A stretch of 64,000 nt of DNA from Peribacillus frigoritolerans. GTDB lineage: Bacteria > Bacillota > Bacilli > Bacillales > DSM-1321. Positions within the stretch are counted from its first letter, which is position 1, and each line of letters opens with the position of its first letter. The notes under the pieces were generated by a model. The model was given only the letters and a program-made list of their open reading frames with translations, had not been told where the DNA came from and did no database searches. Location: assembly GCF_040250305.1 (NCBI RefSeq), contig NZ_CP158190.1:838001-902000 (forward strand). The letters run 5' to 3'. Position numbers and translations under genes: made by a program. This document shows positions 1 to 64,000 of this stretch, one piece after another.

Positions 1-51
1 ATATTGTCGGTATTCAACAAAAGGGAGCGGTTCTTTAATAAGAAATGCTTA

Positions 52-137
52 ATGAATTAACAGATGCTTTACTTCATTATCAGGAGCTGATCAGCAGCTC
101 CTTTTCTTATGCAGCTAACAGCTAAAGGGCCAGGACA
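52..137 (+). repeat. THR repeat, full copy
   Basis: Full copy of the dispersed three-hairpin repeat. The middle stem is GGAGCTG/CAGCTCC followed by TTTTCTTATG. It shares this version of the stem with the copy at 16988-17094. Confidence 0.8.
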
Positions 138-180
138 AACAATTAATATGCGAGGTTTTATTCAAGAAGGGTATTTTTTG

Positions 181-218
181 TTGAAAAATAATACTTTTAG
201 TGTAAAATTACACTAAAA
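181..218 (+). promoter_or_regulatory. Promoter with palindromic operator for the XRE gene
   Basis: TTGAAA (181-186) and TAAAAT (203-208) are 16 bases apart and fit a sigma-A promoter. A perfect inverted repeat, TTTTAGTGTAA-aa-TTACACTAAAA (195-218), covers the -10 element. The Shine-Dalgarno AAGGAG follows at 218-223. I infer autorepression by the regulator encoded just downstream. Confidence 0.7.
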
Positions 219-235
219 AGGAGTATTTAGTATAT

Positions 236-730
236 ATGGAAAAAGAAGAATTCATCAATTTAATATCAGAAAAAATGAAACTTGTCCGAACAGAACAAAG
301 CTTTTCTCAAGATAAGATGTCTGAAATTCTAGGGATTTCAAAAAAAACACTAGTTCAAATTGAAAAAAGAAGAACAGAAGCCAATTGGACCACCGTTGTT
401 GCCTTTTGTGCTTTGTTTAATCATAGCCAATTGTTGATATCTTCAATTGGTGACAATCCTGTTGATTTTGTTCAGTTAATTGCTAGCAAAAATGGTGGGA
501 CGCCTAAAGAAAAAACAATGGGTGGTAAGATATGGTGGAAAGAAATCGAGTATAGAGGGGATTTTCGTTTGCAACAAAATTTGATTAGTAACCATTACCG
601 TATATTGGATCAATATGATTATCGTTGGCATAGTTCTTTTGATAAAGAAGAGAGTTTAAGTCGTTTAAATGAATTACAGGATGTGGGGAATATCGAGATA
701 GACAAAGGTATAGGGATATATGAGGAATAA
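236..730 (+). CDS. XRE-family helix-turn-helix regulator
   Basis: A 164-residue DNA-binding protein. Residues about 10-60 form a Cro/C1-type helix-turn-helix (SQDKMSEILGISKKTLVQIE). The remaining 100 residues match no domain I recognise and may sense a ligand or partner. The start is preceded by AAGGAG and by a palindrome over the promoter. The stop overlaps the next gene by 11 bases, so the two are almost certainly translated together, a common regulator plus membrane-protein arrangement. Target genes are unknown. Autoregulation is inferred from the operator. Confidence 0.85.
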   Translation: MEKEEFINLISEKMKLVRTEQSFSQDKMSEILGISKKTLVQIEKRRTEANWTTVVAFCALFNHSQLLISSIGDNPVDFVQLIASKNGGTPKEKTMGGKIWWKEIEYRGDFRLQQNLISNHYRILDQYDYRWHSSFDKEESLSRLNELQDVGNIEIDKGIGIYEE

Positions 731-1112
731 GATTTTGCTTGTTCTAAGAAAAATAGTAATTGGTATTCTAATAGTCTGTTTATACTGTTTTCCTTTTGTT
801 TATTTTTCAATGCACCAAGATTTTGCTAACCGTTCAATGCTTGGCTATTTAATTATGCTTGTAGTGACTTCACTTCTTGCTTTCTTCGGCAAACTCTTTA
901 ATAATTCAATCTCTCTTATTATTGGTAATATATTATCTGTAATAATTTCATTTTATTTTATAAGCGAGATGACAGGGAACGAACGATGGGGTGGCTATTT
1001 TAAGCCATTAACTCCATATCAATTATTAATCTTGGTGAGTTTTTTGAATTTGATTCCTCAGTTCTTCGCTATGAAGTTAGCAAATAGAACCAAAAATAAA
1101 GTTAAAGATTAA
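720..1112 (+). CDS. Small membrane protein coupled to XRE regulator
   Basis: A 130-residue hydrophobic protein with about four predicted membrane segments (near residues 8-28, 42-58, 64-84 and 100-118) and a basic C-terminus. I recognise no catalytic motif. It starts inside the 3' end of the XRE gene, so it lies in the same operon and may work with that regulator, for instance by controlling it from the membrane. That role is inference from context only. Confidence 0.75.
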   Translation: MRNKILLVLRKIVIGILIVCLYCFPFVYFSMHQDFANRSMLGYLIMLVVTSLLAFFGKLFNNSISLIIGNILSVIISFYFISEMTGNERWGGYFKPLTPYQLLILVSFLNLIPQFFAMKLANRTKNKVKD

Positions 1113-1151
1113 TTTGATTAAGAAGAGTAACTTCTTTGAATTAAAAATTAG

Positions 1152-1185
1152 TTCTTTTCTTCTGGAGCTAACAAGGCAGTTTAGG
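1152..1185 (+). repeat. THR repeat, degenerate right part
   Basis: The segment TTCTTTTCTTCTGGAGCTAA followed by CAAGGCAGTTTAGG resembles the U-tract and right hairpin of THR. The left and middle modules are not recognisable. Confidence 0.5.
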
Positions 1186-1260
1186 TGTTTTTAATTATCC
1201 CAATATATAACTGTCTGAATTTTATATCAAATTAATGCTTTGTTGAATTAAACCTGAAAA

Positions 1261-1293
1261 GCTACTCCTAAAGGTTGGTATCTCTGGAGTAGC
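1261..1293 (-). terminator. Terminator of the GntR/MFS operon
   Basis: GCTACTCC (1261-1268) pairs with GGAGTAGC (1286-1293). On the minus strand the stem is followed by TTTTC. It lies just past the stop of the hydrolase gene. Confidence 0.65.
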
Positions 1294-1300
1294 TCCTACT

Positions 1301-2089
1301 TTATAACTTTCTATACTTTTCTGGTACTCTGGAATCGAATATGGGAACATCTTTTCTTATTTGGGGTACTTTTTCTAAATCTAAAGTTGCCTTTAATTCA
1401 CCAACTTCTTGATCTAATTTTTGAACAATGTCTCCCCATGGATCTACAATTTGTGAGCAACCTGCGAATTCCACTCCTAACTTTGTTCCCGTTACATTTG
1501 ATGCAACAACATACATTTGGTTCTCAATTGCGCGCGCACGAAGTAACGTATTCCAATGTGTCTCCCTTGCGAGTGGCCATTCTGCTACGATATGTAGCAC
1601 TTGAATACCTTGTAATGCTAAGTCACGAATAATTTCAGGGAATCGTAAATCGTAACAAATAATAATCCCCATTTTCACACCTTCAAGTTCAAATACTTCC
1701 ACTTGATTATGACCGCCTGTTAAAAACTTGGGTTCATCTAACATCGGAACAAGGTGCATCTTGTCATATGTATGAACAATATCACCTATTCGATTGACAA
1801 TAACTGCACGATTAAAGATATCTTTACCTTCTAGTACGGCAACCGAGCCACCCACCAAGTTTACATTAAACTTCTTAGCCAGTGATTGTAAAAATTCAAT
1901 TGATTGATTACCATCCACTTTGCAGAGTTCTTTCAATTCTTCTAACGCATAACCCGTAGACCACATTTCAGGAAGTACTACAACGTCCAAATCATCACTG
2001 TAGTTAGCTTCTAACCAGCGTTCAATGATTTTCCTATTCTCTTCTGGATTCCCAACTTCTAATTCCATTTGAAATACCAAATAATTCAC
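1301..2089 (-). CDS. Carbon-nitrogen hydrolase (nitrilase superfamily)
   Basis: About 262 residues, normal for Nit2/omega-amidase-type members of the nitrilase superfamily, which hydrolyse amide or nitrile C-N bonds through a Glu-Lys-Cys triad. The triad is visible: E41 (VVLPEMWSTG), K110 (YDKMHLVP) and C145 (IIICYDLRFPE). A GTG at 2098 overlaps the transporter stop as GTGA but abuts the GAGGAG ribosome site. The GTG at 2089 has better spacing and is used here. It is the last gene of a four-gene operon, so it probably processes whatever the transporter imports. The substrate is unknown. Confidence 0.88.
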   Translation of the reverse strand: MNYLVFQMELEVGNPEENRKIIERWLEANYSDDLDVVVLPEMWSTGYALEELKELCKVDGNQSIEFLQSLAKKFNVNLVGGSVAVLEGKDIFNRAVIVNRIGDIVHTYDKMHLVPMLDEPKFLTGGHNQVEVFELEGVKMGIIICYDLRFPEIIRDLALQGIQVLHIVAEWPLARETHWNTLLRARAIENQMYVVASNVTGTKLGVEFAGCSQIVDPWGDIVQKLDQEVGELKATLDLEKVPQIRKDVPIFDSRVPEKYRKL

Positions 2090-2094
2090 ATTAT

Positions 2095-3363
2095 TCACTC
2101 CTCAATATTATTTAGTAACGAAGTATCCGGTTTTACAAACAACCATAATATAGCTGCAATAAACACTGGGATTACAGTTACTCCTAATGTGATATTCCAA
2201 CCAAAATTTTCTGCTAACCATCCACATAATAACGGTGAGACAAATGCTCCTAGATTTCCCCACAAGTTCATCCAACCTGAAACGGACCCTGAAAAGTTTC
2301 TGCCTAAGTCTGTAGCAGAAGCCCAAGAACAAACTACTGTGAATCCTAGTGACCCCAAGCATAATGATAACCATAAAACATTCATATAAGGCGATACTGT
2401 CATAACAGCCAGGTACATTGAAATAATAAATACTATTAAACCTGATATAGCTAACGAAGTTCTAGATATTTGTTTAGAAAAACCTTTACGTACTAAATAA
2501 TCAGAAAGAATACCCCCAGTCATTACCGTTATTAGTATTGCTAACCATGGTAGGCTTGCAGCAAATCCCATTTTACTTAATGAGAATCCTCTATCTTCTA
2601 GTAGATAAGTAGGTAACCAAACTAAAAAGAAAGTAATAATATATAAAACAACAAAATACTGCATTCCTAACGCCCAAAATCTATAGCTTTTTAGAAAAGT
2701 ATTCCATGGTGCTCTAACTTTAGCGGTTTCGACAAGTTCTCTGTCTTCAAGTATATATTCTTTTTCTTGTTCATTTACTAACTTGTGAATTTCAGGATAG
2801 TCTCTAGCTACAATGTACCATACACCTGCAATGATTATTCCAATTAATCCAAAAATATAAAATACAGCTTGCCAGCCAAAATATTGATATATATAAACTG
2901 TAACGATAGGGGCTATAACTGGTCCAAAATATGAACCTGCCAATAGAGCACTAGATGCTCTAGCCTTTTCATCTCTTCTAAACCAGTTTGTATTAAATAC
3001 GGCGTTAGCTGGGAACATTGGTCCTTCACCGATCCCAAAGAAGAATCTCACCATATACAATAGACCGTGAGATTTAACTACACCCGTCAAACCCGTAAAT
3101 ACTGACCACCATACTAGAGCAAAAGTGATCATTTTTCTTGGGCCAAACTTTTCTGCCATAAGTCCTGCTGGAATTTGAACTAACGCGTAACCTAATGAGA
3201 ATAATGATGCAAGCATACCAAACTGAACTTTATCTAAGCCTAAATCATCCATCATTGGTTTTGCTATTATTGAAATATTTGACCTATCCATGTAAGCGAT
3301 TACACCGATGATAAAGAAGAAGAATGCTAGTCCCCATCTAACTTTTGTCGGTTTCTTTTTCAA
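2095..3363 (-). CDS. MFS transporter, anion:cation symporter family
   Basis: A 422-residue, twelve-helix major facilitator protein. The N-terminus (YMDRSNISIIAKPMMDDLGL) and the FGPRKMI loop are typical of the ACS family, which imports organic acid anions such as glucarate, galactonate or phthalate. The start is TTG behind AAGGGGGG. It lies 12 bases after the DUF2848 gene and touches the hydrolase gene, so all are one transcript. Family membership suggests uptake of a carboxylate. Which one cannot be read from sequence. Confidence 0.88.
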   Translation of the reverse strand: MKKKPTKVRWGLAFFFFIIGVIAYMDRSNISIIAKPMMDDLGLDKVQFGMLASLFSLGYALVQIPAGLMAEKFGPRKMITFALVWWSVFTGLTGVVKSHGLLYMVRFFFGIGEGPMFPANAVFNTNWFRRDEKARASSALLAGSYFGPVIAPIVTVYIYQYFGWQAVFYIFGLIGIIIAGVWYIVARDYPEIHKLVNEQEKEYILEDRELVETAKVRAPWNTFLKSYRFWALGMQYFVVLYIITFFLVWLPTYLLEDRGFSLSKMGFAASLPWLAILITVMTGGILSDYLVRKGFSKQISRTSLAISGLIVFIISMYLAVMTVSPYMNVLWLSLCLGSLGFTVVCSWASATDLGRNFSGSVSGWMNLWGNLGAFVSPLLCGWLAENFGWNITLGVTVIPVFIAAILWLFVKPDTSLLNNIEE

Positions 3364-3375
3364 AACAATCCCCCC

Positions 3376-4047
3376 TTAATAAACAATGGAATAATGATGT
3401 TTAATTTTTCTGTTTAATTTGGGGTGTTCAATTTCGTATTCAAATTTATCACCAAAAACAAATCCATTTTTTGTAGGCACGGTACCTGAAAAAATAACAG
3501 TATGTTCTAAATCTTTTTCCCCGAATTTGTCCAGCTTTTCCAATAAAACATCAACCTCTAAAAGAGCTTCTAGTGTGTCTTCTTGATATAAACTTTTTTC
3601 TCCATTTGAAGTAACATAAGAACGTAAAATAATATTATCCCAGTCTTCCTTTAAATCTGCTAATCTCCAAAAGTCAGTTGCAAGAGGTTTATCACATATT
3701 GATTTAGACTTTAAAATATCTTCTTTTTCTACTTCTCGATCTGTATGATCGCTTCCAAGGGTAACCAACCATTCTTTTCCGTCATGGAATAACACATATT
3801 CTGTTTCCCCAGAGGAGAATTTGCTTCCATGACATTCATTAGAAAAATTCAGTTGTTCTATTTTTTGTGGATAAATCATCGGTACATTAGGTGGAGGTGC
3901 AATTCCTAATTCTTTTAATTCATCTATGTGTTCTTGGATCTTTTCTATATTTCTTCCACCATACCCAACAACAATTACTTTATTAATATCAATTTCATGT
4001 TTTTTAACCTCTCCATTAGAAAGATGTAAATTAATTTCTTTTCTCAT
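3376..4047 (-). CDS. DUF2848 family protein
   Basis: A 223-residue protein matching DUF2848 by its N-terminal VGYGGRN and by the HIDELKELGIAPPPNVPMIY segment. The fold is thought to be distantly related to fumarylacetoacetate hydrolases, and the function is unproven. The ATG has GAGGAGG upstream and lies inside the end of the GntR gene (17-base overlap). With an ACS-type importer and a nitrilase-type hydrolase downstream, I infer a lyase or hydrolase step in catabolism of a carboxylated amide or nitrile. Confidence 0.8.
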   Translation of the reverse strand: MRKEINLHLSNGEVKKHEIDINKVIVVGYGGRNIEKIQEHIDELKELGIAPPPNVPMIYPQKIEQLNFSNECHGSKFSSGETEYVLFHDGKEWLVTLGSDHTDREVEKEDILKSKSICDKPLATDFWRLADLKEDWDNIILRSYVTSNGEKSLYQEDTLEALLEVDVLLEKLDKFGEKDLEHTVIFSGTVPTKNGFVFGDKFEYEIEHPKLNRKIKHHYSIVY

Positions 4048-4699
4048 TTGAATTCCTCCTCAATTGATTAACAATTTCATTTTTTGTATTTTCGACATGG
4101 TTATTTGATGCTATCAGAAGTTGATTTATATCTTGTGATTTTAAAGCTTGTACAATTTCTTTATGTTCAGATATTGTTTCCTCAATACGCGACTTTTCAG
4201 TTATTGCTTTTAACCCAAACCATCTAATCTGATCGCCAATTTCCTCAAACCATTTTTCTAATCGCTGGTTTTTAGTTAATAATACAATTTCAGAATGAAA
4301 CTCCTTATCTAATTCAATAAATCTTTGGTGATCTGTTTTATTTTTTTCTTGCTCCTCAATGAAACCTTCCAAAACTTTTATTTGTTCTTCCGTAATATTT
4401 CCACATATTTTCTCTAGTGAGAATCGGTCAAAAATCATTCGTATTTCCATGACTTCAATTACATTTTCTTCTGTAATTTCATTAATAAACGTACCAACTC
4501 GTGGCTTTGAAATTATCCACTTTTCTCTTTCTAATAACGATAGGGATTCTCTTACAGGAGTTCTACTTACACCTAATTTTTCACTGAGGTCTCTTTCATA
4601 TATTGCTTGACCAGGTAGAAGTTCATAATTCAAAATTGATTTCTTAATTGCCTCAAAAGCTATATCTCTTAACGGCATAACTGTCTCTATTTTTTTCAT
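4031..4699 (-). CDS. GntR-family regulator, FCD (FadR-like) subfamily
   Basis: A 222-residue regulator. A winged helix at about residues 5-70 (AIYERDLSEKLGVSRTPVRE) is followed by an all-helical FCD ligand-binding domain (LDKEFHSEIV; later H residues of the metal site, SEHKEIVQAL). An upstream GTG at 4738 has no ribosome site. The ATG at 4699 has GAGGAGG and is preferred. It heads the operon, and a palindrome TGGTATACCA lies just upstream, so autoregulation and control of the downstream catabolic genes are likely. Confidence 0.88.
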   Translation of the reverse strand: MKKIETVMPLRDIAFEAIKKSILNYELLPGQAIYERDLSEKLGVSRTPVRESLSLLEREKWIISKPRVGTFINEITEENVIEVMEIRMIFDRFSLEKICGNITEEQIKVLEGFIEEQEKNKTDHQRFIELDKEFHSEIVLLTKNQRLEKWFEEIGDQIRWFGLKAITEKSRIEETISEHKEIVQALKSQDINQLLIASNNHVENTKNEIVNQLRRNSNEKRN

Positions 4700-4718
4700 T
4701 TTTCCTCCTCTTGGTATG

Positions 4719-4757
4719 TGGTATACCAACTGTATCACATGCCGAAAATTCAGTCAA
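4719..4757 (-). promoter_or_regulatory. Promoter and GntR operator
   Basis: On the minus strand TTGACT (4757-4752) and TACAGT (4734-4729) are 17 bases apart. The perfect palindrome TGGTATACCA (4719-4728) follows directly, with a second half-site TGGTAT at 4712-4717. This fits an FCD-GntR operator. Confidence 0.65.
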
Positions 4758-4783
4758 TTCAAATAATATGTTTTATTCGGTAG

Positions 4784-4826
4784 CCCTTTTCTTAATGAAC
4801 TAAAGGGGCAGGATAGTTGCATAAGG
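4784..4826 (+). repeat. THR repeat, short right-hairpin form
   Basis: CTTAATGAACTAAAGGGGCA with the complementary GATAGTTGCATAAG. Only the right hairpin and its outer arms are present, with no middle terminator stem. Confidence 0.7.
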
Positions 4827-4872
4827 AATGGAGAATATAAGCTATAAAAATTATGAATGCGGGTGATGTTTA

Positions 4873-5346
4873 TTGAAATTTCCTAAAGGAGTAACTGGTT
4901 TTTATAATGTAAAACATAATAAGCCACCAACAATTGATAGGAAACAATTTAAACAGCAATGTTTTAGTATCATTAAAAGGAATAACGGAAAAGTGTTGGC
5001 ATTCATCGAACCACAGTTTCCAACTAATTTTTTAAATGTCGAAGTTAAAGTTTTTAATAAACATTTGCATATATTGCTTAATGAACATTATCCTTTTTTA
5101 GCTTTTGCTTCTTTTGTTGATTTTGAAAATATTAAATTTATTGATGAACCCGAATTATTGAAACAGTTTAGTCCTTTTTATAGGGTTTTGAGTATGGAGG
5201 AACTTAACAAACCATTATACATTAAAGAGAGTACTGGAAAGATTATTTTAGAAAATGATAATGAATTGAACAGTGCTGAATTGGAACAAATAGCGTATTG
5301 GAAGCCAAAAAGTTCTGGAGAGGTAATCTTTAACTTTTGGGATTAG
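4873..5346 (+). CDS. Conserved hypothetical protein
   Basis: A 157-residue soluble protein that I do not recognise. It has no signal peptide, membrane segment or obvious catalytic motif. The C-terminus is acidic and ends in NFWD. The start is TTG, seven bases after GGGTGA. An ATG slightly upstream is in another frame. It stands alone between two THR repeats and is probably monocistronic. Small acidic proteins like this are sometimes immunity proteins, but nothing here proves it. Confidence 0.6.
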   Translation: MKFPKGVTGFYNVKHNKPPTIDRKQFKQQCFSIIKRNNGKVLAFIEPQFPTNFLNVEVKVFNKHLHILLNEHYPFLAFASFVDFENIKFIDEPELLKQFSPFYRVLSMEELNKPLYIKESTGKIILENDNELNSAELEQIAYWKPKSSGEVIFNFWD

Positions 5347-5360
5347 ATCTAATAACGCTA

Positions 5361-5449
5361 TTGAACAAACAGGTACGTTAGCTTAAGAAGAGCTATCTTT
5401 AAGGTAGCTCTTTCTTATGGCACTAAAGGGGCAGAATAGTTCAACAAGG
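5361..5449 (+). repeat. THR repeat, full copy
   Basis: The middle stem is AGAGCTATC/GGTAGCTCT, a paired-change variant of the usual AGCTGTC/GGCAGCT. The right hairpin is CTAAA-ggggcag-AATAG. It probably terminates the preceding gene. Confidence 0.75.
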
Positions 5450-5584
5450 ATTTTTGGTAAAAACATAATAATATTTATATTATTCATAAAAAGAACACTT
5501 CTTAAGTTAGAATATAGAGATACTGTAAATAAAAATACTTTAAATATAAGTAGGTAAACAAATAAGAAAAAATGAGGGGAAATT

Positions 5585-6010
5585 ATGAAAACTTATCCTT
5601 TAACAGAAAATGATTTTAAATTAATTGATGAAGCTAAAAGTAAAATTACTCATCTCTATGAAGATGATAGGCATCATGTAGGAGCAGCGTTAAAAACAAA
5701 GTCAGGAAATATTGTTTCTGCGGTACATATAGAAGCATACATTGGACGGATTACAGTATGTGCTGAAGCTATCGCGATTGGAAATGCAATTTCAAACGGA
5801 GAAAAATACTTTGATACAATTGTTGCCGTTAGACATCCTTATTCCGATGAAAAAAATAGAGAGTTAAGAGTAGTTAGTCCGTGTGGGATGTGTAGGGAAC
5901 TAATCTCCGATTATTCACCAGATTGTTTTGTTGTTTTAGATATAGATGGCGAGTTACAGAAAACTAAAATTGGTGAACTAATTCCACTAAAATATAGTCG
6001 CGAATCATAA
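5585..6010 (+). CDS. bsr: Blasticidin S deaminase (Bsr-like cytidine deaminase)
   Basis: A 141-residue zinc deaminase. The cytidine deaminase motifs are intact: CAEA (Cys ligand and catalytic Glu) and PCGMC (two further Cys ligands). The protein closely follows what I remember of Bsr from Bacillus cereus K55-S1, including LYEDDRHHVGAA, HIEAYIGR, VAVRHPYSDE and LISDYSPDCF, and it is nearly the same length (140 residues there). That enzyme deaminates the cytosine of blasticidin S and inactivates it. Ordinary Cdd proteins lack most of these segments. It has its own GAGGGGAA ribosome site and is followed by a THR repeat. Confidence 0.88.
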   Translation: MKTYPLTENDFKLIDEAKSKITHLYEDDRHHVGAALKTKSGNIVSAVHIEAYIGRITVCAEAIAIGNAISNGEKYFDTIVAVRHPYSDEKNRELRVVSPCGMCRELISDYSPDCFVVLDIDGELQKTKIGELIPLKYSRES

Positions 6011-6018
6011 ATGAAAAA

Positions 6019-6113
6019 CCTTAATGAACTAACGGGTGCTTTAGCTGAAGATCGGAGCTGTCTTTAAGGCAGCTTTTTCTTATGGAACTAACGTGGCAGT
6101 TTAGTTGAATAAG
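6019..6113 (+). repeat. THR repeat, full copy
   Basis: Close to consensus, with outer arms CTTAATGAACTAAC and TTTAGTTGAATAAG. It lies directly after the blasticidin deaminase gene, and its middle hairpin plus TTTTTC is the only evident terminator. Confidence 0.85.
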
Positions 6114-6268
6114 CTTAGTGTATTCACAAAGCGCCATAACAACTGATGGAACCTTGCTAGGATTGGTTTTTTAGGGTGTTTCTATGATTAATCTTTAAAA
6201 TATTTTACAGAGATTATTCCCTTTTCCGTTTAGGTAAATTTTGGTAATATAGGGGTAGGGGTGATATT

Positions 6269-6568
6269 TTGGAAAACCAAAAAGTTAATAAACAAGCAGC
6301 TATACCAATGATATTGACTGTAGTTTTAGTGATTGCTGCACTACTAGTTTTTTATATCGGCAGATTTTTCCCAAACTCGGATTTAAGGATACCCATTTTT
6401 TTATTTTTTATAATTGATATTGGATTTTTAGTAGCTCTGATTTTGGGAATCAAGACAAAGCAATTTGGTATAAGAGTAATCAGTGTTATATCGAATAGCA
6501 TATTTTTTATCGCTTTAACTCTTTTTACTTTGGCCCTAACTTTAGCCTATGGGATTTCGGAACCATAA
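6269..6568 (+). CDS. Small membrane protein
   Basis: A 99-residue hydrophobic protein with three likely membrane helices (about residues 12-30, 40-60 and 70-92) and a short charged N-terminus. The start is TTG behind GGGGTGAT. I recognise no family or motif. It is a single gene between two THR repeats. Confidence 0.6.
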   Translation: MENQKVNKQAAIPMILTVVLVIAALLVFYIGRFFPNSDLRIPIFLFFIIDIGFLVALILGIKTKQFGIRVISVISNSIFFIALTLFTLALTLAYGISEP

Positions 6569-6600
6569 AAGGCATTATGAGAATAGGAGACAATAATAAT

Positions 6601-6697
6601 GAGAAGAAATGTACTTAAACTAACGGGTGCGTTAGCTGAAGATCGGGGCTGTCTTTAAGGCAGCTTTTTCTTATGGAACTAAGGGCGCAGGTTAGTT
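6601..6697 (+). repeat. THR repeat with 5' prefix
   Basis: Full copy. It carries the extra upstream box GAGAAGAAATGTACTTAAAC seen in a subset of copies. Confidence 0.8.
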
Positions 6698-6742
6698 TTA
6701 TATGAAATATCTACTATAGATGAATCAAACAGAAAAAACTAG

Positions 6743-6786
6743 AGGCTGTCGAGGGTTTCTCGACAGCCTGAAGAGCTTTTCAGCTC
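6743..6786 (-). terminator. Double hairpin terminator
   Basis: AGGCTGTCGA (6743-6752) pairs with TCGACAGCCT (6760-6769), next to a small stem GAGCT/AGCTC (6773-6786). Read on the minus strand it ends in AGTTTTTTC, downstream of the small minus-strand gene at 6803. Confidence 0.65.
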
Positions 6787-6802
6787 CTTTTTATTTTTGC
6801 GA

Positions 6803-6988
6803 TTATACTTCTTTTTTTACATATATTCTGTTAATTAATCCGACTATGCTAATAAAAATCATGGCAGCCACATTAGTAACTATATTAAATTGTTCATTAT
6901 CACTAAAAACATTAACAACGCAAACTACGAAAAAAATAACTAATAAGATGTTTTTGTAGTTATTTGCAATAGTTTTGATAGTAAACAT
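6803..6988 (-). CDS. Small membrane peptide
   Basis: A 61-residue protein with two hydrophobic helices (about residues 14-30 and 36-54) and a basic C-terminus, IYVKKEV. The family is unknown. The ATG follows GAAAGG without a normal gap, so the exact start is uncertain. A strong minus-strand terminator just past the stop supports a real gene. The overlapping plus-strand frame lacks a ribosome site. Confidence 0.5.
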   Translation of the reverse strand: MFTIKTIANNYKNILLVIFFVVCVVNVFSDNEQFNIVTNVAAMIFISIVGLINRIYVKKEV

Positions 6989-7028
6989 CCTTTCTTTATT
7001 ATCATTATTCTATTATACATAGCGAAGA

Positions 7029-7120
7029 TTGTGAAGAAATGCACTTAAACTAACGGGTGCGTTAGCTGAAGATCGGTGCTGTCTTTTAGATAGCTTTTTC
7101 TTGTGGAAATAAAGGGCAAA
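7029..7120 (+). repeat. THR repeat with 5' prefix
   Basis: Carries the prefix TTGTGAAGAAATGCACTTAA. The middle stem is GCTGTC/GATAGC. The right hairpin is decayed (AAATAAAGGGCAAAATATTT). Confidence 0.75.
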
Positions 7121-7137
7121 ATATTTGGGGGTGTAAA

Positions 7138-7671
7138 TTGTTATATAGTCCAAAATGGAGTAAAGCAAAAAAACGTTTATCGAGTTTTCTATGTGAGCCA
7201 TTGCGTTCTAGAGTGGATTTTCAAGTTATCAATTACCGTAAAGCTCATGATCAATTAGGCAGAGCTATAATTACCGTTGATAAAGTGGAAATATTAAGTA
7301 TGTGTACAATTACAGCTGAAAGAGAAGAGTTTTATAGAGAAAGTGACATACGAGCCAAATCTAATCAGTATAACGATGATGATGTAACTGAAAATCTAGC
7401 TTTACAAGATCAAGCTCATAAAATGCTTAAAGCAGATGGAATTTATGGTCAATATGATTTTTTCTTTGCAATAGAAAAATACTTTAACTCTCCAATTGAG
7501 GAATTAATAAAGTCTTCGGATACTTTGATTAGAATTCTTTGTCTATTAGATCGTCGTATAGGAAAAAGAACACTACTCAAGATGGAAGAAACAATTTTAA
7601 AAGAGCATGAACTTATTCAATATTTTTATAAACTACGTTGTGATGTAGAAAATATAAAAGTTATCATATAG
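7138..7671 (+). CDS. Conserved protein, SF0329-type family
   Basis: A 177-residue cytoplasmic protein. The start (WSKAKKRLSSFLCEPLRSRV) and VNYRKAHDQLGRAIITVD-like segment match, from memory, a conserved Firmicutes family annotated as SF0329. A later conserved piece is LLDRRIGKRTLLKM. The function is unknown and I see no catalytic motif. It starts with TTG after GGGGGTG. The upstream THR copy ends only 18 bases before the start, so the leader is essentially the repeat. Confidence 0.65.
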   Translation: MLYSPKWSKAKKRLSSFLCEPLRSRVDFQVINYRKAHDQLGRAIITVDKVEILSMCTITAEREEFYRESDIRAKSNQYNDDDVTENLALQDQAHKMLKADGIYGQYDFFFAIEKYFNSPIEELIKSSDTLIRILCLLDRRIGKRTLLKMEETILKEHELIQYFYKLRCDVENIKVII

Positions 7672-7786
7672 TTCACTTATATAGGTGACAAGTACCATCC
7701 TTTGGGAAGTAGTTCAAGAATTTATGAGAGTAATAACCAAAAATCATTTTTGAGCTTAGCGATTTTTTATTAAACCAATGGCTTTT

Positions 7787-7821
7787 CTTAATGAACTATC
7801 GGGGCAGTTTAGTTCATTAAG
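7787..7821 (+). repeat. THR repeat, compact 35-base palindrome
   Basis: CTTAATGAACTA at the left is the reverse complement of TAGTTCATTAAG at the right apart from one end base, with TCGGGGCAGTT between. This is the minimal form of the element: outer arms and loop, no middle stem. Confidence 0.75.
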
Positions 7822-7950
7822 ATGATATAATAAAATTACAGGGATTAAATGTAAGTACCTTGTTCCACTAACAGCTTCAAGAGTTGAGGAATATATGATT
7901 AAATTGAACTTTATCACTTAAGGAATTATAGTTGAGGAGTCCAAAAGTAA

Positions 7951-8238
7951 ATGGAATTATACCCCAAACGAACCGAAAAATATAAAAGGAAACAGCCTCC
8001 AGGTATTTTGTTTTTTTTTGGAAGTTGTTATCTATTAACTGAATTACTTCCTATCCAATATAGGAACATATGGACAACATTGGGTGTATCCCTGGGTATA
8101 TCTCTTATTGTTATTATTACTCTTTTTGTAGTTATTGATAGAATAAAGGGCTGGTATTATACAAAGTGGATTGTGTTTATTCTTATTTTTATATTGGGTG
8201 TAGGTTTATATATCTTCAATGACATAAATGGGAATTGA
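7951..8238 (+). CDS. Small membrane protein
   Basis: A 95-residue protein with a basic N-terminus (YPKRTEKYKRKQPP) and two to three hydrophobic helices (about residues 18-36, 44-62 and 70-88). It has a GAGGAG ribosome site. No family is recognised. It stands alone between THR copies. Confidence 0.6.
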   Translation: MELYPKRTEKYKRKQPPGILFFFGSCYLLTELLPIQYRNIWTTLGVSLGISLIVIITLFVVIDRIKGWYYTKWIVFILIFILGVGLYIFNDINGN

Positions 8239-8255
8239 AATACCACTATTCTAAT

Positions 8256-8344
8256 TTAACTAACGGGTGCTTTAGGTTAGGATCGGAGCTGTCTTTAAAA
8301 GGCAGTTTTTTCTTTATGCAACTAACGGGGCAGTTTAGTTGAAG
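8256..8344 (+). repeat. THR repeat, full copy
   Basis: The middle stem is GAGCTGTC with GGCAGTT, and the right hairpin is CTAAC-ggggcag-TTTAG. It separates the small membrane gene from the recombinase remnant. Confidence 0.8.
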
Positions 8345-8404
8345 ATGGAACCACCCATTTTTTAGCAATTCACTTAAATTCGATGGCCAACCGGGATACC
8401 GAAG

Positions 8405-8647
8405 ATGGCGGGTGTAAACCAATTAGAACGTGATCTTATCCGTATGCGGCAGCGTGAAGGGATTGAACTGGCTAAGAAAGAAGGAAAGTTTAAAGGTCGG
8501 TTAAAGAAGTACCATAAAAATCATGCAGGAATGAATTATGCAGTAAAGCTTTATAAAGAGGGAGATATGACTGTAAATCAAATTTGTGAAATTACAAATG
8601 TGTCTAGGGCCTCATTATATAGAAAGCTATCGGAAAGGAACAGTTGA
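8405..8647 (+). pseudogene. Serine recombinase (resolvase) C-terminal remnant
   Basis: The 80 encoded residues match only the end of a resolvase/invertase: the long E helix (MAGVNQLERDLIRMRQREGI), the GKFKGR linker and the DNA-binding helix-turn-helix (MTVNQICEITNVSRASLYRK). The N-terminal catalytic domain with the active serine is missing. No ribosome site precedes the first ATG. It is a decayed mobile-element gene whose left end lies next to a THR copy. Confidence 0.8.
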
Positions 8648-8710
8648 TGAGTTATACCAAAAATCGGAAATATATAATAGAAAATAAATTCCATATAGAG
8701 GTGGAATTAT

Positions 8711-9673
8711 ATGCCTAAAATTGACAATATGTTAGCAATTCTATGGATGCTTCGTTCAGGTGAAAAAATTACTGCAAAACAAATTTCAGAAAAGTTAGAG
8801 ATGAATATAAGGACTGTGTATCGTTATATTGATACAATTTCAACAAGTGGCGTACCTATAATTTCAGAACCAGGACATAACGGTGGATACACTTTATTGA
8901 ACAATTTTATTGAGGCTCCTCTTTTTTTTGATTTTGAGGAGCAAACTTCACTATTTCACGCTGCTGTTTTTGCAGAAGAAGCCGGATATTATGGAAGTGA
9001 AGCACTAAATAGGGCCATTTCAAAACTAAGTAAATACTCAAATCAAGAGCAGGAAACAAAGATAAACCAACATTTAACTAGTCTTGAAGTAATAAGTCGA
9101 TTAAGTTCAATCTCTATGGAACCTTTTTTGAAGGAGTTGGAGCAGGCCGTAGCTGACGGGTACTCAGTAAAAATTCTTTACCATAAAAGTGGCGAAAAGC
9201 AATTAAATTATAGATTGGTAGATCCGTACAGAATTATCTATTGGAATAATAAGTGGTATGTGATTGGATTTTGTCATCTTAGGGATGATATCCGTAGTTT
9301 TAGAGTAGATCGAATTGAAAGTCTAATGCTAACCGAAAATAAGTTTAACCGGCCAGAAAATTTTTCAGCACGTGACTTTTTTATGAAAAACCTCCTTCCA
9401 ACTATAGAAGATAAGGGAGGGAATACTTCTTTAGTTATTAATGGGAATACAAGGACGTTGGGAGATATTTGCCAACATTGGTTTTTAGGACATTATTTAC
9501 AAGAACGGACTTCAAATCAAGCAGTATTTCTTCTTGAAAAGGATATGATACATACATATGTACCTTATTTACTTTTACCGTACGGTAAATCTATTCAAGT
9601 TATTGAGCCAATAAGTCTAAAGAAAAGACTTATTGAAGTTCTGTCGGAATTAATAAAATTTCATCAAGTATGA
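8711..9673 (+). CDS. HTH/WYL-domain transcriptional regulator
   Basis: A 320-residue regulator of the YafY/DeoR-HTH plus WYL type. An HTH_11-like domain spans residues 1-60 (ITAKQISEKLEMNIRTVYRY). The WYL ligand-binding domain lies at about 145-215 (RIIYWNNKWYVIGFCHLR, then SFRVDRIESL). A C-terminal WCX extension follows. It has a GAGGTGG ribosome site. A strong terminator follows, and the next gene encodes a DJ-1/PfpI protein, a pairing often seen when the regulator controls its neighbour. The ligand is unknown. Confidence 0.9.
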   Translation: MPKIDNMLAILWMLRSGEKITAKQISEKLEMNIRTVYRYIDTISTSGVPIISEPGHNGGYTLLNNFIEAPLFFDFEEQTSLFHAAVFAEEAGYYGSEALNRAISKLSKYSNQEQETKINQHLTSLEVISRLSSISMEPFLKELEQAVADGYSVKILYHKSGEKQLNYRLVDPYRIIYWNNKWYVIGFCHLRDDIRSFRVDRIESLMLTENKFNRPENFSARDFFMKNLLPTIEDKGGNTSLVINGNTRTLGDICQHWFLGHYLQERTSNQAVFLLEKDMIHTYVPYLLLPYGKSIQVIEPISLKKRLIEVLSELIKFHQV

Positions 9674-9707
9674 TAACTTCCCTGACGTTAGCTGTCAGGG
9701 AAGTTAT
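9673..9707 (+). terminator. Terminator after WYL regulator
   Basis: ATAACTTCCCTGAC pairs perfectly with GTCAGGGAAGTTAT around a seven-base loop. The stem starts at the stop codon and is followed by ATTATAATT. Confidence 0.75.
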
Positions 9708-9749
9708 ATTATAATTGGCTATATCAATTGTGATTGGGAGTGTTATTGG

Positions 9750-10382
9750 ATGCAAACAAAAAAAGTTTATCTATATGTATTTAACACAATGTCAGACTGG
9801 GAATATGGATATTTAATTGCCGAACTAAACACAGGAAGATATTTCAAAAAAGATATAGCACCTTTAAAAGTAGTTACAGTAGGAGCTAATAAAGAAATTA
9901 TTACTACGATGGGGGGACTGAGCATAAAACCAGATATTCCCCTTGATGAGTGTACTCTTGAGAGTAAAGATCTTTTAGTTTTGCCTGGAGGGAATACTTG
10001 GGGAGAAGTTATTCATCAACCAATCATGAAAAAAATTGGCGAAGCTTTAAAGCTTGGCACTATTGTTGCTGCAATTTGTGGCGCAACTGAGGCCCTTGCG
10101 AATATGGGATACCTAGATTCTAGAAAGCATACAAGCAATAACTTAGAGTATATTAAAATGGTTTGTCCTAATTATAAAGGAGAAAAATTTTATGAGATGG
10201 GACCTGCGGTATCTGGTGAGAATTTGGTTACTGCATCAGGAGTAGCTCCTCTGGAATTTGCGATGGAAGTACTGAAAAAATTAGATGTATTTGCACCAGA
10301 TACATTACATTCATGGTATAACCTAAATAAGACTCACAAACCTGAATACTTCTTCCAGTTAATGAATTCAATAAATAGATGA
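9750..10382 (+). CDS. DJ-1/PfpI family protein (YdeA-like)
   Basis: A 210-residue class I glutamine amidotransferase-like protein. The nucleophile elbow AAICGAT places Cys110. E18 in DWEYG is the acidic partner typical of the family, and VLPGG (about 77-81) is the oxyanion strand. The nearest named relative I know is Bacillus subtilis YdeA. Members act as glyoxalase-, amidase- or chaperone-like proteins, and the substrate here is unknown. It has its own ribosome site and is followed by two terminators. Confidence 0.85.
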   Translation: MQTKKVYLYVFNTMSDWEYGYLIAELNTGRYFKKDIAPLKVVTVGANKEIITTMGGLSIKPDIPLDECTLESKDLLVLPGGNTWGEVIHQPIMKKIGEALKLGTIVAAICGATEALANMGYLDSRKHTSNNLEYIKMVCPNYKGEKFYEMGPAVSGENLVTASGVAPLEFAMEVLKKLDVFAPDTLHSWYNLNKTHKPEYFFQLMNSINR

Positions 10383-10427
10383 GCTAAAAAAATCAACTTA
10401 GCAGATTTATATTAGTTTAAATAATTA

Positions 10428-10457
10428 CCATGCTTTAGACAATGTCAAAGCATGGTT
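10428..10457 (+). terminator. Terminator
   Basis: ACCATGCTTT pairs with AAAGCATGGT and is followed by TTTTTG, 45 bases after the PfpI stop. Confidence 0.75.
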
Positions 10458-10493
10458 TTTGAATATAACTTAAAAATGCTTATGGAGTAATGA

Positions 10494-10537
10494 AAAAAGC
10501 CCAATTTCTCTTAATTAACGATGAAGTTGGGCTTTTT
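10494..10537. terminator. Second, bidirectional hairpin
   Basis: AAAAAGCCCAA pairs with TTGGGCTTTTT across a 22-base loop. It could work from either side. Confidence 0.6.
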
Positions 10538-10549
10538 AGTATTGAAAAT

Positions 10550-10585
10550 TCCTTAACGTTGTAAATCCGCATTTTCCTGACGGTA
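10550..10585 (+). mobile_element. IS3-family fragment
   Basis: A stretch beginning CCTTAACGTTGTAAATCCGC and ending CCTGACG recurs at 39396-39427, where it runs on into the end of an IS3-type transposase. Here only this short piece survives, fused to a THR copy. Confidence 0.45.
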
Positions 10586-10600
10586 CCCCTAATTGTATTC

Positions 10601-10660
10601 CTTATGGAACTAACGGGTGCGTTAGCGCCATAAGAGTGCCGCCAATTGGCGGCCTTTTGA
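10601..10660 (+). repeat. THR repeat, left part with unusual middle stem
   Basis: The left hairpin CTAAC-gggtgc-GTTAG is intact. The middle stem is GTGCCGCC/GGCGGCC plus TTTT, unlike any other copy. The right hairpin is missing. Confidence 0.65.
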
Positions 10661-10784
10661 ATGTGCGATCTTTAAAAAAATTATACATTCAGATTCAAAA
10701 AAAAATATATAAACAAAATAAAAAAAGTAAAGCCAAATACTCTAGATTTTCGTCTAATATTTGTAATAAGAGAAAAAGAAGGTG

Positions 10785-11312
10785 ATGAAAATTGAAAGGT
10801 TAGTTAGAAAAGCACAAAAGGGTGATAAAAACGCTTTTGAAACATTATTTCAAAACTATAAAGAGGAAATATATCGAACTGCTTTTACTTATATGGGAAC
10901 TCAAGAAGATTCTTTGGATATTGTACAAGAAGTAGCGTATAAAGCTTTTAAATCAATCAAATTCTTAAAAGAACCAAAGTACTTTAAAACATGGTTAATA
11001 AAGATTGTAATAACTTGCTCTATTGATATGTTAAGAAAGCATAAAAAAGTTTTTGCCTTAAAACCCGAACACATGGAATTAATAACTATTGATAAAAAAG
11101 AAGAAGATACCGCATTATCTTTGTATTTACAGACTTTAATTGGAGAGATTAGCGAAGTCGAAAAAAGTGTTATTCTTTTAAAATATTTTCATGATTACAC
11201 TTTAAATGAAATCGCAATCACATTGGATATGCCTTTAGGTACAATAAAAACCACTTTGTATAGAGCATTAGAAAAGTTAAGAAAAAGATTAAATAAGGAG
11301 GATATCCTATGA
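10785..11312 (+). CDS. ECF RNA polymerase sigma factor (SigV-like)
   Basis: A 175-residue extracytoplasmic-function sigma factor. Region 2 spans about 10-75 (QEDSLDIVQEVAYKAF, then YFKTWLIKIVI) and region 4 about 115-170 (YTLNEIAITLDMPLGTIKTT). It resembles Bacillus SigV-type factors (AFTYMGTQEDSLDIVQE). ATG at 10785 follows AGAAGG, and a GTG one codon earlier is also possible. The stop overlaps the next gene, encoding a single-pass membrane protein, as in sigma/anti-sigma pairs. CGTCTAAT at 10751 resembles an ECF -10 element, but I see no matching -35. Confidence 0.9.
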   Translation: MKIERLVRKAQKGDKNAFETLFQNYKEEIYRTAFTYMGTQEDSLDIVQEVAYKAFKSIKFLKEPKYFKTWLIKIVITCSIDMLRKHKKVFALKPEHMELITIDKKEEDTALSLYLQTLIGEISEVEKSVILLKYFHDYTLNEIAITLDMPLGTIKTTLYRALEKLRKRLNKEDIL

Positions 11313-12073
11313 AAAATAAGATAAAACAAGAACTCGAAAATATTGAAATACCCAAAGAGTTCGAACTGATGAGTCAAAAAGGAATTAACAAAGCCTATAG
11401 TGAAATGAATAACAATAGAAAAAAGTTAAAATGGTTAATTGGGTTTATTGCAAGTGCTGCAATTCTATTGCTTAGTATTGGATCATTGTCAACACCCGTT
11501 GTAAAGGCATCCATTCAAAACGCTCTTAACGTAATACTGGCTGATAAATTCGAAAAAATGGATAGTGGTAGCAAAATATCACCCGAAGAAATACTAGTAA
11601 GTGTTGAAGAAAACAGCAACGGCGAATTAATCACAACATATATTTCTGGTAATCAAGAACGAACTGAAAATGAAAACGGGGATTTTTCTGTATCGGATGG
11701 TAAAACCATCGCTTCTTACACAAAAAATGATAATCAATTTTTAATTGAAACAAATGATAATCCAGGGCCATCTATTGAATCAAAGATATTTTCTGAATTT
11801 GAAAAAGAAAAAATTCAATCGTTAGGGACGAAAAAAATATTAGATAGGGATGCAGAAGTCTACAAAATAACAATATCAAACGAAGAAACACTTGAGCTTT
11901 GGTTTGATAAAAATACTGATGTGTTAGTAAGAGAGATACAGATTATTGATGGTAAAACTTATGAAGAAGGGAAACTAATTTCACTTAAAACAATAGATAA
12001 GAAATCTAATTTGGACCTGTTTAAAGTCAAAGCGCCTAAAGAGGCCAATATAATTGACCATACAAAAAAGTAA
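11309..12073 (+). CDS. Probable membrane anti-sigma partner
   Basis: A 254-residue protein. Residues 1-40 are cytoplasmic and charged, 42-60 form a membrane helix (WLIGFIASAAILLLSIGS), and the rest is an extracellular domain with RseB/LolA-like features (IISDGKTYEEGK-type strands, DRDAEVYKITISNEETLELW). Its ATG overlaps the sigma stop by four bases and has AAGGAGG upstream. The arrangement matches ECF anti-sigma operons of Bacilli. The inhibitory role is inferred from context. A strong terminator follows directly. Confidence 0.75.
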   Translation: MKNKIKQELENIEIPKEFELMSQKGINKAYSEMNNNRKKLKWLIGFIASAAILLLSIGSLSTPVVKASIQNALNVILADKFEKMDSGSKISPEEILVSVEENSNGELITTYISGNQERTENENGDFSVSDGKTIASYTKNDNQFLIETNDNPGPSIESKIFSEFEKEKIQSLGTKKILDRDAEVYKITISNEETLELWFDKNTDVLVREIQIIDGKTYEEGKLISLKTIDKKSNLDLFKVKAPKEANIIDHTKK

Positions 12074-12097
12074 GCTAGGAAAAATCCTAGCTTACTT
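12069..12097 (+). terminator. Terminator of the first ECF operon
   Basis: AGTAAGCTAGGA pairs with TCCTAGCTTACT around AAAA and is followed by TTTTTAATTT. Confidence 0.85.
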
Positions 12098-12103
12098 TTT
12101 AAT

Positions 12104-12231
12104 TTAATATGCTGCAAATGATAGATAATGATAAGTCTTTTTACCAACTTGTCCATCAACCGTTAATCCTCTTCTCTTTTGAAAAGCTTTAACGGCTGCT
12201 TCAGAACCATCACCATATATACCATCAACTG
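12104..12231 (-). pseudogene. Peptidoglycan-binding domain remnant cut by THR
   Basis: On the minus strand about 42 codons encode the end of a PG_binding_1 domain: VDGIYGDGSEAAVKAFQKR, then GLTVDGQVGKKTYHYL and a stop at 12104. Such domains end cell-wall amidases and peptidases. The sequence that should encode the rest is replaced by a THR copy starting at 12229, so the repeat or its recombination truncated the gene. Confidence 0.75.
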
Positions 12232-12315
12232 TACGGGTGCGTTAGCTGAAGATCGAAGCTGTCTTTAAGGCAGCTTTTTCTTATGGCACTAACGGGTCAG
12301 GTTAGTTCAACAAGC
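12229..12315 (+). repeat. THR repeat joined to truncated gene
   Basis: Consensus-like from GGGTGCGTTAGCTGAAGATC onward. The expected CTAAC of the left hairpin is replaced by TGTAC, where the peptidoglycan-binding remnant joins. Confidence 0.8.
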
Positions 12316-12415
12316 GTAGTGTAGTTCGAATGGTCAATGTTTCTAAAAAGCTTAGTTATTGGTAAAATAAGTTAGGGTTTCAGAAGTAAAAGATCTAACG
12401 AAGAGAAACAGAACT

Positions 12416-12865
12416 ATGCCAGAAAATAACAATGATTCATTTCGCGATATGAATATAAAAGAAAAGATGGCAACAGTTACCGGATTAGCATTTCTCATTA
12501 TCCTGGTAGTGGGCTTTGTATTGGGGCTTTATTTCTTTGGACTGGCAGGGGTTTTTGAACTGCTCGGCGTTCAATATGAATCTATCTGGTCATTGATTGT
12601 TTTTGTTGTCAGTTTCTTTATTTTAGGAATCATTGTCGAATTGTTTTCCAAAGCAATTTTCAAGCTTTCTGTCCGAAATATTGCAGGGAAAATAAAAGTA
12701 TTTTTTGTCCGAATCAGTTTTGAAGGCACATCGAACTGGTTAGTCCTGTTCGCAGTGGATGAGTTTATGAAAAGTATTACACTCTCCTTGAAAACAGAGA
12801 TTATTATTGCATTGCTACTTGCCATAATAGAAATTGTTTTCGACGATGATAAGGAAATCTCCTAA
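12416..12865 (+). CDS. YrvL-like membrane regulatory protein
   Basis: A 149-residue membrane protein with four predicted helices (about 22-42, 58-78, 95-115 and 122-140). The N-terminus, PENNNDSFRDMNIKEKMA, and overall layout resemble Bacillus subtilis YrvL, a membrane protein linked to control of oxalate decarboxylase. This identification is from memory of the family. No oxdC-like gene is in the window. The gene is flanked by THR copies. Confidence 0.6.
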   Translation: MPENNNDSFRDMNIKEKMATVTGLAFLIILVVGFVLGLYFFGLAGVFELLGVQYESIWSLIVFVVSFFILGIIVELFSKAIFKLSVRNIAGKIKVFFVRISFEGTSNWLVLFAVDEFMKSITLSLKTEIIIALLLAIIEIVFDDDKEIS

Positions 12866-12970
12866 TAAAAAATTCACCTAAGTATAATTGGGGATTTTTT
12901 GTACCTCGGGTAGAGAATAATGGAATTGGGATTTGGGAAGTGCACAGTTCGAAAATAATGAAGAGAAGTC

Positions 12971-13004
12971 TTGTTCAACTATCGGGTGCGTTAGTTCATT
13001 AAGA
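12971..13004 (+). repeat. THR repeat, short left-hairpin form
   Basis: TTGTTCAACTATCGGGTGCG then TTAGTTCATTAAG: left loop GGGTGC with complementary outer arms, no middle stem. Confidence 0.65.
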
Positions 13005-13013
13005 GGAAGGAAA

Positions 13014-13050
13014 AAAAGTCAACTCCTTAACGACGAGGAGATTGACTTTT
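13014..13050 (+). terminator. Hairpin with T-tract
   Basis: AAAAGTCAACTCCT pairs with AGGAGATTGACTTTT apart from one bulge. Confidence 0.6.
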
Positions 13051-13140
13051 CAGGTTGGATTCTCTTAACGTATAAAATTTCCGAAATGGGCGGTATAGCA
13101 TTGTTGCTGCCGTTCGTAAAAGGACACTTTTATGAACAAG

Positions 13141-13176
13141 AAAAAAGCCCTTAATAGAAGAAAAAAGGGCTTTTTC
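13141..13176. terminator. Bidirectional terminator before fabF
   Basis: GAAAAAAGCCCTT pairs with AAGGGCTTTTTC. It lies about 55 bases beyond the fabF stop and can serve fabF on the minus strand. Confidence 0.75.
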
Positions 13177-13229
13177 GTATTTACTTTTATATAAGACCCA
13201 TTATGGTAACTAACTAAAGGTTCTTTAAT

Positions 13230-14465
13230 TCACTCGTATTTTTTTAAAACGATAGCTGCATTATGACCTCCAAAGCCAAATGAATTGGATAGACCAGTAC
13301 TTATTTCCACTTTACGCGCAACACCTGGTACATAATCTAAATCACATAATGAATCAGGCTTTTCTAAGTTGATGGTTGGAGGAATAATTCCTTCCTTTAA
13401 ACTTTTTGCCAAAGCAATTGCTTCCACGCCTCCAGCTGCTCCTAACATGTGACCAAGCATAGATTTATTAGCTGTTATTGGGATTTGATAAGCTTTTGAT
13501 TCAAATAGTTTTTTAATGGCTAGTGTCTCAGATCGATCTCCCACTTCTGTACTTGTTGCATGAGCGCTAATAACATCAATCTCTTCAGGAGAAATTTTTG
13601 CATTTTTCAAAGCCATTTTCATTGCAAGATAGGCTCCTTTACCTTCTGGGTGTGTAGCTACCATATGATAGGCATCAGAACTCGCACCATACCCAATGAC
13701 CTCTGCATAAATTTTTGCATCTCTACTTAAAGCGTGAGACAAAGATTCCAAGATTAAAATTCCTGCCCCTTCTGACATGACGAATCCATCTCGATTTACA
13801 TCAAAAGGACGGCTGGCTTTAGTTGGATTATCGTTTCTCGTTGATAATGCTGTAGCATTACCAAAACTAGCTAAAGATAAATCAGTTATAGCTGCCTCTG
13901 CTCCTCCTGCAAAAACGGCATCTGCTTCTCCAAAGCGAATAAGTCTGAATGCTTCGCCAATAGCTGTATTTCCGATCGCACAAGCAGAAACAGGTGACAT
14001 AGTAGGTCCCATTGCGTTCCACTTGATACTAATTTGGGCTGCGGCAGCATTTGAAATCATGGCTGGTACCAGGGTTGGACTAACTCGTCTTGGTCCTTTC
14101 TCTCGAAGAGTATCCACATTATCAATCAATGTTTCAATTCCTCCTATCCCCGAACCAACATATACGCCAAGTCTTTCTAGATTGATATCATCAATATCTA
14201 AATTAGAATCAGTCCAAGCTTGTTCAGCAGCAGCCAAAGCAAATTGAGAAAAGCGATCTAGACGTCGTGCTTCATTTTTTCCTAAAGTATGATCTGCATT
14301 AAAATCACGAATAATTCCTGCAATTTTTGCTTTATGATTGCTTACGTCAAATGTATCAATAGAGGAAATGCCCGACTTCCCTTCAGTCAGATTTCTCCAA
14401 AATTTTTCTACGTTGTTTCCAATAGGAGAGACTACTCCCATTCCGGTAATAACGACTCTTTCCAT
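13230..14465 (-). CDS. fabF: 3-oxoacyl-ACP synthase II (FabF-like)
   Basis: A 411-residue thiolase-fold condensing enzyme, the normal FabF length. Catalytic residues are present: C162 (VSACAIGN), H302 (SAHATST), K334 (ANKSMLG) and H339. It would condense malonyl-ACP with acyl-ACP in fatty acid elongation. The usual HGTST motif reads HATST. The gene stands alone rather than beside fabH, as the housekeeping copy usually does, and is divergent from a fatty-acid-sensing type regulator. I infer a second, regulated copy. Confidence 0.92.
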   Translation of the reverse strand: MERVVITGMGVVSPIGNNVEKFWRNLTEGKSGISSIDTFDVSNHKAKIAGIIRDFNADHTLGKNEARRLDRFSQFALAAAEQAWTDSNLDIDDINLERLGVYVGSGIGGIETLIDNVDTLREKGPRRVSPTLVPAMISNAAAAQISIKWNAMGPTMSPVSACAIGNTAIGEAFRLIRFGEADAVFAGGAEAAITDLSLASFGNATALSTRNDNPTKASRPFDVNRDGFVMSEGAGILILESLSHALSRDAKIYAEVIGYGASSDAYHMVATHPEGKGAYLAMKMALKNAKISPEEIDVISAHATSTEVGDRSETLAIKKLFESKAYQIPITANKSMLGHMLGAAGGVEAIALAKSLKEGIIPPTINLEKPDSLCDLDYVPGVARKVEISTGLSNSFGFGGHNAAIVLKKYE

Positions 14466-14486
14466 TTTTCATCACTCCAAATGAAT

Positions 14487-14547
14487 AGTATACTTGTATT
14501 ATACTTCGGAATTATCCTATTACAAGTGAGTGTTTATCCTGGTATAA
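14487..14547. promoter_or_regulatory. Divergent promoter region, candidate operator
   Basis: An inverted repeat AGTATA-cttgtat-TATACT (14487-14505) overlaps the likely minus-strand -10 (TATAAT) of fabF. On the plus strand GGTATAATAA (14541-14550) gives the -10 of the regulator gene. The palindrome is a candidate site for the divergent regulator. Confidence 0.5.
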
Positions 14548-14586
14548 TAACTACTAGGTTAAATTGTTATGATGGAGGTTTTAGAA

Positions 14587-15441
14587 ATGAATGATAAAAC
14601 CAGACTTGAAGCTTTGTCTTCATTTTTGAAAACGAAGCGATCCCAAATAAAGCCTGAATCTATAGGTATACCTGCTGGTACACGGAGAAGAACACCTGGC
14701 TTACGAAGAGAAGAAGTTGCACAATTGGCGGGAGTTAGTACTACTTGGTATACGTGGCTAGAGCAAGGTCGGGATATAAAGGTCTCTTCAAGCGTATTGG
14801 ATTGCATATCTACAGCCCTACAATTAAATAATGATGAACGAGAGTATCTATATGATTTAGCTTTAGAAGTGAAATCATCCATTATTCATCGAAAAAAGGA
14901 TCAGCCAAAACTTAGTCCTTCTTTGGAAAGAATTTTAGCTGAGTTAACGTATTGCCCTACTATCATTACAGATCGACATTGTCATATTGTAGGCTGGAAC
15001 AATGCTGCTGCTCATGTATTTTTAGATTTTGAACAACTCCCAGATGACCAACGAAATTTGATCCATCTAGTATTTACAAGAAAAGAATTAAAAACATTAG
15101 CTGTGAATTGGGAGCATTTTGTTAAAGGATTTCTTGCCATTTTTCGTGCATATTATGGTCACTACTTAGGTGATGAATGGTATAACCTATTTATTAAAGA
15201 AATGAGTAATTCTCACCCAGAATTTCAATCTTTATGGCAAGAAAGTCAAGTGAGTAAAGCTCCAGAAATGATGATTGAATTTAGACATGCTAAAGCCGGA
15301 AAGATGCTGTTTAATTTAACTTCTCTTCAAGTCCAGGGGGACATGGACTTAAGGTGCAGTATCTATACACCAGTAGAGGGAACAGCTACAGAAGATAAAT
15401 TAAAACGATTAATGAAGAAAATCTCCATTGAAAGTTCATAA
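14587..15441 (+). CDS. XRE regulator with MmyB-like ligand-binding domain
   Basis: A 284-residue regulator. The N-terminal helix-turn-helix (RTPGLRREEVAQLAGVSTTW, then YTWLEQGRDIKVS) is typical of the MmyB/MltR group. Residues about 100-270 form the MmyB ligand-binding domain (ILAELTYCPTIITDRHCHIV, later FRHAKAGKMLFNLTSLQV). Members of that domain family have been found to bind fatty acids. ATG at 14587 sits eight bases after ATGGAGG and is preferred over 14569. Being divergent from fabF, it probably controls it in response to an acyl ligand. Confidence 0.88.
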   Translation: MNDKTRLEALSSFLKTKRSQIKPESIGIPAGTRRRTPGLRREEVAQLAGVSTTWYTWLEQGRDIKVSSSVLDCISTALQLNNDEREYLYDLALEVKSSIIHRKKDQPKLSPSLERILAELTYCPTIITDRHCHIVGWNNAAAHVFLDFEQLPDDQRNLIHLVFTRKELKTLAVNWEHFVKGFLAIFRAYYGHYLGDEWYNLFIKEMSNSHPEFQSLWQESQVSKAPEMMIEFRHAKAGKMLFNLTSLQVQGDMDLRCSIYTPVEGTATEDKLKRLMKKISIESS

Positions 15442-15490
15442 ACCAGTATATTTACTGTGCTAAAAAATGTAAACTAAGGTGTTTTTTCAT

Positions 15491-15553
15491 ACTAAGCTAA
15501 AGGGTGCGGAGCTTAAGATCGGAACTGTCTTTAAGGCAGTTTTTTCTTTATGG
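15491..15553 (+). repeat. THR repeat, left and middle modules
   Basis: GCTAAAGGGTGCGGAGCTTA with middle stem AACTGTC/GGCAGTT: both sides of the stem changed together. It is tandem with the next copy. Confidence 0.75.
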
Positions 15554-15638
15554 AACTAACGGGTGCGTTAGCTGAAAGATCTGAGCTGTCTTTAAGGCAG
15601 CTTTTTCTTATGGTACTAACGGGGCAGGTTAGTGGAAT
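15553..15638 (+). repeat. THR repeat, full copy (tandem)
   Basis: Consensus-like. It begins exactly where the right hairpin of the preceding copy should be, so the two share one arm. Confidence 0.8.
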
Positions 15639-15725
15639 GAAAAATTTTCAATTGAAACTTAATGGAAAACCTTTAAATGGTAAAATTGAAAAGAAATGCA
15701 ATTTTATCATTCGGGAGGAGTTAAA

Positions 15726-16235
15726 GTGAAGAAAATCTTTACTGTATTATTTTTAATGATGGTTTTAACAGCTTGTGGTTCCAACAGCTCTAACAAAGAT
15801 TTTAATTCGGATACCATTAACTTGGAAACCACTAAAAAAGATACTATTTCGGAGGAAAAGACTGAACATAATTATCAATTTACAGGAGAAAGCGAACATT
15901 GGGAAGCTGTATATTCTTATGAAGCAACTGAATTCTGGGGAGAGAATGACGAACAAACCACTCATTCTAGCAAAGATAGCTATGAACTTGTATTAAAATA
16001 TAAGGGGTCTTTGAATGAGTTATCTTCCATGAAAAACCTTGAATATACTTATGAAACAACCACTTCAAGTGGAACTAAAACTGAGGCATACAAAGAACCA
16101 CTTAGCGAAAAAGTATTTACAATTAGAGGTGGATCAGAAAATGGAGCAATAATAGGTGAAGGCGAAGTTATAAAAGTAAATGTAAAATGGGATGGCTCTG
16201 AAGAGTCATTTGATCTGCATAATAAGGCTAAGTGA
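15726..16235 (+). CDS. Lipoprotein of unknown function
   Basis: A 169-residue exported lipoprotein: basic start (KKIF), hydrophobic core and lipobox LTACGS with the lipidated Cys at about residue 17. The mature part is hydrophilic and rich in Thr, Ser and Glu, with no known domain. The start is GTG at 15726, six bases after GGGAGGAG. The in-frame ATG at 15696 would place residues before the signal peptide and has no ribosome site. THR copies flank it. Confidence 0.75.
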   Translation: MKKIFTVLFLMMVLTACGSNSSNKDFNSDTINLETTKKDTISEEKTEHNYQFTGESEHWEAVYSYEATEFWGENDEQTTHSSKDSYELVLKYKGSLNELSSMKNLEYTYETTTSSGTKTEAYKEPLSEKVFTIRGGSENGAIIGEGEVIKVNVKWDGSEESFDLHNKAK

Positions 16236-16240
16236 TTTTG

Positions 16241-16328
16241 TTGAACTAACGGGTGCGTTAGCTGAAGATCAGAGCTGTCTTTAAGGCAGCTCTTTTCTTA
16301 TGGAACTAAAGGGGCAGTTTAGTTGAAG
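16241..16328 (+). repeat. THR repeat, full copy
   Basis: The right hairpin is AACTAAA-ggggcag-TTTAGTT, a fully paired A:T version of the usual C:G pair. The middle stem is GAGCTGTC/GGCAGCTC. Confidence 0.85.
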
Positions 16329-16411
16329 AGAGGTTTTTAACTTGTGTTCAACAATCGGGCCATATTGTGGAGGATATTCCCTAAAGATAATTGGAGATTT
16401 TGTTAAAATAG

Positions 16412-16465
16412 ATGGAGATTGTGAAGGAATGTACTTAAACTATAGGGGAAGGTTTGCTGAAGAAG
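16412..16465 (+). repeat. THR repeat, prefix and decayed left arm
   Basis: GATTGTGAAGGAATGTACTT prefix followed by AAACTATAGGGGAAGGTTTG. No middle stem is visible. Confidence 0.55.
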
Positions 16466-16544
16466 GAAATAAAGAGTGGGAAAGAGAATAATAAATATGT
16501 AATCTTTGAAGCAAAAAAAGGATTAGGGATAATGAGGGTGGAAA

Positions 16545-16853
16545 ATGGTAGAGTTATTTGGATTGATTCTTTTATGGGGAATCCCAGCACTATTATTATG
16601 GAGCGTTGTTTTAAGTATCATTCATATAGCAAAAGAGCCTATATCAGGACAATTCTTAGGGCGAACACTGACGTTTATTGGCGCCATATATACCTATACT
16701 GTCAGTTCGCTGTCTTCCTGGTTTGGTCTTATTTGTATAATTTTAGGAATCGTCGGTTTTGCAGAAGATGCGATTTTTGGCCCGATCATGTTCATATTAT
16801 TCGGCGCATTTATGGTGTATAACTTTTTCCCGCGTTATAATATGCCAGAATGA
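16545..16853 (+). CDS. Small membrane protein
   Basis: A 102-residue protein with three hydrophobic helices (about 3-27, 40-58 and 62-92) and a short polar tail (FFPRYNMPE). The ribosome site is GAGGGTGG. A second frame overlaps on the same strand (16454-16822), but its product is basic and unstructured and is rejected. Function unknown. Confidence 0.6.
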   Translation: MVELFGLILLWGIPALLLWSVVLSIIHIAKEPISGQFLGRTLTFIGAIYTYTVSSLSSWFGLICIILGIVGFAEDAIFGPIMFILFGAFMVYNFFPRYNMPE

Positions 16854-16885
16854 ATAGAAAAACAATCATCTTTCTTGATCTTCAA

Positions 16886-16928
16886 CAAAAGGGCGCTTTT
16901 CTTTAATAAGAAGGAGGCGCTTTTTGTA
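16886..16928 (+). terminator. Terminator after membrane protein gene
   Basis: AAAAGGGCGC with a long loop pairs with GGCGCTTTTT, followed by GTATT. Confidence 0.5.
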
Positions 16929-16987
16929 TTGCACTAGATTCTGGAACAACACATTTTAGGGATTGGATTATGTTAAAATTTAGAAGA

Positions 16988-17094
16988 AATTGTGAAGGTT
17001 TCTACTTAAACTAAAGGGTGCTTTACTTCATTATCAGGAGCTGATCAGCAGCATCTTTTCTTATGCAACTATAGGGGCAGGTTAGTTCATTAAC
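16988..17094 (+). repeat. THR repeat with 5' prefix
   Basis: Prefix ATTGTGAAGGTTTCTACTTA. The left hairpin CTAAA-gggtgc-TTTAC shows the A:T version of the arm. The middle stem is GGAGCTGATCAGCAGC. Confidence 0.8.
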
Positions 17095-17177
17095 ACCCAT
17101 AATATTACAGATTATGATAAACTGAGAATATACGTTCGATAAAGGGTCATAGTCTTAAATTTTTAGGGGGTAAACAA

Positions 17178-17405
17178 ATGAAGGAAACAAAGTATCTGCA
17201 AGTATGGAGCTTGGATGAATTGTTTCAGGATGGAAACCAATCATCTCAATTTCGTGAACATTTAAAACAATTGGAAATCAAAGTTTCTAAATTTGAAGAA
17301 AAATTGAAGTTTTTTGAAGGTTGTATCAGACAAGCAGAATGGTTGTATGACCATTATGTTGACCATATTGTTTACGGTATGTTAGTTAAGGATTGGAATA
17401 AGTAG
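17178..17405 (+). CDS. Small coiled-coil hypothetical protein
   Basis: A 75-residue soluble protein, largely helical. Residues 22-50 have heptad-like spacing (FREHLKQLEIKVSKFEEKLK). It has a TAGGGGG ribosome site. No family is recognised. THR copies lie on both sides. Confidence 0.55.
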   Translation: MKETKYLQVWSLDELFQDGNQSSQFREHLKQLEIKVSKFEEKLKFFEGCIRQAEWLYDHYVDHIVYGMLVKDWNK

Positions 17406-17410
17406 TAATA

Positions 17411-17508
17411 CCTTAATGAACTAAGGGTGCGTTAGCTGAAGATCGGGGCTGTCTTTAAAGGTAGCTCTTTCTTTATGCAACTAACGGGGCAGGTTAGTTG
17501 CATAACAA
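17411..17508 (+). repeat. THR repeat, best right hairpin
   Basis: The right module TTATGCAACTAAC-ggggcag-GTTAGTTGCATAA is a perfect 13-base-pair stem. The outer bases differ from other copies on both sides together, which supports selection for pairing. Confidence 0.85.
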
Positions 17509-17651
17509 ATATGGGCTATTGTGGTAATCTTAGGGTGTAGAGGGGTGACTATATAAATTGTTTCTTTATTAACTTTTGTAGGAGTGTGCTGTAATTGTGG
17601 AATTATACTATTTTCGTTCTAAATAAATATACAACTAAAGGGAGGGATTAA

Positions 17652-18419
17652 ATGGATGTTGAAAGTCTGGTAAAGAGGAAAATAACAGTCACATATGTCA
17701 CGACAACGGTTACTTCTATTATCTTAGCTTATTTGTATATGGCTGGCGGAATTAAGGTAGGAACTCCCTATAATTTAGGAGGTGAATTTTTAGGCTGGTT
17801 ATCTATATATAGTATGTATGTGGGTGCAATTGTCTTGATTTATGGAAACCTGGTTTCGGTAGGCATAGAATATCTACAAAAAAAATGGTTTATTAAACAT
17901 ACATGGCTTTACGTTTTGTTTCATGGTTTTTTCGGTTTATCAAATGGTTTGCTTTTTCAGGAAACGACATTAGCATTAGCCGGAATGGTAGTTGCTTTAT
18001 TCTATGCTTTTATTGATAGATGGCTATATGTTAGAGCTAAAGTTCAACTGAGTACAAAGATGTTTTTTCTTTTCCCTGTCTTAGCATGTGGTTTGCTTTC
18101 GGGATATTTTCAGATAATATCAGAACCTTTGCCACCCTTTTCAATGAAAGAGGCTGTTGAATTTGCCACTGCTGGTAATGGTACTGTTACTGATGTTTTC
18201 CCTAAAAATATTGGCATATGGGATGGAATGATTGACGGTTATCATGTCGAGAGAGAAACATCTGCAAAAGAAATAGGAAAGGAAAAATATATCATTACTT
18301 TTACTGAGAGATGGGACAAAGGAAAGGAAAAGGGTTCCTGGTTCTTTTCGTATGAAGTAGAACGTGGAACTTTATCCGCTAATGGTGGTGAGGGGGGGGA
18401 CCCTCCATACAATAAATAA
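17652..18419 (+). CDS. Membrane protein with C-terminal soluble domain
   Basis: A 255-residue protein with about five membrane helices within residues 12-160, then an extracytoplasmic or soluble tail of about 90 residues (YIITFTERWDKGKEKGSWFF). The ribosome site is GGGAGGG. I recognise no family. It has its own leader and is followed by a THR copy, so it is probably monocistronic. Confidence 0.65.
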   Translation: MDVESLVKRKITVTYVTTTVTSIILAYLYMAGGIKVGTPYNLGGEFLGWLSIYSMYVGAIVLIYGNLVSVGIEYLQKKWFIKHTWLYVLFHGFFGLSNGLLFQETTLALAGMVVALFYAFIDRWLYVRAKVQLSTKMFFLFPVLACGLLSGYFQIISEPLPPFSMKEAVEFATAGNGTVTDVFPKNIGIWDGMIDGYHVERETSAKEIGKEKYIITFTERWDKGKEKGSWFFSYEVERGTLSANGGEGGDPPYNK

Positions 18420-18530
18420 ATGATTGGAATCTCCCAGACTCTTTTAGCTATTTGTCTTGTCTTTAATATCATACTGGCTGATTTGCTTGTAAAATTCTCT
18501 AACTAAATAAAGGTTGCTGCGACACCTTTT

Positions 18531-18627
18531 TCCTAATGAACTAACGGGTGCGTTAGCTGAAGATCGGAGCTGTCTTTATGGCAGCTCTTTCTTTATGCAA
18601 CTATCGGGGCAGTTTAGTTTAATAAGA
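18531..18627 (+). repeat. THR repeat, full copy
   Basis: Near consensus; middle stem GAGCTGTC/GGCAGCTC, right hairpin CTATC-ggggcag-TTTAG. Confidence 0.85.
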
Positions 18628-18747
18628 GAGAAGCCTATTTTATGTAGCTTTTAATCATCTAAATACCAGATAGTTCTACAGATAGATAAATATGATAAAG
18701 TTAAAAAGGATGTAAAAGAGACAGAATTTTGGACAAGGAGATATAAA

Positions 18748-19080
18748 GTGAAGAAATTAAAAAAACGTGTTTTTCTAGGGTTAGGTGTGCTCATGGCTGC
18801 GTATATACTTTTTGTAGTCTATGATTACTTAGACAATCAGAAAAAGGAAGAACAGAGCCGAGTATTCATGGAAGAAAGCAATAAGGTATTTAATGAATAT
18901 GATATTATATCGCTCGGAGTCAATCCAAATAACAAAACGATTAAAGTCCATGTGCCGATAGAGGAAGAACAACGGAATGAACTGGCCTATTCTTTGGCTC
19001 AAATCGCCCAAAAGCATGGCATGAAGGATTATGAAGTCATAGTTAGAGCTATAAGAGATGGGTACCCAATTTCCAATTGA
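18748..19080 (+). CDS. Membrane-anchored small protein
   Basis: A 110-residue protein with one N-terminal helix (FLGLGVLMAAYILFVVYDYL, about residues 8-27) and an extracytoplasmic domain of about 80 residues with alternating strand and helix character (IKVHVPIEEEQRNELAYSLA). The start is GTG behind CAAGGAG. I do not recognise the family. It lies just upstream of the THR copy that received the IS110 element. Confidence 0.65.
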   Translation: MKKLKKRVFLGLGVLMAAYILFVVYDYLDNQKKEEQSRVFMEESNKVFNEYDIISLGVNPNNKTIKVHVPIEEEQRNELAYSLAQIAQKHGMKDYEVIVRAIRDGYPISN

Positions 19081-19232
19081 AAGCCTTGTGAAGGATTGTA
19101 CTTAAACTACCATGAAAATAGACTTCTGGAATTTAGGGGAAAAGGCAATACTTAAGAAGACGCAGCTCATTGTTTTTTTAAAAAGGGGAGAGCGCCTAAT
19201 TTACTGATTTATTGTAGGTAAGTGGACTGAAT

Positions 19233-20456
19233 TTAAGATGCTTCAGGTTCTTGTAACGTAACTGTGTATCCTAAACTTTCAAGTCTTCTTAGTGAGTGCC
19301 GAAAAATTGATTGTTGTCTCTGCTTATCAAAGTAGTCTTCGCCTAAGTCTACATACATTTCTTTTCGAGTTAAGAGATAATAGGAGATACGTAACATGGC
19401 ATGAGCGACTACTATTCCTGCTCGTTTCTTACCTTTTCGTGATGCTGTACGCCTATACAGTGCTCCGAGATAGTTTTTAGATCCTCTTACAGAATGAGCT
19501 GCTTCTGTTAATGCTGATCTCAAATACTTGTTTCCTTTTTTTGTTTTAGCCGATTTTCTTTTTCCCGCACTTTCGTTATGCCCAGGAACTAGTCCTGCCC
19601 AAGAACACATATGAGCTGCACTTGGAAACTGTTTCTTAATATCAGTCCCAATTTCAGATAAAATTTGCTCAGCCATTCTTGTAGCTATGCCAGGAATAGA
19701 GTCTAATCGTTCCACATCTTCTTGATAGGAGCTTACTCTTTCCTCGACCTCTTGGTCGAGCATCTCGATTTGCTCTGTTAAAAAATCAATATGCTTTAAA
19801 ATGGTTTTTAACATGAGGCGTTGATGCGAATTGATATAACCTTTAAGGGCGAGTTCTAGTTCATCTTTCTTCTTTTTCATTGTGCGTCGAGCAAAGTTTG
19901 CTAGTTTTTCAGGGTCTTCTTCACCTTCGGCAATTGCGTTAAGCATGTCACGAGCCGAAACACCCATAACGTCTGAAACCACTGAGCCTAGCTTAATATT
20001 TGCGCCCTCTAACACTTTTTGGATGCGATTATGTTGTCTAGCACGTTCTTCAATGATACTTCTACGGTACCGAACTAGTTCACGTAGTTCCCGTTGATTT
20101 CGATCTGGAATGTAACTAGCTTTTAGAAGTCCATGACGAAGAAGTTTGGCAATCCATTCTGCATCTTTAACATCTGTTTTACGCCCTGGCACTGCTTTCA
20201 TATGTTGAGCATTCACAACTAAAAACTCAATCTCTTCAGCTTCTAATAAATTAACAATAGGTTTCCAATATACACTGGTACTCTCCATGGCAACATGAGT
20301 ACAGTTATTCTGTTTAATCCAATCCACTAACTGAATTAGAAAAACAGTTTTTGTTGAAAACGTTTGAATCTCCTTTCCTTCTGGTGTCATAATACATGCA
20401 GTAATATTGTCCTTATGGACATCCATACCACATGCTCTTTCAATGACTACTTCCAT
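19233..20456 (-). CDS. IS110-family transposase (DEDD recombinase)
   Basis: About 407 residues. The N-terminal RuvC-like DEDD domain shows CGMDVHKD (first Asp), VAMESTSVYW (Glu) and RKTDVKDAEW (Asp pair). The C-terminal Tnp20 domain shows SWAGLVPGHNESAGKRKS, whose serine is the probable nucleophile. These enzymes recombine DNA guided by a structured RNA from the element. ATG at 20456 is well spaced from GAAAGGATG. A start at 20504 would run back into the non-coding region. The frame is intact, so it may be active. Confidence 0.92.
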   Translation of the reverse strand: MEVVIERACGMDVHKDNITACIMTPEGKEIQTFSTKTVFLIQLVDWIKQNNCTHVAMESTSVYWKPIVNLLEAEEIEFLVVNAQHMKAVPGRKTDVKDAEWIAKLLRHGLLKASYIPDRNQRELRELVRYRRSIIEERARQHNRIQKVLEGANIKLGSVVSDVMGVSARDMLNAIAEGEEDPEKLANFARRTMKKKKDELELALKGYINSHQRLMLKTILKHIDFLTEQIEMLDQEVEERVSSYQEDVERLDSIPGIATRMAEQILSEIGTDIKKQFPSAAHMCSWAGLVPGHNESAGKRKSAKTKKGNKYLRSALTEAAHSVRGSKNYLGALYRRTASRKGKKRAGIVVAHAMLRISYYLLTRKEMYVDLGEDYFDKQRQQSIFRHSLRRLESLGYTVTLQEPEAS

Positions 20457-20469
20457 TGAAAACATCCTT

Positions 20470-20712
20470 TCTACGGCTCTCAATATAATTGGAGGCTGGT
20501 GCAAAAACCAGAATAGGATTAATCTACCATGTGTGCTTCCCGTAAGGGAGCGACAGTCAGTGGTGCACCTTGGTCGTTGGAGTCAGACTAACGGATGGGC
20601 TCTAACGCACCATAGTTCATCGACCTTCCTCTCCCAGCCGTAGAATCAGTATTGACCGTTCTGAACCATTTTCATTCTCTGTGGTGAAGCGCTGATTTTT
20701 GCGCTTCATGGA
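20470..20712 (-). ncRNA. Candidate bridge RNA of the IS110 element
   Basis: The non-coding stretch between the IS end and the transposase start, read on the minus strand. It opens with a strong stem ATGAAGCGC/GCGCTTCA, then holds further stems such as GCTCCCTTACGGGAAGC and CTGGTTTTTGCACCAG. IS110-group elements encode a bridge RNA at this place (known for IS621). Exact ends and the target and donor loops cannot be fixed by eye. Confidence 0.55.
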
Positions 20713-20861
20713 TGGCTAACGGGTGCGTTAGTTGAATTACAGGGTCCGAGGGTACGGTGATGTTTCTACAATTTTTTTACAAATCAAGTTAACCAATAAT
20801 TAACAATTATGGTAAGCTTAATTTTGTTATAAACATCATTTTTCAAGGGAGGGTGCAAGGG

Positions 20862-21167
20862 ATGCTTAAACGAATAATAACTAAGTACGAACACGAGGGT
20901 CTGACCCCGGAGGAAATTGAGCATTTAAATACTATAAAAGGACAAAATCCTTATGGGATGCTAACTCTATTATTAGGTTTAGTATCCTTTATTTTTGGGC
21001 CACAGTATATAATTATTCCTATCGTATCTTTGTTATTGGGTTTTATTACTTACCGAACCTTTGATTCTGAAAAAGAGGATAATCCTTGGACTTTTTACAT
21101 TGGACTATTATTTGCTTTTATAGGATTAATATTGAACTTTTTACATTATGTACACGTATTGAACTGA
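20862..21167 (+). CDS. Small membrane protein
   Basis: A 101-residue protein. A cytoplasmic helix pair (about 1-30, KYEHEGLTPEEIEHLNTIKG) is followed by three membrane helices (about 32-50, 53-70 and 80-98). GTG at 20853 is in frame, but GGGAGG is better spaced for ATG at 20862. Function unknown. It directly follows the IS element and the THR half. Confidence 0.6.
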   Translation: MLKRIITKYEHEGLTPEEIEHLNTIKGQNPYGMLTLLLGLVSFIFGPQYIIIPIVSLLLGFITYRTFDSEKEDNPWTFYIGLLFAFIGLILNFLHYVHVLN

Positions 21168-21220
21168 TGTTATGGTTCATTTCAGCAATAAAAGAAGAAA
21201 AGGAATAAGAAGGCAGAAAT

Positions 21221-21306
21221 AACGAAAAATTTCTATTGGTCGTAAGATGCGTTAAATTAAAATTGAAGTGAGTTTCTTCGATAACTCCTTTTTTTCTTGA
21301 TGACCT
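21221..21306 (+). repeat. Leader segment duplicated at 42328
   Basis: The stretch from AACGAAAAATTTCTATTGGT through GGTCGTAAGATGCGTTAAAT to the following THR is almost the same as 42328-42413. With the THR copies it makes a repeat of about 170 bases at two places. Confidence 0.8.
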
Positions 21307-21394
21307 TACTAACGGGTGCATTAGCTTAAGATCGGAGCTGTCTTTAAGGCAGCTTTTTCTTATGGAACTAACGGGGCAGGTTAGTTCAATAAGA
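21307..21394 (+). repeat. THR repeat, full copy
   Basis: Very near consensus, with right hairpin CTAAC-ggggcag-GTTAG and end TTCAATAAG. Left hairpin reads GGGTGCATTAG. Confidence 0.9.
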
Positions 21395-21638
21395 GATTTT
21401 GTAGAATGAAGTGTAAACTCACAACACCTTTGAGTTGCAGAATACACTCAACAAATTCAAAAGCTATCAAAAAAAAGCAACAGTTTAAATAAGCAGAAAT
21501 CGCAAAGTGGTTTCTGTTTATTTTGTTAAACTTAGGTTTTTATTTGCATGTTATGCTTTTTCTAAAAATACTTTAACTTTTTGAAACTTTTTCTGAAGAT
21601 ATATTCCACTAATAGTTGAAAGGAGTTGAGAGAGAGAG

Positions 21639-22178
21639 ATGGAGTTTGAGAATGATAAGATGGTTAAAAAAGCAATCAGGGGCAATAAAAAAGCTTTTGA
21701 ACAACTCATAAAGCAGCACTATGAACGAATCTACCGGACTGCTTATCTTTATGTACATAACGAAGAAGATGCATTGGATGTCGTTCAAGAGACGACATAT
21801 CAAGCTTATAAGAGTATTCACTCGTTAAAGCAACCAGATTACTTTATGACTTGGCTTACCAGGATCATTATCCGATGTGCTGGTCATATTCTCAAAAGAA
21901 GAAATAATATTGTGCCACTAACAGACGAAGTATTGTCTAATTTAACGGTAACCTATCATTCAGGTCATGACGAAGCAATAGATCTATTAAATGCGATCGG
22001 ACAGTTAAAAGGGAATTATAGATCCGCCATTATTTTGTTTTACTACTATGATTATTCTATTAAAACCATTAGTGAAATCATGGAGATCCCCGAAGGGACT
22101 GTAAAAACTTATTTAAGCAGGGGGAAAGCCGAATTAAAAAAGTCCTATAAAGATGAGGAGGGCAAATGCAATGGATAA
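21639..22178 (+). CDS. ECF RNA polymerase sigma factor (SigV-like)
   Basis: A 179-residue ECF sigma factor. Region 2 shows [20 protein letters not shown] and [11 protein letters not shown], and region 4 shows [20 protein letters not shown]. It is clearly related to the factor at 10785, so the two may be ancient paralogues. GGAGTTGAGAGAGAG precedes the ATG. Its end overlaps the next gene. Such factors in Bacilli answer cell-envelope stress when the membrane partner releases them. The signal here is unknown. Confidence 0.9.
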
Positions 22179-23586
22179 CAAAGAAGTAAAAAGTGCTATT
22201 GAAAAAATAGTTGTACCAAAAGAAAAAGTGTTTGGCGCTATTGATAAAGGCTTAAAAATGTCAGGGCAAGGTAGGAAAATAAAGAAAAAGAAAGTTCTTG
22301 CAGGTTCAGCTGCTGTAGCTGCTCTTCTTGGAATCACCATTGCTTCTGGATTTGTTAATCCTACAATGAATAGAGTATTGGCTAATACCCCTATAATAGG
22401 CGGAATTTTTCAAGAATTCAATGATTCAATGGGCGTTGAACTTGCGAATCAAGATGCAGTTACAGAATTAAATCAATCCTTAACTAAAAATGGAGTGACT
22501 GTAAAACTCACCAGCGCTTATTTTGATGGCAATGTGGTATCAATTACAGGATTTGTAGATGAAGATGTTGAAAAAGGGCATAACGAAAAAGGGGAAGTAA
22601 GCTTTGATATGAATTTCGAACACAACAAAGGGGATAATGACCCTTGGTTGAATGGAAAGTCGACAGACATTAGAAAGGTCAAGGGGGGATACAATTTCCA
22701 ATGGAAAATGGAATATCCATATAAATCATTTAAGGAGAATTCTACTCTCCCCATAACAATTCATAATATTAACGGGATAAAAGGTGAATGGAATTTTGAT
22801 ATCCCAATTCAGCAAGAAAAAAACAGTACACTTGTTATTGATCAGGAGCAAGGATACCCGGATGATGAGGTCAAAATCCGTATTAAAGAGATCCTAACCG
22901 CAAGGGTGTCATCTTCGCTTATTTATGAGACGGTGGAAAAATATAAAGATGATGAAATTTATATACTAAAAGCAATTGATAATAAAGGAAAGGTATATAG
23001 GTTTGGAAACGGAACATCTCTAGAGGGGGCAGCACAAGAGGATGGATATCATAGTACTGTTCGAACAAAAATGACCAAGCTAAAGTCAAATATTACCTCA
23101 CTTACTTTTTATCCGCAGCTTACTGTGGCGGACCCAAAAGTACAACAGCTATTGGACAAAAAATCGTTTACATTAAAAAGTAAACGATTCAATGTAGGCC
23201 TTCAGGTAAATGATATAACTAAAAAGGGCAGTAAACTTGTAATCGATTATCAATTTACAGGGCTCCCCAAGGAATTGAGTAAGCATCAGCTTGAATTGTT
23301 TGAAAATAACTTGCAGTATGTATTACTGCTAGTAGATAAAGAATATATTGGTAAAATCGATCCTGAAAATCCAGTACCACCTAAAAATCATAGTATTCAT
23401 CTGAATAAAGTGAAAACTATCGATAAAAAAGCAGCGCACTTCCAATCTACATTCGATTTAAATGGGGAAGAAAAAATAATGAACTTTAAGTTGGAAAATA
23501 CAATTTTGCAATTTAATTTTTCAAGCTTTTTCCCAGCTAAGGAATTACAACCATTTACTGTTGTACTTCCAGTGGGGAATGAATAA
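22171..23586 (+). CDS. DUF4179/DUF5643-type membrane anti-sigma partner
   Basis: About 471 residues. Cytoplasmic part 1-42, membrane helix about 43-65 ([19 protein letters not shown]), then a large extracellular region typical of DUF4179 followed by DUF5643 ([20 protein letters not shown] is the hallmark). ATG at 22171 lies after GAGGAGGG. The upstream in-frame ATG at 22153 overlaps that ribosome site. It overlaps the sigma gene by eight bases. I infer that it holds the sigma factor at the membrane and senses an envelope signal. Confidence 0.85.
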
Positions 23587-23667
23587 ACTATTAAAGTAGC
23601 TTATTTTAGGGACCATATAGTTGACGAGTGGGATTCTACTAGTGCATTGAATAATTAGTAATATCGG

Positions 23668-23700
23668 GGCGATGACTTATGTAAGTCACCGTCTTTTTTT
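23668..23700 (+). terminator. Terminator of the second ECF operon
   Basis: GGCGATGACTTA pairs with TAAGTCACCGTC (one mismatch, one G:T) and is followed by eight T. Confidence 0.8.
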
Positions 23701-23713
23701 TATTAGTTTTAGA

Positions 23714-23822
23714 AGTTTGTGAAATATTGTACTTAAACTATAGGGTGCGTTAGCTGAAGATCAGAGCTGTCTTTAAGGCAGCTCTTTTCTTATGGCACTA
23801 TCGAGGCAGGTTAGTTCATTAA
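23714..23822 (+). repeat. THR repeat with 5' prefix
   Basis: Prefix TTTGTGAAATATTGTACTTA. Middle stem GAGCTGTC/GGCAGCTC; right hairpin CTATCGAGGCAGGTTAG; end TTCATTAA. Confidence 0.85.
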
Positions 23823-23946
23823 CCTTAGCGGAGTATAGTCGAACTGTGCGGTAAACATTAATACTCCTATAGAATGATAAAAAGTTAATTAATGTGGTAT
23901 CCTACTAATTAGTAATATTATCCAGATAAGGAGTGTGTAAAAGAGT

Positions 23947-24141
23947 ATGAGTGACAAACAATGCCCTAAATGTAATTCAAACAACATTAAGAAAGGTGTT
24001 CTAGGAACCGGGTTTAAATTTGTTCTAATGTTTTCCCATGATAATCCAAAGAATAAACCTTCCAAGATTATCTCTTATTATTGTTCAGATTGCGGCTACA
24101 TACTTAGTTCTAATTTGGAAAACCCATCTAATTTAGATTAA
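23947..24141 (+). CDS. Small zinc-ribbon protein
   Basis: A 64-residue protein with two Cys pairs, CPKC near the start and CSDCGY near residue 50, forming a zinc ribbon. The space between includes a short hydrophobic stretch. Members of such families are often fused to membrane proteins. Here the next gene, eight bases on, encodes a membrane protein, so the two are likely cotranscribed. Function unknown. Confidence 0.65.
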   Translation: MSDKQCPKCNSNNIKKGVLGTGFKFVLMFSHDNPKNKPSKIISYYCSDCGYILSSNLENPSNLD

Positions 24142-24173
24142 TAAACTAAATGTATAAAGTGGAGGCTTTTAAC

Positions 24174-24569
24174 ATGGGTGAATACACTGGTTTCTTCGTG
24201 ATGATGGGACTTTTATTTATAGTTGTAATTTCCAATAAGTTTTTATTTTGGTGGGTTAAGCTCACAATAGTAGCTTACTATTTTGTAATTTCTTATATCT
24301 TTATCAAAGTTACAGCCAAAATAAATGAAGAATATGAAACTCCTCTTCCTGATGCCTATTGGGATAAAAATACAGGTTGGGTAGATACCATTGCAGGTTA
24401 CATATTCTTTCCGTTGTCATTTATACTTCTTTTTATCTTTTACAAATGGTATTCAAGCCGGAAAGATCTGCAAGCTAACGGTTATGTTATAGCTATGTCT
24501 GTTCCTACAATTGCTATTGTCCTATTTTTCTTTTTGATGTTTAAGTTTGTATACGGGTACAGACCATAA
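24174..24569 (+). CDS. Membrane protein
   Basis: About 131 residues with four hydrophobic helices (about 5-22, 26-46, 75-95 and 104-126) and a short acidic loop (NEEYETPLPDAYWDKNTGW) between helices 2 and 3. ATG at 24174 follows GGAGG. An in-frame ATG at 24150 lacks a ribosome site. It is probably cotranscribed with the zinc-ribbon gene. Function unknown. Confidence 0.65.
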   Translation: MGEYTGFFVMMGLLFIVVISNKFLFWWVKLTIVAYYFVISYIFIKVTAKINEEYETPLPDAYWDKNTGWVDTIAGYIFFPLSFILLFIFYKWYSSRKDLQANGYVIAMSVPTIAIVLFFFLMFKFVYGYRP

Positions 24570-24616
24570 GGGTTGTACTTTTTTATTGCACAGTTTGTGT
24601 CAACTCTACACTAATC

Positions 24617-24711
24617 CTTGATGAACTAATGGGTGTGTTAGCTGAAGAACTGAGCTGTCTTTAAGACAGCTTTTTCTTATGGAACTAAAGGGGCAGTTTG
24701 TTGGAGAAGGA
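24617..24711 (+). repeat. THR repeat, full copy
   Basis: Left hairpin CTAAT-gggtgt-GTTAG (G:T wobble); middle stem GAGCTGTC/GACAGCT; right hairpin CTAAA-ggggcag-TTTG. Confidence 0.8.
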
Positions 24712-24768
24712 ACTATTTTGAACGATCTAGAAATAAAGACTATAAAGAAAAGATAATGAGGTGTTTGT

Positions 24769-25260
24769 ATAGAAAAGATACCTGTTAAAACGATTAAGAA
24801 GATAGAAGAGGACATTGAAAAAAATGATTTAGGGAAAGCAAGGGATAGGCTACACGGGTTAATTTCGACCTATCCTAATGAGTTAGAACTCCGCAGAAAG
24901 TTGGGGGAGATCTATTTTGCATTGAAATACCCTTCAATGGCAGGTCGTTACTGGTATTTAGAAAAGAATAAGACATCAGAGATGGTAAAAGCTTGTATTT
25001 TGTTCGAAAAATCTATGGGAAACGATCCTTTCAGAATAGCACGAGCTCTGAAATTTAAAGGTGATAGTGAAATTTTAATAAGACTGGAATTGAATCAGGT
25101 AATTTCGCCTATACAAAATAAAGTGAAAGAGAGTCTACTGGAACAACCTGACGATCTATTGAAAGATAATTTGGTTAGTTTGGGTTGCTTCTCAATAATC
25201 ATATTAACAATTCTCTTTGCATTAATCGGAGTTTACGCTCTTTTCAACTGGATTTTTTGA
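24769..25260 (+). CDS. DUF6584-like protein, possible ATA start
   Basis: The open frame from 24769 encodes about 163 residues. It matches DUF6584 by ARDRLHGLISTYPNELELRR and MAGRYWYLE, and ends in a C-terminal membrane helix (about 138-160). The first standard start in frame is TTG at 24901, which would remove a third of the domain. GAGGTG lies five bases before ATA at 24769, exactly where ATG is expected. Either ATG has become ATA, or ATA serves as the start. The gene may be poorly expressed or broken. Confidence 0.65.
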   Translation: MEKIPVKTIKKIEEDIEKNDLGKARDRLHGLISTYPNELELRRKLGEIYFALKYPSMAGRYWYLEKNKTSEMVKACILFEKSMGNDPFRIARALKFKGDSEILIRLELNQVISPIQNKVKESLLEQPDDLLKDNLVSLGCFSIIILTILFALIGVYALFNWIF

Positions 25261-25306
25261 TCCGTAATCTTGCTTTATAAGAGAGTTTTATAGTACTTGT
25301 TCTTTA

Positions 25307-25381
25307 CCTAACGGGTGCGTACTTTTAAAATCTGGCTGCCATCGCTGGCAGTCTTTTTAGGGGCAGGTTAGTTGAGCAATA
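25307..25381 (+). repeat. THR repeat, variant middle stem
   Basis: CTAACGGGTGCGTACTTT, then middle stem TGGCTGCCATCGCTGGCAGTC, then GGGGCAGGTTAGTTGAGCAA. The stem sequence is unlike consensus but still pairs. Confidence 0.7.
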
Positions 25382-25396
25382 AAGATAAAAACCATT

Positions 25397-26041
25397 CTAT
25401 AATGAATGGTTTTTATCTTTATCATAATTTGGTGATGTACTGGAATGTGTTAATATGCGGTCTATTACTTTTTCAGTAACTGGCATAAAGAAATTAAGTA
25501 TTAGCCCCCCTAAACAAACGGTTAATAAAGTTCCAACGCCAATTGGTCCATTTGAAATCATTGCCAATATCAAGAATAGGAGGTAAATGGATGTTCTCGA
25601 AAGGAATATATTTGTTCTAGTTAATTCTTGTATGATTAATGTTAATCGGTCAACTGGAATCGGTGCAAAATTTGTGTGTAAATATGTTGCCGTTCCTAAT
25701 CCTACAACAACCAAGCCGATTCCAAAACAAATAACTTTGCTGAACCATAGTTCAGGTGTTATCAAATTGTGCAATAAAAAAAGCCACATATCAATCCCGA
25801 TACCCGTTATAAATGCTGTTAACAACCCCAAAACTTCTGGTCTTTGCCTTTTTAAAAATGAATTAAAACATATCAAGATCAAAGCTATTATTATTTCCCA
25901 ACTTCCCACAGTAAGCCCCACATTTATGGAAAGTCCCACCAAAAGAGCATCAAAAGGTGAAGTTCCAAGGTCTGATTGTATAGTGAATGAAATACCAAGG
26001 GTTAATATTAAAATTCCCAATACATAAAAAACATATTTCAC
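25397..26041 (-). CDS. YczE/YitT-type integral membrane protein
   Basis: About 214 residues with five to six membrane helices. The start (YVFYVLGILILTLGISFTIQ) and SDLGTSPFDAL and NFAPIPVDRL are hallmarks of the YczE/YyaS/YitT family, whose molecular role is unclear. GTG at 26041 is well spaced from AAAGGGG. The ATG at 26062 would overlap that site. It is divergent from a MarR gene with two operator-like palindromes between, so it is probably controlled by it. Confidence 0.85.
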   Translation of the reverse strand: MKYVFYVLGILILTLGISFTIQSDLGTSPFDALLVGLSINVGLTVGSWEIIIALILICFNSFLKRQRPEVLGLLTAFITGIGIDMWLFLLHNLITPELWFSKVICFGIGLVVVGLGTATYLHTNFAPIPVDRLTLIIQELTRTNIFLSRTSIYLLFLILAMISNGPIGVGTLLTVCLGGLILNFFMPVTEKVIDRILTHSSTSPNYDKDKNHSL

Positions 26042-26066
26042 TTTACTTGACCCCTTTATCATATTT

Positions 26067-26133
26067 TTTGTTGCAAACGCAACAAAGTTGAGTTAAATTA
26101 AATATATGTCATTTTTATTGCATTTGCAACAAA
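26067..26133. promoter_or_regulatory. Two MarR-type operator palindromes
   Basis: TTTGTTGC-aaac-GCAACAAA (26067-26086, perfect) and TTTATTGC-attt-GCAACAAA (26114-26133, one mismatch), centred 47 bases apart between the divergent genes. The shared arm argues for one dimeric regulator binding both. Confidence 0.75.
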
Positions 26134-26155
26134 AATACGTGCTAAGGAGTTAATT

Positions 26156-26608
26156 ATGAAGGAAATTCTTCGTGAAATTGGAATGATAGCAAGGGCATTA
26201 GATTCCATAAGTAATATTGAATTTAAAGAATATGACCTTACAAAAGGGCAGTATTTGTACCTTGTCCGAATATGTGAAAACCCAGGAATCATTCAGGAAA
26301 AGTTAGCTGAGATGATAAAAGTAGATCGAACAACAGCAGCTCGTGCTATAAAAAAACTTGAAATCAATGGCTTTGTTGAAAAGAAAGAAGATAAACATAA
26401 CAAAAAAATTAAAAAACTCTTTCCAACAGAGAAAGGGAATAATGTTTATCCTTTTATAAAAAGCGAAAATGATTATTCCAATATCGTTGCATTAGAGGGA
26501 TTTTCCAAAAGAGAAGTAGAAAGCATTTCCAATCTTCTTCAAAGAGTAAGGGAAAATGTGGAAAAAGACTGGGAATTTGTAAAAAAGGGAAACAAGAGAA
26601 ATTATTGA
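26156..26608 (+). CDS. MarR-family transcriptional regulator
   Basis: A 150-residue winged-helix protein. The MarR core spans about 35-115 (LVRICENPGIIQEKLAEMI, VDRTTAARAIKKLEINGFVE) with the wing in KEDKHNKKIKKLFPTEKG. The ribosome site is AAGGAG. It is followed 25 bases on by paiA, so it probably regulates paiA and the divergent membrane gene through the two upstream palindromes. The ligand is unknown. Confidence 0.9.
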   Translation: MKEILREIGMIARALDSISNIEFKEYDLTKGQYLYLVRICENPGIIQEKLAEMIKVDRTTAARAIKKLEINGFVEKKEDKHNKKIKKLFPTEKGNNVYPFIKSENDYSNIVALEGFSKREVESISNLLQRVRENVEKDWEFVKKGNKRNY

Positions 26609-26633
26609 TTATATAAAGGAGCGGCATATTTAA

Positions 26634-27146
<513 letters not shown>

Positions 27147-27169
27147 CTTATTTTGAAAGGTGGATCATT

Positions 27170-27794
27170 ATGTAAATTCCAAAATATTTTAAGGTCACTA
27201 ATGTTGACTGAAATTTGGGATATTGTTCAAAAAAACTCTTTTGGAACGATTGTCACAACAGAACAAGGAAAACCAATTGCGACTCATTTGCCTTTGGGGT
27301 TAAATAAAAAAGGTGATGATTACTATATTACTGGGCATCTGGCAAATGGAAATCCTCAGTGGAGAACATATGAAACCTGTGAAGATGTGCTTGTAATGTT
27401 TCAGGGACCGAACGCTTACATTTCTTCTTCTTGGTATGGGCATGAAGGAGTTCCAACATGGAATTATCAAGCCGTCCATGTATATGGTAAAGCAAGCGTT
27501 TTAGAGAAAGATGAATTAATCGAGGAATTAACAATAATGCTGGAAAAATATGAAGAAAATCGTGAAAACCCTGTTTTATGGGATAAACTTTCTCCTCAGC
27601 TCTTAGAAAGTGAACTGAAAGGTATAGTTGGATTTAGGATTAAGGTGGGAGAAATTCAGGCTGCATATAAATTAAGTCAGAACAGAAATGAAACGGATTA
27701 TATTAACATCATTGATAAATTACAAAATGAAGGAAATCAAAATTCTAAACAAATGGCAGAACTGATGGAAAAGAGATTAAAAAATTACATATAA
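27170..27794 (+). pseudogene. paiB: PaiB-like FMN-binding protein, damaged N-terminus
   Basis: The expected start ATG at 27170 is followed at once by TAA. The next codons still read IPKYFKVTN, the normal PaiB start, then a one-base shift after codon 13 (TGA at 27209) leads into the frame that continues intact to 27794 (IWDIVQKNSFGTIVT, then PNAYISSSWYGHEGVPTWNY). PaiB binds flavin and is paired with PaiA. Translation could only begin at TTG 27153 or ATG 27201, each giving an altered start. It is probably a pseudogene or a sequence error. Confidence 0.75.
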
Positions 27795-27815
27795 GCCCAC
27801 TTTATTTTGATGGTA

Positions 27816-27845
27816 CTGCACTAATGGTTTCGTTAGCTGAAATAC
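27816..27845 (+). repeat. THR repeat, decayed left arm
   Basis: CTGCACTAATGGTTTCGTTA followed by GCTGAA. The left hairpin is weak and no middle stem is present. Confidence 0.5.
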
Positions 27846-27976
27846 GAATGGAAGAACTTATTATTCACTTTATTATTTACCCTAATTACATGACGGATTC
27901 ATGTTACTATCGGTTTTTATTCGGGGTATATTTCTTCTTTCTGATCTCATACTAAAGATAAGAAGGAGGGGTTTAC

Positions 27977-28159
27977 ATGGCAAAACGAACAAAGAAAAAT
28001 GATGCAGATCAAAAAAACAAACAAGGATTTGATTCAAGCAAAACTGATTCTGAATTCTCTAAGGAATTTGGCAGTACAAATGCTAATCAAGCACATAAAA
28101 ATAAAGCAAAAAAAGAAAAAGCATCTAAAAATCAAGGTGAGTGGAAAGGCATGCATTAA
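27977..28159 (+). CDS. Gamma-type small acid-soluble spore protein-like
   Basis: A 60-residue, very hydrophilic protein rich in Lys, Asn, Ser and Gln. The segment EFSKEFGSTNANQAHKNKAK resembles the EFGSETNAQ-KKQN repeat of gamma-type SASP (SspE), which serve as amino-acid stores in spores. Only one repeat is clear where SspE has two, so the assignment is tentative. AAGGAGGGG precedes the start. Expression in the forespore is expected if correct. Confidence 0.6.
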   Translation: MAKRTKKNDADQKNKQGFDSSKTDSEFSKEFGSTNANQAHKNKAKKEKASKNQGEWKGMH

Positions 28160-28281
28160 GCATTAATTAATAATTGCCAGACTCGAACTCATGATAAGTG
28201 ATGCCTGCACCGAGTTCAAAGGGTGGAGGCTTATCGTGCTTCAAACTTTTTACTGAACTTTATGTAAAGGAGCTTATTTAG

Positions 28282-28413
28282 ATGACTCAATCTAAGCGAC
28301 AACAAGAACGCCAATGGAAAGATCGTAAACAATCGCAGAATCCACATGGTAAAGTCAATTCATTTGAACAATTAGCCGAAGATACGGGCAAAAATGAATC
28401 TGAAACTAAGTAA
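28282..28413 (+). CDS. Small hydrophilic protein (43 residues)
   Basis: A short open frame with a well-spaced AAAGGAG site. The product starts MTQSKRQQERQWKDRKQSQN and ends in GKNESETK. It is charged and probably disordered. The size and composition resemble minor small acid-soluble spore proteins, and it follows a gamma-SASP-like gene, but I recognise no named family. A strong pair of hairpins follows. Confidence 0.5.
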   Translation: MTQSKRQQERQWKDRKQSQNPHGKVNSFEQLAEDTGKNESETK

Positions 28414-28431
28414 AACTGTTTAAGAATGAGG

Positions 28432-28477
28432 CCCAAGGGTGATGGCACCCACATAATAGTGAGTTCGCTCCCTTGGG
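28432..28477 (+). terminator. Hairpin after small protein gene
   Basis: CCCAAGGG pairs with CCCTTGGG across a 30-base loop. No T-run follows directly. Confidence 0.4.
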
Positions 28478-28481
28478 TACC

Positions 28482-28527
28482 CCTAAAAGGCCGTAATTAT
28501 CGGTAGTGATGATTATGGCCTTTTAGG
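28482..28527. terminator. Terminator
   Basis: CCTAAAAGGCC pairs with GGCCTTTTAGG, followed by TTTACAT. AAAAGG on the other side makes it usable from both strands. Confidence 0.65.
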
Positions 28528-28695
28528 TTTACATATACGAGCTGTTTTTTTTATGGTAATAGTATGGACAATGATTCGTATGTCATCCCCTCAATTAGAT
28601 ACTGTAAAGACAAAAGACGAAGACTACATAAAAATACGGATTATTACAAAACCTTTTAGTAAGGAGTTTTTTGGAAGGGGGAAAAGATCAGATAT

Positions 28696-29124
28696 ATGTT
28701 TTCATTACGGGGAGATGCTCATAAAATTTATCTTCAATTAAAAAAAGCATCATACAAAGACCGATCTTTCAAAGGTATGAAGAAACTAATTGAAGTGGAA
28801 GAAATTCAAAATTTTTATAATTCCATTGATAGCGATACGTTAAAAAAAGTTTATTATTGTATGATAAAAGAGAAAAACGGATCGGGGATCATTCCTATTA
28901 TAATATCCTCTGGACCTTGGCTTTTTCTTCTGTTTTCAAATCAATTGCAAGATTTCCTTTTTAGAGATGGGAGTTTGCTTTGGGTCGTCTTCAGTTTAAT
29001 ATATATTTCCATTCTTTCCATAAGTGTGTTTCTTCACTTTCATGAAAGATCATGGTCTTTTGTTCATATTGAAATCATTCAAGAAATTTTACATGAACGA
29101 AAAGGGATAAGGGAAAAGGCCTGA
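28696..29124 (+). CDS. Membrane protein
   Basis: A 142-residue protein. A charged N-terminal half is followed by two hydrophobic helices (about 68-86 and 90-112) and a charged tail (HERKGIREKA). A purine-rich GGAAGGGGG lies 13 or more bases before the ATG, a little far, so the start is uncertain. Function unknown. Confidence 0.5.
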   Translation: MFSLRGDAHKIYLQLKKASYKDRSFKGMKKLIEVEEIQNFYNSIDSDTLKKVYYCMIKEKNGSGIIPIIISSGPWLFLLFSNQLQDFLFRDGSLLWVVFSLIYISILSISVFLHFHERSWSFVHIEIIQEILHERKGIREKA

Positions 29125-29234
29125 GGTGAGAACCTATAACGGAGTCCCTCAATGGGGAGTTGTGCGAGAAAAACATATACTTTCGTACTGTTTTCTTGTG
29201 TGTTTTTAGCACGAAATACTATAGCAAAAAAGAG

Positions 29235-29332
29235 GCATCGAAACCGATGCACATTTTATGAATAGTGATTATATTTCTACAAATGCAATCTTAATCCCAT
29301 TTACTCTTTCATCCAATTCGTAAGTTCGGATG
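29235..29332 (-). pseudogene. Gene-end fragment with terminator (minus strand)
   Basis: On the minus strand about 21 codons (IRTYELDERVNGIKIAFVEI) end at TAA 29269 and are followed by a perfect hairpin GCATCG/CGATGC (29235-29250) and CTCTTTTTT. It looks like the tail of a lost gene with its terminator. The family is not recognised. The rest of 29125-29565 holds only repeat pieces. Confidence 0.35.
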
Positions 29333-29397
29333 TTTTTTTTTATACAGTTTTTTAGGGGCTTGTACACTTTGAACGTTGATTTCCTCTCCAAGCACTC

Positions 29398-29416
29398 GCT
29401 CCAATCAACTTTGTTT
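29398..29416 (-). repeat. Short repeat shared with 61549-61567
   Basis: On the minus strand AAAACAAAGTTGATTGGA is followed by GCGAGTGCTTGGAGAGGA. The same 18 bases begin the palindromic repeat near 61.6 kb. Confidence 0.4.
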
Positions 29417-29449
29417 TACTTTTAGATAGAACCCTTTTGTCTACAAACT

Positions 29450-29512
29450 CAGCGATTCTTTAAGAAGAATCGCTTTTCTTATTAAACTAACAGGGCAGGT
29501 TACTTTAACAAA
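29450..29512 (+). repeat. THR repeat, middle and right modules
   Basis: The middle stem AGCGATTC/GAATCGCT differs from consensus but keeps the loop TTTAAGAA and TTTTCTTAT. Right hairpin CTAACAGGGCAGGTTAC. Confidence 0.75.
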
Positions 29513-29565
29513 TAGTAATGTAAAATATAATAAAAAGGTGTGTAGTAGAGGAGTCAGAAAATAAT

Positions 29566-29910
29566 ATGGAATGTTTTTGTGAACAAAAAGAAACAAATGA
29601 GTTAAAAGTTGAAGGTGATGTTGGGGCGGACCCTATATGGTGCAATCAATGTGGTTGTAATTTGGATATAGAGGACGTTCCGATTTCAAATACGTTAACA
29701 AATGAATTGATTGAATGGGTAAATATGTATGGTGAATGGATTGATTGGGATGAAGATAAATTGCTTCCTAATGGGATTGAACTTGAAGAGGAACACAATA
29801 AACAAGGATTAAATTTAACAGAAAAAATTAAGAAAGAACTTGAAGGGAAATATAGAATTAAATTTTCACCTTCGACAATGGCAAGTATGTATGCAAATAA
29901 AAATTATTAA
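29566..29910 (+). CDS. Conserved hypothetical protein with Cys motifs
   Basis: A 114-residue soluble acidic protein. Cysteines cluster at the N-terminus (ECFCEQ, then WCNQCGCNLDIEDVP), so a zinc knuckle is likely. The rest is helical and acidic (ELEEEHNKQGLNLTEKIKKE). The ribosome site is GAGGAG. I have no named family for it. It is preceded and followed by THR copies. Confidence 0.6.
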   Translation: MECFCEQKETNELKVEGDVGADPIWCNQCGCNLDIEDVPISNTLTNELIEWVNMYGEWIDWDEDKLLPNGIELEEEHNKQGLNLTEKIKKELEGKYRIKFSPSTMASMYANKNY

Positions 29911-29917
29911 CCCTTTT

Positions 29918-29984
29918 ACCACGGAGCTGTCTTTAAGGCAGCTTTTTCTTTATGCAACTAACAGGGCAGGTTAGTTCATGAAGG
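29918..29984 (+). repeat. THR repeat, middle and right modules
   Basis: Middle stem GAGCTGTC/GGCAGCT with TTTTTC; right hairpin CTAACAGGGCAGGTTAG then TTCATGAAGG. The left hairpin is absent, so the element begins just after the preceding stop codon. Confidence 0.8.
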
Positions 29985-30049
29985 ACAAATGAAAGTTTAT
30001 ATCGAAATTATTAAGTAAGAGATTAATTAATTATAAAAGAGGTAGAACA

Positions 30050-30538
30050 ATGACTGTTTCAATCAACCCCATTTCCGAAGATGAAAAGCATATTCTTCAG
30101 AATTTATATTCCCTTTATTTACATGACCTTTCGGAGTTTACCGAGGGTTTAGACATATCAATAGATGGTTCATTTGAATTTGATTCATTTGAATTAATTT
30201 GGAAGAAGGAAGGATTAACACCATATTTTTTGAAAAAAGATATGAAAATTGTTGGGTTTTTATTACTGTTAGAAAGGCCGTTTTTAAATAAGGACTATGA
30301 TTACAGCATTAATGATATTTTCATTTTAAAAAAATATAGAAGAAAAGGTGCTGCAATTTCATTATTAAAGGAATTGTTTAAACAAAAAAAAGGTAGTTAC
30401 TTTGTTGTTCAATTAGCTAAGAATATTCCTGCTGTTATATTTTGGAGAAAGATTTTTAGTGAGCTAAATATAGATTTTGAAGAAGTAAAGAAAATTGTCG
30501 ATAATGAAGAATGTTTGGTTCAATCCTTTCAAATTTAA
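30050..30538 (+). CDS. GNAT-family N-acetyltransferase
   Basis: A 162-residue acetyltransferase. GNAT features are IVGFLLLLERP (strand 4), DIFILKKYRRKGAAISLLKE (acetyl-CoA loop RRKGAA) and a weak C-terminal AVIFWRKIF helix. The substrate is unknown. It has an AGAGGTAG ribosome site and stands alone between THR copies. Confidence 0.82.
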   Translation: MTVSINPISEDEKHILQNLYSLYLHDLSEFTEGLDISIDGSFEFDSFELIWKKEGLTPYFLKKDMKIVGFLLLLERPFLNKDYDYSINDIFILKKYRRKGAAISLLKELFKQKKGSYFVVQLAKNIPAVIFWRKIFSELNIDFEEVKKIVDNEECLVQSFQI

Positions 30539-30548
30539 ACAGATATTA

Positions 30549-30632
30549 AACAACGGGTGCGTTAGCTGAAAATCGGAGCTGTCATTAAGGCAGCTTTTCC
30601 TATGGACCTGTGGGCAGGTTAGTTCAATAAGG
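30549..30632 (+). repeat. THR repeat, full copy
   Basis: Left CAACGGGTGCGTTAG; middle stem GAGCTGTC/GGCAGCT (loop ATTAA); right arm decayed to CCTGTGGGCAGGTTAG. Confidence 0.8.
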
Positions 30633-30699
30633 AATTGGTGTATTATGGTATAATTTTTAGGTGATTGTTTTCGATACTCAATGTTAGGGTGGTAATTTA

Positions 30700-30978
30700 A
30701 TGGTTTGAAATTTACCTCAACTTGGAATTGGTCTACAAGTAGTTTTCTTTATTTTATTCTTTGGAACTTTATTACCAAAAATAAATAACATGGTAGCCGC
30801 CTTCGTTTGTCTATTTATAGGTTTTTCAAGTTTAATTGTTGGTATATACTCTGTTATATGGCAAAAAAACTTAATTTTATCTATGGCAGTCATCATTATT
30901 GCATTTCTTATTTTAGGCTTTACAATATTCGCATATTTTTTGGGCGAGGCGGGTTACCCACCACTAATAATGCAATGA
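30700..30978 (+). pseudogene. Small membrane protein with early TGA codon
   Basis: AGGGTGG is followed by ATG GTT TGA at 30700, and the frame then stays open for 89 codons: NLPQLGIGLQVVFFILFFGT and two more hydrophobic helices, ending GEAGYPPLIMQ. The stop at codon 3 could be a Trp codon changed by G to A. The only other start is ATG at 30790, which would drop the first helix and lacks a ribosome site. Probably a recent pseudogene. Confidence 0.5.
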
Positions 30979-31036
30979 AAATTTCAATCTGCATTATATT
31001 AACTGTGAAGATTGCAGATAAAGATATCACCTTTTC

Positions 31037-31125
31037 TTATGGAACTGAAAGGGTGCATTAGCTGAAGATCGGAGCTGTCATTAAGGCAGCTTTTTATTAA
31101 TGCAACTATCGGGGCAGGTTAGAAG
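31037..31125 (+). repeat. THR repeat, full copy
   Basis: Left GGAACTGAAAGGGTGCATTA; middle stem GAGCTGTC/GGCAGCT (loop ATTAA, as in the previous copy); right hairpin CTATC-ggggcag-GTTAG. Confidence 0.8.
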
Positions 31126-31181
31126 AAGCTTATCGAAGTGACGGGAATGAATTTAAAGCAAAAGAACAGGGAGGAGTTAAA

Positions 31182-31937
31182 ATGAATCAAAATATTGGTA
31201 CAGAAGAAGCGATTAAAAGGTGGGATAGTTTCGCGGATACATATTCTGCAAATCATACCGAGCAAGGAGACCTTCATAAAGAAGTTTTTTTAAATCCAAC
31301 TTTATTATCACTTATGGAAACATTAAGTAATAAAAAGGTTTTAGATGCCGGGTGTGGTGAGGGGTATTTAAGTCGAATTTTAGCGAGGTCTGAAGCGACT
31401 GTAACTGCTGTGGATTATTCATCACGGATGATAGAAATTGCTAAGGGAAGAACTCCAAATGATTTGTTGATTGATTATAGGCAGGGTAATTGTGAGGACT
31501 TGAATTGTTTAGAAGATAAAAGCTTCGATTTAATAGTATCCAATATGGTTATTCAAGATCTTGCAAATTACGAAAAAGCATTTCAAGAAATGTATCGTCT
31601 ATTAGTAGATGGAGGCTGTTTTATATTTTCGATTTTACATCCTTGTTTTGTTACTCCAGAAAGTGGTTGGGAGAAAACAAAAGACGGTAAAAAGTTGCAT
31701 TGGAACGTAGATAAATATTTTTATGAAGGTGTGTATGAACAAGGTATAGGAGATAAAGAAAAAATGCTATTCTTTCATAGAACATTAACAAGTTATATAA
31801 ACACTTTAATCAAAACAGGTTTTATTTTAGAAAGCATAATAGAACCTAAGCCATCAAAAGAGATGTTGGAAAAATATCCTTCATTTGAAGAAGATTTCAG
31901 ATGTGCTGATTTTATGGTTTTTAAACTTAAAAAGTAA
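31182..31937 (+). CDS. Class I SAM-dependent methyltransferase
   Basis: A 251-residue methyltransferase of the UbiE/type 11 group. SAM motif I is VLDAGCGEGYLSRIL (about 51-65). The acidic residue after strand 2 lies in VTAVDYSSRMIEIA. Motif III-like YRQGNCEDLNCLEDKSFDLI and the post-motif MYRLLVDGGCFIFSILHP follow. GGGAGGAG precedes the ATG. The substrate is unknown. It is followed by an MFS transporter gene in the same direction, with a THR half between. Confidence 0.88.
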   Translation: MNQNIGTEEAIKRWDSFADTYSANHTEQGDLHKEVFLNPTLLSLMETLSNKKVLDAGCGEGYLSRILARSEATVTAVDYSSRMIEIAKGRTPNDLLIDYRQGNCEDLNCLEDKSFDLIVSNMVIQDLANYEKAFQEMYRLLVDGGCFIFSILHPCFVTPESGWEKTKDGKKLHWNVDKYFYEGVYEQGIGDKEKMLFFHRTLTSYINTLIKTGFILESIIEPKPSKEMLEKYPSFEEDFRCADFMVFKLKK

Positions 31938-31962
31938 AGGTGAATATTTCTTTTAGAAATCA

Positions 31963-31996
31963 TTTGTTCAACTACCAGGTGTGTTAGTTGAGGATC
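31963..31996 (+). repeat. THR repeat, left hairpin only
   Basis: TTGTTCAACTACCAGGTGTG then TTAGTTGAGGATC. No middle stem. Confidence 0.6.
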
Positions 31997-32071
31997 CAAA
32001 GGTGTTAATGCTTTTCGTCTAGAGGAAGGTGTACATGAGAAATTTCAGAATGATAAATGAGGTCTTAACAA

Positions 32072-33352
32072 ATGTCCAGTAAAAAATATCAAATGAACCA
32101 GAGTTATGTAGATTCCCAAGAAAAACAAAAAATGTTATACAAACGTACATTAATTATTATAAGTATTTCACAAATTTTTGGTGGTGCCGGGTTAGCGGCT
32201 GGAGTTACGGTGGGGGCACTTCTTGCACAACAAATGCTTGGCACAGACGCATTTGCTGGACTTCCTTCGGGTTTATTTACTTTAGGGTCTGCAGGGGCTG
32301 CTTTAATCGTAGGTAGACTTTCTCAACGTTACGGTCGTCGTACAGGTTTAACAGCTGGTTTTATGATAGGTGGACTTGGAGCAATAGGAGTCATAACCGC
32401 AGCTATAATAAATAGCGTTTTCCTTTTATTTGCTTCCCTGCTTATTTATGGTGCAGGAACAGCGACGAATTTACAAGCTCGTTACGCTGGTACGGACTTA
32501 GCAAACAATAAACAACGAGCTACTGCTATTAGTATTACTATGGTGTTTACAACATTTGGTGCAGTTGCAGGTCCGAATTTAGTGAATGTAATGGGGGATT
32601 TTGCACTTTCTATTGGCGTTCCATCACTTGCTGGTCCTTTCATTTTATCAGCAGCAGCATTTATCTTAGCAGGTCTTGTACTTTTCGTTTTGCTTCGCCC
32701 AGACCCATTAGTAATAGCTAGAACAATAGAAGCGTCCAACCAGGAAAGTAATCGAATAGAATATTCGACTGATACTGAACAAATAGAAAACAAAAGAGGT
32801 ATTATTGTTGGTGCGACAATTATGGTTCTTACTCAAATTGTAATGGTAGCTATTATGACAATGACACCAGTTCATATGAGACATCATGGACATGACTTGG
32901 GTGAAATAGGTCTCGTTATTGGATTTCATATAGCTGCAATGTATCTTCCTTCACTGGTTACAGGTGTCCTTGTTGATAAGTTTGGCCGTACTGCCATGGC
33001 TATTGCCTCTGGAGCTACGCTGCTTCTGGCAGGTTTAATATCAGCGATTGCACCAGGTGATTCTATGATTCTCCTAGTAATTGCTCTTTCTTTACTTGGA
33101 TTAGGATGGAATTTTGGTTTAATAAGTGGGACTGCTCTTATTGTGGATTCAACTGACACTTCAAATCGGGCTAAAACTCAAGGTACAGTGGATGTTTTAA
33201 TTGCATTATCAGGAGCTTCTGGTGGCGCCTTATCAGGAATGATTGTGGCCGGTTCAAGCTACACAACATTATCATTTATTGGAGGGTTATTATCTTTATT
33301 ATTGATTCCAGTGGTTATCTGGTCTCGGGGAAGTAAAATAACCAATTTCTAA
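32072..33352 (+). CDS. MFS transporter (probable efflux)
   Basis: A 426-residue, twelve-helix major facilitator protein. The loop 2-3 motif is GRLSQRYGRRTGLTAGFMIG, and a second copy after helix 8 reads VDKFGRTAMAIASG. A hydrophilic linker (about 205-245) separates the halves. The motif A type is common in drug efflux pumps, but no substrate can be assigned. A good terminator follows. It is possibly cotranscribed with the methyltransferase upstream. Confidence 0.82.
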   Translation: MSSKKYQMNQSYVDSQEKQKMLYKRTLIIISISQIFGGAGLAAGVTVGALLAQQMLGTDAFAGLPSGLFTLGSAGAALIVGRLSQRYGRRTGLTAGFMIGGLGAIGVITAAIINSVFLLFASLLIYGAGTATNLQARYAGTDLANNKQRATAISITMVFTTFGAVAGPNLVNVMGDFALSIGVPSLAGPFILSAAAFILAGLVLFVLLRPDPLVIARTIEASNQESNRIEYSTDTEQIENKRGIIVGATIMVLTQIVMVAIMTMTPVHMRHHGHDLGEIGLVIGFHIAAMYLPSLVTGVLVDKFGRTAMAIASGATLLLAGLISAIAPGDSMILLVIALSLLGLGWNFGLISGTALIVDSTDTSNRAKTQGTVDVLIALSGASGGALSGMIVAGSSYTTLSFIGGLLSLLLIPVVIWSRGSKITNF

Positions 33353-33371
33353 AGAATCCATACAATAAGAG

Positions 33372-33410
33372 AAAAAAGTCATTTCCTAACGTACAGGAAA
33401 CGGCTTTTTT
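33372..33410 (+). terminator. Terminator after MFS gene
   Basis: AAAAAAGTCATTTCCT pairs with AGGAAACGGCTTTTTT with internal mismatches. Confidence 0.65.
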
Positions 33411-33476
33411 TGCTGCGATTTGCTTATCATACAAAAATGAGTGACTTCACCGTTAACAGTCATTCGACCAATTTAA

Positions 33477-33527
33477 TGCAGCTCTTTCTTTATTTAACTA
33501 AAGGTTCAGGTTAGCGCAACCTGAACC
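33477..33527. repeat. THR remnant forming a terminator
   Basis: GCAGCTCTTTCTTTATTTAA and CTAAAGGTTCAGGTTAG are THR-like. The end forms a perfect palindrome GGTTCAGGTT-agcgc-AACCTGAACC (33503-33527), eight bases past the stop of the minus-strand haloperoxidase-like gene, which it can terminate. Confidence 0.6.
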
Positions 33528-33534
33528 AAAAATA

Positions 33535-34251
33535 TTATTGAAGCGTATTTAGATTTTGTGCCCTTAAAAAGCTTACAACTACCTCTCCAATTTGTCTGCC
33601 TAACCTTAAGCCTTCATTGTTATCCACGTTAAAATGTACGCCAGCGTACAAACGAGATTGAGCACTTTCTTCCATTAGTTTTTTTATTTCGGAAGACTCT
33701 TGAGGGAAGATATAACTTAATACTGTCTCTGCACATCCCGCCACAGTTGCGTGTGCAGATGGGTAAGCTGGAAAACGAGGGGTAAACAACACAGTAGACA
33801 GATTTCTGCCATATTGATTTGGACGTGCAACATCCCATTGATATTTAAAAAACCACGTGATAACAAAGGTATCATTCATAGCAGCGTGGAAATAACTCTG
33901 AACCCTTGCAACACTCGGTGATCCCAGCATATACTTTTCAGCTAAATTGAAAATTAGAGTGGTAATTTTCGCGGTTAATTCACCTGTTCCCCAATATTGT
34001 GCGATGCGTATTTGCTGGGAAGTCAATGACTTTAATGTCTCTTCTACAATGAATAACTCTGTTTCCCAATCTATATCTAGAGGATTTTTAATTCGCCAAA
34101 TGATTCGTTGATGAAAGGGGTCCAGGAAATCATTATCTCTTCCCCTTGAAATAAAAAACATTGGCCAATTTCCTGCCTCTGGAGAACCTTTAGGTGGGTT
34201 ACTTTCCCCTGGGTAAGGAAATTCTGTCCATCTTCTATAACTTGTTCTCAT
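33535..34251 (-). CDS. Vanadium haloperoxidase/PAP2-type phosphatase
   Basis: About 238 residues. The three vanadate/phosphate-binding motifs are present: K136-x6-RP (KYQWDVARP), PSAH (164-167, usually PSGH) and SR-x5-H-x3-D (SRLYAGVHFNVD, H206 the covalent or ligand His). Family members are vanadium-dependent haloperoxidases or acid phosphatases. No signal peptide is seen. ATG at 34251 follows GGGGGTGG; a GTG at 34260 is less likely. It stands alone. The reaction, halide oxidation or phosphate ester cleavage, cannot be settled by sequence. Confidence 0.85.
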   Translation of the reverse strand: MRTSYRRWTEFPYPGESNPPKGSPEAGNWPMFFISRGRDNDFLDPFHQRIIWRIKNPLDIDWETELFIVEETLKSLTSQQIRIAQYWGTGELTAKITTLIFNLAEKYMLGSPSVARVQSYFHAAMNDTFVITWFFKYQWDVARPNQYGRNLSTVLFTPRFPAYPSAHATVAGCAETVLSYIFPQESSEIKKLMEESAQSRLYAGVHFNVDNNEGLRLGRQIGEVVVSFLRAQNLNTLQ

Positions 34252-34504
34252 AAAGACCACCCCCTAATAAATGTTCTCCTTGTTCCTTATGATTACGAGT
34301 AATGAAATATGACCATTTAACTTTTGGCTCCCTTATCAGAAAGATCAGGGGTTTTAGCCATTTTAAGCTTTTATAGCTGATTCCCCCAAACCTTTACAAC
34401 ATAAATTAACATTTCAAAGTTTTATTTGAAAAATTTCCAAATATTCAAAGGTATTCAAATGATCATGTCCTGAAATAATAAGAAAAACGCAGGAGAAACG
34501 CTAT

Positions 34505-35365
34505 ATGAACAGAAAAAAATGTTATAAAGAATTTATCGCTATTTTTATTTTTATATTCGTCTTAATGGTGAATCATTCGGTCTATGCAATTGATTGGGAA
34601 GATGAAGAAGTACCTATAAACTTTAAAATTGAGGTATTACCTTGGGAGATAGTAAACGACACTATTCCTAATAGAACAAATTTCACCATCATAGACATTG
34701 AAACCGGATTATCATTTAAGGTTCAACGAAGAGCAGGTAGTCATCATGCAGATGCTCAGCCACTAACCAAGGATGATACTCAGATTATGAAGGAAATTTA
34801 TCATAATCAATGGAGTTGGAAAAGAAGAGCAATTATTGTATTAATTAATAATCAAATGATCGCTGCCTCTATGAATGGAATGCCTCATGGCGCAGGCTCC
34901 CTTCAAAATGGTTTTTCAGGTCACTTCTGTATTCATTTCTATGGAAGTTTAACACATCGTTTAAAAAACGAAGATTCCGCTCATAAATTGATGATATTGA
35001 AAGCGGCCGGTAAGCTTGATGATTATTTAGGCACGGTAAGTCCCTATGAACTTATCCATATTTTTACCATTTCCATAAATCAAGGAGATCGAAAATTATT
35101 ATCAATGACCTTATCAAATCCGGATCATTCCAAACGTTTCATTAAACTTGCTGAAAATATTACATACTTTGGGGTTAAAGATTTTTCAAGACAACCACTT
35201 GAAGACGCAAACGGGTTAATATTCGTGGATGTACCGGTTCAAGTGAAGATTTATAAAGAGAGAAAAGGGAGTGAAAGCAAAATCATCCATTTTATGATCC
35301 GAAGGGAGAGTTTGACTGATCGTTGGTTCATTGATCAAGATGCGATCTATGAAGCCTTAAAATGA
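34505..35365 (+). CDS. Secreted conserved protein of unknown function
   Basis: A 286-residue exported protein. A signal peptide of about 28 residues (FIAIFIFIFVLMVNHSVYA) is followed by a conserved core: VQRRAGSHHADAQPLTKDD, WSWKRRAIIVLINNQMIAAS and GHFCIHFYGSLTHRLKNEDS. The clustered His, Asp and Cys suggest a metal or catalytic site. I recall this core in other Bacillus cell-wall proteins, without a proven role. The next gene encodes a VanW protein, 52 bases on, so both may act on the envelope. Confidence 0.7.
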   Translation: MNRKKCYKEFIAIFIFIFVLMVNHSVYAIDWEDEEVPINFKIEVLPWEIVNDTIPNRTNFTIIDIETGLSFKVQRRAGSHHADAQPLTKDDTQIMKEIYHNQWSWKRRAIIVLINNQMIAASMNGMPHGAGSLQNGFSGHFCIHFYGSLTHRLKNEDSAHKLMILKAAGKLDDYLGTVSPYELIHIFTISINQGDRKLLSMTLSNPDHSKRFIKLAENITYFGVKDFSRQPLEDANGLIFVDVPVQVKIYKERKGSESKIIHFMIRRESLTDRWFIDQDAIYEALK

Positions 35366-35417
35366 GATTTGTAAGATTCGGAAAAATAAATTCCAATCCA
35401 TTGTGGGGGTGCATTTT

Positions 35418-36329
35418 ATGCGATTATCATGGATTGCCGGACTTTTACTATTCGTTCAACCAGTGAATATTTCTGAAAGCATATCGGTAACCCACCAAGG
35501 ACAAACGATTGCCAGTGTCAACCATGCTGATATTACTTTGCCCTTACTAGATGTTCCTATCATGGACGTGGATAAATACAATCAATTTGTCGAGAAAATA
35601 GATCGACAAGTGTACCAAAAACCTGTAAATGCCACAATAGACAAGCAAGGTAATATTCTTCCTGGGCGGGTAGGTTACAAGCTATACCATCAAGCATTTA
35701 AAGAGCAATTTTATTCCTTTTTGTACAGTAGTAAAGCATACAAACTAGAAGTACCTTTACTTGCTATTCATCCAAAAGTTGACAACGAATTACTTGCGGA
35801 GATTCGTGAAAAAAAGATAGGTGAATATAGAACTTATTTTAATGTGAACAACAAAAATCGTACAAATAATATCTCGCTTGCTACAGAAGCCATTAATAAT
35901 TATGTCGTGTTTCCTGGAGAGGTGTTTTCTTTTAATCAAGCCGTTGGCAGAAGATCAGTAAATAAAGGATATATGCTCGCTCGAGTTATCGTTAAAGGAG
36001 AGTTTTCCGAAGGGATTGGTGGGGGGATATGTCAGGTGTCATCCACCCTGTTTAATGCTATCGACAATGCAGGGTTGCAAACTATTCAACGCTATTCCCA
36101 TACTAGGAGCGTTCCGTATGTTCCATCTGGCCGCGATGCTACAGTAAGCTGGTATGGTCCTGATTTTAGTTTTAAAAACATGTACAATCAACCTATTCTA
36201 ATCCGAGCTACAACCCAAGGAGGAATGGTAAGTATCATGGTTTACTCTTCAGATATGATAAATTATAAGACACGAAAAGTTCCCGCTGCTTCAAATCAGA
36301 AATCAAAAGAACAGATTTACCGTTCCTAA
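35418..36329 (+). CDS. VanW family protein (YoaR-like)
   Basis: About 303 residues. A short N-terminal hydrophobic segment (about 3-15) may anchor or export it. The VanW domain lies at about 155-285: VVFPGEVFSFNQAVGRRSVN, GGGICQVSSTLFNAID and HTRSVPYVPSGRDATVSW. VanW occurs in vancomycin clusters but its role is unknown; Bacillus homologues such as YoaR are chromosomal. ATG at 35418 is spaced from GTGGGGGTG. A strong terminator overlaps its end. No van ligase or VanX is nearby. Confidence 0.85.
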   Translation: MRLSWIAGLLLFVQPVNISESISVTHQGQTIASVNHADITLPLLDVPIMDVDKYNQFVEKIDRQVYQKPVNATIDKQGNILPGRVGYKLYHQAFKEQFYSFLYSSKAYKLEVPLLAIHPKVDNELLAEIREKKIGEYRTYFNVNNKNRTNNISLATEAINNYVVFPGEVFSFNQAVGRRSVNKGYMLARVIVKGEFSEGIGGGICQVSSTLFNAIDNAGLQTIQRYSHTRSVPYVPSGRDATVSWYGPDFSFKNMYNQPILIRATTQGGMVSIMVYSSDMINYKTRKVPAASNQKSKEQIYRS

Positions 36330-36350
36330 AAGTACACTTTTACGAACGGT
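36319..36350 (+). terminator. Terminator after VanW gene
   Basis: ACCGTTCCTAAAAGT pairs with ACTTTTACGAACGGT, followed by TACTTTTTTA. It begins inside the last codons of the gene. Confidence 0.85.
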
Positions 36351-36673
36351 TACTTTTTTATAAAATCATCTACTATAATATTTCTGATAAATTTCATTTT
36401 CAATCCAACAATATGGACGGAATACGCAATAGCCCCTCCGTTGTATAATTTCTGAGCCTTCCCTTGCACCTAATCTTCGGATCTATAAATGAATTTCACA
36501 ACAATTAAATCCGGATACTAGCTATAGAATTGTTTCCTGGCTGCAGGAGTGACAAACTCCTTTATGCCGGCTGGCTTTCTCCGGTTATTAATGCATCGGT
36601 ATATTGATAATTAATAACCTTAAGCCAATCATGTGATCGTTTTCCAATCTCTAAGGTAGATTATGTGAATGAA
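36351..36673. other. Intergenic region, no gene seen
   Basis: No frame with a ribosome site is seen on either strand, and no THR copy. Minus-strand frames here are short and broken. It may be leftover sequence of a lost gene. Confidence 0.4.
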
Positions 36674-36705
36674 AAGCCGACACTATATTTTAATAGTGTC
36701 GGCTT
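36674..36705. terminator. Bidirectional terminator hairpin
   Basis: AAGCCGACACTA pairs perfectly with TAGTGTCGGCTT, with an A-run before and ATATTGT after. Confidence 0.65.
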
Positions 36706-36843
36706 ATATTGTAGCTTCAATATAAAGTTAGATAATTTTAAACAGTATTTCGAGATTTTTTGTAGGTTTAATTTTATGTATCACAAGAAATATCAAATAA
36801 GAGAAATTGATACCTCTAATAATTTTATTAAGGAGTGAGATAA

Positions 36844-37916
36844 ATGAATGAACAGATACAGCTTATGATTGATTGGATTGAAGCCAATTTAAAAAATCAA
36901 TTTTCATTAGATGAACTATCTATTTATATGGAATATTCCCCTTATTATTGTTCGTTTAAATTTCACCAAGTAACTGGTATAAGTATTAGGCGCTATGTTC
37001 TTCTTAGAAGATTGTATTCATCCACGGAAGATTTAGCAAATAACAGGAAGATAATTGACGTCGCCTTTGATTACGATTATTCTTCGCAAGAAGCATATAG
37101 CAGAGCCTTTAAACTGTTTTTGGTATCAATCCTAGAGAATATCAACTTAACAGGTTGCCTGTCCAGTCAATTATTAAACTCAATATTAATAAGAACGGGG
37201 AATGGTGTAGAATGAATGTTTCTAGAAAAATTGAGGTTGAACAGTTACAAAATGAGAAGAGTGAATTGTTTTATAAAGACGTACTCAACATTTTGAATGG
37301 TCAAGTTATGTATGAGGAGTTTAAAGATAACAGACTAATGGGAGATTCTGATTACGCTCCATTTAATGAAGCGATGTGTGTAAACGCGACTACTAAACAA
37401 GTTTTTAATGAAGAATTTATAAACACACGAGCTTCTGGACATCATGAGTCAGTAGAGAATTATTTCAAAAAGGTCATTGTTCCATTAGACAATCTTTTTA
37501 ATAAAGAGTATAAATGTATCGTTTTATGGTTTGGTGAAGACATGTTTTGTCAAATGAACCTACTTACCATACTTTCCTATCTTGAACAGTCCGGATATGA
37601 AGGCAAAGTGTTCTTAAATTGCTTCAGAGAGGATGAATTTAAAATTAATCAAACTGAACTTAAATTAGGTCATTATTATTCTGTATACAAGGAAGTATTG
37701 GTCAATCATAATAAACCATCAAATGAACTACTTCCAGTCATGTATCAGGCAATAGACATATATTTAGATATGCTAAAAGAAGATAATGCAGTAGTAAAGT
37801 ATATTTCCAAAAATAAAGATTTACCAACATCAGAATTAATTAATAGGTTATTTGCTCTGTTCCCAACAGTAGGCTATGGAGATTTACAATATAGAGAGCT
37901 TATTAATAAAATTTAA
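36844..37916 (+). pseudogene. AraC-family regulator, frameshifted
   Basis: The first frame (36844-37113) encodes an AraC-type double helix-turn-helix (MIDWIEANLKNQFSLDELSI, then IDVAFDYDYSSQEAYSRAFK). At CTGTTTTTGGT (about 37111-37121) one T seems lost: with six T the protein continues FFGINPREYQL, the family signature, in the frame that runs to 37916. The C-terminal 230 residues (IVLWFGEDMFCQMNLLTILS, LFPTVGYGDLQYRELI) form an unassigned domain. As read, two separate frames result, so it is a pseudogene or a sequence error. Confidence 0.75.
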
Positions 37917-38052
37917 AATTGGAAGTGGAAACAAGAATTTTTAAAGACAATCATTGAAGGGGTTTCCAATACAGTGAAAAAAACTAAACCTCTTTTTCCT
38001 CATCCGGGACTATTCTGAACGACTTGTCACATAAACTTTTGTTAAAATGGAT
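37917..38052. other. Intergenic stretch, no gene seen
   Basis: No frame or hairpin of note before the duplicated segment starts at 38053. CGACTTGTCACATAAACTTT lies near the junction. Confidence 0.35.
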
Positions 38053-38288
38053 AATTCCATAAGGAATACTGTTAAGTGACATTAAAGTCGTTTAAAAACG
38101 TCAGTCCTGTTATTCCATTAAAGGGCCGGATTGTGGAGGATTGGGAAATTTTGATTCTGCAAATAATTGGGGGATTGAAAAAAGGAAATCTATGTATAAT
38201 TAGTGATGTAAGTTTATGCTTTTTATGTAATAATTATTTTGTAGAAATGTAAAGTTACAATTCATACATAGTGAAGGTGGGGATCATA

Positions 38289-38729
38289 ATGGCAACGGGA
38301 ACGCATACTGTAGTAGTTCCAGTAGATGTACAAGCAGTTTGGGATTATGTCAGTGATCTCGAAAAATGGGCAACGACAGTACCAGCCTATAAAGAGCATG
38401 AAATCATAAATGACAAGCAATCTATTTGGACATTTGAAGGTCGTGTGAAAGGTATTAAAAAAACAATACAAGCGCAGGTAGATATTACCGAATGGAATGA
38501 ACCTTCAAATATTAAGTTTGAACTAAAAGGTTTATCAGATAATTTTACAGGAAGCGGTCACTTTACTGCAGAAGATGTTAATGGAAAAACAATAATGACT
38601 TGTACGGTGGAAATCCATGCAGGCGGATTATCTGGTGCGGTGTTAACACCAATTATTAAATGGGCTGTTCCAAAAGTAGCATCTCGTTTAACAGAATCTA
38701 TCGCACGTAAAATTGCAGTATTCTCATAG
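38289..38729 (+). CDS. SRPBCC/CoxG-like protein, copy A
   Basis: A 146-residue START-like (SRPBCC) protein with a helix-grip fold. The start THTVVVPVDVQAVWDYVSDL, the central VKGIKKTIQAQVDITEW and the end PIIKWAVPKVASRLTESIAR match the CoxG-type group of carbon monoxide dehydrogenase-associated proteins, which bind hydrophobic ligands or membranes. No CO dehydrogenase genes are nearby, so the role is unknown. ATG at 38289 follows AAGGTGGGG. The same protein is encoded again at 46534. Confidence 0.82.
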   Translation: MATGTHTVVVPVDVQAVWDYVSDLEKWATTVPAYKEHEIINDKQSIWTFEGRVKGIKKTIQAQVDITEWNEPSNIKFELKGLSDNFTGSGHFTAEDVNGKTIMTCTVEIHAGGLSGAVLTPIIKWAVPKVASRLTESIARKIAVFS

Positions 38730-38852
38730 TTTTCAAAGATTGAAAGCCAATTCATTTTGGAGATACCTTCACTGAAGTATAGATGGTAACATTCTGAAGT
38801 GACCAATATAATGATATCGAGCTCTACTAGAAATTTTATAATTAGCGGAAAG

Positions 38853-38880
38853 GGGGCTGTCCAAAAAGGATAGCCTCTTT
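38853..38880 (+). terminator. Terminator after CoxG-like gene, copy A
   Basis: GGGGCTGTCC pairs with GGATAGCCTC around AAAAA, followed by TTTTTATC. Confidence 0.75.
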
Positions 38881-38905
38881 TTATCAATATTCCAGAATCG
38901 CTTTT

Positions 38906-38999
38906 CTTAATGAACTAACGGGTGCGTTAGCTGTAGATCTGAGCTGTCTTTAAGGCAGCTCTTTTCTTATGCAACTATCGGGACAGTTTAGTTGAAGAA
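38906..38999 (+). repeat. THR repeat, full copy, right edge of duplication A
   Basis: CTTAATGAACTAACGGGTGC, middle stem GAGCTGTC/GGCAGCTC, right hairpin CTATCGGGACAGTTTAG. The linker reads CTGTAGATCT, a variant found also only in duplication B. Confidence 0.85.
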
Positions 39000-39048
39000 A
39001 GAAAACACCCAAATCAAATTGTATAATCTAGACAAAGGGGTGATTTGG

Positions 39049-39336
39049 TTGAAAAGTGTTCCGAAGGTAAGGGAAATATTGCTTGACGAAGAAATAGATG
39101 AACAGGAGTTTGTTGGTATAATCAATGGCATTTATAAGCAAGACTGTTATATCTATGCCGTTATTCCTGATTGGGAACTCTTTAACGAACTTTCAAATGA
39201 TTTTATTATAATTAATAAATTTCCGTTCCCTCTAACACGCATTTTTCCAAGAACAATTAGGTTTTTAGGATATGTAAAGGATAGAAAAAAACAAAATATA
39301 TATAAATTTTACTTACGACTGCACCCCAATTGTTAG
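39049..39336 (+). CDS. Hypothetical protein with IS-derived end
   Basis: About 95 residues from TTG at 39049, spaced from AAAGGGGTG. TATAAT at 39021 gives a possible -10. The protein is soluble with no known domain (EILLDEEIDEQEFVGIINGI). Its last codons (LHPNC, stop) lie inside the left end of an IS3 remnant, so the original C-terminus has been replaced. It probably is a truncated gene. Confidence 0.5.
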   Translation: MKSVPKVREILLDEEIDEQEFVGIINGIYKQDCYIYAVIPDWELFNELSNDFIIINKFPFPLTRIFPRTIRFLGYVKDRKKQNIYKFYLRLHPNC

Positions 39337-39540
39337 ACACAACTAACAATTGGAGGTGCAGTTCAAGATTGGAAATTGGCTATGGGGAGAATTTTCCTTA
39401 GCGTTGTAAATCCGCATTTTCCTGACGCTACGCCTTATATAGCTATTCAGGAGTATATAGACTTCTACAATACCGATCGCTTCCAAGAAAAATTTACCGG
39501 CCTTTCCCCAATTGAATACCGAGAAAAGGCCGCAGCTTGA
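39316..39540 (+). mobile_element. IS3-family remnant, internally deleted
   Basis: ACTGCACC-ccaattgttag with its inverse CTAACAATTGGAGGTGCAGT marks an IS end and leader (39319-39364). Soon after comes the end of an IS3/IS150-type transposase: PYIAIQEYIDFYN, then GLSPIEYREKAAA and a stop at 39540. The central part of both transposase frames is missing. Confidence 0.75.
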
Positions 39541-39577
39541 AATACTCTTTTTTTATTGTTCGGTCTACCTCCTCTTA

Positions 39578-39670
39578 TTAATCATGATATTCAGTAAAAG
39601 GTTTCAACACCCTTTCTGGATAACTGTAGCTGTATGTAAAAGGAACTAATCCTTTCTCATTTCTATCTTT
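39578..39670 (-). pseudogene. Gene-end fragment (minus strand)
   Basis: About 30 codons on the minus strand read KDRNEKGLVPFTYSYSYP, then ERVLKPFTEYHD and a stop at 39578. No start or ribosome site is present, so it looks like the tail of a gene cut by the IS3 remnant. I do not recognise the family. From 39671 to 39863 I see only a hairpin, CCGTTCT/AGGACGG, near 39745-39763. Confidence 0.35.
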
Positions 39671-39863
39671 AGGTTTAGATAGGCTTGAATCAAATTATTG
39701 ATGTTGTAATATATTTAATTCTAAGGTCTTAAATTAGTATAGCCCCGTTCTGTTTTTAGGACGGAGAGTTGTTTAATTTTTGACGTAAAACACAATATTT
39801 AAGTACCTTGATATTAAAACAACTCATATTGGAACCGAAATCAAATAGGGCATAAACATTATA

Positions 39864-40832
39864 CTAGATAACATATTTACTTCGTTTCTCTGATATCTTA
39901 TATATGAAGATTGTGAAAATAGTTCCAATAAAAAATAATAAAGAGAAAACTAAAGTAGTTGAAACATCTTTCGGTTCAAATAATTTAAAATTCCCTGTGA
40001 AACTAAAAATTTTATGTGCTAACACAGCAATTAAATTTCTTAGGTCATATTCACCGAATACCGGTAAAATAAAATTATATGATATTAATAAAATAGTTGG
40101 AGCAATAATACCTTTAAAAAGAAGTCCTAGATAAAATCCCAAAGTAGAATAAATTATAGCAACGCTTAGGCTCAATAAAAATTGTAGAAACATATTATCA
40201 TCAGGAGTTTGAATATTTAATTGGAATTCATTAATAGGAATTCTATCGGAAAGCATCTTTAGGAAAATACTTCCTGTTACATACGAAACCAATAGACTAG
40301 AACTTAATATTATTATAGCTGAAAGATACATTGAAAGTTGTTTACTAAATAAAAGCAAAAAGAAATTTTGTTGTACAGCTTTAATTTTAATTGTCTTATA
40401 TTTCAAATCATATGTACCTATATATATACCAAATATTGCGAAGAAAAAGGGGAAAAATACAAAAGTTAACCATTCTAATGTTATACTCCCAATTCGCTCC
40501 ATTTTTAAATTATTCACTGATGAGGCAACATTTTCATAGTCGTATCTTACGATATTACTTACAATTTCCCCATTAGTACTATCTTCTCCTTCCAAACTTT
40601 GAACATCTATTGGAGAATTTAAAGCCTCTTTTAAGGATTCATCAGTATTTGCATACTTATCTACACTATGTAAATATAACTCATAATTGTATTCTGCAGT
40701 TAATTTTTGAGAGTACAAGTTCCATATAGAGAATAACGAAATGGATATAAATAAAATTATTAATATTTTTGAGTAGTGCTGAAATTTTAATTCCTTTAAA
40801 GTGTTATTTGACAATTCTTTTATATATTTCAC
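39864..40832 (-). CDS. ABC transporter permease
   Basis: A 322-residue integral membrane protein. Helix 1 is at about 23-42, then a long extracellular loop (about 43-120), then five helices between about 125 and 305. This fits ABC-2 type permeases of bacteriocin or drug exporters. It overlaps the ATPase gene by 29 bases. The operon order is secreted protein, ATPase, permease, as in bacteriocin export or immunity units. Confidence 0.8.
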   Translation of the reverse strand: MKYIKELSNNTLKELKFQHYSKILIILFISISLFSIWNLYSQKLTAEYNYELYLHSVDKYANTDESLKEALNSPIDVQSLEGEDSTNGEIVSNIVRYDYENVASSVNNLKMERIGSITLEWLTFVFFPFFFAIFGIYIGTYDLKYKTIKIKAVQQNFFLLLFSKQLSMYLSAIIILSSSLLVSYVTGSIFLKMLSDRIPINEFQLNIQTPDDNMFLQFLLSLSVAIIYSTLGFYLGLLFKGIIAPTILLISYNFILPVFGEYDLRNLIAVLAHKIFSFTGNFKLFEPKDVSTTLVFSLLFFIGTIFTIFIYKISEKRSKYVI

Positions 40833-41469
40833 TTAACTCACCACTTTCTTTACTATAATCTGTAATGTGAGTTATTGAACTATCTTTTAAGAGAAATAAC
40901 TCATCAATAATTGTAGAATAAAAATCAAATTGATGTCCTACTGTTAGGATAGTCATGTTTTTTGACCACTCTTGCAATTTTTCTTTTAAAAATTCCATAG
41001 TTTCAAAATCTAACCCATTTGATACTTCATCCAAAAATAAATATTTTGGTTCTGAAAGTGTTGCAATTATTAAACTAAGTTTTTTTCGTTGACCGTATGA
41101 GTATCCCTTAACTTTTGATTTTAAGATATCATCATTTAAGTAATGTGAAGCTACTTCTTTAACTCGATCAAGTGTAACTTTTTTATTTAATAGTAATGTA
41201 ATATTTTTATATCCGGATAAGTGTAAATAAAATGGTGTGTCATCATATACAACGTAAATATCATTTTTTGCACTACTAAATTGATTTCCATCGAATAAAA
41301 TTTCACCTTGGTAATTCTCTAAATTTAGTAAACATTTTATTAATGTTGTTTTTCCAACACCATTTTCACCCATAAGGAATGAAATTTTATTTTCGGGTAT
41401 TTTAAAATTTAAATCTCCTAAAATGATTTTTTTTTTATAAGATTTTACCAAATTAGATATACTAATCAT
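40804..41469 (-). CDS. ABC transporter ATP-binding protein
   Basis: A 221-residue ATPase. Walker A is GENGVGKTT (about 35-43), the signature is YSYGQRKKLSL, Walker B is YLFLDEVSNGLD, and the H-loop is VGHQ. It is short, as in bacteriocin or lantibiotic immunity transporters. It lies downstream of a gene for a small secreted protein with a hairpin between, and overlaps the permease gene. Confidence 0.9.
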   Translation of the reverse strand: MISISNLVKSYKKKIILGDLNFKIPENKISFLMGENGVGKTTLIKCLLNLENYQGEILFDGNQFSSAKNDIYVVYDDTPFYLHLSGYKNITLLLNKKVTLDRVKEVASHYLNDDILKSKVKGYSYGQRKKLSLIIATLSEPKYLFLDEVSNGLDFETMEFLKEKLQEWSKNMTILTVGHQFDFYSTIIDELFLLKDSSITHITDYSKESGELSEIYKRIVK

Positions 41470-41497
41470 TTACTTTCACCTTTTTCTAGAAAATATT

Positions 41498-41537
41498 AAA
41501 CCAGTATTAGATTTAAAAAATTCTAATACTGGTTTTA
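41498..41537 (-). terminator. Hairpin between secreted-protein and ABC genes
   Basis: AAACCAGTATTAGA pairs with TTCTAATACTGGTTT. Read on the minus strand it is followed by AATATTTTC. It may partly terminate, so that the ABC genes are made in smaller amount than the secreted protein. Confidence 0.65.
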
Positions 41538-41545
41538 AAATACTT

Positions 41546-42028
41546 TTAAGATCTACTACCAGTACCGTTTTTATTAACTTTCATGATATCGACATATGTT
41601 CGGCTATAAAAGTCAATATCTCCCCACGGAGTAGGTATTCCATGTGATAAAGTTGTTGTCCCACGGTACTTATGATAAGAAGACATTTTTTCTGTACGTT
41701 TTATACCTTTTAATGAAACTTTATTCGGGAAGACCCAACCACTAGATTGCCACGCAGAACTGGAACTAACTTTTGATCCAGTATAATTCCATTCTACAAT
41801 ATTTTTAGACCATGCCAAGGCTCCACCGCGCTTAACTGTGAATCTTTTAGATTTACTACTAGAAGTACTGGCCATTATATCCATACTTTGTTCCAGTTGA
41901 TTAATTTCAGCTTTCTGATAATCTGAAAGTTGTTCATAAGTTGCAGCTGATGCGGGTGATGTAAAAACAGTAAAAGCTAAAGCAGCTGTTCCTAATATCC
42001 CTAAAATTTTCCCTTTTTTCATTACCAA
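41546..42028 (-). CDS. Small secreted protein, bacteriocin-like context
   Basis: A 160-residue exported protein. The signal peptide (KILGILGTAALAFTVFTSPA) ends at SPASA-A near residue 29. A linker of about 40 residues follows, then a Trp- and Ser-rich domain (GGALAWSKNIVEWNYTGSKV, SSSSAWQSSGWVF, HGIPTPWGDIDFYSRTYVDI) without Cys. I recall similar secreted Bacillus proteins but no proven function. Followed by its own ABC pair, it may be a bacteriocin or signal protein with export or self-protection. The start is TTG at 42028 or ATG two codons on. Confidence 0.7.
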   Translation of the reverse strand: MVMKKGKILGILGTAALAFTVFTSPASAATYEQLSDYQKAEINQLEQSMDIMASTSSSKSKRFTVKRGGALAWSKNIVEWNYTGSKVSSSSAWQSSGWVFPNKVSLKGIKRTEKMSSYHKYRGTTTLSHGIPTPWGDIDFYSRTYVDIMKVNKNGTGSRS

Positions 42029-42113
42029 TATTAATACCTTCTTCCTATTTTTGGATTTACATTTTTCATTATATTACAAATATTTCATTTATCAACAATT
42101 TTATCCAATTTAG

Positions 42114-42257
42114 TTGAAAAAATTATTTTTTTTGTATAATTATAGGTGAATATACTTATTGGAGGTTATTGGTAAAAGTCCACTTGTGAAAACCATATTA
42201 GGTAAAGCCTTCAGCTTTAAATTGTCATTCAAAACTCCCTTTGCCTTAATGTTGTGA
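42114..42257 (+). other. Promoter-like region with possible short peptide
   Basis: TTGAAA (42114) and TATAAT (42135) on the plus strand, then GGAGG at 42161 and short frames. One reads from GTG 42186 as KTILGKAFSFKLSFKTPFAL, ML and stop. It is basic and amphipathic, but spacing to GGAGG is poor. A real gene is not proven. Otherwise 42029-42327 shows nothing. Confidence 0.25.
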
Positions 42258-42327
42258 AAGACAGTTATATTATCATTTCAATCAAAGAGCAAATAGAATA
42301 ATTTTATTAATCCAAAATTAAAAAAAT

Positions 42328-42413
42328 AACGAAAGAATTTCTATTGGTCGTAAGATGCGTTAAATTAAAATTGAAGTGAGTTACTTCGGTAACTCTTTTT
42401 TTCTTGTTGGACT
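42328..42413 (+). repeat. Leader segment duplicated from 21221
   Basis: AACGAAAGAATTTCTATTGG to the THR copy matches 21221-21306 with few changes. Confidence 0.8.
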
Positions 42414-42500
42414 TACTAACGGGTGCATTAGCTTAAGATCGGAGCTGTCTTTAAGGCAGCTTTTTCTTATGGAACTAAAGGGGCAGGTTAGCTCAATAAC
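42414..42500 (+). repeat. THR repeat, full copy
   Basis: Same left half as the copy at 21307 (GGGTGCATTAGCTTAAGATC), with right hairpin CTAAA-ggggcag-GTTAG. Confidence 0.88.
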
Positions 42501-42576
42501 AATAAAGTTTTTACATTTAGAGTCTGAATATAAAATGTAATAATTGTTAAAGAAAAAAAAATAGGGGGGAATTATC

Positions 42577-43134
42577 ATGGATAAAGGAAAAAATGCTTTA
42601 ATTATAGTTGATGTACAAAAAGCTTTTGAGGATAAAAAATGGGGAGAACGAAACAATCTAAGTGCAGAAGAAAATATTAGAAAGATTCTAACATTATGGA
42701 GGGAAAAGTGCTGGCAAGTAATACATATTCAACACATGTCCGATAACCCTAGTTCTGTATTCCATCCAAAGAATGAAGGATTCGCTATAAAAGAATTGGT
42801 TGAGCCTCTTGGAGAAGAAGTAATTATAACAAAGAAAGTAAATAGTAGTTTTATCGGTACAAAATTAGAAGAGTTTTTAAAATTAAATGATATCACAACA
42901 GTAGTAATAACAGGTTTGACTACGCCCCACTGTGTGTCTACTACCACAAGAATGAGTGAGAATTTAGGTTTTAATACATACCTTATTTCAGATGCGACAG
43001 CAGCATTTGGCATAAAAGACCAAAATGATAACTATTATGATGCCGAGACTATACATAATATTTCTTTAGCTACCTTAAATGACGAGTTCGCAACTATACT
43101 TACAACAGAACAATTAATAAATGAAGTATTTTAA
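42577..43134 (+). CDS. Isochorismatase-like cysteine hydrolase
   Basis: A 185-residue hydrolase. The triad Asp-Lys-Cys is visible: D12 (LIIVDVQKAF), K87 (TKKVNSSFIGT) and C119 (LTTPHCVSTT, normal cis-peptide context). The family includes isochorismatase, nicotinamidase and N-carbamoylsarcosine amidase. This size fits a general amide hydrolase. AGGGGGG precedes the ATG. The next gene encodes a nitrilase-type amidase, so both may act on amides, but a THR copy with a terminator lies between. Confidence 0.88.
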   Translation: MDKGKNALIIVDVQKAFEDKKWGERNNLSAEENIRKILTLWREKCWQVIHIQHMSDNPSSVFHPKNEGFAIKELVEPLGEEVIITKKVNSSFIGTKLEEFLKLNDITTVVITGLTTPHCVSTTTRMSENLGFNTYLISDATAAFGIKDQNDNYYDAETIHNISLATLNDEFATILTTEQLINEVF

Positions 43135-43140
43135 GTTTGT

Positions 43141-43232
43141 TAAACTAACACGGTGCTTTTACTTCAAAAAGGGAGATTGCTGCGGCAATCTTTTTTCTTA
43201 AGGAACTAAAGGGGCAGGATAGTTGAACAAGC
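43141..43232 (+). repeat. THR repeat, variant middle stem
   Basis: Left CTAACACGGTGCTTTTAC; middle stem GAGATTGCTGCGGCAATCTT; right hairpin CTAAA-ggggcag-GATAG. The stem differs completely from consensus but still pairs. Confidence 0.78.
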
Positions 43233-43287
43233 AATTCAATGTCATGCTACAATTATTACAAGCAAAGTTGATGTTTGGGAGATCACT

Positions 43288-44046
43288 ATGGGAAAAATAA
43301 AAATAGCTTTATTACACCTATTGCCAATCGCTGGTGATGTGGAGTATAACCAAAAACTAATTGAACAAGCCATTCATATAGCATCAAATAATAATGCCGA
43401 ATGGATTATAACACCCGAACTATGTGTCAGCGGACTTCAATTCAATCATAAGATTGGGACTGGATGGATTAACCGGCAACCTGATGTCTGGATGAGTAAT
43501 TTGAGCCGTAAACTAAAGAATTTGAAAAGCACTGTATTTTTGGGGTGCCCTGAAAAAGGCAGTAACGGAGAGTTGTATAATTCTGTGTTTGTCATAGATA
43601 AACAAGGTCATTTATTAGGCAAACAGAGAAAAATAAGTGTTATTGATGATTGGTCAGCATCAGGGGATGTAATAGAGCCAATAAAAACAGACAATGTTGA
43701 GGTTGGTATTATGATTTGTGCAGACGCCTATCCCAAAGATATTGCTTACAACTTATTTGAAAAAGGAGCAGAAATATTAATTGCACCGTCTTCCTGGGGT
43801 CCCGGATTACACGGTCCAGAGGGAGAATGGGAACAAAGGTCATTAGAAACAGGACTGCCCGTATTTGTCTGTAATCGTACTGGAGAAGACGAAACTGTCC
43901 GTTTTTGGGATGCAGAAAGCATGATCATAAAAAATGGAGTACGCCTTTTAACACATAAATCAAAACAATCAGCCATCCTTACTTTTGAATGGGATTTACA
44001 AAGAATGGAATTAATATCCCCTCATTTCGTTATTGATTACATATAA
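43288..44046 (+). CDS. Carbon-nitrogen hydrolase (nitrilase superfamily)
   Basis: A 252-residue member with the triad E44 (ITPELCVSGL), K115 (GKQRKISVID) and C144 (GIMICADAYP). It differs clearly from the hydrolase at 1301: the third motif lacks the CYDLRFPE type, which points to a different substrate group. The start ATG lies after TGGGAG. It stands alone between THR copies. The substrate is unknown. Confidence 0.86.
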   Translation: MGKIKIALLHLLPIAGDVEYNQKLIEQAIHIASNNNAEWIITPELCVSGLQFNHKIGTGWINRQPDVWMSNLSRKLKNLKSTVFLGCPEKGSNGELYNSVFVIDKQGHLLGKQRKISVIDDWSASGDVIEPIKTDNVEVGIMICADAYPKDIAYNLFEKGAEILIAPSSWGPGLHGPEGEWEQRSLETGLPVFVCNRTGEDETVRFWDAESMIIKNGVRLLTHKSKQSAILTFEWDLQRMELISPHFVIDYI

Positions 44047-44073
44047 TGAGTACATACTAATATACTACACTCT

Positions 44074-44165
44074 TGTTGAATTAAAGGGTGCGTTAGTTCT
44101 TTAAGGGAGTTGCTTTGGCAGCTCTTTTTTCTTATGGAGCTAAAGGGGCAGGTTAGCTCTATAAG
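44074..44165 (+). repeat. THR repeat, variant middle stem
   Basis: TTGAATTAAAGGGTGCGTTA; middle stem GGAGTTGCTTTGGCAGCTC; right hairpin CTAAA-ggggcag-GTTAG. The rest of the gap to 44363 shows only a leader rich in A and T. Confidence 0.8.
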
Positions 44166-44351
44166 AAAAGTGGAAGTTAAATCCAATTAATAGTATAGTC
44201 ATATGTACTAGATCCTTTTTGTAGTCTATTTCTTAATCTAAGAAAAATTCAGCTGAGGGGTATTGTACCATATTATTTACATTACTTTTATTTTTCGAGA
44301 AAATAAAGGTACAATTAATACTTATATAGTTTATATGATAAAAGATAATGA

Positions 44352-45104
<753 letters not shown>

Positions 45105-45264
45105 TTCAAGCATAGACGGAAAAGACTCGTATTAATATAAGTAGTTCGCTTACCTTGTAGGAAACTTAAATGGAGTAACATATAAATTCGTAACAATTTT
45201 AAAAAATGTTACTCGCATCAAAAAAAAGAAGGATTCGATTGGTGTATCCCACATCAACCTACTC

Positions 45265-45331
45265 AAATAAAGGAGTTGCTTTGGCAGCTCTTTTTCTTAT
45301 GGAACTATCGGGGCAGTTTAGTTGAAGAAGG
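45265..45331 (+). repeat. THR repeat, middle and right modules
   Basis: AAATAAAGGAGTTGCTTTGG, CAGCTC with TTTTTC, right hairpin CTATC-ggggcag-TTTAG. The left hairpin is missing. Confidence 0.75.
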
Positions 45332-45396
45332 AATGAAGAAACAAAAAGAGAATAGGTACTGATAGTTAAAATGATTTTATAGAAAGAAGGATTAAA

Positions 45397-46215
45397 ATGG
45401 CATATTGCAAAGTTCGCCAAGCTGAAATATATTATGAAGATTTAGGGGAAGGTATACCAATTTTAATGATACACGGTTATTCTCCGGACCATCGATTAAT
45501 GAGTGGTTGTATGGAACCTATATTTACTAATAGGGAGGGGTGGCGACGTATTTATATTGACCTACCTGGAATGGGATTAACAAAAGAATATAACGAAATA
45601 TGCAGTTCTGATGAAATGTTGAATGCTGTTTTAGATTTTATTCAAGCTGTAATTCCTAACCAAGAGTACGTAATTGCTGGGGAATCTTACGGTGGCTATA
45701 TAGCTAGGGGCATTATTGAAAAGCATCAAGAACAAATACTCGGTGCAGCATTTATATGCCCTCTTATTATTCCTCTTCCAGAAAATAGAACAGTTGAGAA
45801 ACATAAAATAATGAAAACGGATGAAAAATTTATTGGAAATTTATCAAAGGATGAATTAGAAGATTTTAGAAATAACAACATTGTACTTGATGAGTACACT
45901 TGGGTAAGGTACAACAAAGAAATTCTAAGTGGTTGTAAAATTGGAGATGAAAAGTTTCTAAATAAGGTTAAGAATAAATATGGGTTTTCTTTTAAGATTG
46001 ACCAGTCTGATTTTATTAAACCCAGTGTATTCCTGTTAGGTAGACAAGATTCTTCGGTTGGATATAAAGATGCTCTTGACTTAGTAAACAAGTATCCGCG
46101 AGGAACATTTGCTGTGTTGGATATAGCAGGCCACAATTTACAAATTGAACAACCACAACTTTTTAGCAATCTATTAAATGAGTGGTTGGATAGAATTGAA
46201 GAGTTCCAAAACTAA
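45397..46215 (+). CDS. Alpha/beta hydrolase
   Basis: A 272-residue serine hydrolase. Oxyanion HG is in LMIHGYSPDH, the nucleophile elbow is GESYGG (S97), the acid is D in LLGRQDSSVG, and the His is in DIAGHNLQIEQ. The lid region is about 120-190. Substrate unknown; relatives include esterases and proline iminopeptidase-like enzymes. AGAAGGA precedes the ATG. It stands alone, with THR repeats on both sides. Confidence 0.85.
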   Translation: MAYCKVRQAEIYYEDLGEGIPILMIHGYSPDHRLMSGCMEPIFTNREGWRRIYIDLPGMGLTKEYNEICSSDEMLNAVLDFIQAVIPNQEYVIAGESYGGYIARGIIEKHQEQILGAAFICPLIIPLPENRTVEKHKIMKTDEKFIGNLSKDELEDFRNNNIVLDEYTWVRYNKEILSGCKIGDEKFLNKVKNKYGFSFKIDQSDFIKPSVFLLGRQDSSVGYKDALDLVNKYPRGTFAVLDIAGHNLQIEQPQLFSNLLNEWLDRIEEFQN

Positions 46216-46235
46216 TACTTAACGTAGTAAGTGAA

Positions 46236-46346
46236 GTTTGTGAAATATTGGACTTAAACTAACGGGTGCTTTACTTCAATAAGGGAGTTGCTTTGGCAGC
46301 TCTTTTTTCTTATGCAACTAAAGGGGCAGGATAGTTCCATAAGGAA
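46236..46346 (+). repeat. THR repeat with 5' prefix, left edge of duplication B
   Basis: Prefix TTTGTGAAATATTGGACTTA; left CTAACGGGTGCTTTAC; middle stem GGAGTTGCTTTGGCAGCTC; right hairpin CTAAA-ggggcag-GATAG, then TTCCATAAGG, where the duplicated segment begins. Confidence 0.85.
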
Positions 46347-46533
46347 TACTGTTAAGTGACATTAAAGTCGTTTAAAAACGTCAGTCCTGTTATTCCATTA
46401 AAGGGCCGGATTGTGGAGGATTGGAAGAAGGAAATATTTGTATAATTAGTGATGTAAGTTTATGCTTTTTATGTAATAATTATTTGTAGAAATGTAAAGT
46501 TACAATTCATACATAGTGAAGGTGGGGAACATA

Positions 46534-46974
46534 ATGGCAACGGGAACGCATACTGTAGTAGTTCCAGTAGATGTACAAGCAGTTTGGGATTATGTCAGTG
46601 ATCTCGAAAAATGGGCAACGACAGTACCAGCCTATAAAGAGCATGAAATCATAAATGACAAGCAATCTATTTGGACATTTGAAGGTCGTGTGAAAGGTAT
46701 TAAAAAAACAATACAAGCGCAGGTAGATATTACCGAATGGAATGAACCTTCAAATATTAAGTTTGAACTAAAAGGTTTATCAGATAATTTTACAGGAAGC
46801 GGTCACTTTACTGCAGAAGATGTTAATGGAAAAACAATAATGACTTGTACGGTGGAAATCCATGCAGGCGGATTATCTGGTGCGGTGTTAACACCAATTA
46901 TTAAATGGGCTGTTCCAAAAGTAGCATCTCGTTTAACAGAATCTATCGCACGTAAAATTGCAGTATTCTCATAG
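46534..46974 (+). CDS. SRPBCC/CoxG-like protein, copy B
   Basis: Encodes the same 146 residues as the gene at 38289, including VPAYKEHEIINDKQSIWTFE and the C-terminal amphipathic helix. The only visible difference is upstream of the start (AACATA for ATCATA). ATG at 46534 follows AAGGTGGGG. With the nucleotide sequence almost unchanged, the duplication is recent or kept uniform by gene conversion. Function unknown, as for copy A. Confidence 0.82.
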   Translation: MATGTHTVVVPVDVQAVWDYVSDLEKWATTVPAYKEHEIINDKQSIWTFEGRVKGIKKTIQAQVDITEWNEPSNIKFELKGLSDNFTGSGHFTAEDVNGKTIMTCTVEIHAGGLSGAVLTPIIKWAVPKVASRLTESIARKIAVFS

Positions 46975-47097
46975 TTTTCAAAGATTGAAAGCCAATTCAT
47001 TTTGGAGATACCTTCACTGAAGTATAGATGGTAACATTCTGAAGTGACCAATATAATGATATCGAGCTCTACTAGAAATTTTATAATTAGCGGAAAG

Positions 47098-47125
47098 GGG
47101 GCTGTCCAAAAAGGATAGCCTCTTT
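47098..47125 (+). terminator. Terminator after CoxG-like gene, copy B
   Basis: The same hairpin as in copy A, GGGGCTGTCC/GGATAGCCTC, followed by TTTTTTG. Confidence 0.75.
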
Positions 47126-47149
47126 TTTGAATATTCCAGAATCGCTTTT

Positions 47150-47243
47150 CTTAATGAACTAACAGGTGTGTTAGCTGTAGATCTGAGCTGTCTTTAAGGC
47201 AGCTCTTTTCTTATGGCACTAACGGGGCAGGTTTGCTCAACAG
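47150..47243 (+). repeat. THR repeat, full copy, right edge of duplication B
   Basis: CTTAATGAACTAACAGGTGT, the CTGTAGATCT linker as in duplication A, middle stem GAGCTGTC/GGCAGCTC, right CTAACGGGGCAGGTTTG. Confidence 0.85.
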
Positions 47244-47282
47244 GAAATAATAAAATAGGGTGTTGAAAGGTGTTGATGGTGA

Positions 47283-47641
47283 ATGAATGTATTCCCGGAA
47301 GCAAACGACTTTCTTTCGTTGTTTAAGTGTGAACCTAGAAATATTTACCATTTTACTATAATAAAGCAACATATCAATTTTCCAATGGGGAGGAAGACTT
47401 TATTGTTACACTTTCTCCATCTTACGGTGAAGTAAAAATACAAGTAACCCAAATGAATTCAAATAAAGTTTTATCAATCTTGAATTTAAAACGAGTTAAC
47501 AAGTTTGAGATTACAGCAGACAAAAGAGAACTTTCAAGTGTACTTTTAACGGTTCTGTATGACGATTCCCAACAAACAATAGAAATTGATTTTAAGCCAA
47601 AATATAAACTGATTATTAGAGAACATTATTTACGAGCTTAA
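47283..47641 (+). pseudogene. Hypothetical protein gene, frameshifted
   Basis: The frame from ATG 47283 starts MNVFPEANDFLSLFKCEPRN, then IYHF. At CCATTTTACTATAA (about 47352-47365) adding one T would join it to the frame ending at 47641: YYNKATYQFSNGEEDFIVTL and so on to HYLRA. The joined protein would be about 119 residues. I recognise no family. A GGTGTTGATGG leader precedes the start. Pseudogene or sequence error. Confidence 0.55.
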
Positions 47642-47707
47642 TAGAATATTTCAGAAAGATGCTTTTACTGACGGATCGATTATATAACTTATATGGCTAA
47701 AAACTGA

Positions 47708-47770
47708 TTGACATTGATAATCATTATCATTATTATATAAAGTAATATTTGATATTGATAATCATTTTCA
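47708..47770 (+). promoter_or_regulatory. Sigma-A promoter with two Fur boxes
   Basis: TTGACA (47708-47713) and TATTAT (47731-47736) are exactly 17 bases apart. The spacer is filled by TGATAATCATTATCA (47715-47729), a perfect Fur-type palindrome. A second box, TGATAATCATTTTCA (47756-47770), has one mismatch and lies just downstream. Strong iron repression of the genes from 47917 is expected. Confidence 0.9.
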
Positions 47771-47916
47771 TTTAATACTCTTAAAAGTTCCTGATTCCTG
47801 TCAATAAAAATTCAGGAAGAAGAATGAAAATAGGTCAACCTTACAGTCAACTGACTATGTTAGCGATAACAAATAAAATTCAATAAATACTGAAGATAAG
47901 TGGAGGAGGAACATCT

Positions 47917-48315
47917 GTGGATAAAAATTTTATAATATTAGAACAATTTCAGCATCAAGTAAGCTGCTGCTGTCCTGGGCAAAAGCACCAACATATGATT
48001 GAATTCCTTCAAGGTGATGTTTGGACAATTACAAACGAGCGGAAGTATGTTGATTGTTTAGGATGGCACTTTTTAATAGATATCAACAACGAGTTTCAGT
48101 TTTTTATGCATGTGGAAGATATTGAGGAACTGTATTCCAAGGGAAGCATTTGCTCCATTTTGGATTTGAATCTAAAAATTAACCATTTAAGCTTTAAAAT
48201 AAACGAAGCACTCGATGCACATGATAGGCAGTCGTTTTTTTCATTTGCAGATGAACTGAGTAACGTACAGAAAATAAAGAATAAAATTAACACTGGAGAT
48301 TTACATGCTTTTTAG
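47917..48315 (+). CDS. IDEAL-domain-like protein under Fur control
   Basis: A 132-residue soluble protein. Residues about 15-25 include HQVSCCCPGQKHQH, a Cys/His cluster that could bind metal. The C-terminal HLSFKINEALDAHDRQSFFS resembles the IDEAL domain, a short helical motif named for such residues. The start is GTG behind GGAGGAGG. It is the first gene after a promoter with two Fur boxes, followed by a flavodoxin gene, so a role in iron limitation is likely. Function unknown. Confidence 0.7.
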   Translation: MDKNFIILEQFQHQVSCCCPGQKHQHMIEFLQGDVWTITNERKYVDCLGWHFLIDINNEFQFFMHVEDIEELYSKGSICSILDLNLKINHLSFKINEALDAHDRQSFFSFADELSNVQKIKNKINTGDLHAF

Positions 48316-48332
48316 GAAAACACGACAAGTTT

Positions 48333-48491
48333 TTGAACATATTAAATAAAGATGCAATTGACTTTTATATTTCATGCCCTTTTTGTGGTGTGAGCGGACA
48401 TGATTCCCGTGTAAGTTTGTTAATTAAAATAGGAAAAAACAAAAAACATCGATACCACCAAAGTTTAATTAAAGGTAATGCTGCTAAGTAG
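48333..48491 (+). CDS. Small CxxC protein, doubtful
   Basis: The open frame from TTG 48333 encodes 52 residues: MNILNKDAIDFYISCPFCGV, then SGHDSRVSLLIKIGKNKK. The CPFCG pair suggests a zinc ribbon. No ribosome site precedes TTG. An ATG at 48305 in another frame (LFRKTRQV) could be its real start if a base is gained in the T-run near 48331. It lies between the IDEAL-like gene and flavodoxin. Confidence 0.3.
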   Translation: MNILNKDAIDFYISCPFCGVSGHDSRVSLLIKIGKNKKHRYHQSLIKGNAAK

Positions 48492-48537
48492 TTTGAATTT
48501 TTACTAATAATCATCAGTGTTGGAAGGGGAACTTATC

Positions 48538-48999
48538 ATGTCTAAAATCGTTATGATTTTTGCCAGTATGAGTGGAAATACAGAAGAAATGGCGGATATC
48601 ATTATAGAAGGAATCACAGAAATCAGTGATGTGAATATCGAAAAGATAGATATAATGGAAGGTCCTGAAGCCTCCATACTTGGAGAGTATGATGGTATCT
48701 TATTAGGCGCATATACGTGGGGAGACGGAGAATTACCGGATGATTTTTTAGACTTTTATGAGGAAATGGATCATATTGATCTAACTGGAAAGAAAGCTGC
48801 GGTGTTTGGTTCCTGCGATTCATCTTACTCACAATATGGTGCGGCCGTAGATATTTTGACTGAAAAATTAAGGGAACAGGGTGCTGATATCGTCCTAGAA
48901 GGGTTAAAAGTAGAATTAAATCCAGATGATGAGGATATCAAAAACTGCCAAAATTTCGGGAGGGATTTTATAAAGAAAAGTCTTGTCTCTTCAATATAG
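48538..48999 (+). CDS. Flavodoxin (YkuN/YkuP-like)
   Basis: A 153-residue FMN electron carrier. The phosphate-binding loop is SMSGNTEEMA (about 10-19). The two flavin loops are TWGDGELPDDF and GSCDSSYSQYGAAVD. Flavodoxins replace ferredoxin when iron is scarce. Bacillus subtilis has a Fur-controlled ykuN-ykuO-ykuP operon with two of them. Here two Fur boxes lie 0.8 kb upstream with only small genes between. ATG at 48538 follows GGAAGGGG. Confidence 0.92.
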   Translation: MSKIVMIFASMSGNTEEMADIIIEGITEISDVNIEKIDIMEGPEASILGEYDGILLGAYTWGDGELPDDFLDFYEEMDHIDLTGKKAAVFGSCDSSYSQYGAAVDILTEKLREQGADIVLEGLKVELNPDDEDIKNCQNFGRDFIKKSLVSSI

Positions 49000-49035
49000 A
49001 ATTAGCTATTTTATGAGGAAAGAGAGGTGAGGGGA

Positions 49036-49809
49036 ATGATGGGTAAGGAACATCGGATTTCCATTGCTACTTTAACTGATTACCATTTACAAGATTTTAT
49101 AAGATGTCCTTATCAATTTTACTTTCAACATATAGAAGGAAAAATCACAACTCAATTGGATTGGAGGAAGATGGTTCAAGCTGTGGTTAATCAAGTTGTA
49201 AGTCGCTATTACAAACTGCCTCCAATATGTCAGACAACTAAGAAAGTTATGGAGTTCATAGATGATCATTGGAGTGCCATTGATGTACGTCAGTTCGAGT
49301 CAAGGAGTCATTATTATATGGCTCTTGCTAATATAACTGACCATTTACTCCAATTTTTAACTTCCACGAAAATTCAATATCCCCCTTTATTTTTATATGA
49401 AAAGTTTAACATCAATATTGAGGAGTTGGGGACCGAACTCTCCTTGACTTTTGAAGTAGCAGAATGGTCAAGAAGCTCATACATCATAAAAAAATATGTA
49501 GTTGATACACACGAAGAAATGAACTTATTATTTACTAATATGATTTCGGTATTTTGTGAAAAGGCATTTGGTCAATTACCGGAAAGAATAGAGATATTCT
49601 CGCTTATGGAAGGTAAAATAGAAACTTATATTCCAACCATGAATGATGTTTCGAATGGATTGGAATACCTCAACATAATCAAGAATCTTTTACAAGAACC
49701 CAAAAAGTATTTGAAAACGAATTCTTTACTGGTTTGCAAAAGCTGCTCTTATCAAAATAGGTGTTATGACGGTAGTAAGATAAACCAAGAAACTGTTAAT
49801 TTTCAATAA
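49036..49809 (+). CDS. PD-(D/E)XK nuclease-like protein with Fe-S cysteines
   Basis: About 257 residues. The start TD-YHLQDFIRCPYQFYFQH matches the N-terminal motif of AddB/Cas4-type nucleases. Four Cys in AddB-like spacing could hold a 4Fe-4S cluster: C24, then C234, C237 and C243 (CKSCSYQNRC). I cannot find the D and ExK residues of an active nuclease core, so it may be inactive. It lies 36 bases after flavodoxin and AGAGGTGAGGGG precedes ATG 49036, which suggests the same Fur-controlled transcript. Confidence 0.65.
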   Translation: MMGKEHRISIATLTDYHLQDFIRCPYQFYFQHIEGKITTQLDWRKMVQAVVNQVVSRYYKLPPICQTTKKVMEFIDDHWSAIDVRQFESRSHYYMALANITDHLLQFLTSTKIQYPPLFLYEKFNINIEELGTELSLTFEVAEWSRSSYIIKKYVVDTHEEMNLLFTNMISVFCEKAFGQLPERIEIFSLMEGKIETYIPTMNDVSNGLEYLNIIKNLLQEPKKYLKTNSLLVCKSCSYQNRCYDGSKINQETVNFQ

Positions 49810-49916
49810 TTTTGTATATGTTCAGAAAACCTCGATTTATAACAGGTTATGGAACAAAAGCATACATACAGATCAAGGTCGCTCCAATACTATTTCTTAG
49901 TATATAAAGGGTGCGT

Positions 49917-50136
49917 ATGAGGATGGATTATAAGATTGGTGCCGAAGAAAATGATACAAGCACTCTTGTTAATGATGGTTTTCAAATAAAGCCAGAAAAA
50001 AGTTCACGAACAAGGAACAGGAAGAACACTTCGTCCATAGGGTCTTAAAAGCATAGAAATTATTCAACAGATAATTGATGCAAAAAGTAGAAGCTTAAAT
50101 AAGATTCTAATTGAGCTTACAAAGGGAGGTTGCTAA
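49917..50136 (+). pseudogene. Decayed small gene ending in THR
   Basis: ATG 49917 opens MDYKIGAEENDTSTLVNDGF, then QIKPEK. Near the A-run at 49996 the sense passes to another frame (VHEQGTGRTLRP, a TAG, GLKSIEIIQQIIDAKSRSL) and ends at 50136 with residues read from a THR copy. A shift and a stop mark it as a pseudogene. The family is unknown. Otherwise 49810-49916 shows nothing. Confidence 0.4.
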
Positions 50137-50186
50137 GGCAGCCTTTTTCTTTTTTGATCTTTCTTGGCAGGATAGTTGAATAAAGA
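50112..50186 (+). repeat. THR repeat, middle and decayed right modules
   Basis: GAGCTTACAAAGGGAGGTTG, middle stem GGTTGCTAAGGCAGCC with TTTTTC, then GGCAGGATAGTTGAATAAAG. Confidence 0.65.
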
Positions 50187-50221
50187 TATCAAATATAAGT
50201 ATTGGGGGGAGTTGAAAGAAA

Positions 50222-50785
50222 ATGAATGACGAAAGTATCGTCTCGGCTAGCGGAGTAGTAATAGCTGTAAGTAAAAGTGATAAACACACATTCAGCAAGG
50301 AAAATTGTAATAGTATAAATCTGTTGAAGGGTTTGGGCGTTGAAGGAGATGCCCATTCAGGTAAAACCGTTAAGCATCGTTCACGTGTAGCGAAGAACCC
50401 AAATCAACCTAACCTGCGGCAAGTTCACCTTATCCACTCAGAATTATTAGATGAATTGAAAGACAGGTTTAATGTTACAGCTGGACAAATGGGTGAAAAT
50501 ATTACCACAAAAGGTATTGATCTGCTTGAATTACCGAAGGATTCGTTACTATTTATTGGGGAAACAGCAGTTATTAAAGTAACAGGTCTACGAAATCCAT
50601 GTGCCCAGATTGATCAATTTAAATCAGGACTTATGAACGCTGTTTTGGATCGGGATCAGCATGGGAACTTGATACGTAAAGCAGGAATCATGAGCATAGT
50701 TTTGGAAAGTGGTGAGGTTCACCCTGGAGACCAGGTTAGAATTCAATTACCACCGTTACCTCATACACCACTAGAGAGGGTTTAA
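50222..50785 (+). CDS. MOSC-domain protein
   Basis: A 187-residue MOSC protein, the fold found at the end of molybdenum cofactor sulfurases and in YiiM/mARC-type proteins. Typical segments are GVEGDAHSG, RQVHLIHSEL, GQMGENITTKGIDLLELP and TGLRNPCAQID with the conserved Cys. Stand-alone MOSC proteins are thought to carry sulfur or bind the cofactor. It has a GGGGGGAG site. No molybdoenzyme gene is nearby. Confidence 0.88.
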   Translation: MNDESIVSASGVVIAVSKSDKHTFSKENCNSINLLKGLGVEGDAHSGKTVKHRSRVAKNPNQPNLRQVHLIHSELLDELKDRFNVTAGQMGENITTKGIDLLELPKDSLLFIGETAVIKVTGLRNPCAQIDQFKSGLMNAVLDRDQHGNLIRKAGIMSIVLESGEVHPGDQVRIQLPPLPHTPLERV

Positions 50786-50821
50786 TATTTTCAATTGAAC
50801 TGTTTTTATTTTACATAAAAC

Positions 50822-50893
50822 AAATAGGGGGTTGCTAAAGGAGGCAGCAGCCTTTTTATTATGGAACTATAGGGGCAGTTTAATTGAATAAAT
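50822..50893 (+). repeat. THR repeat, middle and right modules
   Basis: Middle stem GGTTGCTAAAGGAGGCAGCAGCC is a looser stem than usual, followed by TTTTTATTATG. Right hairpin CTATA-ggggcag-TTTAA. Confidence 0.65.
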
Positions 50894-51060
50894 ATATCCT
50901 TCACAGTAATGGCTCATTTCGTGTGTAACTCTACACTTGTTTTATTATTATATGACTAACAGGCGTAGTATTTACAGAGAATAAAGCTATTCCTTTTTAA
51001 TCTAGTAAGAAAGTGATAATTACTTGAGAAATATGTCCCCCGCTATTTTGATTTCGACAG

Positions 51061-51098
51061 AAAAAAGCGATTTGGAAAAATTCCAAATCGACTTTTTT
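51061..51098. terminator. Bidirectional terminator after blaI
   Basis: AAAAAAGCGATTTGG pairs with CCAAATCGACTTTTTT (one mismatch). It lies eight bases past the blaI stop on the minus strand. Confidence 0.8.
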
Positions 51099-51105
51099 AA
51101 TAGGA

Positions 51106-51486
51106 TTACTTTTTGGGTTTTTTATTTAAAATAGTGCGCAGTTCATTGATATCATCATCAGATAGGGTATCTTCGTGAATGAATTGGACAAGCATGGATT
51201 TCATGGTCCCTCCATAGATACGTTTGATAAATGATTCGGTCTCGGCACGCTGGCACTCTTCCTGTGTATAGAGCGGGTAAAAGGTGTAAACTCTTAGATC
51301 TTTATTGACACCTACCACATCTTTTTGAACCAATCGATCGAGAAGGGTACGTATGGTTTTCGGTTTCCAATCGGTACTTTCCTGTAAGGAAAGTATGATG
51401 TCATTCGCTGTTTGAGGGGCTTTATCCCAAAGTACGTTCATGATTTCCCATTCTGATTCTGATATACTAGGAATGTTTTTCTCCAT
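51106..51486 (-). CDS. blaI: BlaI/MecI-family repressor
   Basis: A 126-residue winged-helix repressor. WEIMNVLWDKAPQTANDIIL and KPKTIRTLLDRLVQKDVV are the DNA-binding part. The tail carries the dimerisation helices (MKSMLVQFIHEDTLSDDDIN). ATG at 51486 is used, with the start overlapping the end of blaR1. It is expected to bind the TACA/TGTA-type sites before the beta-lactamase gene and be cleaved when BlaR1 senses beta-lactam. Confidence 0.92.
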   Translation of the reverse strand: MEKNIPSISESEWEIMNVLWDKAPQTANDIILSLQESTDWKPKTIRTLLDRLVQKDVVGVNKDLRVYTFYPLYTQEECQRAETESFIKRIYGGTMKSMLVQFIHEDTLSDDDINELRTILNKKPKK

Positions 51487-53293
51487 ATTTCTCCCCTTCA
51501 TTTTCATTATAGATTCCTAAATCTTTTAAAATTGATAAAGTGATTTCTCCCGCTTTGCTTCCAGATGAATCATCTTCATTTTGTATATTGGTAGCAAAGA
51601 AATAAGTATTGTTCTTCGTCTCTACATACCCGATAAACCAACCATTGATGTTTTTTCCATTCACTGCTCCTGTACCTGTTTTTCCTGATAGGCGAGCTTC
51701 TTCATGCTTTTCTAAGAGTAGTGCTTCCTTCACAGCTTGGATATGCCTTTCCTTATATCCAAATTGATTGTTATAAAAGGCTTGCAGCAGTTGGACTTGC
51801 TCGACTGGAGAAATTTTTAATGAGGACTCGTTCCAGAATTCACTAAATTCCCCAGATACATCGGAATTTCCATAGTTTATCTCTTGTAGATTGGATTGAA
51901 TTGTTTCAAATCCTGTTCGACGATCTAATTCTTGGAAATACCAGTTTACAGATTTTTGTAAAGCAGATGAGACATCCTGATCCATATTCCAAGCTTCATA
52001 GGGTTGCTCCGTCCCATCCCATGAAAGTTTGGATTCTTCGGTTGATATCACATTTGATTCTAGAGCAAATAAGGCACTATAGATTTTGTAAGTGGAATCA
52101 GGTGATACCCGCAAAGTGCTTTTCTCTTCATTATAAATGCGATATTGCTGTGCGTTATGATCATATAAAACAAAGCTTCCTTCATACCCTTTAAAGAATT
52201 GATGTAAATCCTCATAAACTACTCCGTCATTTTTAAAATAGTATCGGTCGTTTTCCGTCGCAAATGCGGAAACGAAAGGTAATTGGATTGTCAAAATGAT
52301 ACTGGCCAACACATAAATGAAGACGCTTTTTCTTAATGATTTTTTTGCGGAATGCTTATAGGCAGAAATTTGTTCAATTCGTTTTTTGATTTGAAGCTTC
52401 GAACCGTTTAATTGTGTCACTAACTGTAGATTACTTGACCGTTTTGAAAGATCCAAAAAATTAATGATAGTATTTCCATATTCATTAATAGAATGATCAT
52501 CTAGTAACTGTAAAACAGATGTATCACACGCGATTTCCCGATCCAATCTCATTTCTCTAAAAGCAAGCCAAACAAGGGGATTAAACCAATATATGATTTG
52601 ATAGAACAATATCATGTAATTTGTCAGCAAATCCTTGTTTTTATAGTGATTCAGTTCATGAAGAAAGATATACTCGTAATTTTTCAAGCTAAGCCAGTTT
52701 TCATGCTGAGAAGGTAAGACGATATATGTTTGAAAAAGCCCGAATATCATTGGAGATTGGACTCTATTCGAAATAACAATCTCTATTGGTTTTTTTATCT
52801 GTAGTCTTTTCTTGCATTCTTCGAAAAGCACGAGAACTTCTTGATTGGAAAACGGAGAAGAATAATTCTTTATCCTTCTGATTGTGAGCCATCCACGAAC
52901 CATAGTAAAGGTAAATAAAAGCATCCCTGACATCCATAAACCCATCACTCCCCTATTAAGTAAGGACAGGTCCGGCCGATTGACCGATACAGAAAAGTCT
53001 TGTATGAGGTGTAGGCCCTGCATCATATCAGTCCCAGTTTTTTTCATATTAGAGCTGGGTACATTAATCTGATTTATATCCCCGCTGCTAAAGAGAGAAC
53101 TAAAATTATATAAATCAGTAGGTATGAATGGAAGTGCTAAAGCGATAAAAAGAAACATCCACAAATGATAGTGCCATTTTGCTGTTAATTGTCTTCCAAA
53201 CCATTTTCGTATAAGGAGGATAACAGTAACGGAAAATGAAGACACCAATAGACCTATTATAAAGTAGGTTAAAAACATGTCCTTCAATACCAC
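51467..53293 (-). CDS. blaR1: BlaR1-type beta-lactam sensor/transducer
   Basis: A 608-residue membrane sensor. Four helices lie in the N-terminal half. The M56 metallopeptidase site HELNH (212-216) and E253 (LDREIACD) lie on the inside. The extracellular C-terminal sensor resembles class D beta-lactamases: S400-T-Y-K403 (PDSTYKIY) and KTGTG near residue 540. It would acylate with beta-lactam and trigger BlaI loss. The exact start (GTG 53293 or TTG 53287) is uncertain. It is cotranscribed with blaI and divergent from bla. Confidence 0.93.
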   Translation of the reverse strand: MVLKDMFLTYFIIGLLVSSFSVTVILLIRKWFGRQLTAKWHYHLWMFLFIALALPFIPTDLYNFSSLFSSGDINQINVPSSNMKKTGTDMMQGLHLIQDFSVSVNRPDLSLLNRGVMGLWMSGMLLFTFTMVRGWLTIRRIKNYSSPFSNQEVLVLFEECKKRLQIKKPIEIVISNRVQSPMIFGLFQTYIVLPSQHENWLSLKNYEYIFLHELNHYKNKDLLTNYMILFYQIIYWFNPLVWLAFREMRLDREIACDTSVLQLLDDHSINEYGNTIINFLDLSKRSSNLQLVTQLNGSKLQIKKRIEQISAYKHSAKKSLRKSVFIYVLASIILTIQLPFVSAFATENDRYYFKNDGVVYEDLHQFFKGYEGSFVLYDHNAQQYRIYNEEKSTLRVSPDSTYKIYSALFALESNVISTEESKLSWDGTEQPYEAWNMDQDVSSALQKSVNWYFQELDRRTGFETIQSNLQEINYGNSDVSGEFSEFWNESSLKISPVEQVQLLQAFYNNQFGYKERHIQAVKEALLLEKHEEARLSGKTGTGAVNGKNINGWFIGYVETKNNTYFFATNIQNEDDSSGSKAGEITLSILKDLGIYNENEGEKYGEKHS

Positions 53294-53368
53294 CTCTCTT
53301 GACTTTTAAATTTTAAAAAATAGGAATTTAGCAAATTTATAGTGGCTTGATGGTAAAAAAATAAAGAA

Positions 53369-53432
53369 TTGACTTTGTTTGATTACATATGTAATACTAT
53401 ACTACAGATGTAATCAGACTACAAACGTAATC
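53369..53432. promoter_or_regulatory. bla promoter with three BlaI operators
   Basis: TTGACT (53369) and TAATAC (53392) are 17 bases apart, in the direction of the beta-lactamase gene. Operator 1 GATTACATATGTAATAC (53381-53397) fills the spacer and covers the -10. Operator 2 ACTACAGATGTAATC (53401-53415) and operator 3 ACTACAAACGTAATC (53418-53432) follow and can also control blaR1-blaI. Confidence 0.85.
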
Positions 53433-53509
53433 TGTTAAAACTCCTTGCATGAGGTTGTTTTTTCAATTCGTACATAAGAGTCTAATCAAATAATTAGGAG
53501 GTTTACATT

Positions 53510-54457
53510 ATGAACAAAAGATGGTTTTATCAAATACTGGCACCAATAGGCTTGGTGCTTATGGTTGCAGGCTGCTCAGATGAGAAAAAACAGGTTGTAC
53601 AACAATCGGAAACAGAACAAACCGGGGGAACTAACCAAACGTCGGAGAATATTACGGCAAAAGAAACCACAATCAAGAAATTTGAACAACTTGAGAAGGA
53701 ATATGATGCAAAGCTTGGGGTCTATGCCATTGATACAGGAACGAAAGAAACCGTGAAATTTCATGAGAACGAACGATTTGCTTATACATCTACTCATAAG
53801 GCTCTGGCTGTAGGAGCACTTTTACAACAGAAATCAATAGAAGACCTTAATCAAAGAATTACCTATACAAGTGAGGATCTTGTTAATTATAATCCGATTA
53901 CAGAAAAGCATGTTGATACGGGGATGACTCTTAAGGAGCTTTCTGATGCTTCGCTTCGATACAGTGACAATACTGCTGGAAACCTTATCCTTGAACAATT
54001 GGGGGGACCGGCTGGATTTAAAAAAGAACTAGAGGGAATTGGAGATAATGTTACCAACCCTGAGCGAATTGAGCCAGATTTAAATGTAGTTAATCCTGGT
54101 GAAACGCATGATACGAGTACACCAATAGCACTTGCTACTAGTCTTCAGGCTTTTACATTGGGAGATACACTTCCAACTGAGAAACGTGAACTTTTAATAG
54201 ATTGGATGAAAAGAAATACTACTGGAGATGCGTTAATTCGTGCTGGAGTGCCGAAAGGTTGGGTAGTGGCTGATAAGACTGGAGCAGGATCATATGGTAC
54301 GCGAAATGACATTGCGATCATTTGGCCATCAAAAGGAGACCCTATTGTTCTTGCTGTACTTTCAAGTCGTGATAAAAAAGAGGCTGATTATAACGACGAG
54401 CTTATTGCTGAGGCAACAGAAGAAGTAATTAAGGCCCTTAAAGTCAAAGTTAAATAG
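53510..54457 (+). CDS. bla: Class A beta-lactamase (lipoprotein)
   Basis: A 315-residue beta-lactamase. Motifs are intact: S94-T-H-K97 (STHKAL), SDN 152-154 (YSDNTAG), E188 (ERIEPDLN) and K256-T-G (DKTGAG). The N-terminus is a lipoprotein signal with lipobox VAGC, Cys22, so the enzyme is held at the membrane as in other Bacillus penicillinases. A spacer of about 35 residues rich in Gln, Thr and Glu follows. AGGAGG precedes the ATG. It is divergent from blaR1-blaI and inducible by beta-lactams. Confidence 0.95.
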   Translation: MNKRWFYQILAPIGLVLMVAGCSDEKKQVVQQSETEQTGGTNQTSENITAKETTIKKFEQLEKEYDAKLGVYAIDTGTKETVKFHENERFAYTSTHKALAVGALLQQKSIEDLNQRITYTSEDLVNYNPITEKHVDTGMTLKELSDASLRYSDNTAGNLILEQLGGPAGFKKELEGIGDNVTNPERIEPDLNVVNPGETHDTSTPIALATSLQAFTLGDTLPTEKRELLIDWMKRNTTGDALIRAGVPKGWVVADKTGAGSYGTRNDIAIIWPSKGDPIVLAVLSSRDKKEADYNDELIAEATEEVIKALKVKVK

Positions 54458-54468
54458 AAAATGATTGT

Positions 54469-54502
54469 ACTAAAAAGGGTTACGTTAAGTAGCCTTTTTT
54501 AG
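54469..54502 (+). terminator. Terminator after bla
   Basis: CTAAAAAGGGTTA with loop pairs with AGCCTTTTTTAG (imperfect). Confidence 0.65.
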
Positions 54503-54587
54503 TAGATTAATTCCTATAATGATTGGCCTTCTTCAACTCCCTTTAATGAACGAAAGCCTTTCATCAACTGTATTAATATGAAGACAT

Positions 54588-54652
54588 GTGCGATCCTTCA
54601 ATAACGAAGCGTCGCTTTTTTTATAGAGCTAAAGGGACAGGATAGTGGAGGG
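54588..54652 (+). repeat. THR repeat, variant middle stem
   Basis: Middle stem GTGCGATCCTTCAATAACGA, AGCGTCGC with TTTTTTTAT; right hairpin CTAAAGGGACAGGATAG. No left hairpin. Confidence 0.6.
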
Positions 54653-54695
54653 AAATAATGGTATGATATGGTATGTAGACTAAGGAGGTTGTTAT

Positions 54696-55097
54696 ATGAG
54701 TTATAAGAACACACTTATTACCATTTCAGATGATTCAAAAGTTTCTTCAGCAAAGGTACCTGTCATCAAAAACGGTAAAACCACCATTGCTTATATCGAG
54801 CATGATTTAATTAACAATAACCCCTATAAATTTACACAAGAAGACGTCCAATTCAAAACATATTTAATTAAAAATCAAATGGAAGCGGAAAATGCAGCTG
54901 AACTTCGAGAACAGTTCTTTTCAAAATCCAAGGCTTGCTTCAGGGCTTCTCCTTTAGTGAAAAATTATGGTTGGGGAATTCATTATAATAATCAAGGGAA
55001 AATTGCCATATATGATGTTAACAGTGAAATGTATAACCAATTGCTTAAGCAAGATGACATTACAAAACTTAAAGGCATGCGCTCCAAAAGAAAATAA
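54696..55097 (+). CDS. DUF6157 family protein
   Basis: A 133-residue soluble protein. Family features: NTLITISDDSKVSSAKVP, NNNPYKFTQEDVQFKTY, EQFFSKSKACFRASPLVKNY and GWGIHYNNQGKIAIYD. The function is unknown. AAGGAGG precedes the ATG. It stands alone. The stop lies inside a THR remnant (AAATAAATGCAGGATAGTTC), so the last codons may come from the repeat. Confidence 0.82.
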   Translation: MSYKNTLITISDDSKVSSAKVPVIKNGKTTIAYIEHDLINNNPYKFTQEDVQFKTYLIKNQMEAENAAELREQFFSKSKACFRASPLVKNYGWGIHYNNQGKIAIYDVNSEMYNQLLKQDDITKLKGMRSKRK

Positions 55098-55122
55098 ATG
55101 CAGGATAGTTCAACAAACGTAG
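55093..55122 (+). repeat. THR repeat, right end only
   Basis: AAATAAATGCAGGATAGTTC then AACAAACGTAGTG: the end of the right hairpin and outer arm, fused to the 3' end of the DUF6157 gene. Confidence 0.55.
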
Positions 55123-55242
55123 TGACTAGAACTGTAAAACGATGAAGATGACGCAACCAAAACATGTTTAAAGCTAAGAAGGTATAGTCATTTTTAATCA
55201 TTTTAATAATCAGTTTATTCTGATATTATAAAGTGGATAAAG

Positions 55243-55668
55243 ATGGGAGGAGGAAATAACATAAAAAACTTATTTTCAATCTTAAGTATGTTTGTGTTAG
55301 TTCTGGTAGGTGGAATGGTATTCGGTAATTCTTCTGCACAAGCAAGTGTTCCTCAGTATTCTTTTCAAACAGAAGATGGAAAATGGGATGGTGAAATTGG
55401 AAATCCTAACAGAGGTAGTGACTTACAGGTAGAACTGGTTTCCCCAATCTATTTAAAGACCTCTTCTGGAAGTAAGTTATTGACTAATTATAGTAACATA
55501 TGGTCCCGTCTATGCAATGCCAGTACTGGAAAGTGCACAGGCTATCATAGCTTAGCTGGTGGAAAGACATTATTCACAGATATGAAAATTGGTAAATTTT
55601 ATGTAGATGTGAAAGATGGATACTCTTCTGGAAGAGTATCTGGAAAACTACAAATTGTTTTCAAATAA
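55243..55668 (+). CDS. Small secreted protein, start uncertain
   Basis: A signal peptide (KNLFSILSMFVLVLVGGMVF) ends near SSAQAS-V, then about 100 mature residues without a known domain (PQYSFQTEDGKWDGEIGNPN, two Cys in RLCNASTGKC). ATG 55243 is in frame but lies within the purine-rich GGGAGGAGG, leaving no ribosome site upstream. ATA at 55261, seven bases after that site, is where ATG would be expected. Function unknown. Confidence 0.6.
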   Translation: MGGGNNIKNLFSILSMFVLVLVGGMVFGNSSAQASVPQYSFQTEDGKWDGEIGNPNRGSDLQVELVSPIYLKTSSGSKLLTNYSNIWSRLCNASTGKCTGYHSLAGGKTLFTDMKIGKFYVDVKDGYSSGRVSGKLQIVFK

Positions 55669-55782
55669 CTTGTATTACTTGCTACCCACTTTTAATGGGT
55701 AGCTTTTTTATATGAAAAGTTTCTGACATAAATAAATATCTAATGGAAGACTTTTTGAGTATATAGCAGATTTGAATGGATT

Positions 55783-55875
55783 CACTTAAAAAACGGTGCT
55801 TTAGCTGAAGAGCGGAGCTGTCTTTAAGGCAGCTTTTTCTTATGGAACTAAAGGGGCAGGATAGTTGAAGAAGGT
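55783..55875 (+). repeat. THR repeat, full copy
   Basis: Left CTTAAAAAACGGTGCTTTAG; middle stem GAGCTGTC/GGCAGCT; right hairpin CTAAA-ggggcag-GATAG; end TTGAAGAAGG. Confidence 0.82.
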
Positions 55876-56000
55876 AATTGTCTTTTTCGTCTAGAATATA
55901 TCTTTTGAGAACTGTGAAAAGGTGTAAAAAGCCCTGTTTTGCCAAAAGGGTAATTTATCAATGCAATTGCAGTATCAATCAATATTTTAGGAGGGTTCAA

Positions 56001-56234
56001 ATGGATAAAAGAGTTCAATTTGACTTTGAAATAGAGTTTACTAATGGCGGTGGGCTACAAGGGCAGGAATTCCGCCTTGATATTGATGGAGATGCCATCA
56101 CTGACCAAGAGTTAGCCAAGTATATTGTAGAGGATATGAGGTTACTAATGGTTGGAGAAGTTAAGATATTTAATAAAAAGATAATTAATGAAAAACATAA
56201 ACGAAAACCTGTTGATGAGAACTCTAAAAAGTAA
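56001..56234 (+). CDS. Small conserved hypothetical protein
   Basis: A 77-residue soluble protein (VQFDFEIEFTNGGGLQGQEF, DQELAKYIVEDMRLLMVGEV) with a basic, lysine-rich tail. It seems to belong to a small conserved Bacilli family without a known role. ATG at 56001 follows TAGGAGGG. An upstream frame from 55878 lacks a ribosome site and overlaps repeat sequence. A THR half follows. Confidence 0.65.
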   Translation: MDKRVQFDFEIEFTNGGGLQGQEFRLDIDGDAITDQELAKYIVEDMRLLMVGEVKIFNKKIINEKHKRKPVDENSKK

Positions 56235-56235
56235 T

Positions 56236-56273
56236 CGACTTCAGCTAACAAGTGCGTTAGCTGAGGATTGGAG
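56236..56273 (+). repeat. THR repeat, left hairpin only
   Basis: CAGCTAACAAGTGCGTTAGC then TGAGGATTGGAGC. It breaks off where the middle stem should start. Confidence 0.65.
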
Positions 56274-56308
56274 CAAACAATATTTAAATGATTAAGGGAG
56301 GAAGAATT

Positions 56309-56878
56309 ATGTCCATTAACGTAAGATCAAGAAGAATGATTTTAGATTTGGCAGTTACTTTAGATGGTTTTATAGAAGGGAAAAATGGGGAAGTTGATTG
56401 GTGCATCATGGACCCTGAGATGGGGTTTATTAATTTCTTAAATCAAATTGATACCATTTTATATGGAAGAAAAAGCTACGATTTATGGGGACAATACACT
56501 CCAGGAATTGAAGATGCCGATACAGAAAAAGAACTTTGGAAAATAGTTCATAGTAAAGAAAAATACGTGTTTTCCAGAACGCAAAAAGGGACTGATAATA
56601 AAGCAATATTTATAAATGATAATATTGTTGAAGAAGTAAATAAATTAAAGAATAAGCCTGGTAAAGACATCTGGCTATATGGCGGAGCAAGTCTTATTAC
56701 AACATTTATCAATTTAGGGCTTGTTGATGAATTTAGATTATCTGTTCATCCTGTTATTTTGGGAGAAGGAAAACCTTTGTTTATTGATATTAAAAAGAGG
56801 TTGAATTTAAAATTGGTTAATACAAAAACGTTCTCCTCTGGTGTTGTGCAACTAATTTATCATTTGAATGAAAATTAA
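56309..56878 (+). CDS. Dihydrofolate reductase/RibD-like protein (YyaP-type)
   Basis: About 189 residues of the RibD C-terminal fold, related to DHFR. Features: LAVTLDGFIEGKNGEVDW, TILYGRKSYDLWGQY, VFSRTQKG and IWLYGGASLITTFINLGLVD, the last being the NADPH-binding GGxxL pattern. Such stand-alone proteins reduce unknown substrates. ATG at 56309 follows GGGAGGAAG. An in-frame ATG at 56288 is poorly placed. Confidence 0.85.
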   Translation: MSINVRSRRMILDLAVTLDGFIEGKNGEVDWCIMDPEMGFINFLNQIDTILYGRKSYDLWGQYTPGIEDADTEKELWKIVHSKEKYVFSRTQKGTDNKAIFINDNIVEEVNKLKNKPGKDIWLYGGASLITTFINLGLVDEFRLSVHPVILGEGKPLFIDIKKRLNLKLVNTKTFSSGVVQLIYHLNEN

Positions 56879-56952
56879 TAATATTGTACATTCCAAGGAT
56901 AAAATACAATAAATATCATTAAGAAATAATTGATAGTTATTGTTGTAAATTC

Positions 56953-57125
56953 TTCAACAATCGGGTGCTTTAATGGTGCAAGCGATATTAGACATTCTAG
57001 ATGATGAGAGGGAAAAATGGTTTTAGTATGCTATACAATTGCACCAACCAGAACAAAAATGGCTTAAGCAGGAGCTGTACAACAGCTCCTTTTTTTTATG
57101 CAACAAACGAGGCAGTTGAACAAAT
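56953..57125 (+). repeat. THR repeat, split halves around other sequence
   Basis: Left arm TTCAACAATCGGGTGCTTTA at 56953, about 90 other bases, then middle stem GGAGCTGTACAACAGCTCC with TTTTTTTTATG and right arm CAACAAACGAGGCAGTTGAA at 57070-57122. The bases between hold only short broken frames. Confidence 0.55.
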
Positions 57126-57347
57126 CTTCATATATATTGTTGCTGTGATTATTGAAAACGAAGAATTAAATTTAAAACCATAGAATAAGTATTAGATGTG
57201 AAAAGGGATTTCCTTAGTTATTTTTTTTTTCGTTTTATCTTCAACTTTCTTCCTTTTTATTATTAAGGGAAAAGACGATTTTATCAATCTCATGAACTTC
57301 TTTTAAATTTCTTTCCTGCTTATAATACTACTCTAAGGTGAGTGAAC

Positions 57348-57734
57348 ATGAAAAATAGAATGAAAACAAAAATGATAAAAATACTCAGCGGAAACAGGGA
57401 AACTAGATTAACGGTTCAAGTTGCAGATACTCAAAGAAAAAGAGATAAGGGCTTAATGTTTGTTGGGAATTTACCCGAAAACGAGGGGATGTTATTTGTG
57501 TATCCAGTTAAAATATATGGTGGCTTTTGGATGAAAAACACATTAATTCCTTTATCTATTGCTTTTCTTGATTGGGATGGGGAAATTCTAAAAATACTTC
57601 ATATGGAGCTTTGTAAAGAAGATATATGTCCTACTTATGATCCAGAAATTCCTTATCAATATGCAGTTGAAGTGAACCTTGGATGGTTTGAAAAGAATCA
57701 AATTAAAGAAGGGGATTATGTAAGGTTTTATTGA
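57348..57734 (+). CDS. DUF192 family protein
   Basis: About 128 residues. DUF192 features: VQVADTQRKRDKGLMFVGNL, EGMLFVYP, GGFWMKNTLIPLSIAFLD and YAVEVNLGWFEKNQIKEGD. No signal peptide is seen, although many members are secreted. The function is unknown. ATG at 57348 follows AAGGTGAG. A GTG two codons earlier is also possible. A terminator follows. Confidence 0.88.
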   Translation: MKNRMKTKMIKILSGNRETRLTVQVADTQRKRDKGLMFVGNLPENEGMLFVYPVKIYGGFWMKNTLIPLSIAFLDWDGEILKILHMELCKEDICPTYDPEIPYQYAVEVNLGWFEKNQIKEGDYVRFY

Positions 57735-57740
57735 ATTGAT

Positions 57741-57772
57741 CTCACCTCTAGTTTTTCTGGTGAGGTGATTTT
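57741..57772 (+). terminator. Terminator after DUF192 gene
   Basis: CTCACC pairs with GGTGAG around a 13-base loop and is followed by GTGATTTTTTAG. Confidence 0.75.
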
Positions 57773-57790
57773 TTAGTTCATATTACTAAA

Positions 57791-57893
57791 AAAATTGTGA
57801 AGAAATGTACTAAAACTTACGGGTGCGTTAGGTGAAGATCGGAGCTGTCTTAAAGGCAGCTCTTTCTTATGCAACTATCGGGGCAGTTTACAG
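57791..57893 (+). repeat. THR repeat with 5' prefix
   Basis: Prefix AATTGTGAAGAAATGTACTA; left CTTACGGGTGCGTTAG; middle stem GAGCTGTC/GGCAGCTC; right hairpin CTATC-ggggcag-TTTA. Confidence 0.83.
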
Positions 57894-58030
57894 GAGTGCT
57901 GTTAAGTAACATGAGGGGGAATTTACTTTATATGGTATTGTATATGCAAGGACTTATTCAGCTAAAGAGCAGTTATTCCGAACGTTTAGCTGAAACGATT
58001 GAATTGTGCTTTCTTAAAGGGGGGATTAGC

Positions 58031-58810
58031 ATAAATCACTCACGGACAAATATGTTTCTCTTATTTTTGGCAATCTTATTTTTCGCAGGTATTATTCTTT
58101 TTTCATTTAGGATGTTTGTTTGGGGATTATTGCCACTCATATTCTTGCTTATTCTCTACATTTCAACTAATAAATACCGTTCATCAGTTTCCTTGTTTAT
58201 TTTCTTCTTATTAGGTACATTGGTGTATCAACTCGGAAGCATCTATATCAATGAATGGAACATATCCAAAGAAATGAAAATCATAATAAACAGATGTTTA
58301 CTTATATTTATTATGATTGGAACAGTGATTTCACTAATGTTGTCTAAGCAGAAGATATTTTCCTATGCACGATTACCAGATTGGCACAGGCGTATCAAAA
58401 TGCCGTTTCATACAATTAAATTACCGTATTTTTTACTTATTGGGCTAATGGTATCAAGCACAATACTTATACCATTATTTAGTCAAGAAATGAGCGATTT
58501 AAAAACAGTATTACTTTTCGGTATATTGTTTGCCATCATAAACGCTACACTTGAAGAAGTAATTTGGAGAGGTATTATGTTATCTAGTTTAAAAAGAAAT
58601 GTTTCCACCTTTTATGCTGTCGTAATAACCAGTATCGGATTCGGGCTACTGCATATATCAATTGGAATTCCTGTAATAATAAGCTTACTTTTTTCTTTTG
58701 GGGGGCTTTTTTATGCAATCGTAGTTTTAAAGACCGATAGTATATATCCATCCATAGTTTTTCATATTGTTATCAACTTGGGTATGGTTTTCAATGGATG
58801 GATAATTTGA
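58031..58810 (+). CDS. CPBP-family intramembrane protease
   Basis: About 259 residues, eight hydrophobic helices. CPBP (Abi) motifs: TLEEVIWRGIML (EExxxR), GFGLLHISIG and SIVFHIVINLG, giving the Glu and His residues of the presumed active site. Such proteases include CAAX-processing-like and bacteriocin self-immunity proteins. AAAGGGGGG lies six bases before ATA 58031. The first ATG is at 58052. A longer frame from 57869 would include THR sequence and is unlikely. The start is thus uncertain. Confidence 0.8.
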   Translation: MNHSRTNMFLLFLAILFFAGIILFSFRMFVWGLLPLIFLLILYISTNKYRSSVSLFIFFLLGTLVYQLGSIYINEWNISKEMKIIINRCLLIFIMIGTVISLMLSKQKIFSYARLPDWHRRIKMPFHTIKLPYFLLIGLMVSSTILIPLFSQEMSDLKTVLLFGILFAIINATLEEVIWRGIMLSSLKRNVSTFYAVVITSIGFGLLHISIGIPVIISLLFSFGGLFYAIVVLKTDSIYPSIVFHIVINLGMVFNGWII

Positions 58811-58827
58811 TCTTATTCCATACAGGG

Positions 58828-58917
58828 TTTCTTAATGAACGAACGGGTGCTTTAGCTGAAAAATCGGAGCTGTCTTTAAGGCAGCTTTTTCTTTTTGCAA
58901 CTTCGGGGCAGATTAAG
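58828..58917 (+). repeat. THR repeat, full copy
   Basis: CTTAATGAACGAACGGGTGC; middle stem GAGCTGTC/GGCAGCT; right arm decayed to CTTCGGGGCAGATTAAG. Confidence 0.82.
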
Positions 58918-59040
58918 ATACATCCATCTGTTTAATTGAGTGCCAGCTCATGTTATAATGAATAACTTACGATAATTACTGTTTCTGAACGGATGCCAGA
59001 AAAGCCTCCGCATAGCGATAAAATATGGAGGTGTAAGAGA

Positions 59041-59250
59041 ATGAATAAACAATGGACGATTGGTAAAATTAAAGAATTTGTTGAGAACAATTCGGAAAGT
59101 AAGTTGCTGACGACGGAATATCACGGTTTTTCTCAAAAGTTACTATTTAAATGTACATGTGGCAGCAACTTTGAAAAAACATTCAAGAAATTTAAAAATA
59201 ATAACCAACGTAAATGTGATGTGTGCCAACCGCCTAAAGCGGCACGATAA
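59041..59250 (+). CDS. Small zinc-finger protein
   Basis: A 69-residue protein. WTIGKIKEFVENN is a DNA-binding-like helix region. The second half holds CTCGSNFEKTFKKFKNNNQ followed by CDVC, a treble-clef-like zinc site seen in phage and homing-endonuclease-linked proteins. GGAGGTG precedes ATG 59041. Function unknown; the basic charge fits nucleic acid binding. Confidence 0.65.
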   Translation: MNKQWTIGKIKEFVENNSESKLLTTEYHGFSQKLLFKCTCGSNFEKTFKKFKNNNQRKCDVCQPPKAAR

Positions 59251-59365
59251 CGTATAGTGAATAAACTGAAGTGCTAATTTCTATTAAAGAGAAGTTGGCA
59301 CTATTTTTATTTTGGGAAATAAAAGTGGATTTCACTAAAAGGGGAAATTAGAAGAATATTCCTTC

Positions 59366-59448
59366 TGGAACTAACGGGTGCTTTAACTGAAGATTGGAGC
59401 TGAAGCTTTTTTCTTCATGCAACTAATTGCCCGGGAAAGTTGAGTAGC
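59366..59448 (+). repeat. THR repeat, decayed copy
   Basis: GAACTAACGGGTGCTTTAAC, then a shortened middle (GGAGCTGAAGCTTTTTTC) and a right arm reduced to CAACTAATTGCCCGGGAAAG. Confidence 0.65.
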
Positions 59449-59531
59449 AGGTTACAATAAAAGACGGTCTGTGGAAAGCTTTCCTAATAATAATTTTAAA
59501 GAAGCGGGATCAGCTAATAGTGAGGTGCTGA

Positions 59532-60139
59532 ATGAGTAGTTCGAAAAAGAGAAAAAAACAATCCGAAAAAATATTAAAGACCCTAAAGGTACCAATAAAT
59601 AAACATTTACCCTTAACGGAAAATGAAGAAGAAGCTTCCCTTAGAACAAAGGAAGAGATTATAGATAGAATTATTTCATTAGCGATAGTCTCAGCGAAAG
59701 CCATGGAGGCTCCGCCAGAAAAATATTCACAGAAGAAGAACAAAAGTTTTTAAAGAAAAAACATCCTAATCACAATGAGCTGATCCAATACTCGTGGAAG
59801 TTAGAATGCATTTGGCTTCTGCTTTGGTCTGTAAATCTAATAGCCGATTTAGATGTTCCAGTCGATACTTGCAATGCTGAATATGTTTTTGAGACGGTTT
59901 TTTCTCTTCATTCTAAACAAGAGTTGCTTGATGAATCCACTTTAAAACCAACTAGTGATATATTAGATAGTCTTGATTTTATTTATAGGGCACATTGGGC
60001 GGTACGAGAAGCCCAAATAAATCATTTGGAAGTTCCATCATCTCTAGATGAAGGCGTTGTATATGAAAGGCACTACACCCTTAATTGGCTAGTAAATTAT
60101 ATGGATCAAGAATGGGAGGAAATAAGTACAGATACATAA
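59532..60139 (+). pseudogene. DUF4272 family gene, frameshifted
   Basis: The first frame (59532-59753) encodes KHLPLTENEEEASLRTKEEI and IISLAIVSAKAMEAPPEK. At GAAAAATATTC (about 59718-59728) one A seems lost. With six A the reading continues IFTEEEQKFLKKKHPNHNEL and LECIWLLLWSVNLI, joining the frame that ends at 60139 (DFIYRAHWAVREAQI). The joined 202-residue protein is a typical DUF4272 member, function unknown. As read it is broken. AGTGAGGTG precedes the start. Confidence 0.75.
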
Positions 60140-60202
60140 AAGCTGCAATACATACTTTTATGCTCCTATCTCAGGGTTAAATGTGAAGTTACCTACTTGA
60201 TC

Positions 60203-60268
60203 TAACAGGCAGGAAGGTTGCTGGGGCAGCCTTTTTCTTATGGCACTAACAAGACAGGTTAGCTGAAA
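60203..60268 (+). repeat. THR repeat, middle and right modules
   Basis: CTAACAGGCAGGAAGGTTGC, middle stem AGGTTGCTGGGGCAGCC with TTTTTC, right hairpin CTAACAAGACAGGTTAG. Confidence 0.65.
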
Positions 60269-60391
60269 AGGGACGAATTACCAGTACAAAAGTTTTGATA
60301 TTTTGAGATAATCAATAAGCACCAAGTCTTTGATTGTAATAGAATGGATTTGTGTAGAAAATATTATACAAGTTTGGGTGGTAAACATTTC

Positions 60392-60481
60392 ATGGGGAAT
60401 GTATTACTGGGACTACCAATCTGAATATTTATTGCAGCCTATATAAGGCAATACACAGATAAAATTATAAAAAAATTGTAG
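60392..60481 (+). pseudogene. Tiny membrane peptide with in-frame TGA
   Basis: After GGGTGG, ATG 60392 opens MGNVLLGLPI, then TGA, then IFIAAYIRQYTDKIIKKL and a stop. With Trp in place of TGA this would be a 29-residue single-helix peptide. It may be a broken small gene. The remainder of 60269-60509 holds no other frame. Confidence 0.3.
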
Positions 60482-60509
60482 GTTCCATAAAATACATAGT
60501 TAAATAATT

Positions 60510-60575
60510 TCTTATTGAACTAAAGGTCGGTTTAGTTGAAGATGGAGTCGTGACGAGAGCTCTTTTTTCCCGTAA
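60510..60575 (+). repeat. THR repeat, decayed copy
   Basis: CTTATTGAACTAAAGGTCGG then TTTAGTTGAAGATGGAG, then a short stem GTCGTGACGAGAGC with TCTTTTTTCC. Confidence 0.55.
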
Positions 60576-60657
60576 AAGAACAGGCATGTTATAGTATAGG
60601 AGAACCGGATTTTATTTTATCTGTGGTAATCTTAATCATCAAAGGAGTTTATTCATA

Positions 60658-61455
60658 ATGCATGTGCTACAAAAAACACAAAAAATAGTTCGCTATCAGA
60701 ATCAACAGGGCAAAATACATTACGGTATTGTTGAGGATGACATGATATTACAACTGTCTAGCAGTTTTGCTGAACTTGTCAACAAGGAAATAAAGTATGA
60801 CGGGGTCGAGCTGAAATATAGTGACGTGAAAATCTTGGAACCTGTAAAACCTTCGAAAGTGGTTAATTTCGGCTGGACATATGCAGGTCATGCGAAGGAA
60901 ACGGGTGGAGAGGCAAACCTTGTTGAACCATTCCTATTTTTAAAGCCATTATCTTCGCTTATTGCAGACAAGGAGAATATTATCCTTCCTCCAAACGAGC
61001 TATCCAATCAAGTGGAACTTGAAGGGGAAGTGGCCCTTGTCATTGGAAAGCGCGGAAAAAACATTAAAGAAGAAGACGCGCTGGATTATGTATTTGGGTG
61101 CACGATATTTAATGACGTCACAGCAAGAGATCTTACAAAAAAAGATCCACAGTTTACGCGGGGCAAAGGATTTGATACATTCGGACCTTTGGGACCGTGC
61201 ATCGTTACCGGGGTAGATCCTACAAATTTAAGGATTGTGACCACTTTAAACGGCCGTGTTGTCCAAGACGGAAATACCAATGAAATGTCTCTAAGCATTC
61301 CGTTTCTAATCAGCTGGCTTTCACAGGTAATGACACTTGAGCCCGGTGACATTTTGGCCACGGGTTCACCATCTGGCAGCTGCACGATCAAGTCGGGGGA
61401 TGAAGTCGTTGTTGAAGTCGAGAATATCGGTCGGTTATGTAATGGTGTCCAGTAA
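60658..61455 (+). CDS. Fumarylacetoacetate hydrolase family protein
   Basis: A 265-residue FAH-fold enzyme. Metal ligands are in VELEGEVALVIGKRGKNI (two Glu) and FNDVTARDL (Asp). GKGFDTFGPLGPCIVT and DILATGSPSG are further marks of the HpcE/YisK-type group, which decarboxylates, isomerises or hydrolyses beta-diketo or oxo acids. Base composition is somewhat more GC-rich than neighbouring genes. AAAGGAG precedes the ATG. It stands alone. The substrate is unknown. Confidence 0.9.
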   Translation: MHVLQKTQKIVRYQNQQGKIHYGIVEDDMILQLSSSFAELVNKEIKYDGVELKYSDVKILEPVKPSKVVNFGWTYAGHAKETGGEANLVEPFLFLKPLSSLIADKENIILPPNELSNQVELEGEVALVIGKRGKNIKEEDALDYVFGCTIFNDVTARDLTKKDPQFTRGKGFDTFGPLGPCIVTGVDPTNLRIVTTLNGRVVQDGNTNEMSLSIPFLISWLSQVMTLEPGDILATGSPSGSCTIKSGDEVVVEVENIGRLCNGVQ

Positions 61456-61482
61456 GATTTGCTGGAATTCTTAATACGTTAA

Positions 61483-61516
61483 AAAAGATCAGAGCTGCCT
61501 TTAAGGCAGCTTTTAG
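61483..61516 (+). repeat. THR repeat, middle stem only
   Basis: AAGATCAGAGCTGCCTTTAA, GGCAGCT and TTTAG: the perfect stem AGCTGCC/GGCAGCT, acting as terminator of the FAH gene. Confidence 0.7.
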
Positions 61517-61548
61517 TTTGTACACAAAATGGTTTCTATCTGAATTTT

Positions 61549-61640
61549 AAAACAAAGTTGATTGGATCGAAAGGTGCGAGACTCCTGCGGGAAAAGCGTG
61601 TCCAGGGGAGACCCCGCAGGCGCAATGACAAGCCGTAGAA
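61549..61640 (+). repeat. Palindromic Bacillaceae-type repeat
   Basis: AAAACAAAGTTGATTGGATC, then GCGAGACTCCTGCGGG, and about 25 bases later CCCCGCAGGCGC. CTGCGGGG-like arms pair. I recall this GC-rich element from many Bacillus intergenic regions. It is not THR. Confidence 0.65.
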
Positions 61641-61679
61641 AATATAGAGAAACTCGATGAATACCGAATTTGTCTACAG

Positions 61680-61715
61680 TCTGTAAGCAGTCTTTAAGAC
61701 AGCTTTTTCTTTATG
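61680..61715 (+). repeat. THR-like middle stem
   Basis: GTAAGCAGTCTTTAAGACAG, CTTTTTCTTTATGC: stem variant AGTCTTTAAGACAGC with T-tract. No left or right hairpin. From 61716 to 61859 a short frame (HKYGVPVNGRLVNVVIIHKH) may be a fragment of a lost gene. Confidence 0.5.
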
Positions 61716-61859
61716 CTAATTAAGGATATAATGGAAGATAATTTGTTGAGTCACAGCTGCATAAGTACGGAGTGCCAGTCAATGGCCGTCTTGTCAATGT
61801 AGTAATCATACATAAGCATGGCATCTATGAAAATATTTTTTGCTAACATGGCTTGATAT

Positions 61860-62441
61860 ATGTCTATAAAATTTAATAATGATTGGAATTTAATGATGTT
61901 TACAATAAGTACATATCTAGTTGAAATCAGTGAAGGTGAAGAGAGCTATATATCCTTGGATGACTCTTTAAGATTAAGAGAAGTTTTTGATCATCATAAA
62001 TTTACTCCGGAGCATATTCAAATGCATATAATGATTCAGTTTAATAATCAAATTGTTATTGGAAATGATATTCCTAGTGGGTTAAATTTATGGGATGATT
62101 ATATAGTTGGAATAGAGAAATTTTTAAACGGTGAGAACGTTGAAATACCTTATGGGATCGATCCATATCTTATGAAGTTGATCTCCATAAACAGCAATTC
62201 ATTGGAACTTTCTATAGTGGGAGATTGGGAACCTGTTAAGGTGTTTGCACAAGATATATTACCAAAAAGAGAATTATTTACAGCCATTTTAGATGGAGCA
62301 GAACACTTTTGGAATACATTGATTGATTATAAAGTGTTTGAGGAAAAAGATATAAAGGACACAGCATCTAGAGAATATCCGAAACTAATGATTAAAGAAA
62401 TTGAAAAATTGAGTGCGAAGGTAAAAACTTTGTTTAAATAA
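61860..62441 (+). CDS. Hypothetical protein
   Basis: A 193-residue soluble acidic protein (VEISEGEESYISLDDSLRLR; DGAEHFWNTLIDYKVFEEKD). No domain is recognised. The ribosome site before ATG 61860 is weak (GGCTTGATAT), so the true start may differ. A broken frame just upstream could be the end of a toxin-like gene, for which this would be an immunity protein, but that is speculation. Confidence 0.55.
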   Translation: MSIKFNNDWNLMMFTISTYLVEISEGEESYISLDDSLRLREVFDHHKFTPEHIQMHIMIQFNNQIVIGNDIPSGLNLWDDYIVGIEKFLNGENVEIPYGIDPYLMKLISINSNSLELSIVGDWEPVKVFAQDILPKRELFTAILDGAEHFWNTLIDYKVFEEKDIKDTASREYPKLMIKEIEKLSAKVKTLFK

Positions 62442-62443
62442 AA

Positions 62444-62496
62444 AGAGCTAAACTTGAGGCAGCCTTTTAAGGAACTAACAGGGAAAGTTCGTTTCA
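62444..62496 (+). repeat. THR repeat, decayed copy
   Basis: GAGCTAAACTTGAGGCAGCC, then GGAACTAACAGGGAAAGTTC. The arms are recognisable, the middle stem shortened. Confidence 0.5.
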
Positions 62497-62574
62497 GAAG
62501 GAATTTCAATTTAAATTTTTTGAGATAAACAAAAAGCATTCTCTTAGGTAGATAATGTAAAATCAAAAGACAAA

Positions 62575-62597
62575 GACTACTCTCCAAAAAAGTAGTC
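62575..62597 (+). terminator. Hairpin
   Basis: GACTACT pairs with AGTAGTC around CTCCAAAAA. No T-run follows, so it is a weak terminator on the plus strand. Confidence 0.4.
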
Positions 62598-62613
62598 CAT
62601 TGTGCAGTAAAAA

Positions 62614-62630
62614 GGGCACCAAAAGTGCCC
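62614..62630 (-). terminator. Terminator on the minus strand
   Basis: GGGCAC pairs with GTGCCC. On the minus strand the stem is followed by CTTTTTAC. It probably ends the transcript of the oxidoreductase gene at 62797. Confidence 0.65.
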
Positions 62631-62636
62631 GACCAT

Positions 62637-62775
62637 TCACTTAGTAAGCGTGTAAGTAAAGATTTTCCTTGAATTTTCTGCCCTGAACTTCTTTGTGGTT
62701 TGTTTTATTATAGGCTTTGAAATTTTTGGATCTATAGAGATTCTCACTGTACCGTCTATTTTTAAATGAACATGA
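62637..62775 (-). pseudogene. Short open frame after oxidoreductase gene
   Basis: On the minus strand about 45 codons are open: LHVHLKIDGTVRISIDPKIS, then KPIIKQTTKKFRAENSRKI and a stop at 62637. No start codon or ribosome site is seen. It lies between the oxidoreductase gene and the terminator. It may be a gene fragment. Family unknown. Confidence 0.3.
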
Positions 62776-62796
62776 AGTTGTTAAAGTGCCTATTCA

Positions 62797-63801
62797 TTAC
62801 CAATCATTTTTCAAAACAATTTTACCTATCGCCTTGCCTGACTCCAAGTACTCATGGGCCTTTGAGACTTCATCAAACGTGAACATGTTTGGATCCACCA
62901 GCGGGCGCAGCTTACCTTCCTCAACCACCTTGGCAACCTTCTTTAAAATTTCTCCATATTGCTTATGCATGTCCTTATTTAATATCTTCAACAACATAAA
63001 GGTAACATGTAGAGAAAGTCCCTTTGAATGCACTGGGGAGAGGTCATGAGTCGAACGGGCAGCAATGGCTGCCACCGTTCCATGTACCGCAGCCGCCTCA
63101 AAAGAGCGATCAAGGTTTTCTCCCCCCACCGTGTCAAACACAACGTCAAATCCTTTTCCGGCTGTATATTTTTGTACATAGTCGTGGACGCTTTCTTCTC
63201 GATAATTGATCGTTACATCTGCCCCAAGGCGCGTGCCAATCTCCAGCTTCTCTTGCGAAGAGGCAGTTGTATAGACTGTCGCGCCTTTCCATTTGGCTAG
63301 CTGAATGCCAATGTGGCCTACACCGCCGGTTGCTGCATGGATCAGTATATCTTGACCAGTGACTAGATTTGCCCGATTGAATAATGCTTCCCAAGCGGTA
63401 ATGGCAACCAATGGTAAAGCAGCGGCTTCTTCCATCGTCAAATTTTTCGGCTTGTGAGCAAGTAAATCAGCATCTGCCAGCATAAACTCCGCAAGTGCAC
63501 CGCCAGTCCCTTTAAAACCACCCGCACACCCAAACACTTCATCGCCAACTTTATACTCAGTCACTCCTTCACCCACTGCAGATACCAATCCTGCAACATC
63601 ACCATGTAAAACGGCTGGAAACTCGGGGGCAACGGCTGGAACTGCACCAGCACGGACTTTCGTATCAATAGGATTTACACTTGAAGCCTTGACTTGAATA
63701 AGTACATATCCAGGTATTAATTCGGGTTTTGAAATCTCTTCAAGCTGAAATACGGATGGATCACCAAATGATTGAATAATTTGTGCTTTCACTTTAGTCA
63801 C
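62797..63801 (-). CDS. Zinc-type/quinone oxidoreductase (MDR family)
   Basis: A 334-residue medium-chain dehydrogenase/reductase. The GroES-like part (about 1-125) has SSVNPIDTKVRAG and FPAVLHGDVAGLV. The Rossmann part has ILIHAATGGVGHIGIQLAKW (the GGVG nucleotide loop, AxxGGVGxxxxQLAK of NADPH:quinone reductases). The catalytic zinc ligands of alcohol dehydrogenases are absent, which fits a quinone or enal reductase. The start ATG is at 63801. The gene is alone on the minus strand; 63802-64000 is an AT-rich leader where I see no gene. Confidence 0.9.
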   Translation of the reverse strand: MTKVKAQIIQSFGDPSVFQLEEISKPELIPGYVLIQVKASSVNPIDTKVRAGAVPAVAPEFPAVLHGDVAGLVSAVGEGVTEYKVGDEVFGCAGGFKGTGGALAEFMLADADLLAHKPKNLTMEEAAALPLVAITAWEALFNRANLVTGQDILIHAATGGVGHIGIQLAKWKGATVYTTASSQEKLEIGTRLGADVTINYREESVHDYVQKYTAGKGFDVVFDTVGGENLDRSFEAAAVHGTVAAIAARSTHDLSPVHSKGLSLHVTFMLLKILNKDMHKQYGEILKKVAKVVEEGKLRPLVDPNMFTFDEVSKAHEYLESGKAIGKIVLKNDW

Positions 63802-64000
63802 TCCTATTTATTTTTATGGGGAATGTCTCATTACCTATGCATGTTAAGGATCGTAGGCAATAACATGAAAAGTAAGAATATTTAGTCTTTGTTTGTAAAA
63901 TCAATGATACTTTATCTACTATAAAATTAAAAGTTAAGCACATTTTTTAAAGGGAATTTAAGAGAAGTCTCTTAAATCATTAAAATATTAATATGATTTT

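Follow-up and report, generated by a model that had tools for sequence, protein, structure and literature searches.

In integrons, the orientation of the cassette array is tied to replication, as it is for the arrays considered here. Gene-sized modules are also found in the XerC/XerD-dif and plasmid pdif systems, in which an Xer recombinase acts on arms of about 11-14 bp with a 6-7-bp spacer. In addition, integrases of the Tn916/Tn1549 and CTnDOT types, also tyrosine recombinases, can act despite a mismatch in the spacer. Two papers describe the attC element with its LH and RH simple sites (PMC3053210) and, for complete genomes, integrons as very rare in Firmicutes, with one complete integron (Limnochorda pilosa) and a few CALIN, clusters of attC without an integrase (PMC9024848).

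In this study, we analysed a stretch of 64,000 nt from Peribacillus frigoritolerans (GCF_040250305.1, contig NZ_CP158190.1, 838001-902000), hereafter the window. Judged from sequence comparison, the window is very likely part of an array of cassettes, probably moved by a dedicated Xer-like recombinase that travels as a cassette itself. The top-ranked articles in the open PMC library contain no description of this cassette system.

Like integrons and CALIN, the arrays are long and one-way, consist mostly of one-gene cassettes of unrelated function with a short site at each join, and occur both with and without a recombinase gene; the single switch point suggests that they also share single-strand exchange. 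Unlike in integrons, the candidate recombinase is Xer-like and scores under the IntI cut-off, the core is AACTAAC^GGGNNN(N)-GTTAGTT instead of GTTRRRY/RYYYAAC, the spacer stays with the downstream cassette, each element has two recombining sites around an exchangeable terminator, and the recombinase gene is itself a cassette, with no fixed platform or attI seen. The arm and spacer layout, the Xer-like recombinase and the gene-sized modules recall XerC/XerD-dif and pdif. Unlike those systems, the sites here keep one orientation, appear to have a dedicated recombinase and seem to accept unlike spacers; they are not known to be related in sequence to Bacillus dif. In contrast to Tn916/Tn1549 and CTnDOT, the units are single-gene cassettes in tandem arrays.

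Sites of the window and their orientation

The preliminary description had counted over 50 copies of a repeat with three hairpins, all in one orientation. The repeat is real. An iterated nhmmer profile (E<=1) gives 55 plus-strand matches in the window between 55 and 62495, a few overlapping one another, which leaves about 50 places. Only 30 of the 55 are near full length (at least 69 of 84 model positions), the remainder being single sites or fragments, so the earlier count is too high for complete copies. The 41 minus-strand matches overlap the plus-strand ones because the hairpins are near-palindromic. The single orientation is borne out by a site caller built on the arm-spacer-arm layout, which finds 57 forward and no reverse sites in the window at its strict threshold. 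At the lax threshold it finds 64 forward and 4 reverse, three of the latter lying on forward sites, compared with a mean of 0.25 forward sites in 20 mononucleotide shuffles. Nineteen pairs of neighbouring sites lie 40-75 bp apart. The pattern GGGTGC, gap of 10-40, GGGGCAG has no match because the true gap is longer, and an Rfam search returned a single match under its gathering score, taken as chance.

The first hairpin (H1) is the short site AACTAAC^GGGTGC-GTTAG and the last (H3) is AACTAAC^GGGGCAG-GTTAG, with conserved spacers located in the unpaired loop. The element at 21308..21389 outdoes 200/200 shuffles in folding, both as RNA (z -3.8) and as DNA (z -4.6). RNAalifold yielded a poor structure for the repeat, and a three-hairpin structure given by hand was used instead; its covariation is weak, with 39 to 47 of 500 shuffles matching it on four measures and 235/500 on a fifth. 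A long attC-like hairpin, pairing the H1 left arm with the H3 right arm, was rejected (75.3% of cells paired vs 81.9% for three hairpins). Terminator-like sites number 28 in 5001-25000 vs 10.3 in shuffles, and 13 of the 28 are middle hairpins of the repeat. The middle hairpin is thus read as a predicted terminator, itself exchanged as a tiny cassette of ~60 bp. The repeat would then be two junctions flanking this module, that is, a chain of putative recombination sites and not an inserted element.

The window array extends over 55..60568 as part of one cassette array, whose matches begin near 793 kb and end near 940 kb on the chromosome of 5.6 Mb. It and all features that follow lie on the plus strand, and each site was found by both profile and site caller unless one of them is named. 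Complete H1-terminator-H3 elements occur at 5364..5444, 6027..6109, 6618..6698, 8258..8343, 12233..12310, 16244..16327, 17009..17089 (with the other terminator type), 17419..17502, 18539..18622, 21308..21389 (the one folded), 23736..23818, 24624..24699, 30549..30627, 31048..31122, 38912..38996, 42415..42496, 43143..43227, 44079..44160, 46257..46339, 47157..47240, 55791..55869, 57814..57890, 58838..58915 and 59369..59443, with two tandem elements at 15495..15637 and a further H1-terminator-H3 element at 55..134 (profile). Less regular forms are an element with a degenerate H3 (7048..7117), a degenerate element (25306..25375, profile), a shortened element with an H3-type site (54586..54648) and terminators followed by H3 alone (29921..29978, 45263..45326 and, by profile, 50113..50180).

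Single H3-type sites lie at 1151..1186 (profile), 4778..4821, 7781..7816, 29472..29507 and 50845..50888, and further H3-type sites at 16438..16460 (site caller) and 33472..33519. Single H1-type sites lie at 10608..10658, 12977..13004, 20716..20742, 31970..32005, 56243..56274 and 56956..56978 (the last by site caller). A third spacer, GGGCCA, is present at 16350..16372 (site caller) and a fourth, GGGCGC, at 16884..16922; another site lies at 60508..60568. The profile also finds fragments at 57067..57117 and 62440..62495, an H3 fragment at 60222..60267 and terminator fragments at 61485..61514 and 61685..61723.

The one-way orientation extends beyond the window, with 942 sites forward and 11 reverse in 34 array stretches. 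The covariance search that the preliminary description had called for gave 148 matches at E<=1 on the whole chromosome. Below 2.65 Mb, 95 are on the plus strand and 1 is on the minus strand, and above it 45 are minus and 7 plus (counted by hand), where 2.65 Mb is a terminus guessed from the sign of the GC skew in fetched stretches. Orientation therefore follows replication for 140 of the 148 matches in this genome, and it fits the GC skew in 21/22 array stretches, one of the 21 having near-zero skew. The earlier proposal of mobile units whose orientation follows replication is supported, and the equal mixture of orientations on one replichore that would have spoken against it did not appear.

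Cassettes and their switch point

Arrays were compared between eight genomes of Peribacillus and nine further genomes of the order. The same cassettes stand next to different neighbours, and the sequence changes at one point, AACTAAC^GGG, so the cassette structure and the mosaic arrays are directly apparent in the compared sequences. Where the downstream cassette is common and the upstream one unlike (84 junction pairs, 52 families), the spacer type is always the same, with 0 mixed; where the upstream cassette is common and the downstream one unlike (76 pairs, 53 families), it differs in 16 pairs (12 families), the junction pairs not being mutually independent. In H1 junctions, identity at the final base of AACTAAC is 1.00 with a shared upstream cassette (29 pairs) vs 0.70 in unrelated pairs. 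The base after AACTAAC is at 0.66 both with a shared upstream cassette and in unrelated pairs, and at 0.88 with a shared downstream cassette (32 pairs). Switching occurs at H1 and at H3 alike, and single short sites act like complete elements. The hairpins straddle the junction of two units, and the two arms of H3 come from different cassettes. In the window, the cassette 3' end at 20716..20742 recurs at three other places in the genome before other cassettes, and the cassette upstream of 23736..23818 has an H3-type junction at its end in the genome G006.

Each cassette opens with GGG and a spacer of 3-4 bases, followed by a right arm (GTTAGTT..) and usually one gene, and closes with a left arm (..AACTAAC). 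The junction AACTAAC^GGGTGC-GTTAG or AACTAAC^GGGGCAG-GTTAG arises wherever two cassettes meet. According to the proposed mechanism, a cassette-encoded recombinase of the P0004 family most likely cuts at AAC^GGG and links cassettes in head-to-tail order, and the sites of an array would therefore share one direction. The spacer goes with the downstream cassette, and spacers unlike in sequence and length replace each other; for this reason only one strand may be exchanged, with replication resolving the product as in integrons.

Among 393 cassettes with lengths of 250-2500 bp, the longest ORF points along the array in 297 and against it in 52, and 44 are without an ORF of 70 aa. The 71 cassette proteins assigned fall into 60 Pfam families, with names suggesting resistance or detoxification for a few (APH 2, glyoxalase 2, MepB-like 1). 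One duplicated cassette was seen in the window, copy A at 38049..38990 and copy B at 46329..47233, both on the plus strand; the left end of copy A has no recognisable site. This diversity, with a single duplication, does not fit the local tandem duplication that the preliminary description had named as the alternative origin of the copies. Promoters are not in excess, either in the window stretch (78 vs 77.1 expected) or in a 150-base stretch at the cassette start (529 cassettes, 35 vs 44 shuffled, 10 of 12 level). Ribosome-binding sites followed by a start are in excess, in 270/529 vs 122/529 cassettes. Only one of four candidate occupied/empty pairs looked clear, at 87-88% identity. A 376-bp difference between the close genomes G018 and G019 proved to be an ordinary deletion away from the sites.

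A recombinase family among the sites

Among the sites we found the P0004 family, Xer-like tyrosine recombinases of ~280 aa (P0004, 282 aa) that belong to PF00589 by fold and catalytic residues; XerD and XerA are the closest matches in sequence and fold. R138, K162, H228, H254 and Y263 are invariant among 26 aligned members and R231 is present in 25/26, and we take these six residues to be the catalytic ones. A site lies within 10 kb of the gene at 70/79 loci, with 398 sites vs 1 in shuffled sequence, the 79 loci being the best 79 of 134 matches and including the discovery locus. Within 1.5 kb, a site is present at 56/79 of these loci vs 1/86 loci of other tyrosine recombinases. Sites occur at 18/20 Peribacillus loci of the family, and 3/8 control loci of 12 kb contain sites, 4 in total.

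Seven recombinase copies at different loci share similar sequence in 20/21 pairs, with limits at about -139..-189 and +876..+917 relative to the gene. These limits run from junction to junction, so the recombinase gene moves as a cassette. In the copies L336 and L337, similarity to the other seven starts only at about -80 to -90, and similarity between the two starts at -690. Six array stretches have no tyrosine recombinase at their 5' end; a P0004-family gene comes first in L329 and L330, which have no site upstream within the fetched stretch, while elsewhere such genes are framed by sites. The window's genome has no intact member, its best match (E 5.7e-32) being its own XerC gene, and the window array may have been built by a recombinase copy since lost.

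The site core is widely distributed, in 112/397 genomes of the order and 52/135 genera, with 1 match for a reversed-pattern control. It is present on 21 plasmid records, phage records gave no match, and the covariance model matches in 35/36 genus genomes. At genome level, the association with the P0004 family is modest (37/112 site-bearing vs 43/285 others, p 1.4e-4 uncorrected for phylogeny, at a threshold chosen after the list was seen). A member at E<=1e-62 is absent in 12/24 genomes outside the genus with at least 4 sites. From the linkage at locus level we infer that the P0004 family catalyses the exchange.

It is unlikely that host XerC/XerD or the conserved XerA-like L010 move the cassettes in its place. 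Genes resembling XerC and XerD rank first among the PF00589 matches in genomes of the genus, and L010 has orthologues of at least 90% identity in 21 Peribacillus genomes, including all 18 with at least 45 model matches. Against this, no site lies beside these genes, the one site-bearing locus among the 86 other-recombinase loci being a phage-type remnant, and L010 was dropped since it shows no order-wide association with the sites (17/112 vs 42/285, p 0.88). Two other candidates were also set aside. One is a recombinase trio of the Tn554 kind next to an array of this genome, whose 545-aa protein has relatives in 5/36 genus genomes vs model matches in 35/36. The other is L018, the short remnant of a phage-type integrase, which precedes an array in an intI-like position and by eye belongs to another family.

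Other explanations and the relation to integrons

Homologous recombination by RecA between repeats of ~100 bp could shuffle ordinary genes, the repeats being mere terminators. The repeats are alike enough to pair, and their middle hairpin is terminator-like. We regard this explanation as quite improbable, since the switch falls at one base step and is not spread over the repeat, single short sites behave as complete elements do, the spacers are conserved in an unpaired loop, and a recombinase family is linked to the sites.

A decayed classic integron, with IntI and attC, would follow the same logic, and the element resembles attC with its LH and RH simple sites. This is very unlikely. An IntI over the TIGR02249 cut-off is present in 0/36 genus genomes, and P0004 scores 98 bits vs a cut-off of 265. 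The triplets AAC (543) and GTT (485) are frequent among 942 junctions, but GTTRRRY occurs in 6 and RYYYAAC in 2, counts to be read with the caller's own preference for T/C at the sixth base, which biases its letters against the consensus. In addition, the switch point is one base off G^TTRRRY, and both H1 and H3 switch.

The preliminary description had suggested HUH/Y1 transposition of the REP/RAYT or IS200/IS605 kind, with which the arrays share hairpins, an orientation that tracks replication and a single switch point, but this is unsupported and the least credible reading, because the hairpins span the junction and are a property of no single unit, no unit has end hairpins of its own, the arms of H3 follow different cassettes, and the enzyme co-localised with the sites is a tyrosine recombinase.

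With less confidence than for the array itself, we favour an independent cassette-capture system parallel to integrons. In it, a self-mobile recombinase derived from Xer would exchange one strand at AAC^GGG and accept unlike spacers, and single genes and stand-alone terminators would circulate between chromosomes and plasmids of many genera in an order-wide pool. Such a system would be a counterpart of integrons in soil relatives of Bacillus, one that behaves as an integron does yet lacks its IntI and attC-core hallmarks. The recombinase, with its short site and exchangeable terminators, offers objects for study. The 112 of 397 sampled genomes of the order bear joints of what appears to be a non-integron cassette system with a candidate enzyme. 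If this is true, cassette capture either had more than one origin or has diverged widely, and the system would explain the build-up and turnover of large blocks of unrelated single genes in soil bacilli.

Repeat element and array composition

The element comprises H1 (CTTAATGAACTAAC-GGGTGC-GTTAGCTGAAGATC), the terminator H2 (AGCTGTC-TTTAA-GGCAGCT, then T's) and H3 (CTTATGGAACTAAC-GGGGCAG-GTTAGTTCAATAAG); the spacers GGGCCA and GGGCGC were found too. An iterated profile search returned 55 plus-strand matches in the window, and the site caller found 57 forward sites and no reverse one. These counts agree with a preliminary description of more than 50 three-hairpin copies in one orientation, but only 30 matches approach the complete span, covering at least 69 of 84 positions. 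An Rfam microRNA match at window 26062-26139 scored under the gathering cut-off and was judged to be chance. The window represents bases 838001-902000 of a 5.6-Mb chromosome in a single contig; the whole genome holds 148 matches at about ten places, and its biggest array spans 793-940 kb.

Arrays were fetched from eight genomes of the genus, followed by nine further genomes of the order. Of the 393 cassettes of 250-2500 bp in the first set, 297 have their longest ORF in the array direction and 52 have it in the opposite direction; the other 44 contain no ORF of 70 aa. Pfam matches of 71 cassette proteins from the window's genome are spread across 60 families, the first 25 of which include GNAT, IS110 transposase, APH, hydrolases and many singletons. 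The 34 array stretches contain 942 forward and 11 backward sites; seven of the latter come from one mixed-orientation stretch (G000b), and none from the other genera. Array direction agrees with GC skew in 21 of 22 stretches, bearing out the earlier suggestion that orientation tracks replication. Transcriptional selection could also contribute, given that cassette genes mostly share the array's direction.

Among 397 genomes sampled from the order, 112 contain the H3 core when at most one mismatch is allowed, and they cover 52 of 135 genera; the reversed pattern gave a single match in the same survey. The repeat is also present on 21 plasmid records, and a search of phage records gave zero matches. 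One 6-kb plasmid, pSP10-6k (L200), has an ASCH-domain gene with sites on both sides and also encodes a MobV relaxase, making it a possible vehicle between genera. Another plasmid cassette array (L202, NZ_CP085396.1) contains group II intron reverse transcriptases at 131850-133178 and 140156-141430; group IIC introns prefer terminators and attC sites.

Switch point between cassettes

We profiled identity in junction pairs with one common neighbour, against unrelated junctions: 84 pairs (52 families) share the downstream cassette and 76 (53 families) the upstream one. In H1, the last base of AACTAAC has an identity of 1.00 when the upstream cassette is shared and 0.84 when the downstream one is, versus 0.70 in unrelated junctions. 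The following base reaches 0.88 with the downstream cassette shared, versus 0.66. The end of AACTAAC is thus tied to the upstream cassette and the next base to the downstream one, which places the switch at AACTAAC^GGG. In H3, the profile alone sets the switch between the last AACTAAC base and the right arm's second base. Comparing spacer types (GGGTGC or GGGGCAG) confines it further, to a position left of the last bases of the spacer: the type is mismatched in none of the 84 pairs with a common downstream cassette and in 16 of the 76 (12 families) with a common upstream one. The H3 arms covary little: 9 of 21 copies are unpaired at one stem position and 12 of 20 at a second, as expected of a hairpin whose two arms come from successive units, the left arm from the first and the right arm from the second.

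The cassette end ..CATGGATGGCTAACGGG has four different continuations within the window's genome alone. Right ends break at H1 and also at H3; therefore, the terminator module between them is exchanged alone. A near-identical stretch of ~0.9 kb is present twice in the window (copy A, 38049-38990; copy B, 46329-47233). Its right end lies inside H3 in both copies and its left end inside H3 in copy B only; copy A begins in sequence without a recognisable site, owing either to insertion at a secondary site or to loss at a later stage. Among occupied/empty pairs, one looked clear, and one recent difference is an ordinary deletion.

Candidate recombinase family

PF00589 has 14 matches in the window's genome, none at the main array. 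When the fetched arrays were scanned with a profile built from local tyrosine recombinases, one family turned up within arrays of two bacterial families. Its intact member P0004, from a genome recorded as Oceanobacillus chungangensis, is Xer-like judging from its sequence and also in a predicted structure of moderate confidence. It has 934 relatives at E<=1e-60 (best 120 listed).

Of 134 matches, the 79 best loci from named genomes were examined, the discovery locus among them: a site lies within 10 kb of the family gene at 70, and two or more do at 63. The 1.34 Mb around them contain 398 sites, a few palindromic ones scored on both strands, versus 1 after shuffling; eight 12-kb control loci contain 4 in total. 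The strict H3 pattern has 65 matches in the 1.34 Mb versus 305 in the full sequence of 384 genomes from outside the genus, a density at least 150-fold higher even if every genome had the smallest listed size, 2.5 Mb. A site lies within 1.5 kb of the gene at 56 of 79 family loci versus 1 of 86 other tyrosine-recombinase loci, many of them orthologues of each other. Relative to the gene, 361 of 377 sites at L204-L270 and L279 are on the opposite strand, and all 21 at L271-L274, L278 and L282 are on the same one.

In Peribacillus, 18 of 20 family loci have sites, which at five (L331-L333, L335, L338) frame the gene at about -150 and +880. Across seven gene copies from separate loci, 20 of 21 pairs match from -139..-189 to +876..+917, and the remaining pair starts at -79; the shared unit runs from the GGGTGC of one junction to the AACTAAC of the following one. 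Two additional copies (L336, L337) resemble the others from about -80 to -90 only, and each other from -690.

A family search found no intact member in the window's genome, and members occur in 37 of 112 site-bearing genomes versus 43 of 285 others. Many arrays therefore have no gene of this family, like known cassette clusters without an integrase.

Other recombinases were met. Directly beside an array of the window's genome, an operon (L020:13437-19430; chromosome 3168437-3174430) encodes a 213-aa coiled-coil protein and three divergent proteins (414, 833 and 545 aa), of which two have weak tyrosine-recombinase matches; it resembles a Tn554-type trio, and relatives of the 545-aa protein occur in 5 of 36 genus genomes. 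A XerA-like recombinase of 279 aa (L010:1156-1995; chromosome ~280.6 kb) is conserved in the genus and has no cassette sites nearby. The array downstream of mutL is preceded, ~110 bp before its first site and on the opposite strand, by a phage-type integrase remnant (L018; chromosome 1885704-1885814). Short tyrosine recombinases of about 190-210 aa are found at L012, L013 and L014, and those of L012 and L014 have counterparts in three other Peribacillus genomes.

Proposed exchange mechanism

We infer the cassette system and its mechanism throughout by comparing sequences. Tyrosine-recombinase core sites consist of inverted arms around a 6-7-bp spacer, and the arms here, 13-14 bp and inverted, flank a spacer of that length. 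AACTAAC^GGG corresponds to one of the two cleavage positions expected in such a core site. Exchange of two strands would leave spacer mismatches, which replication would sort both ways. The spacer travels with the downstream cassette only, which points to single-strand exchange: one strand would be swapped and replication would complete the reaction. The GGG common to all spacers seen may be a match requirement for the swapped strand, and the asymmetry of the site would account for one-way arrays. Integrons, as PMC3053210 describes them, exchange one strand and leave replication to finish the process; the cassettes described here would likewise move by a one-strand exchange resolved through replication.
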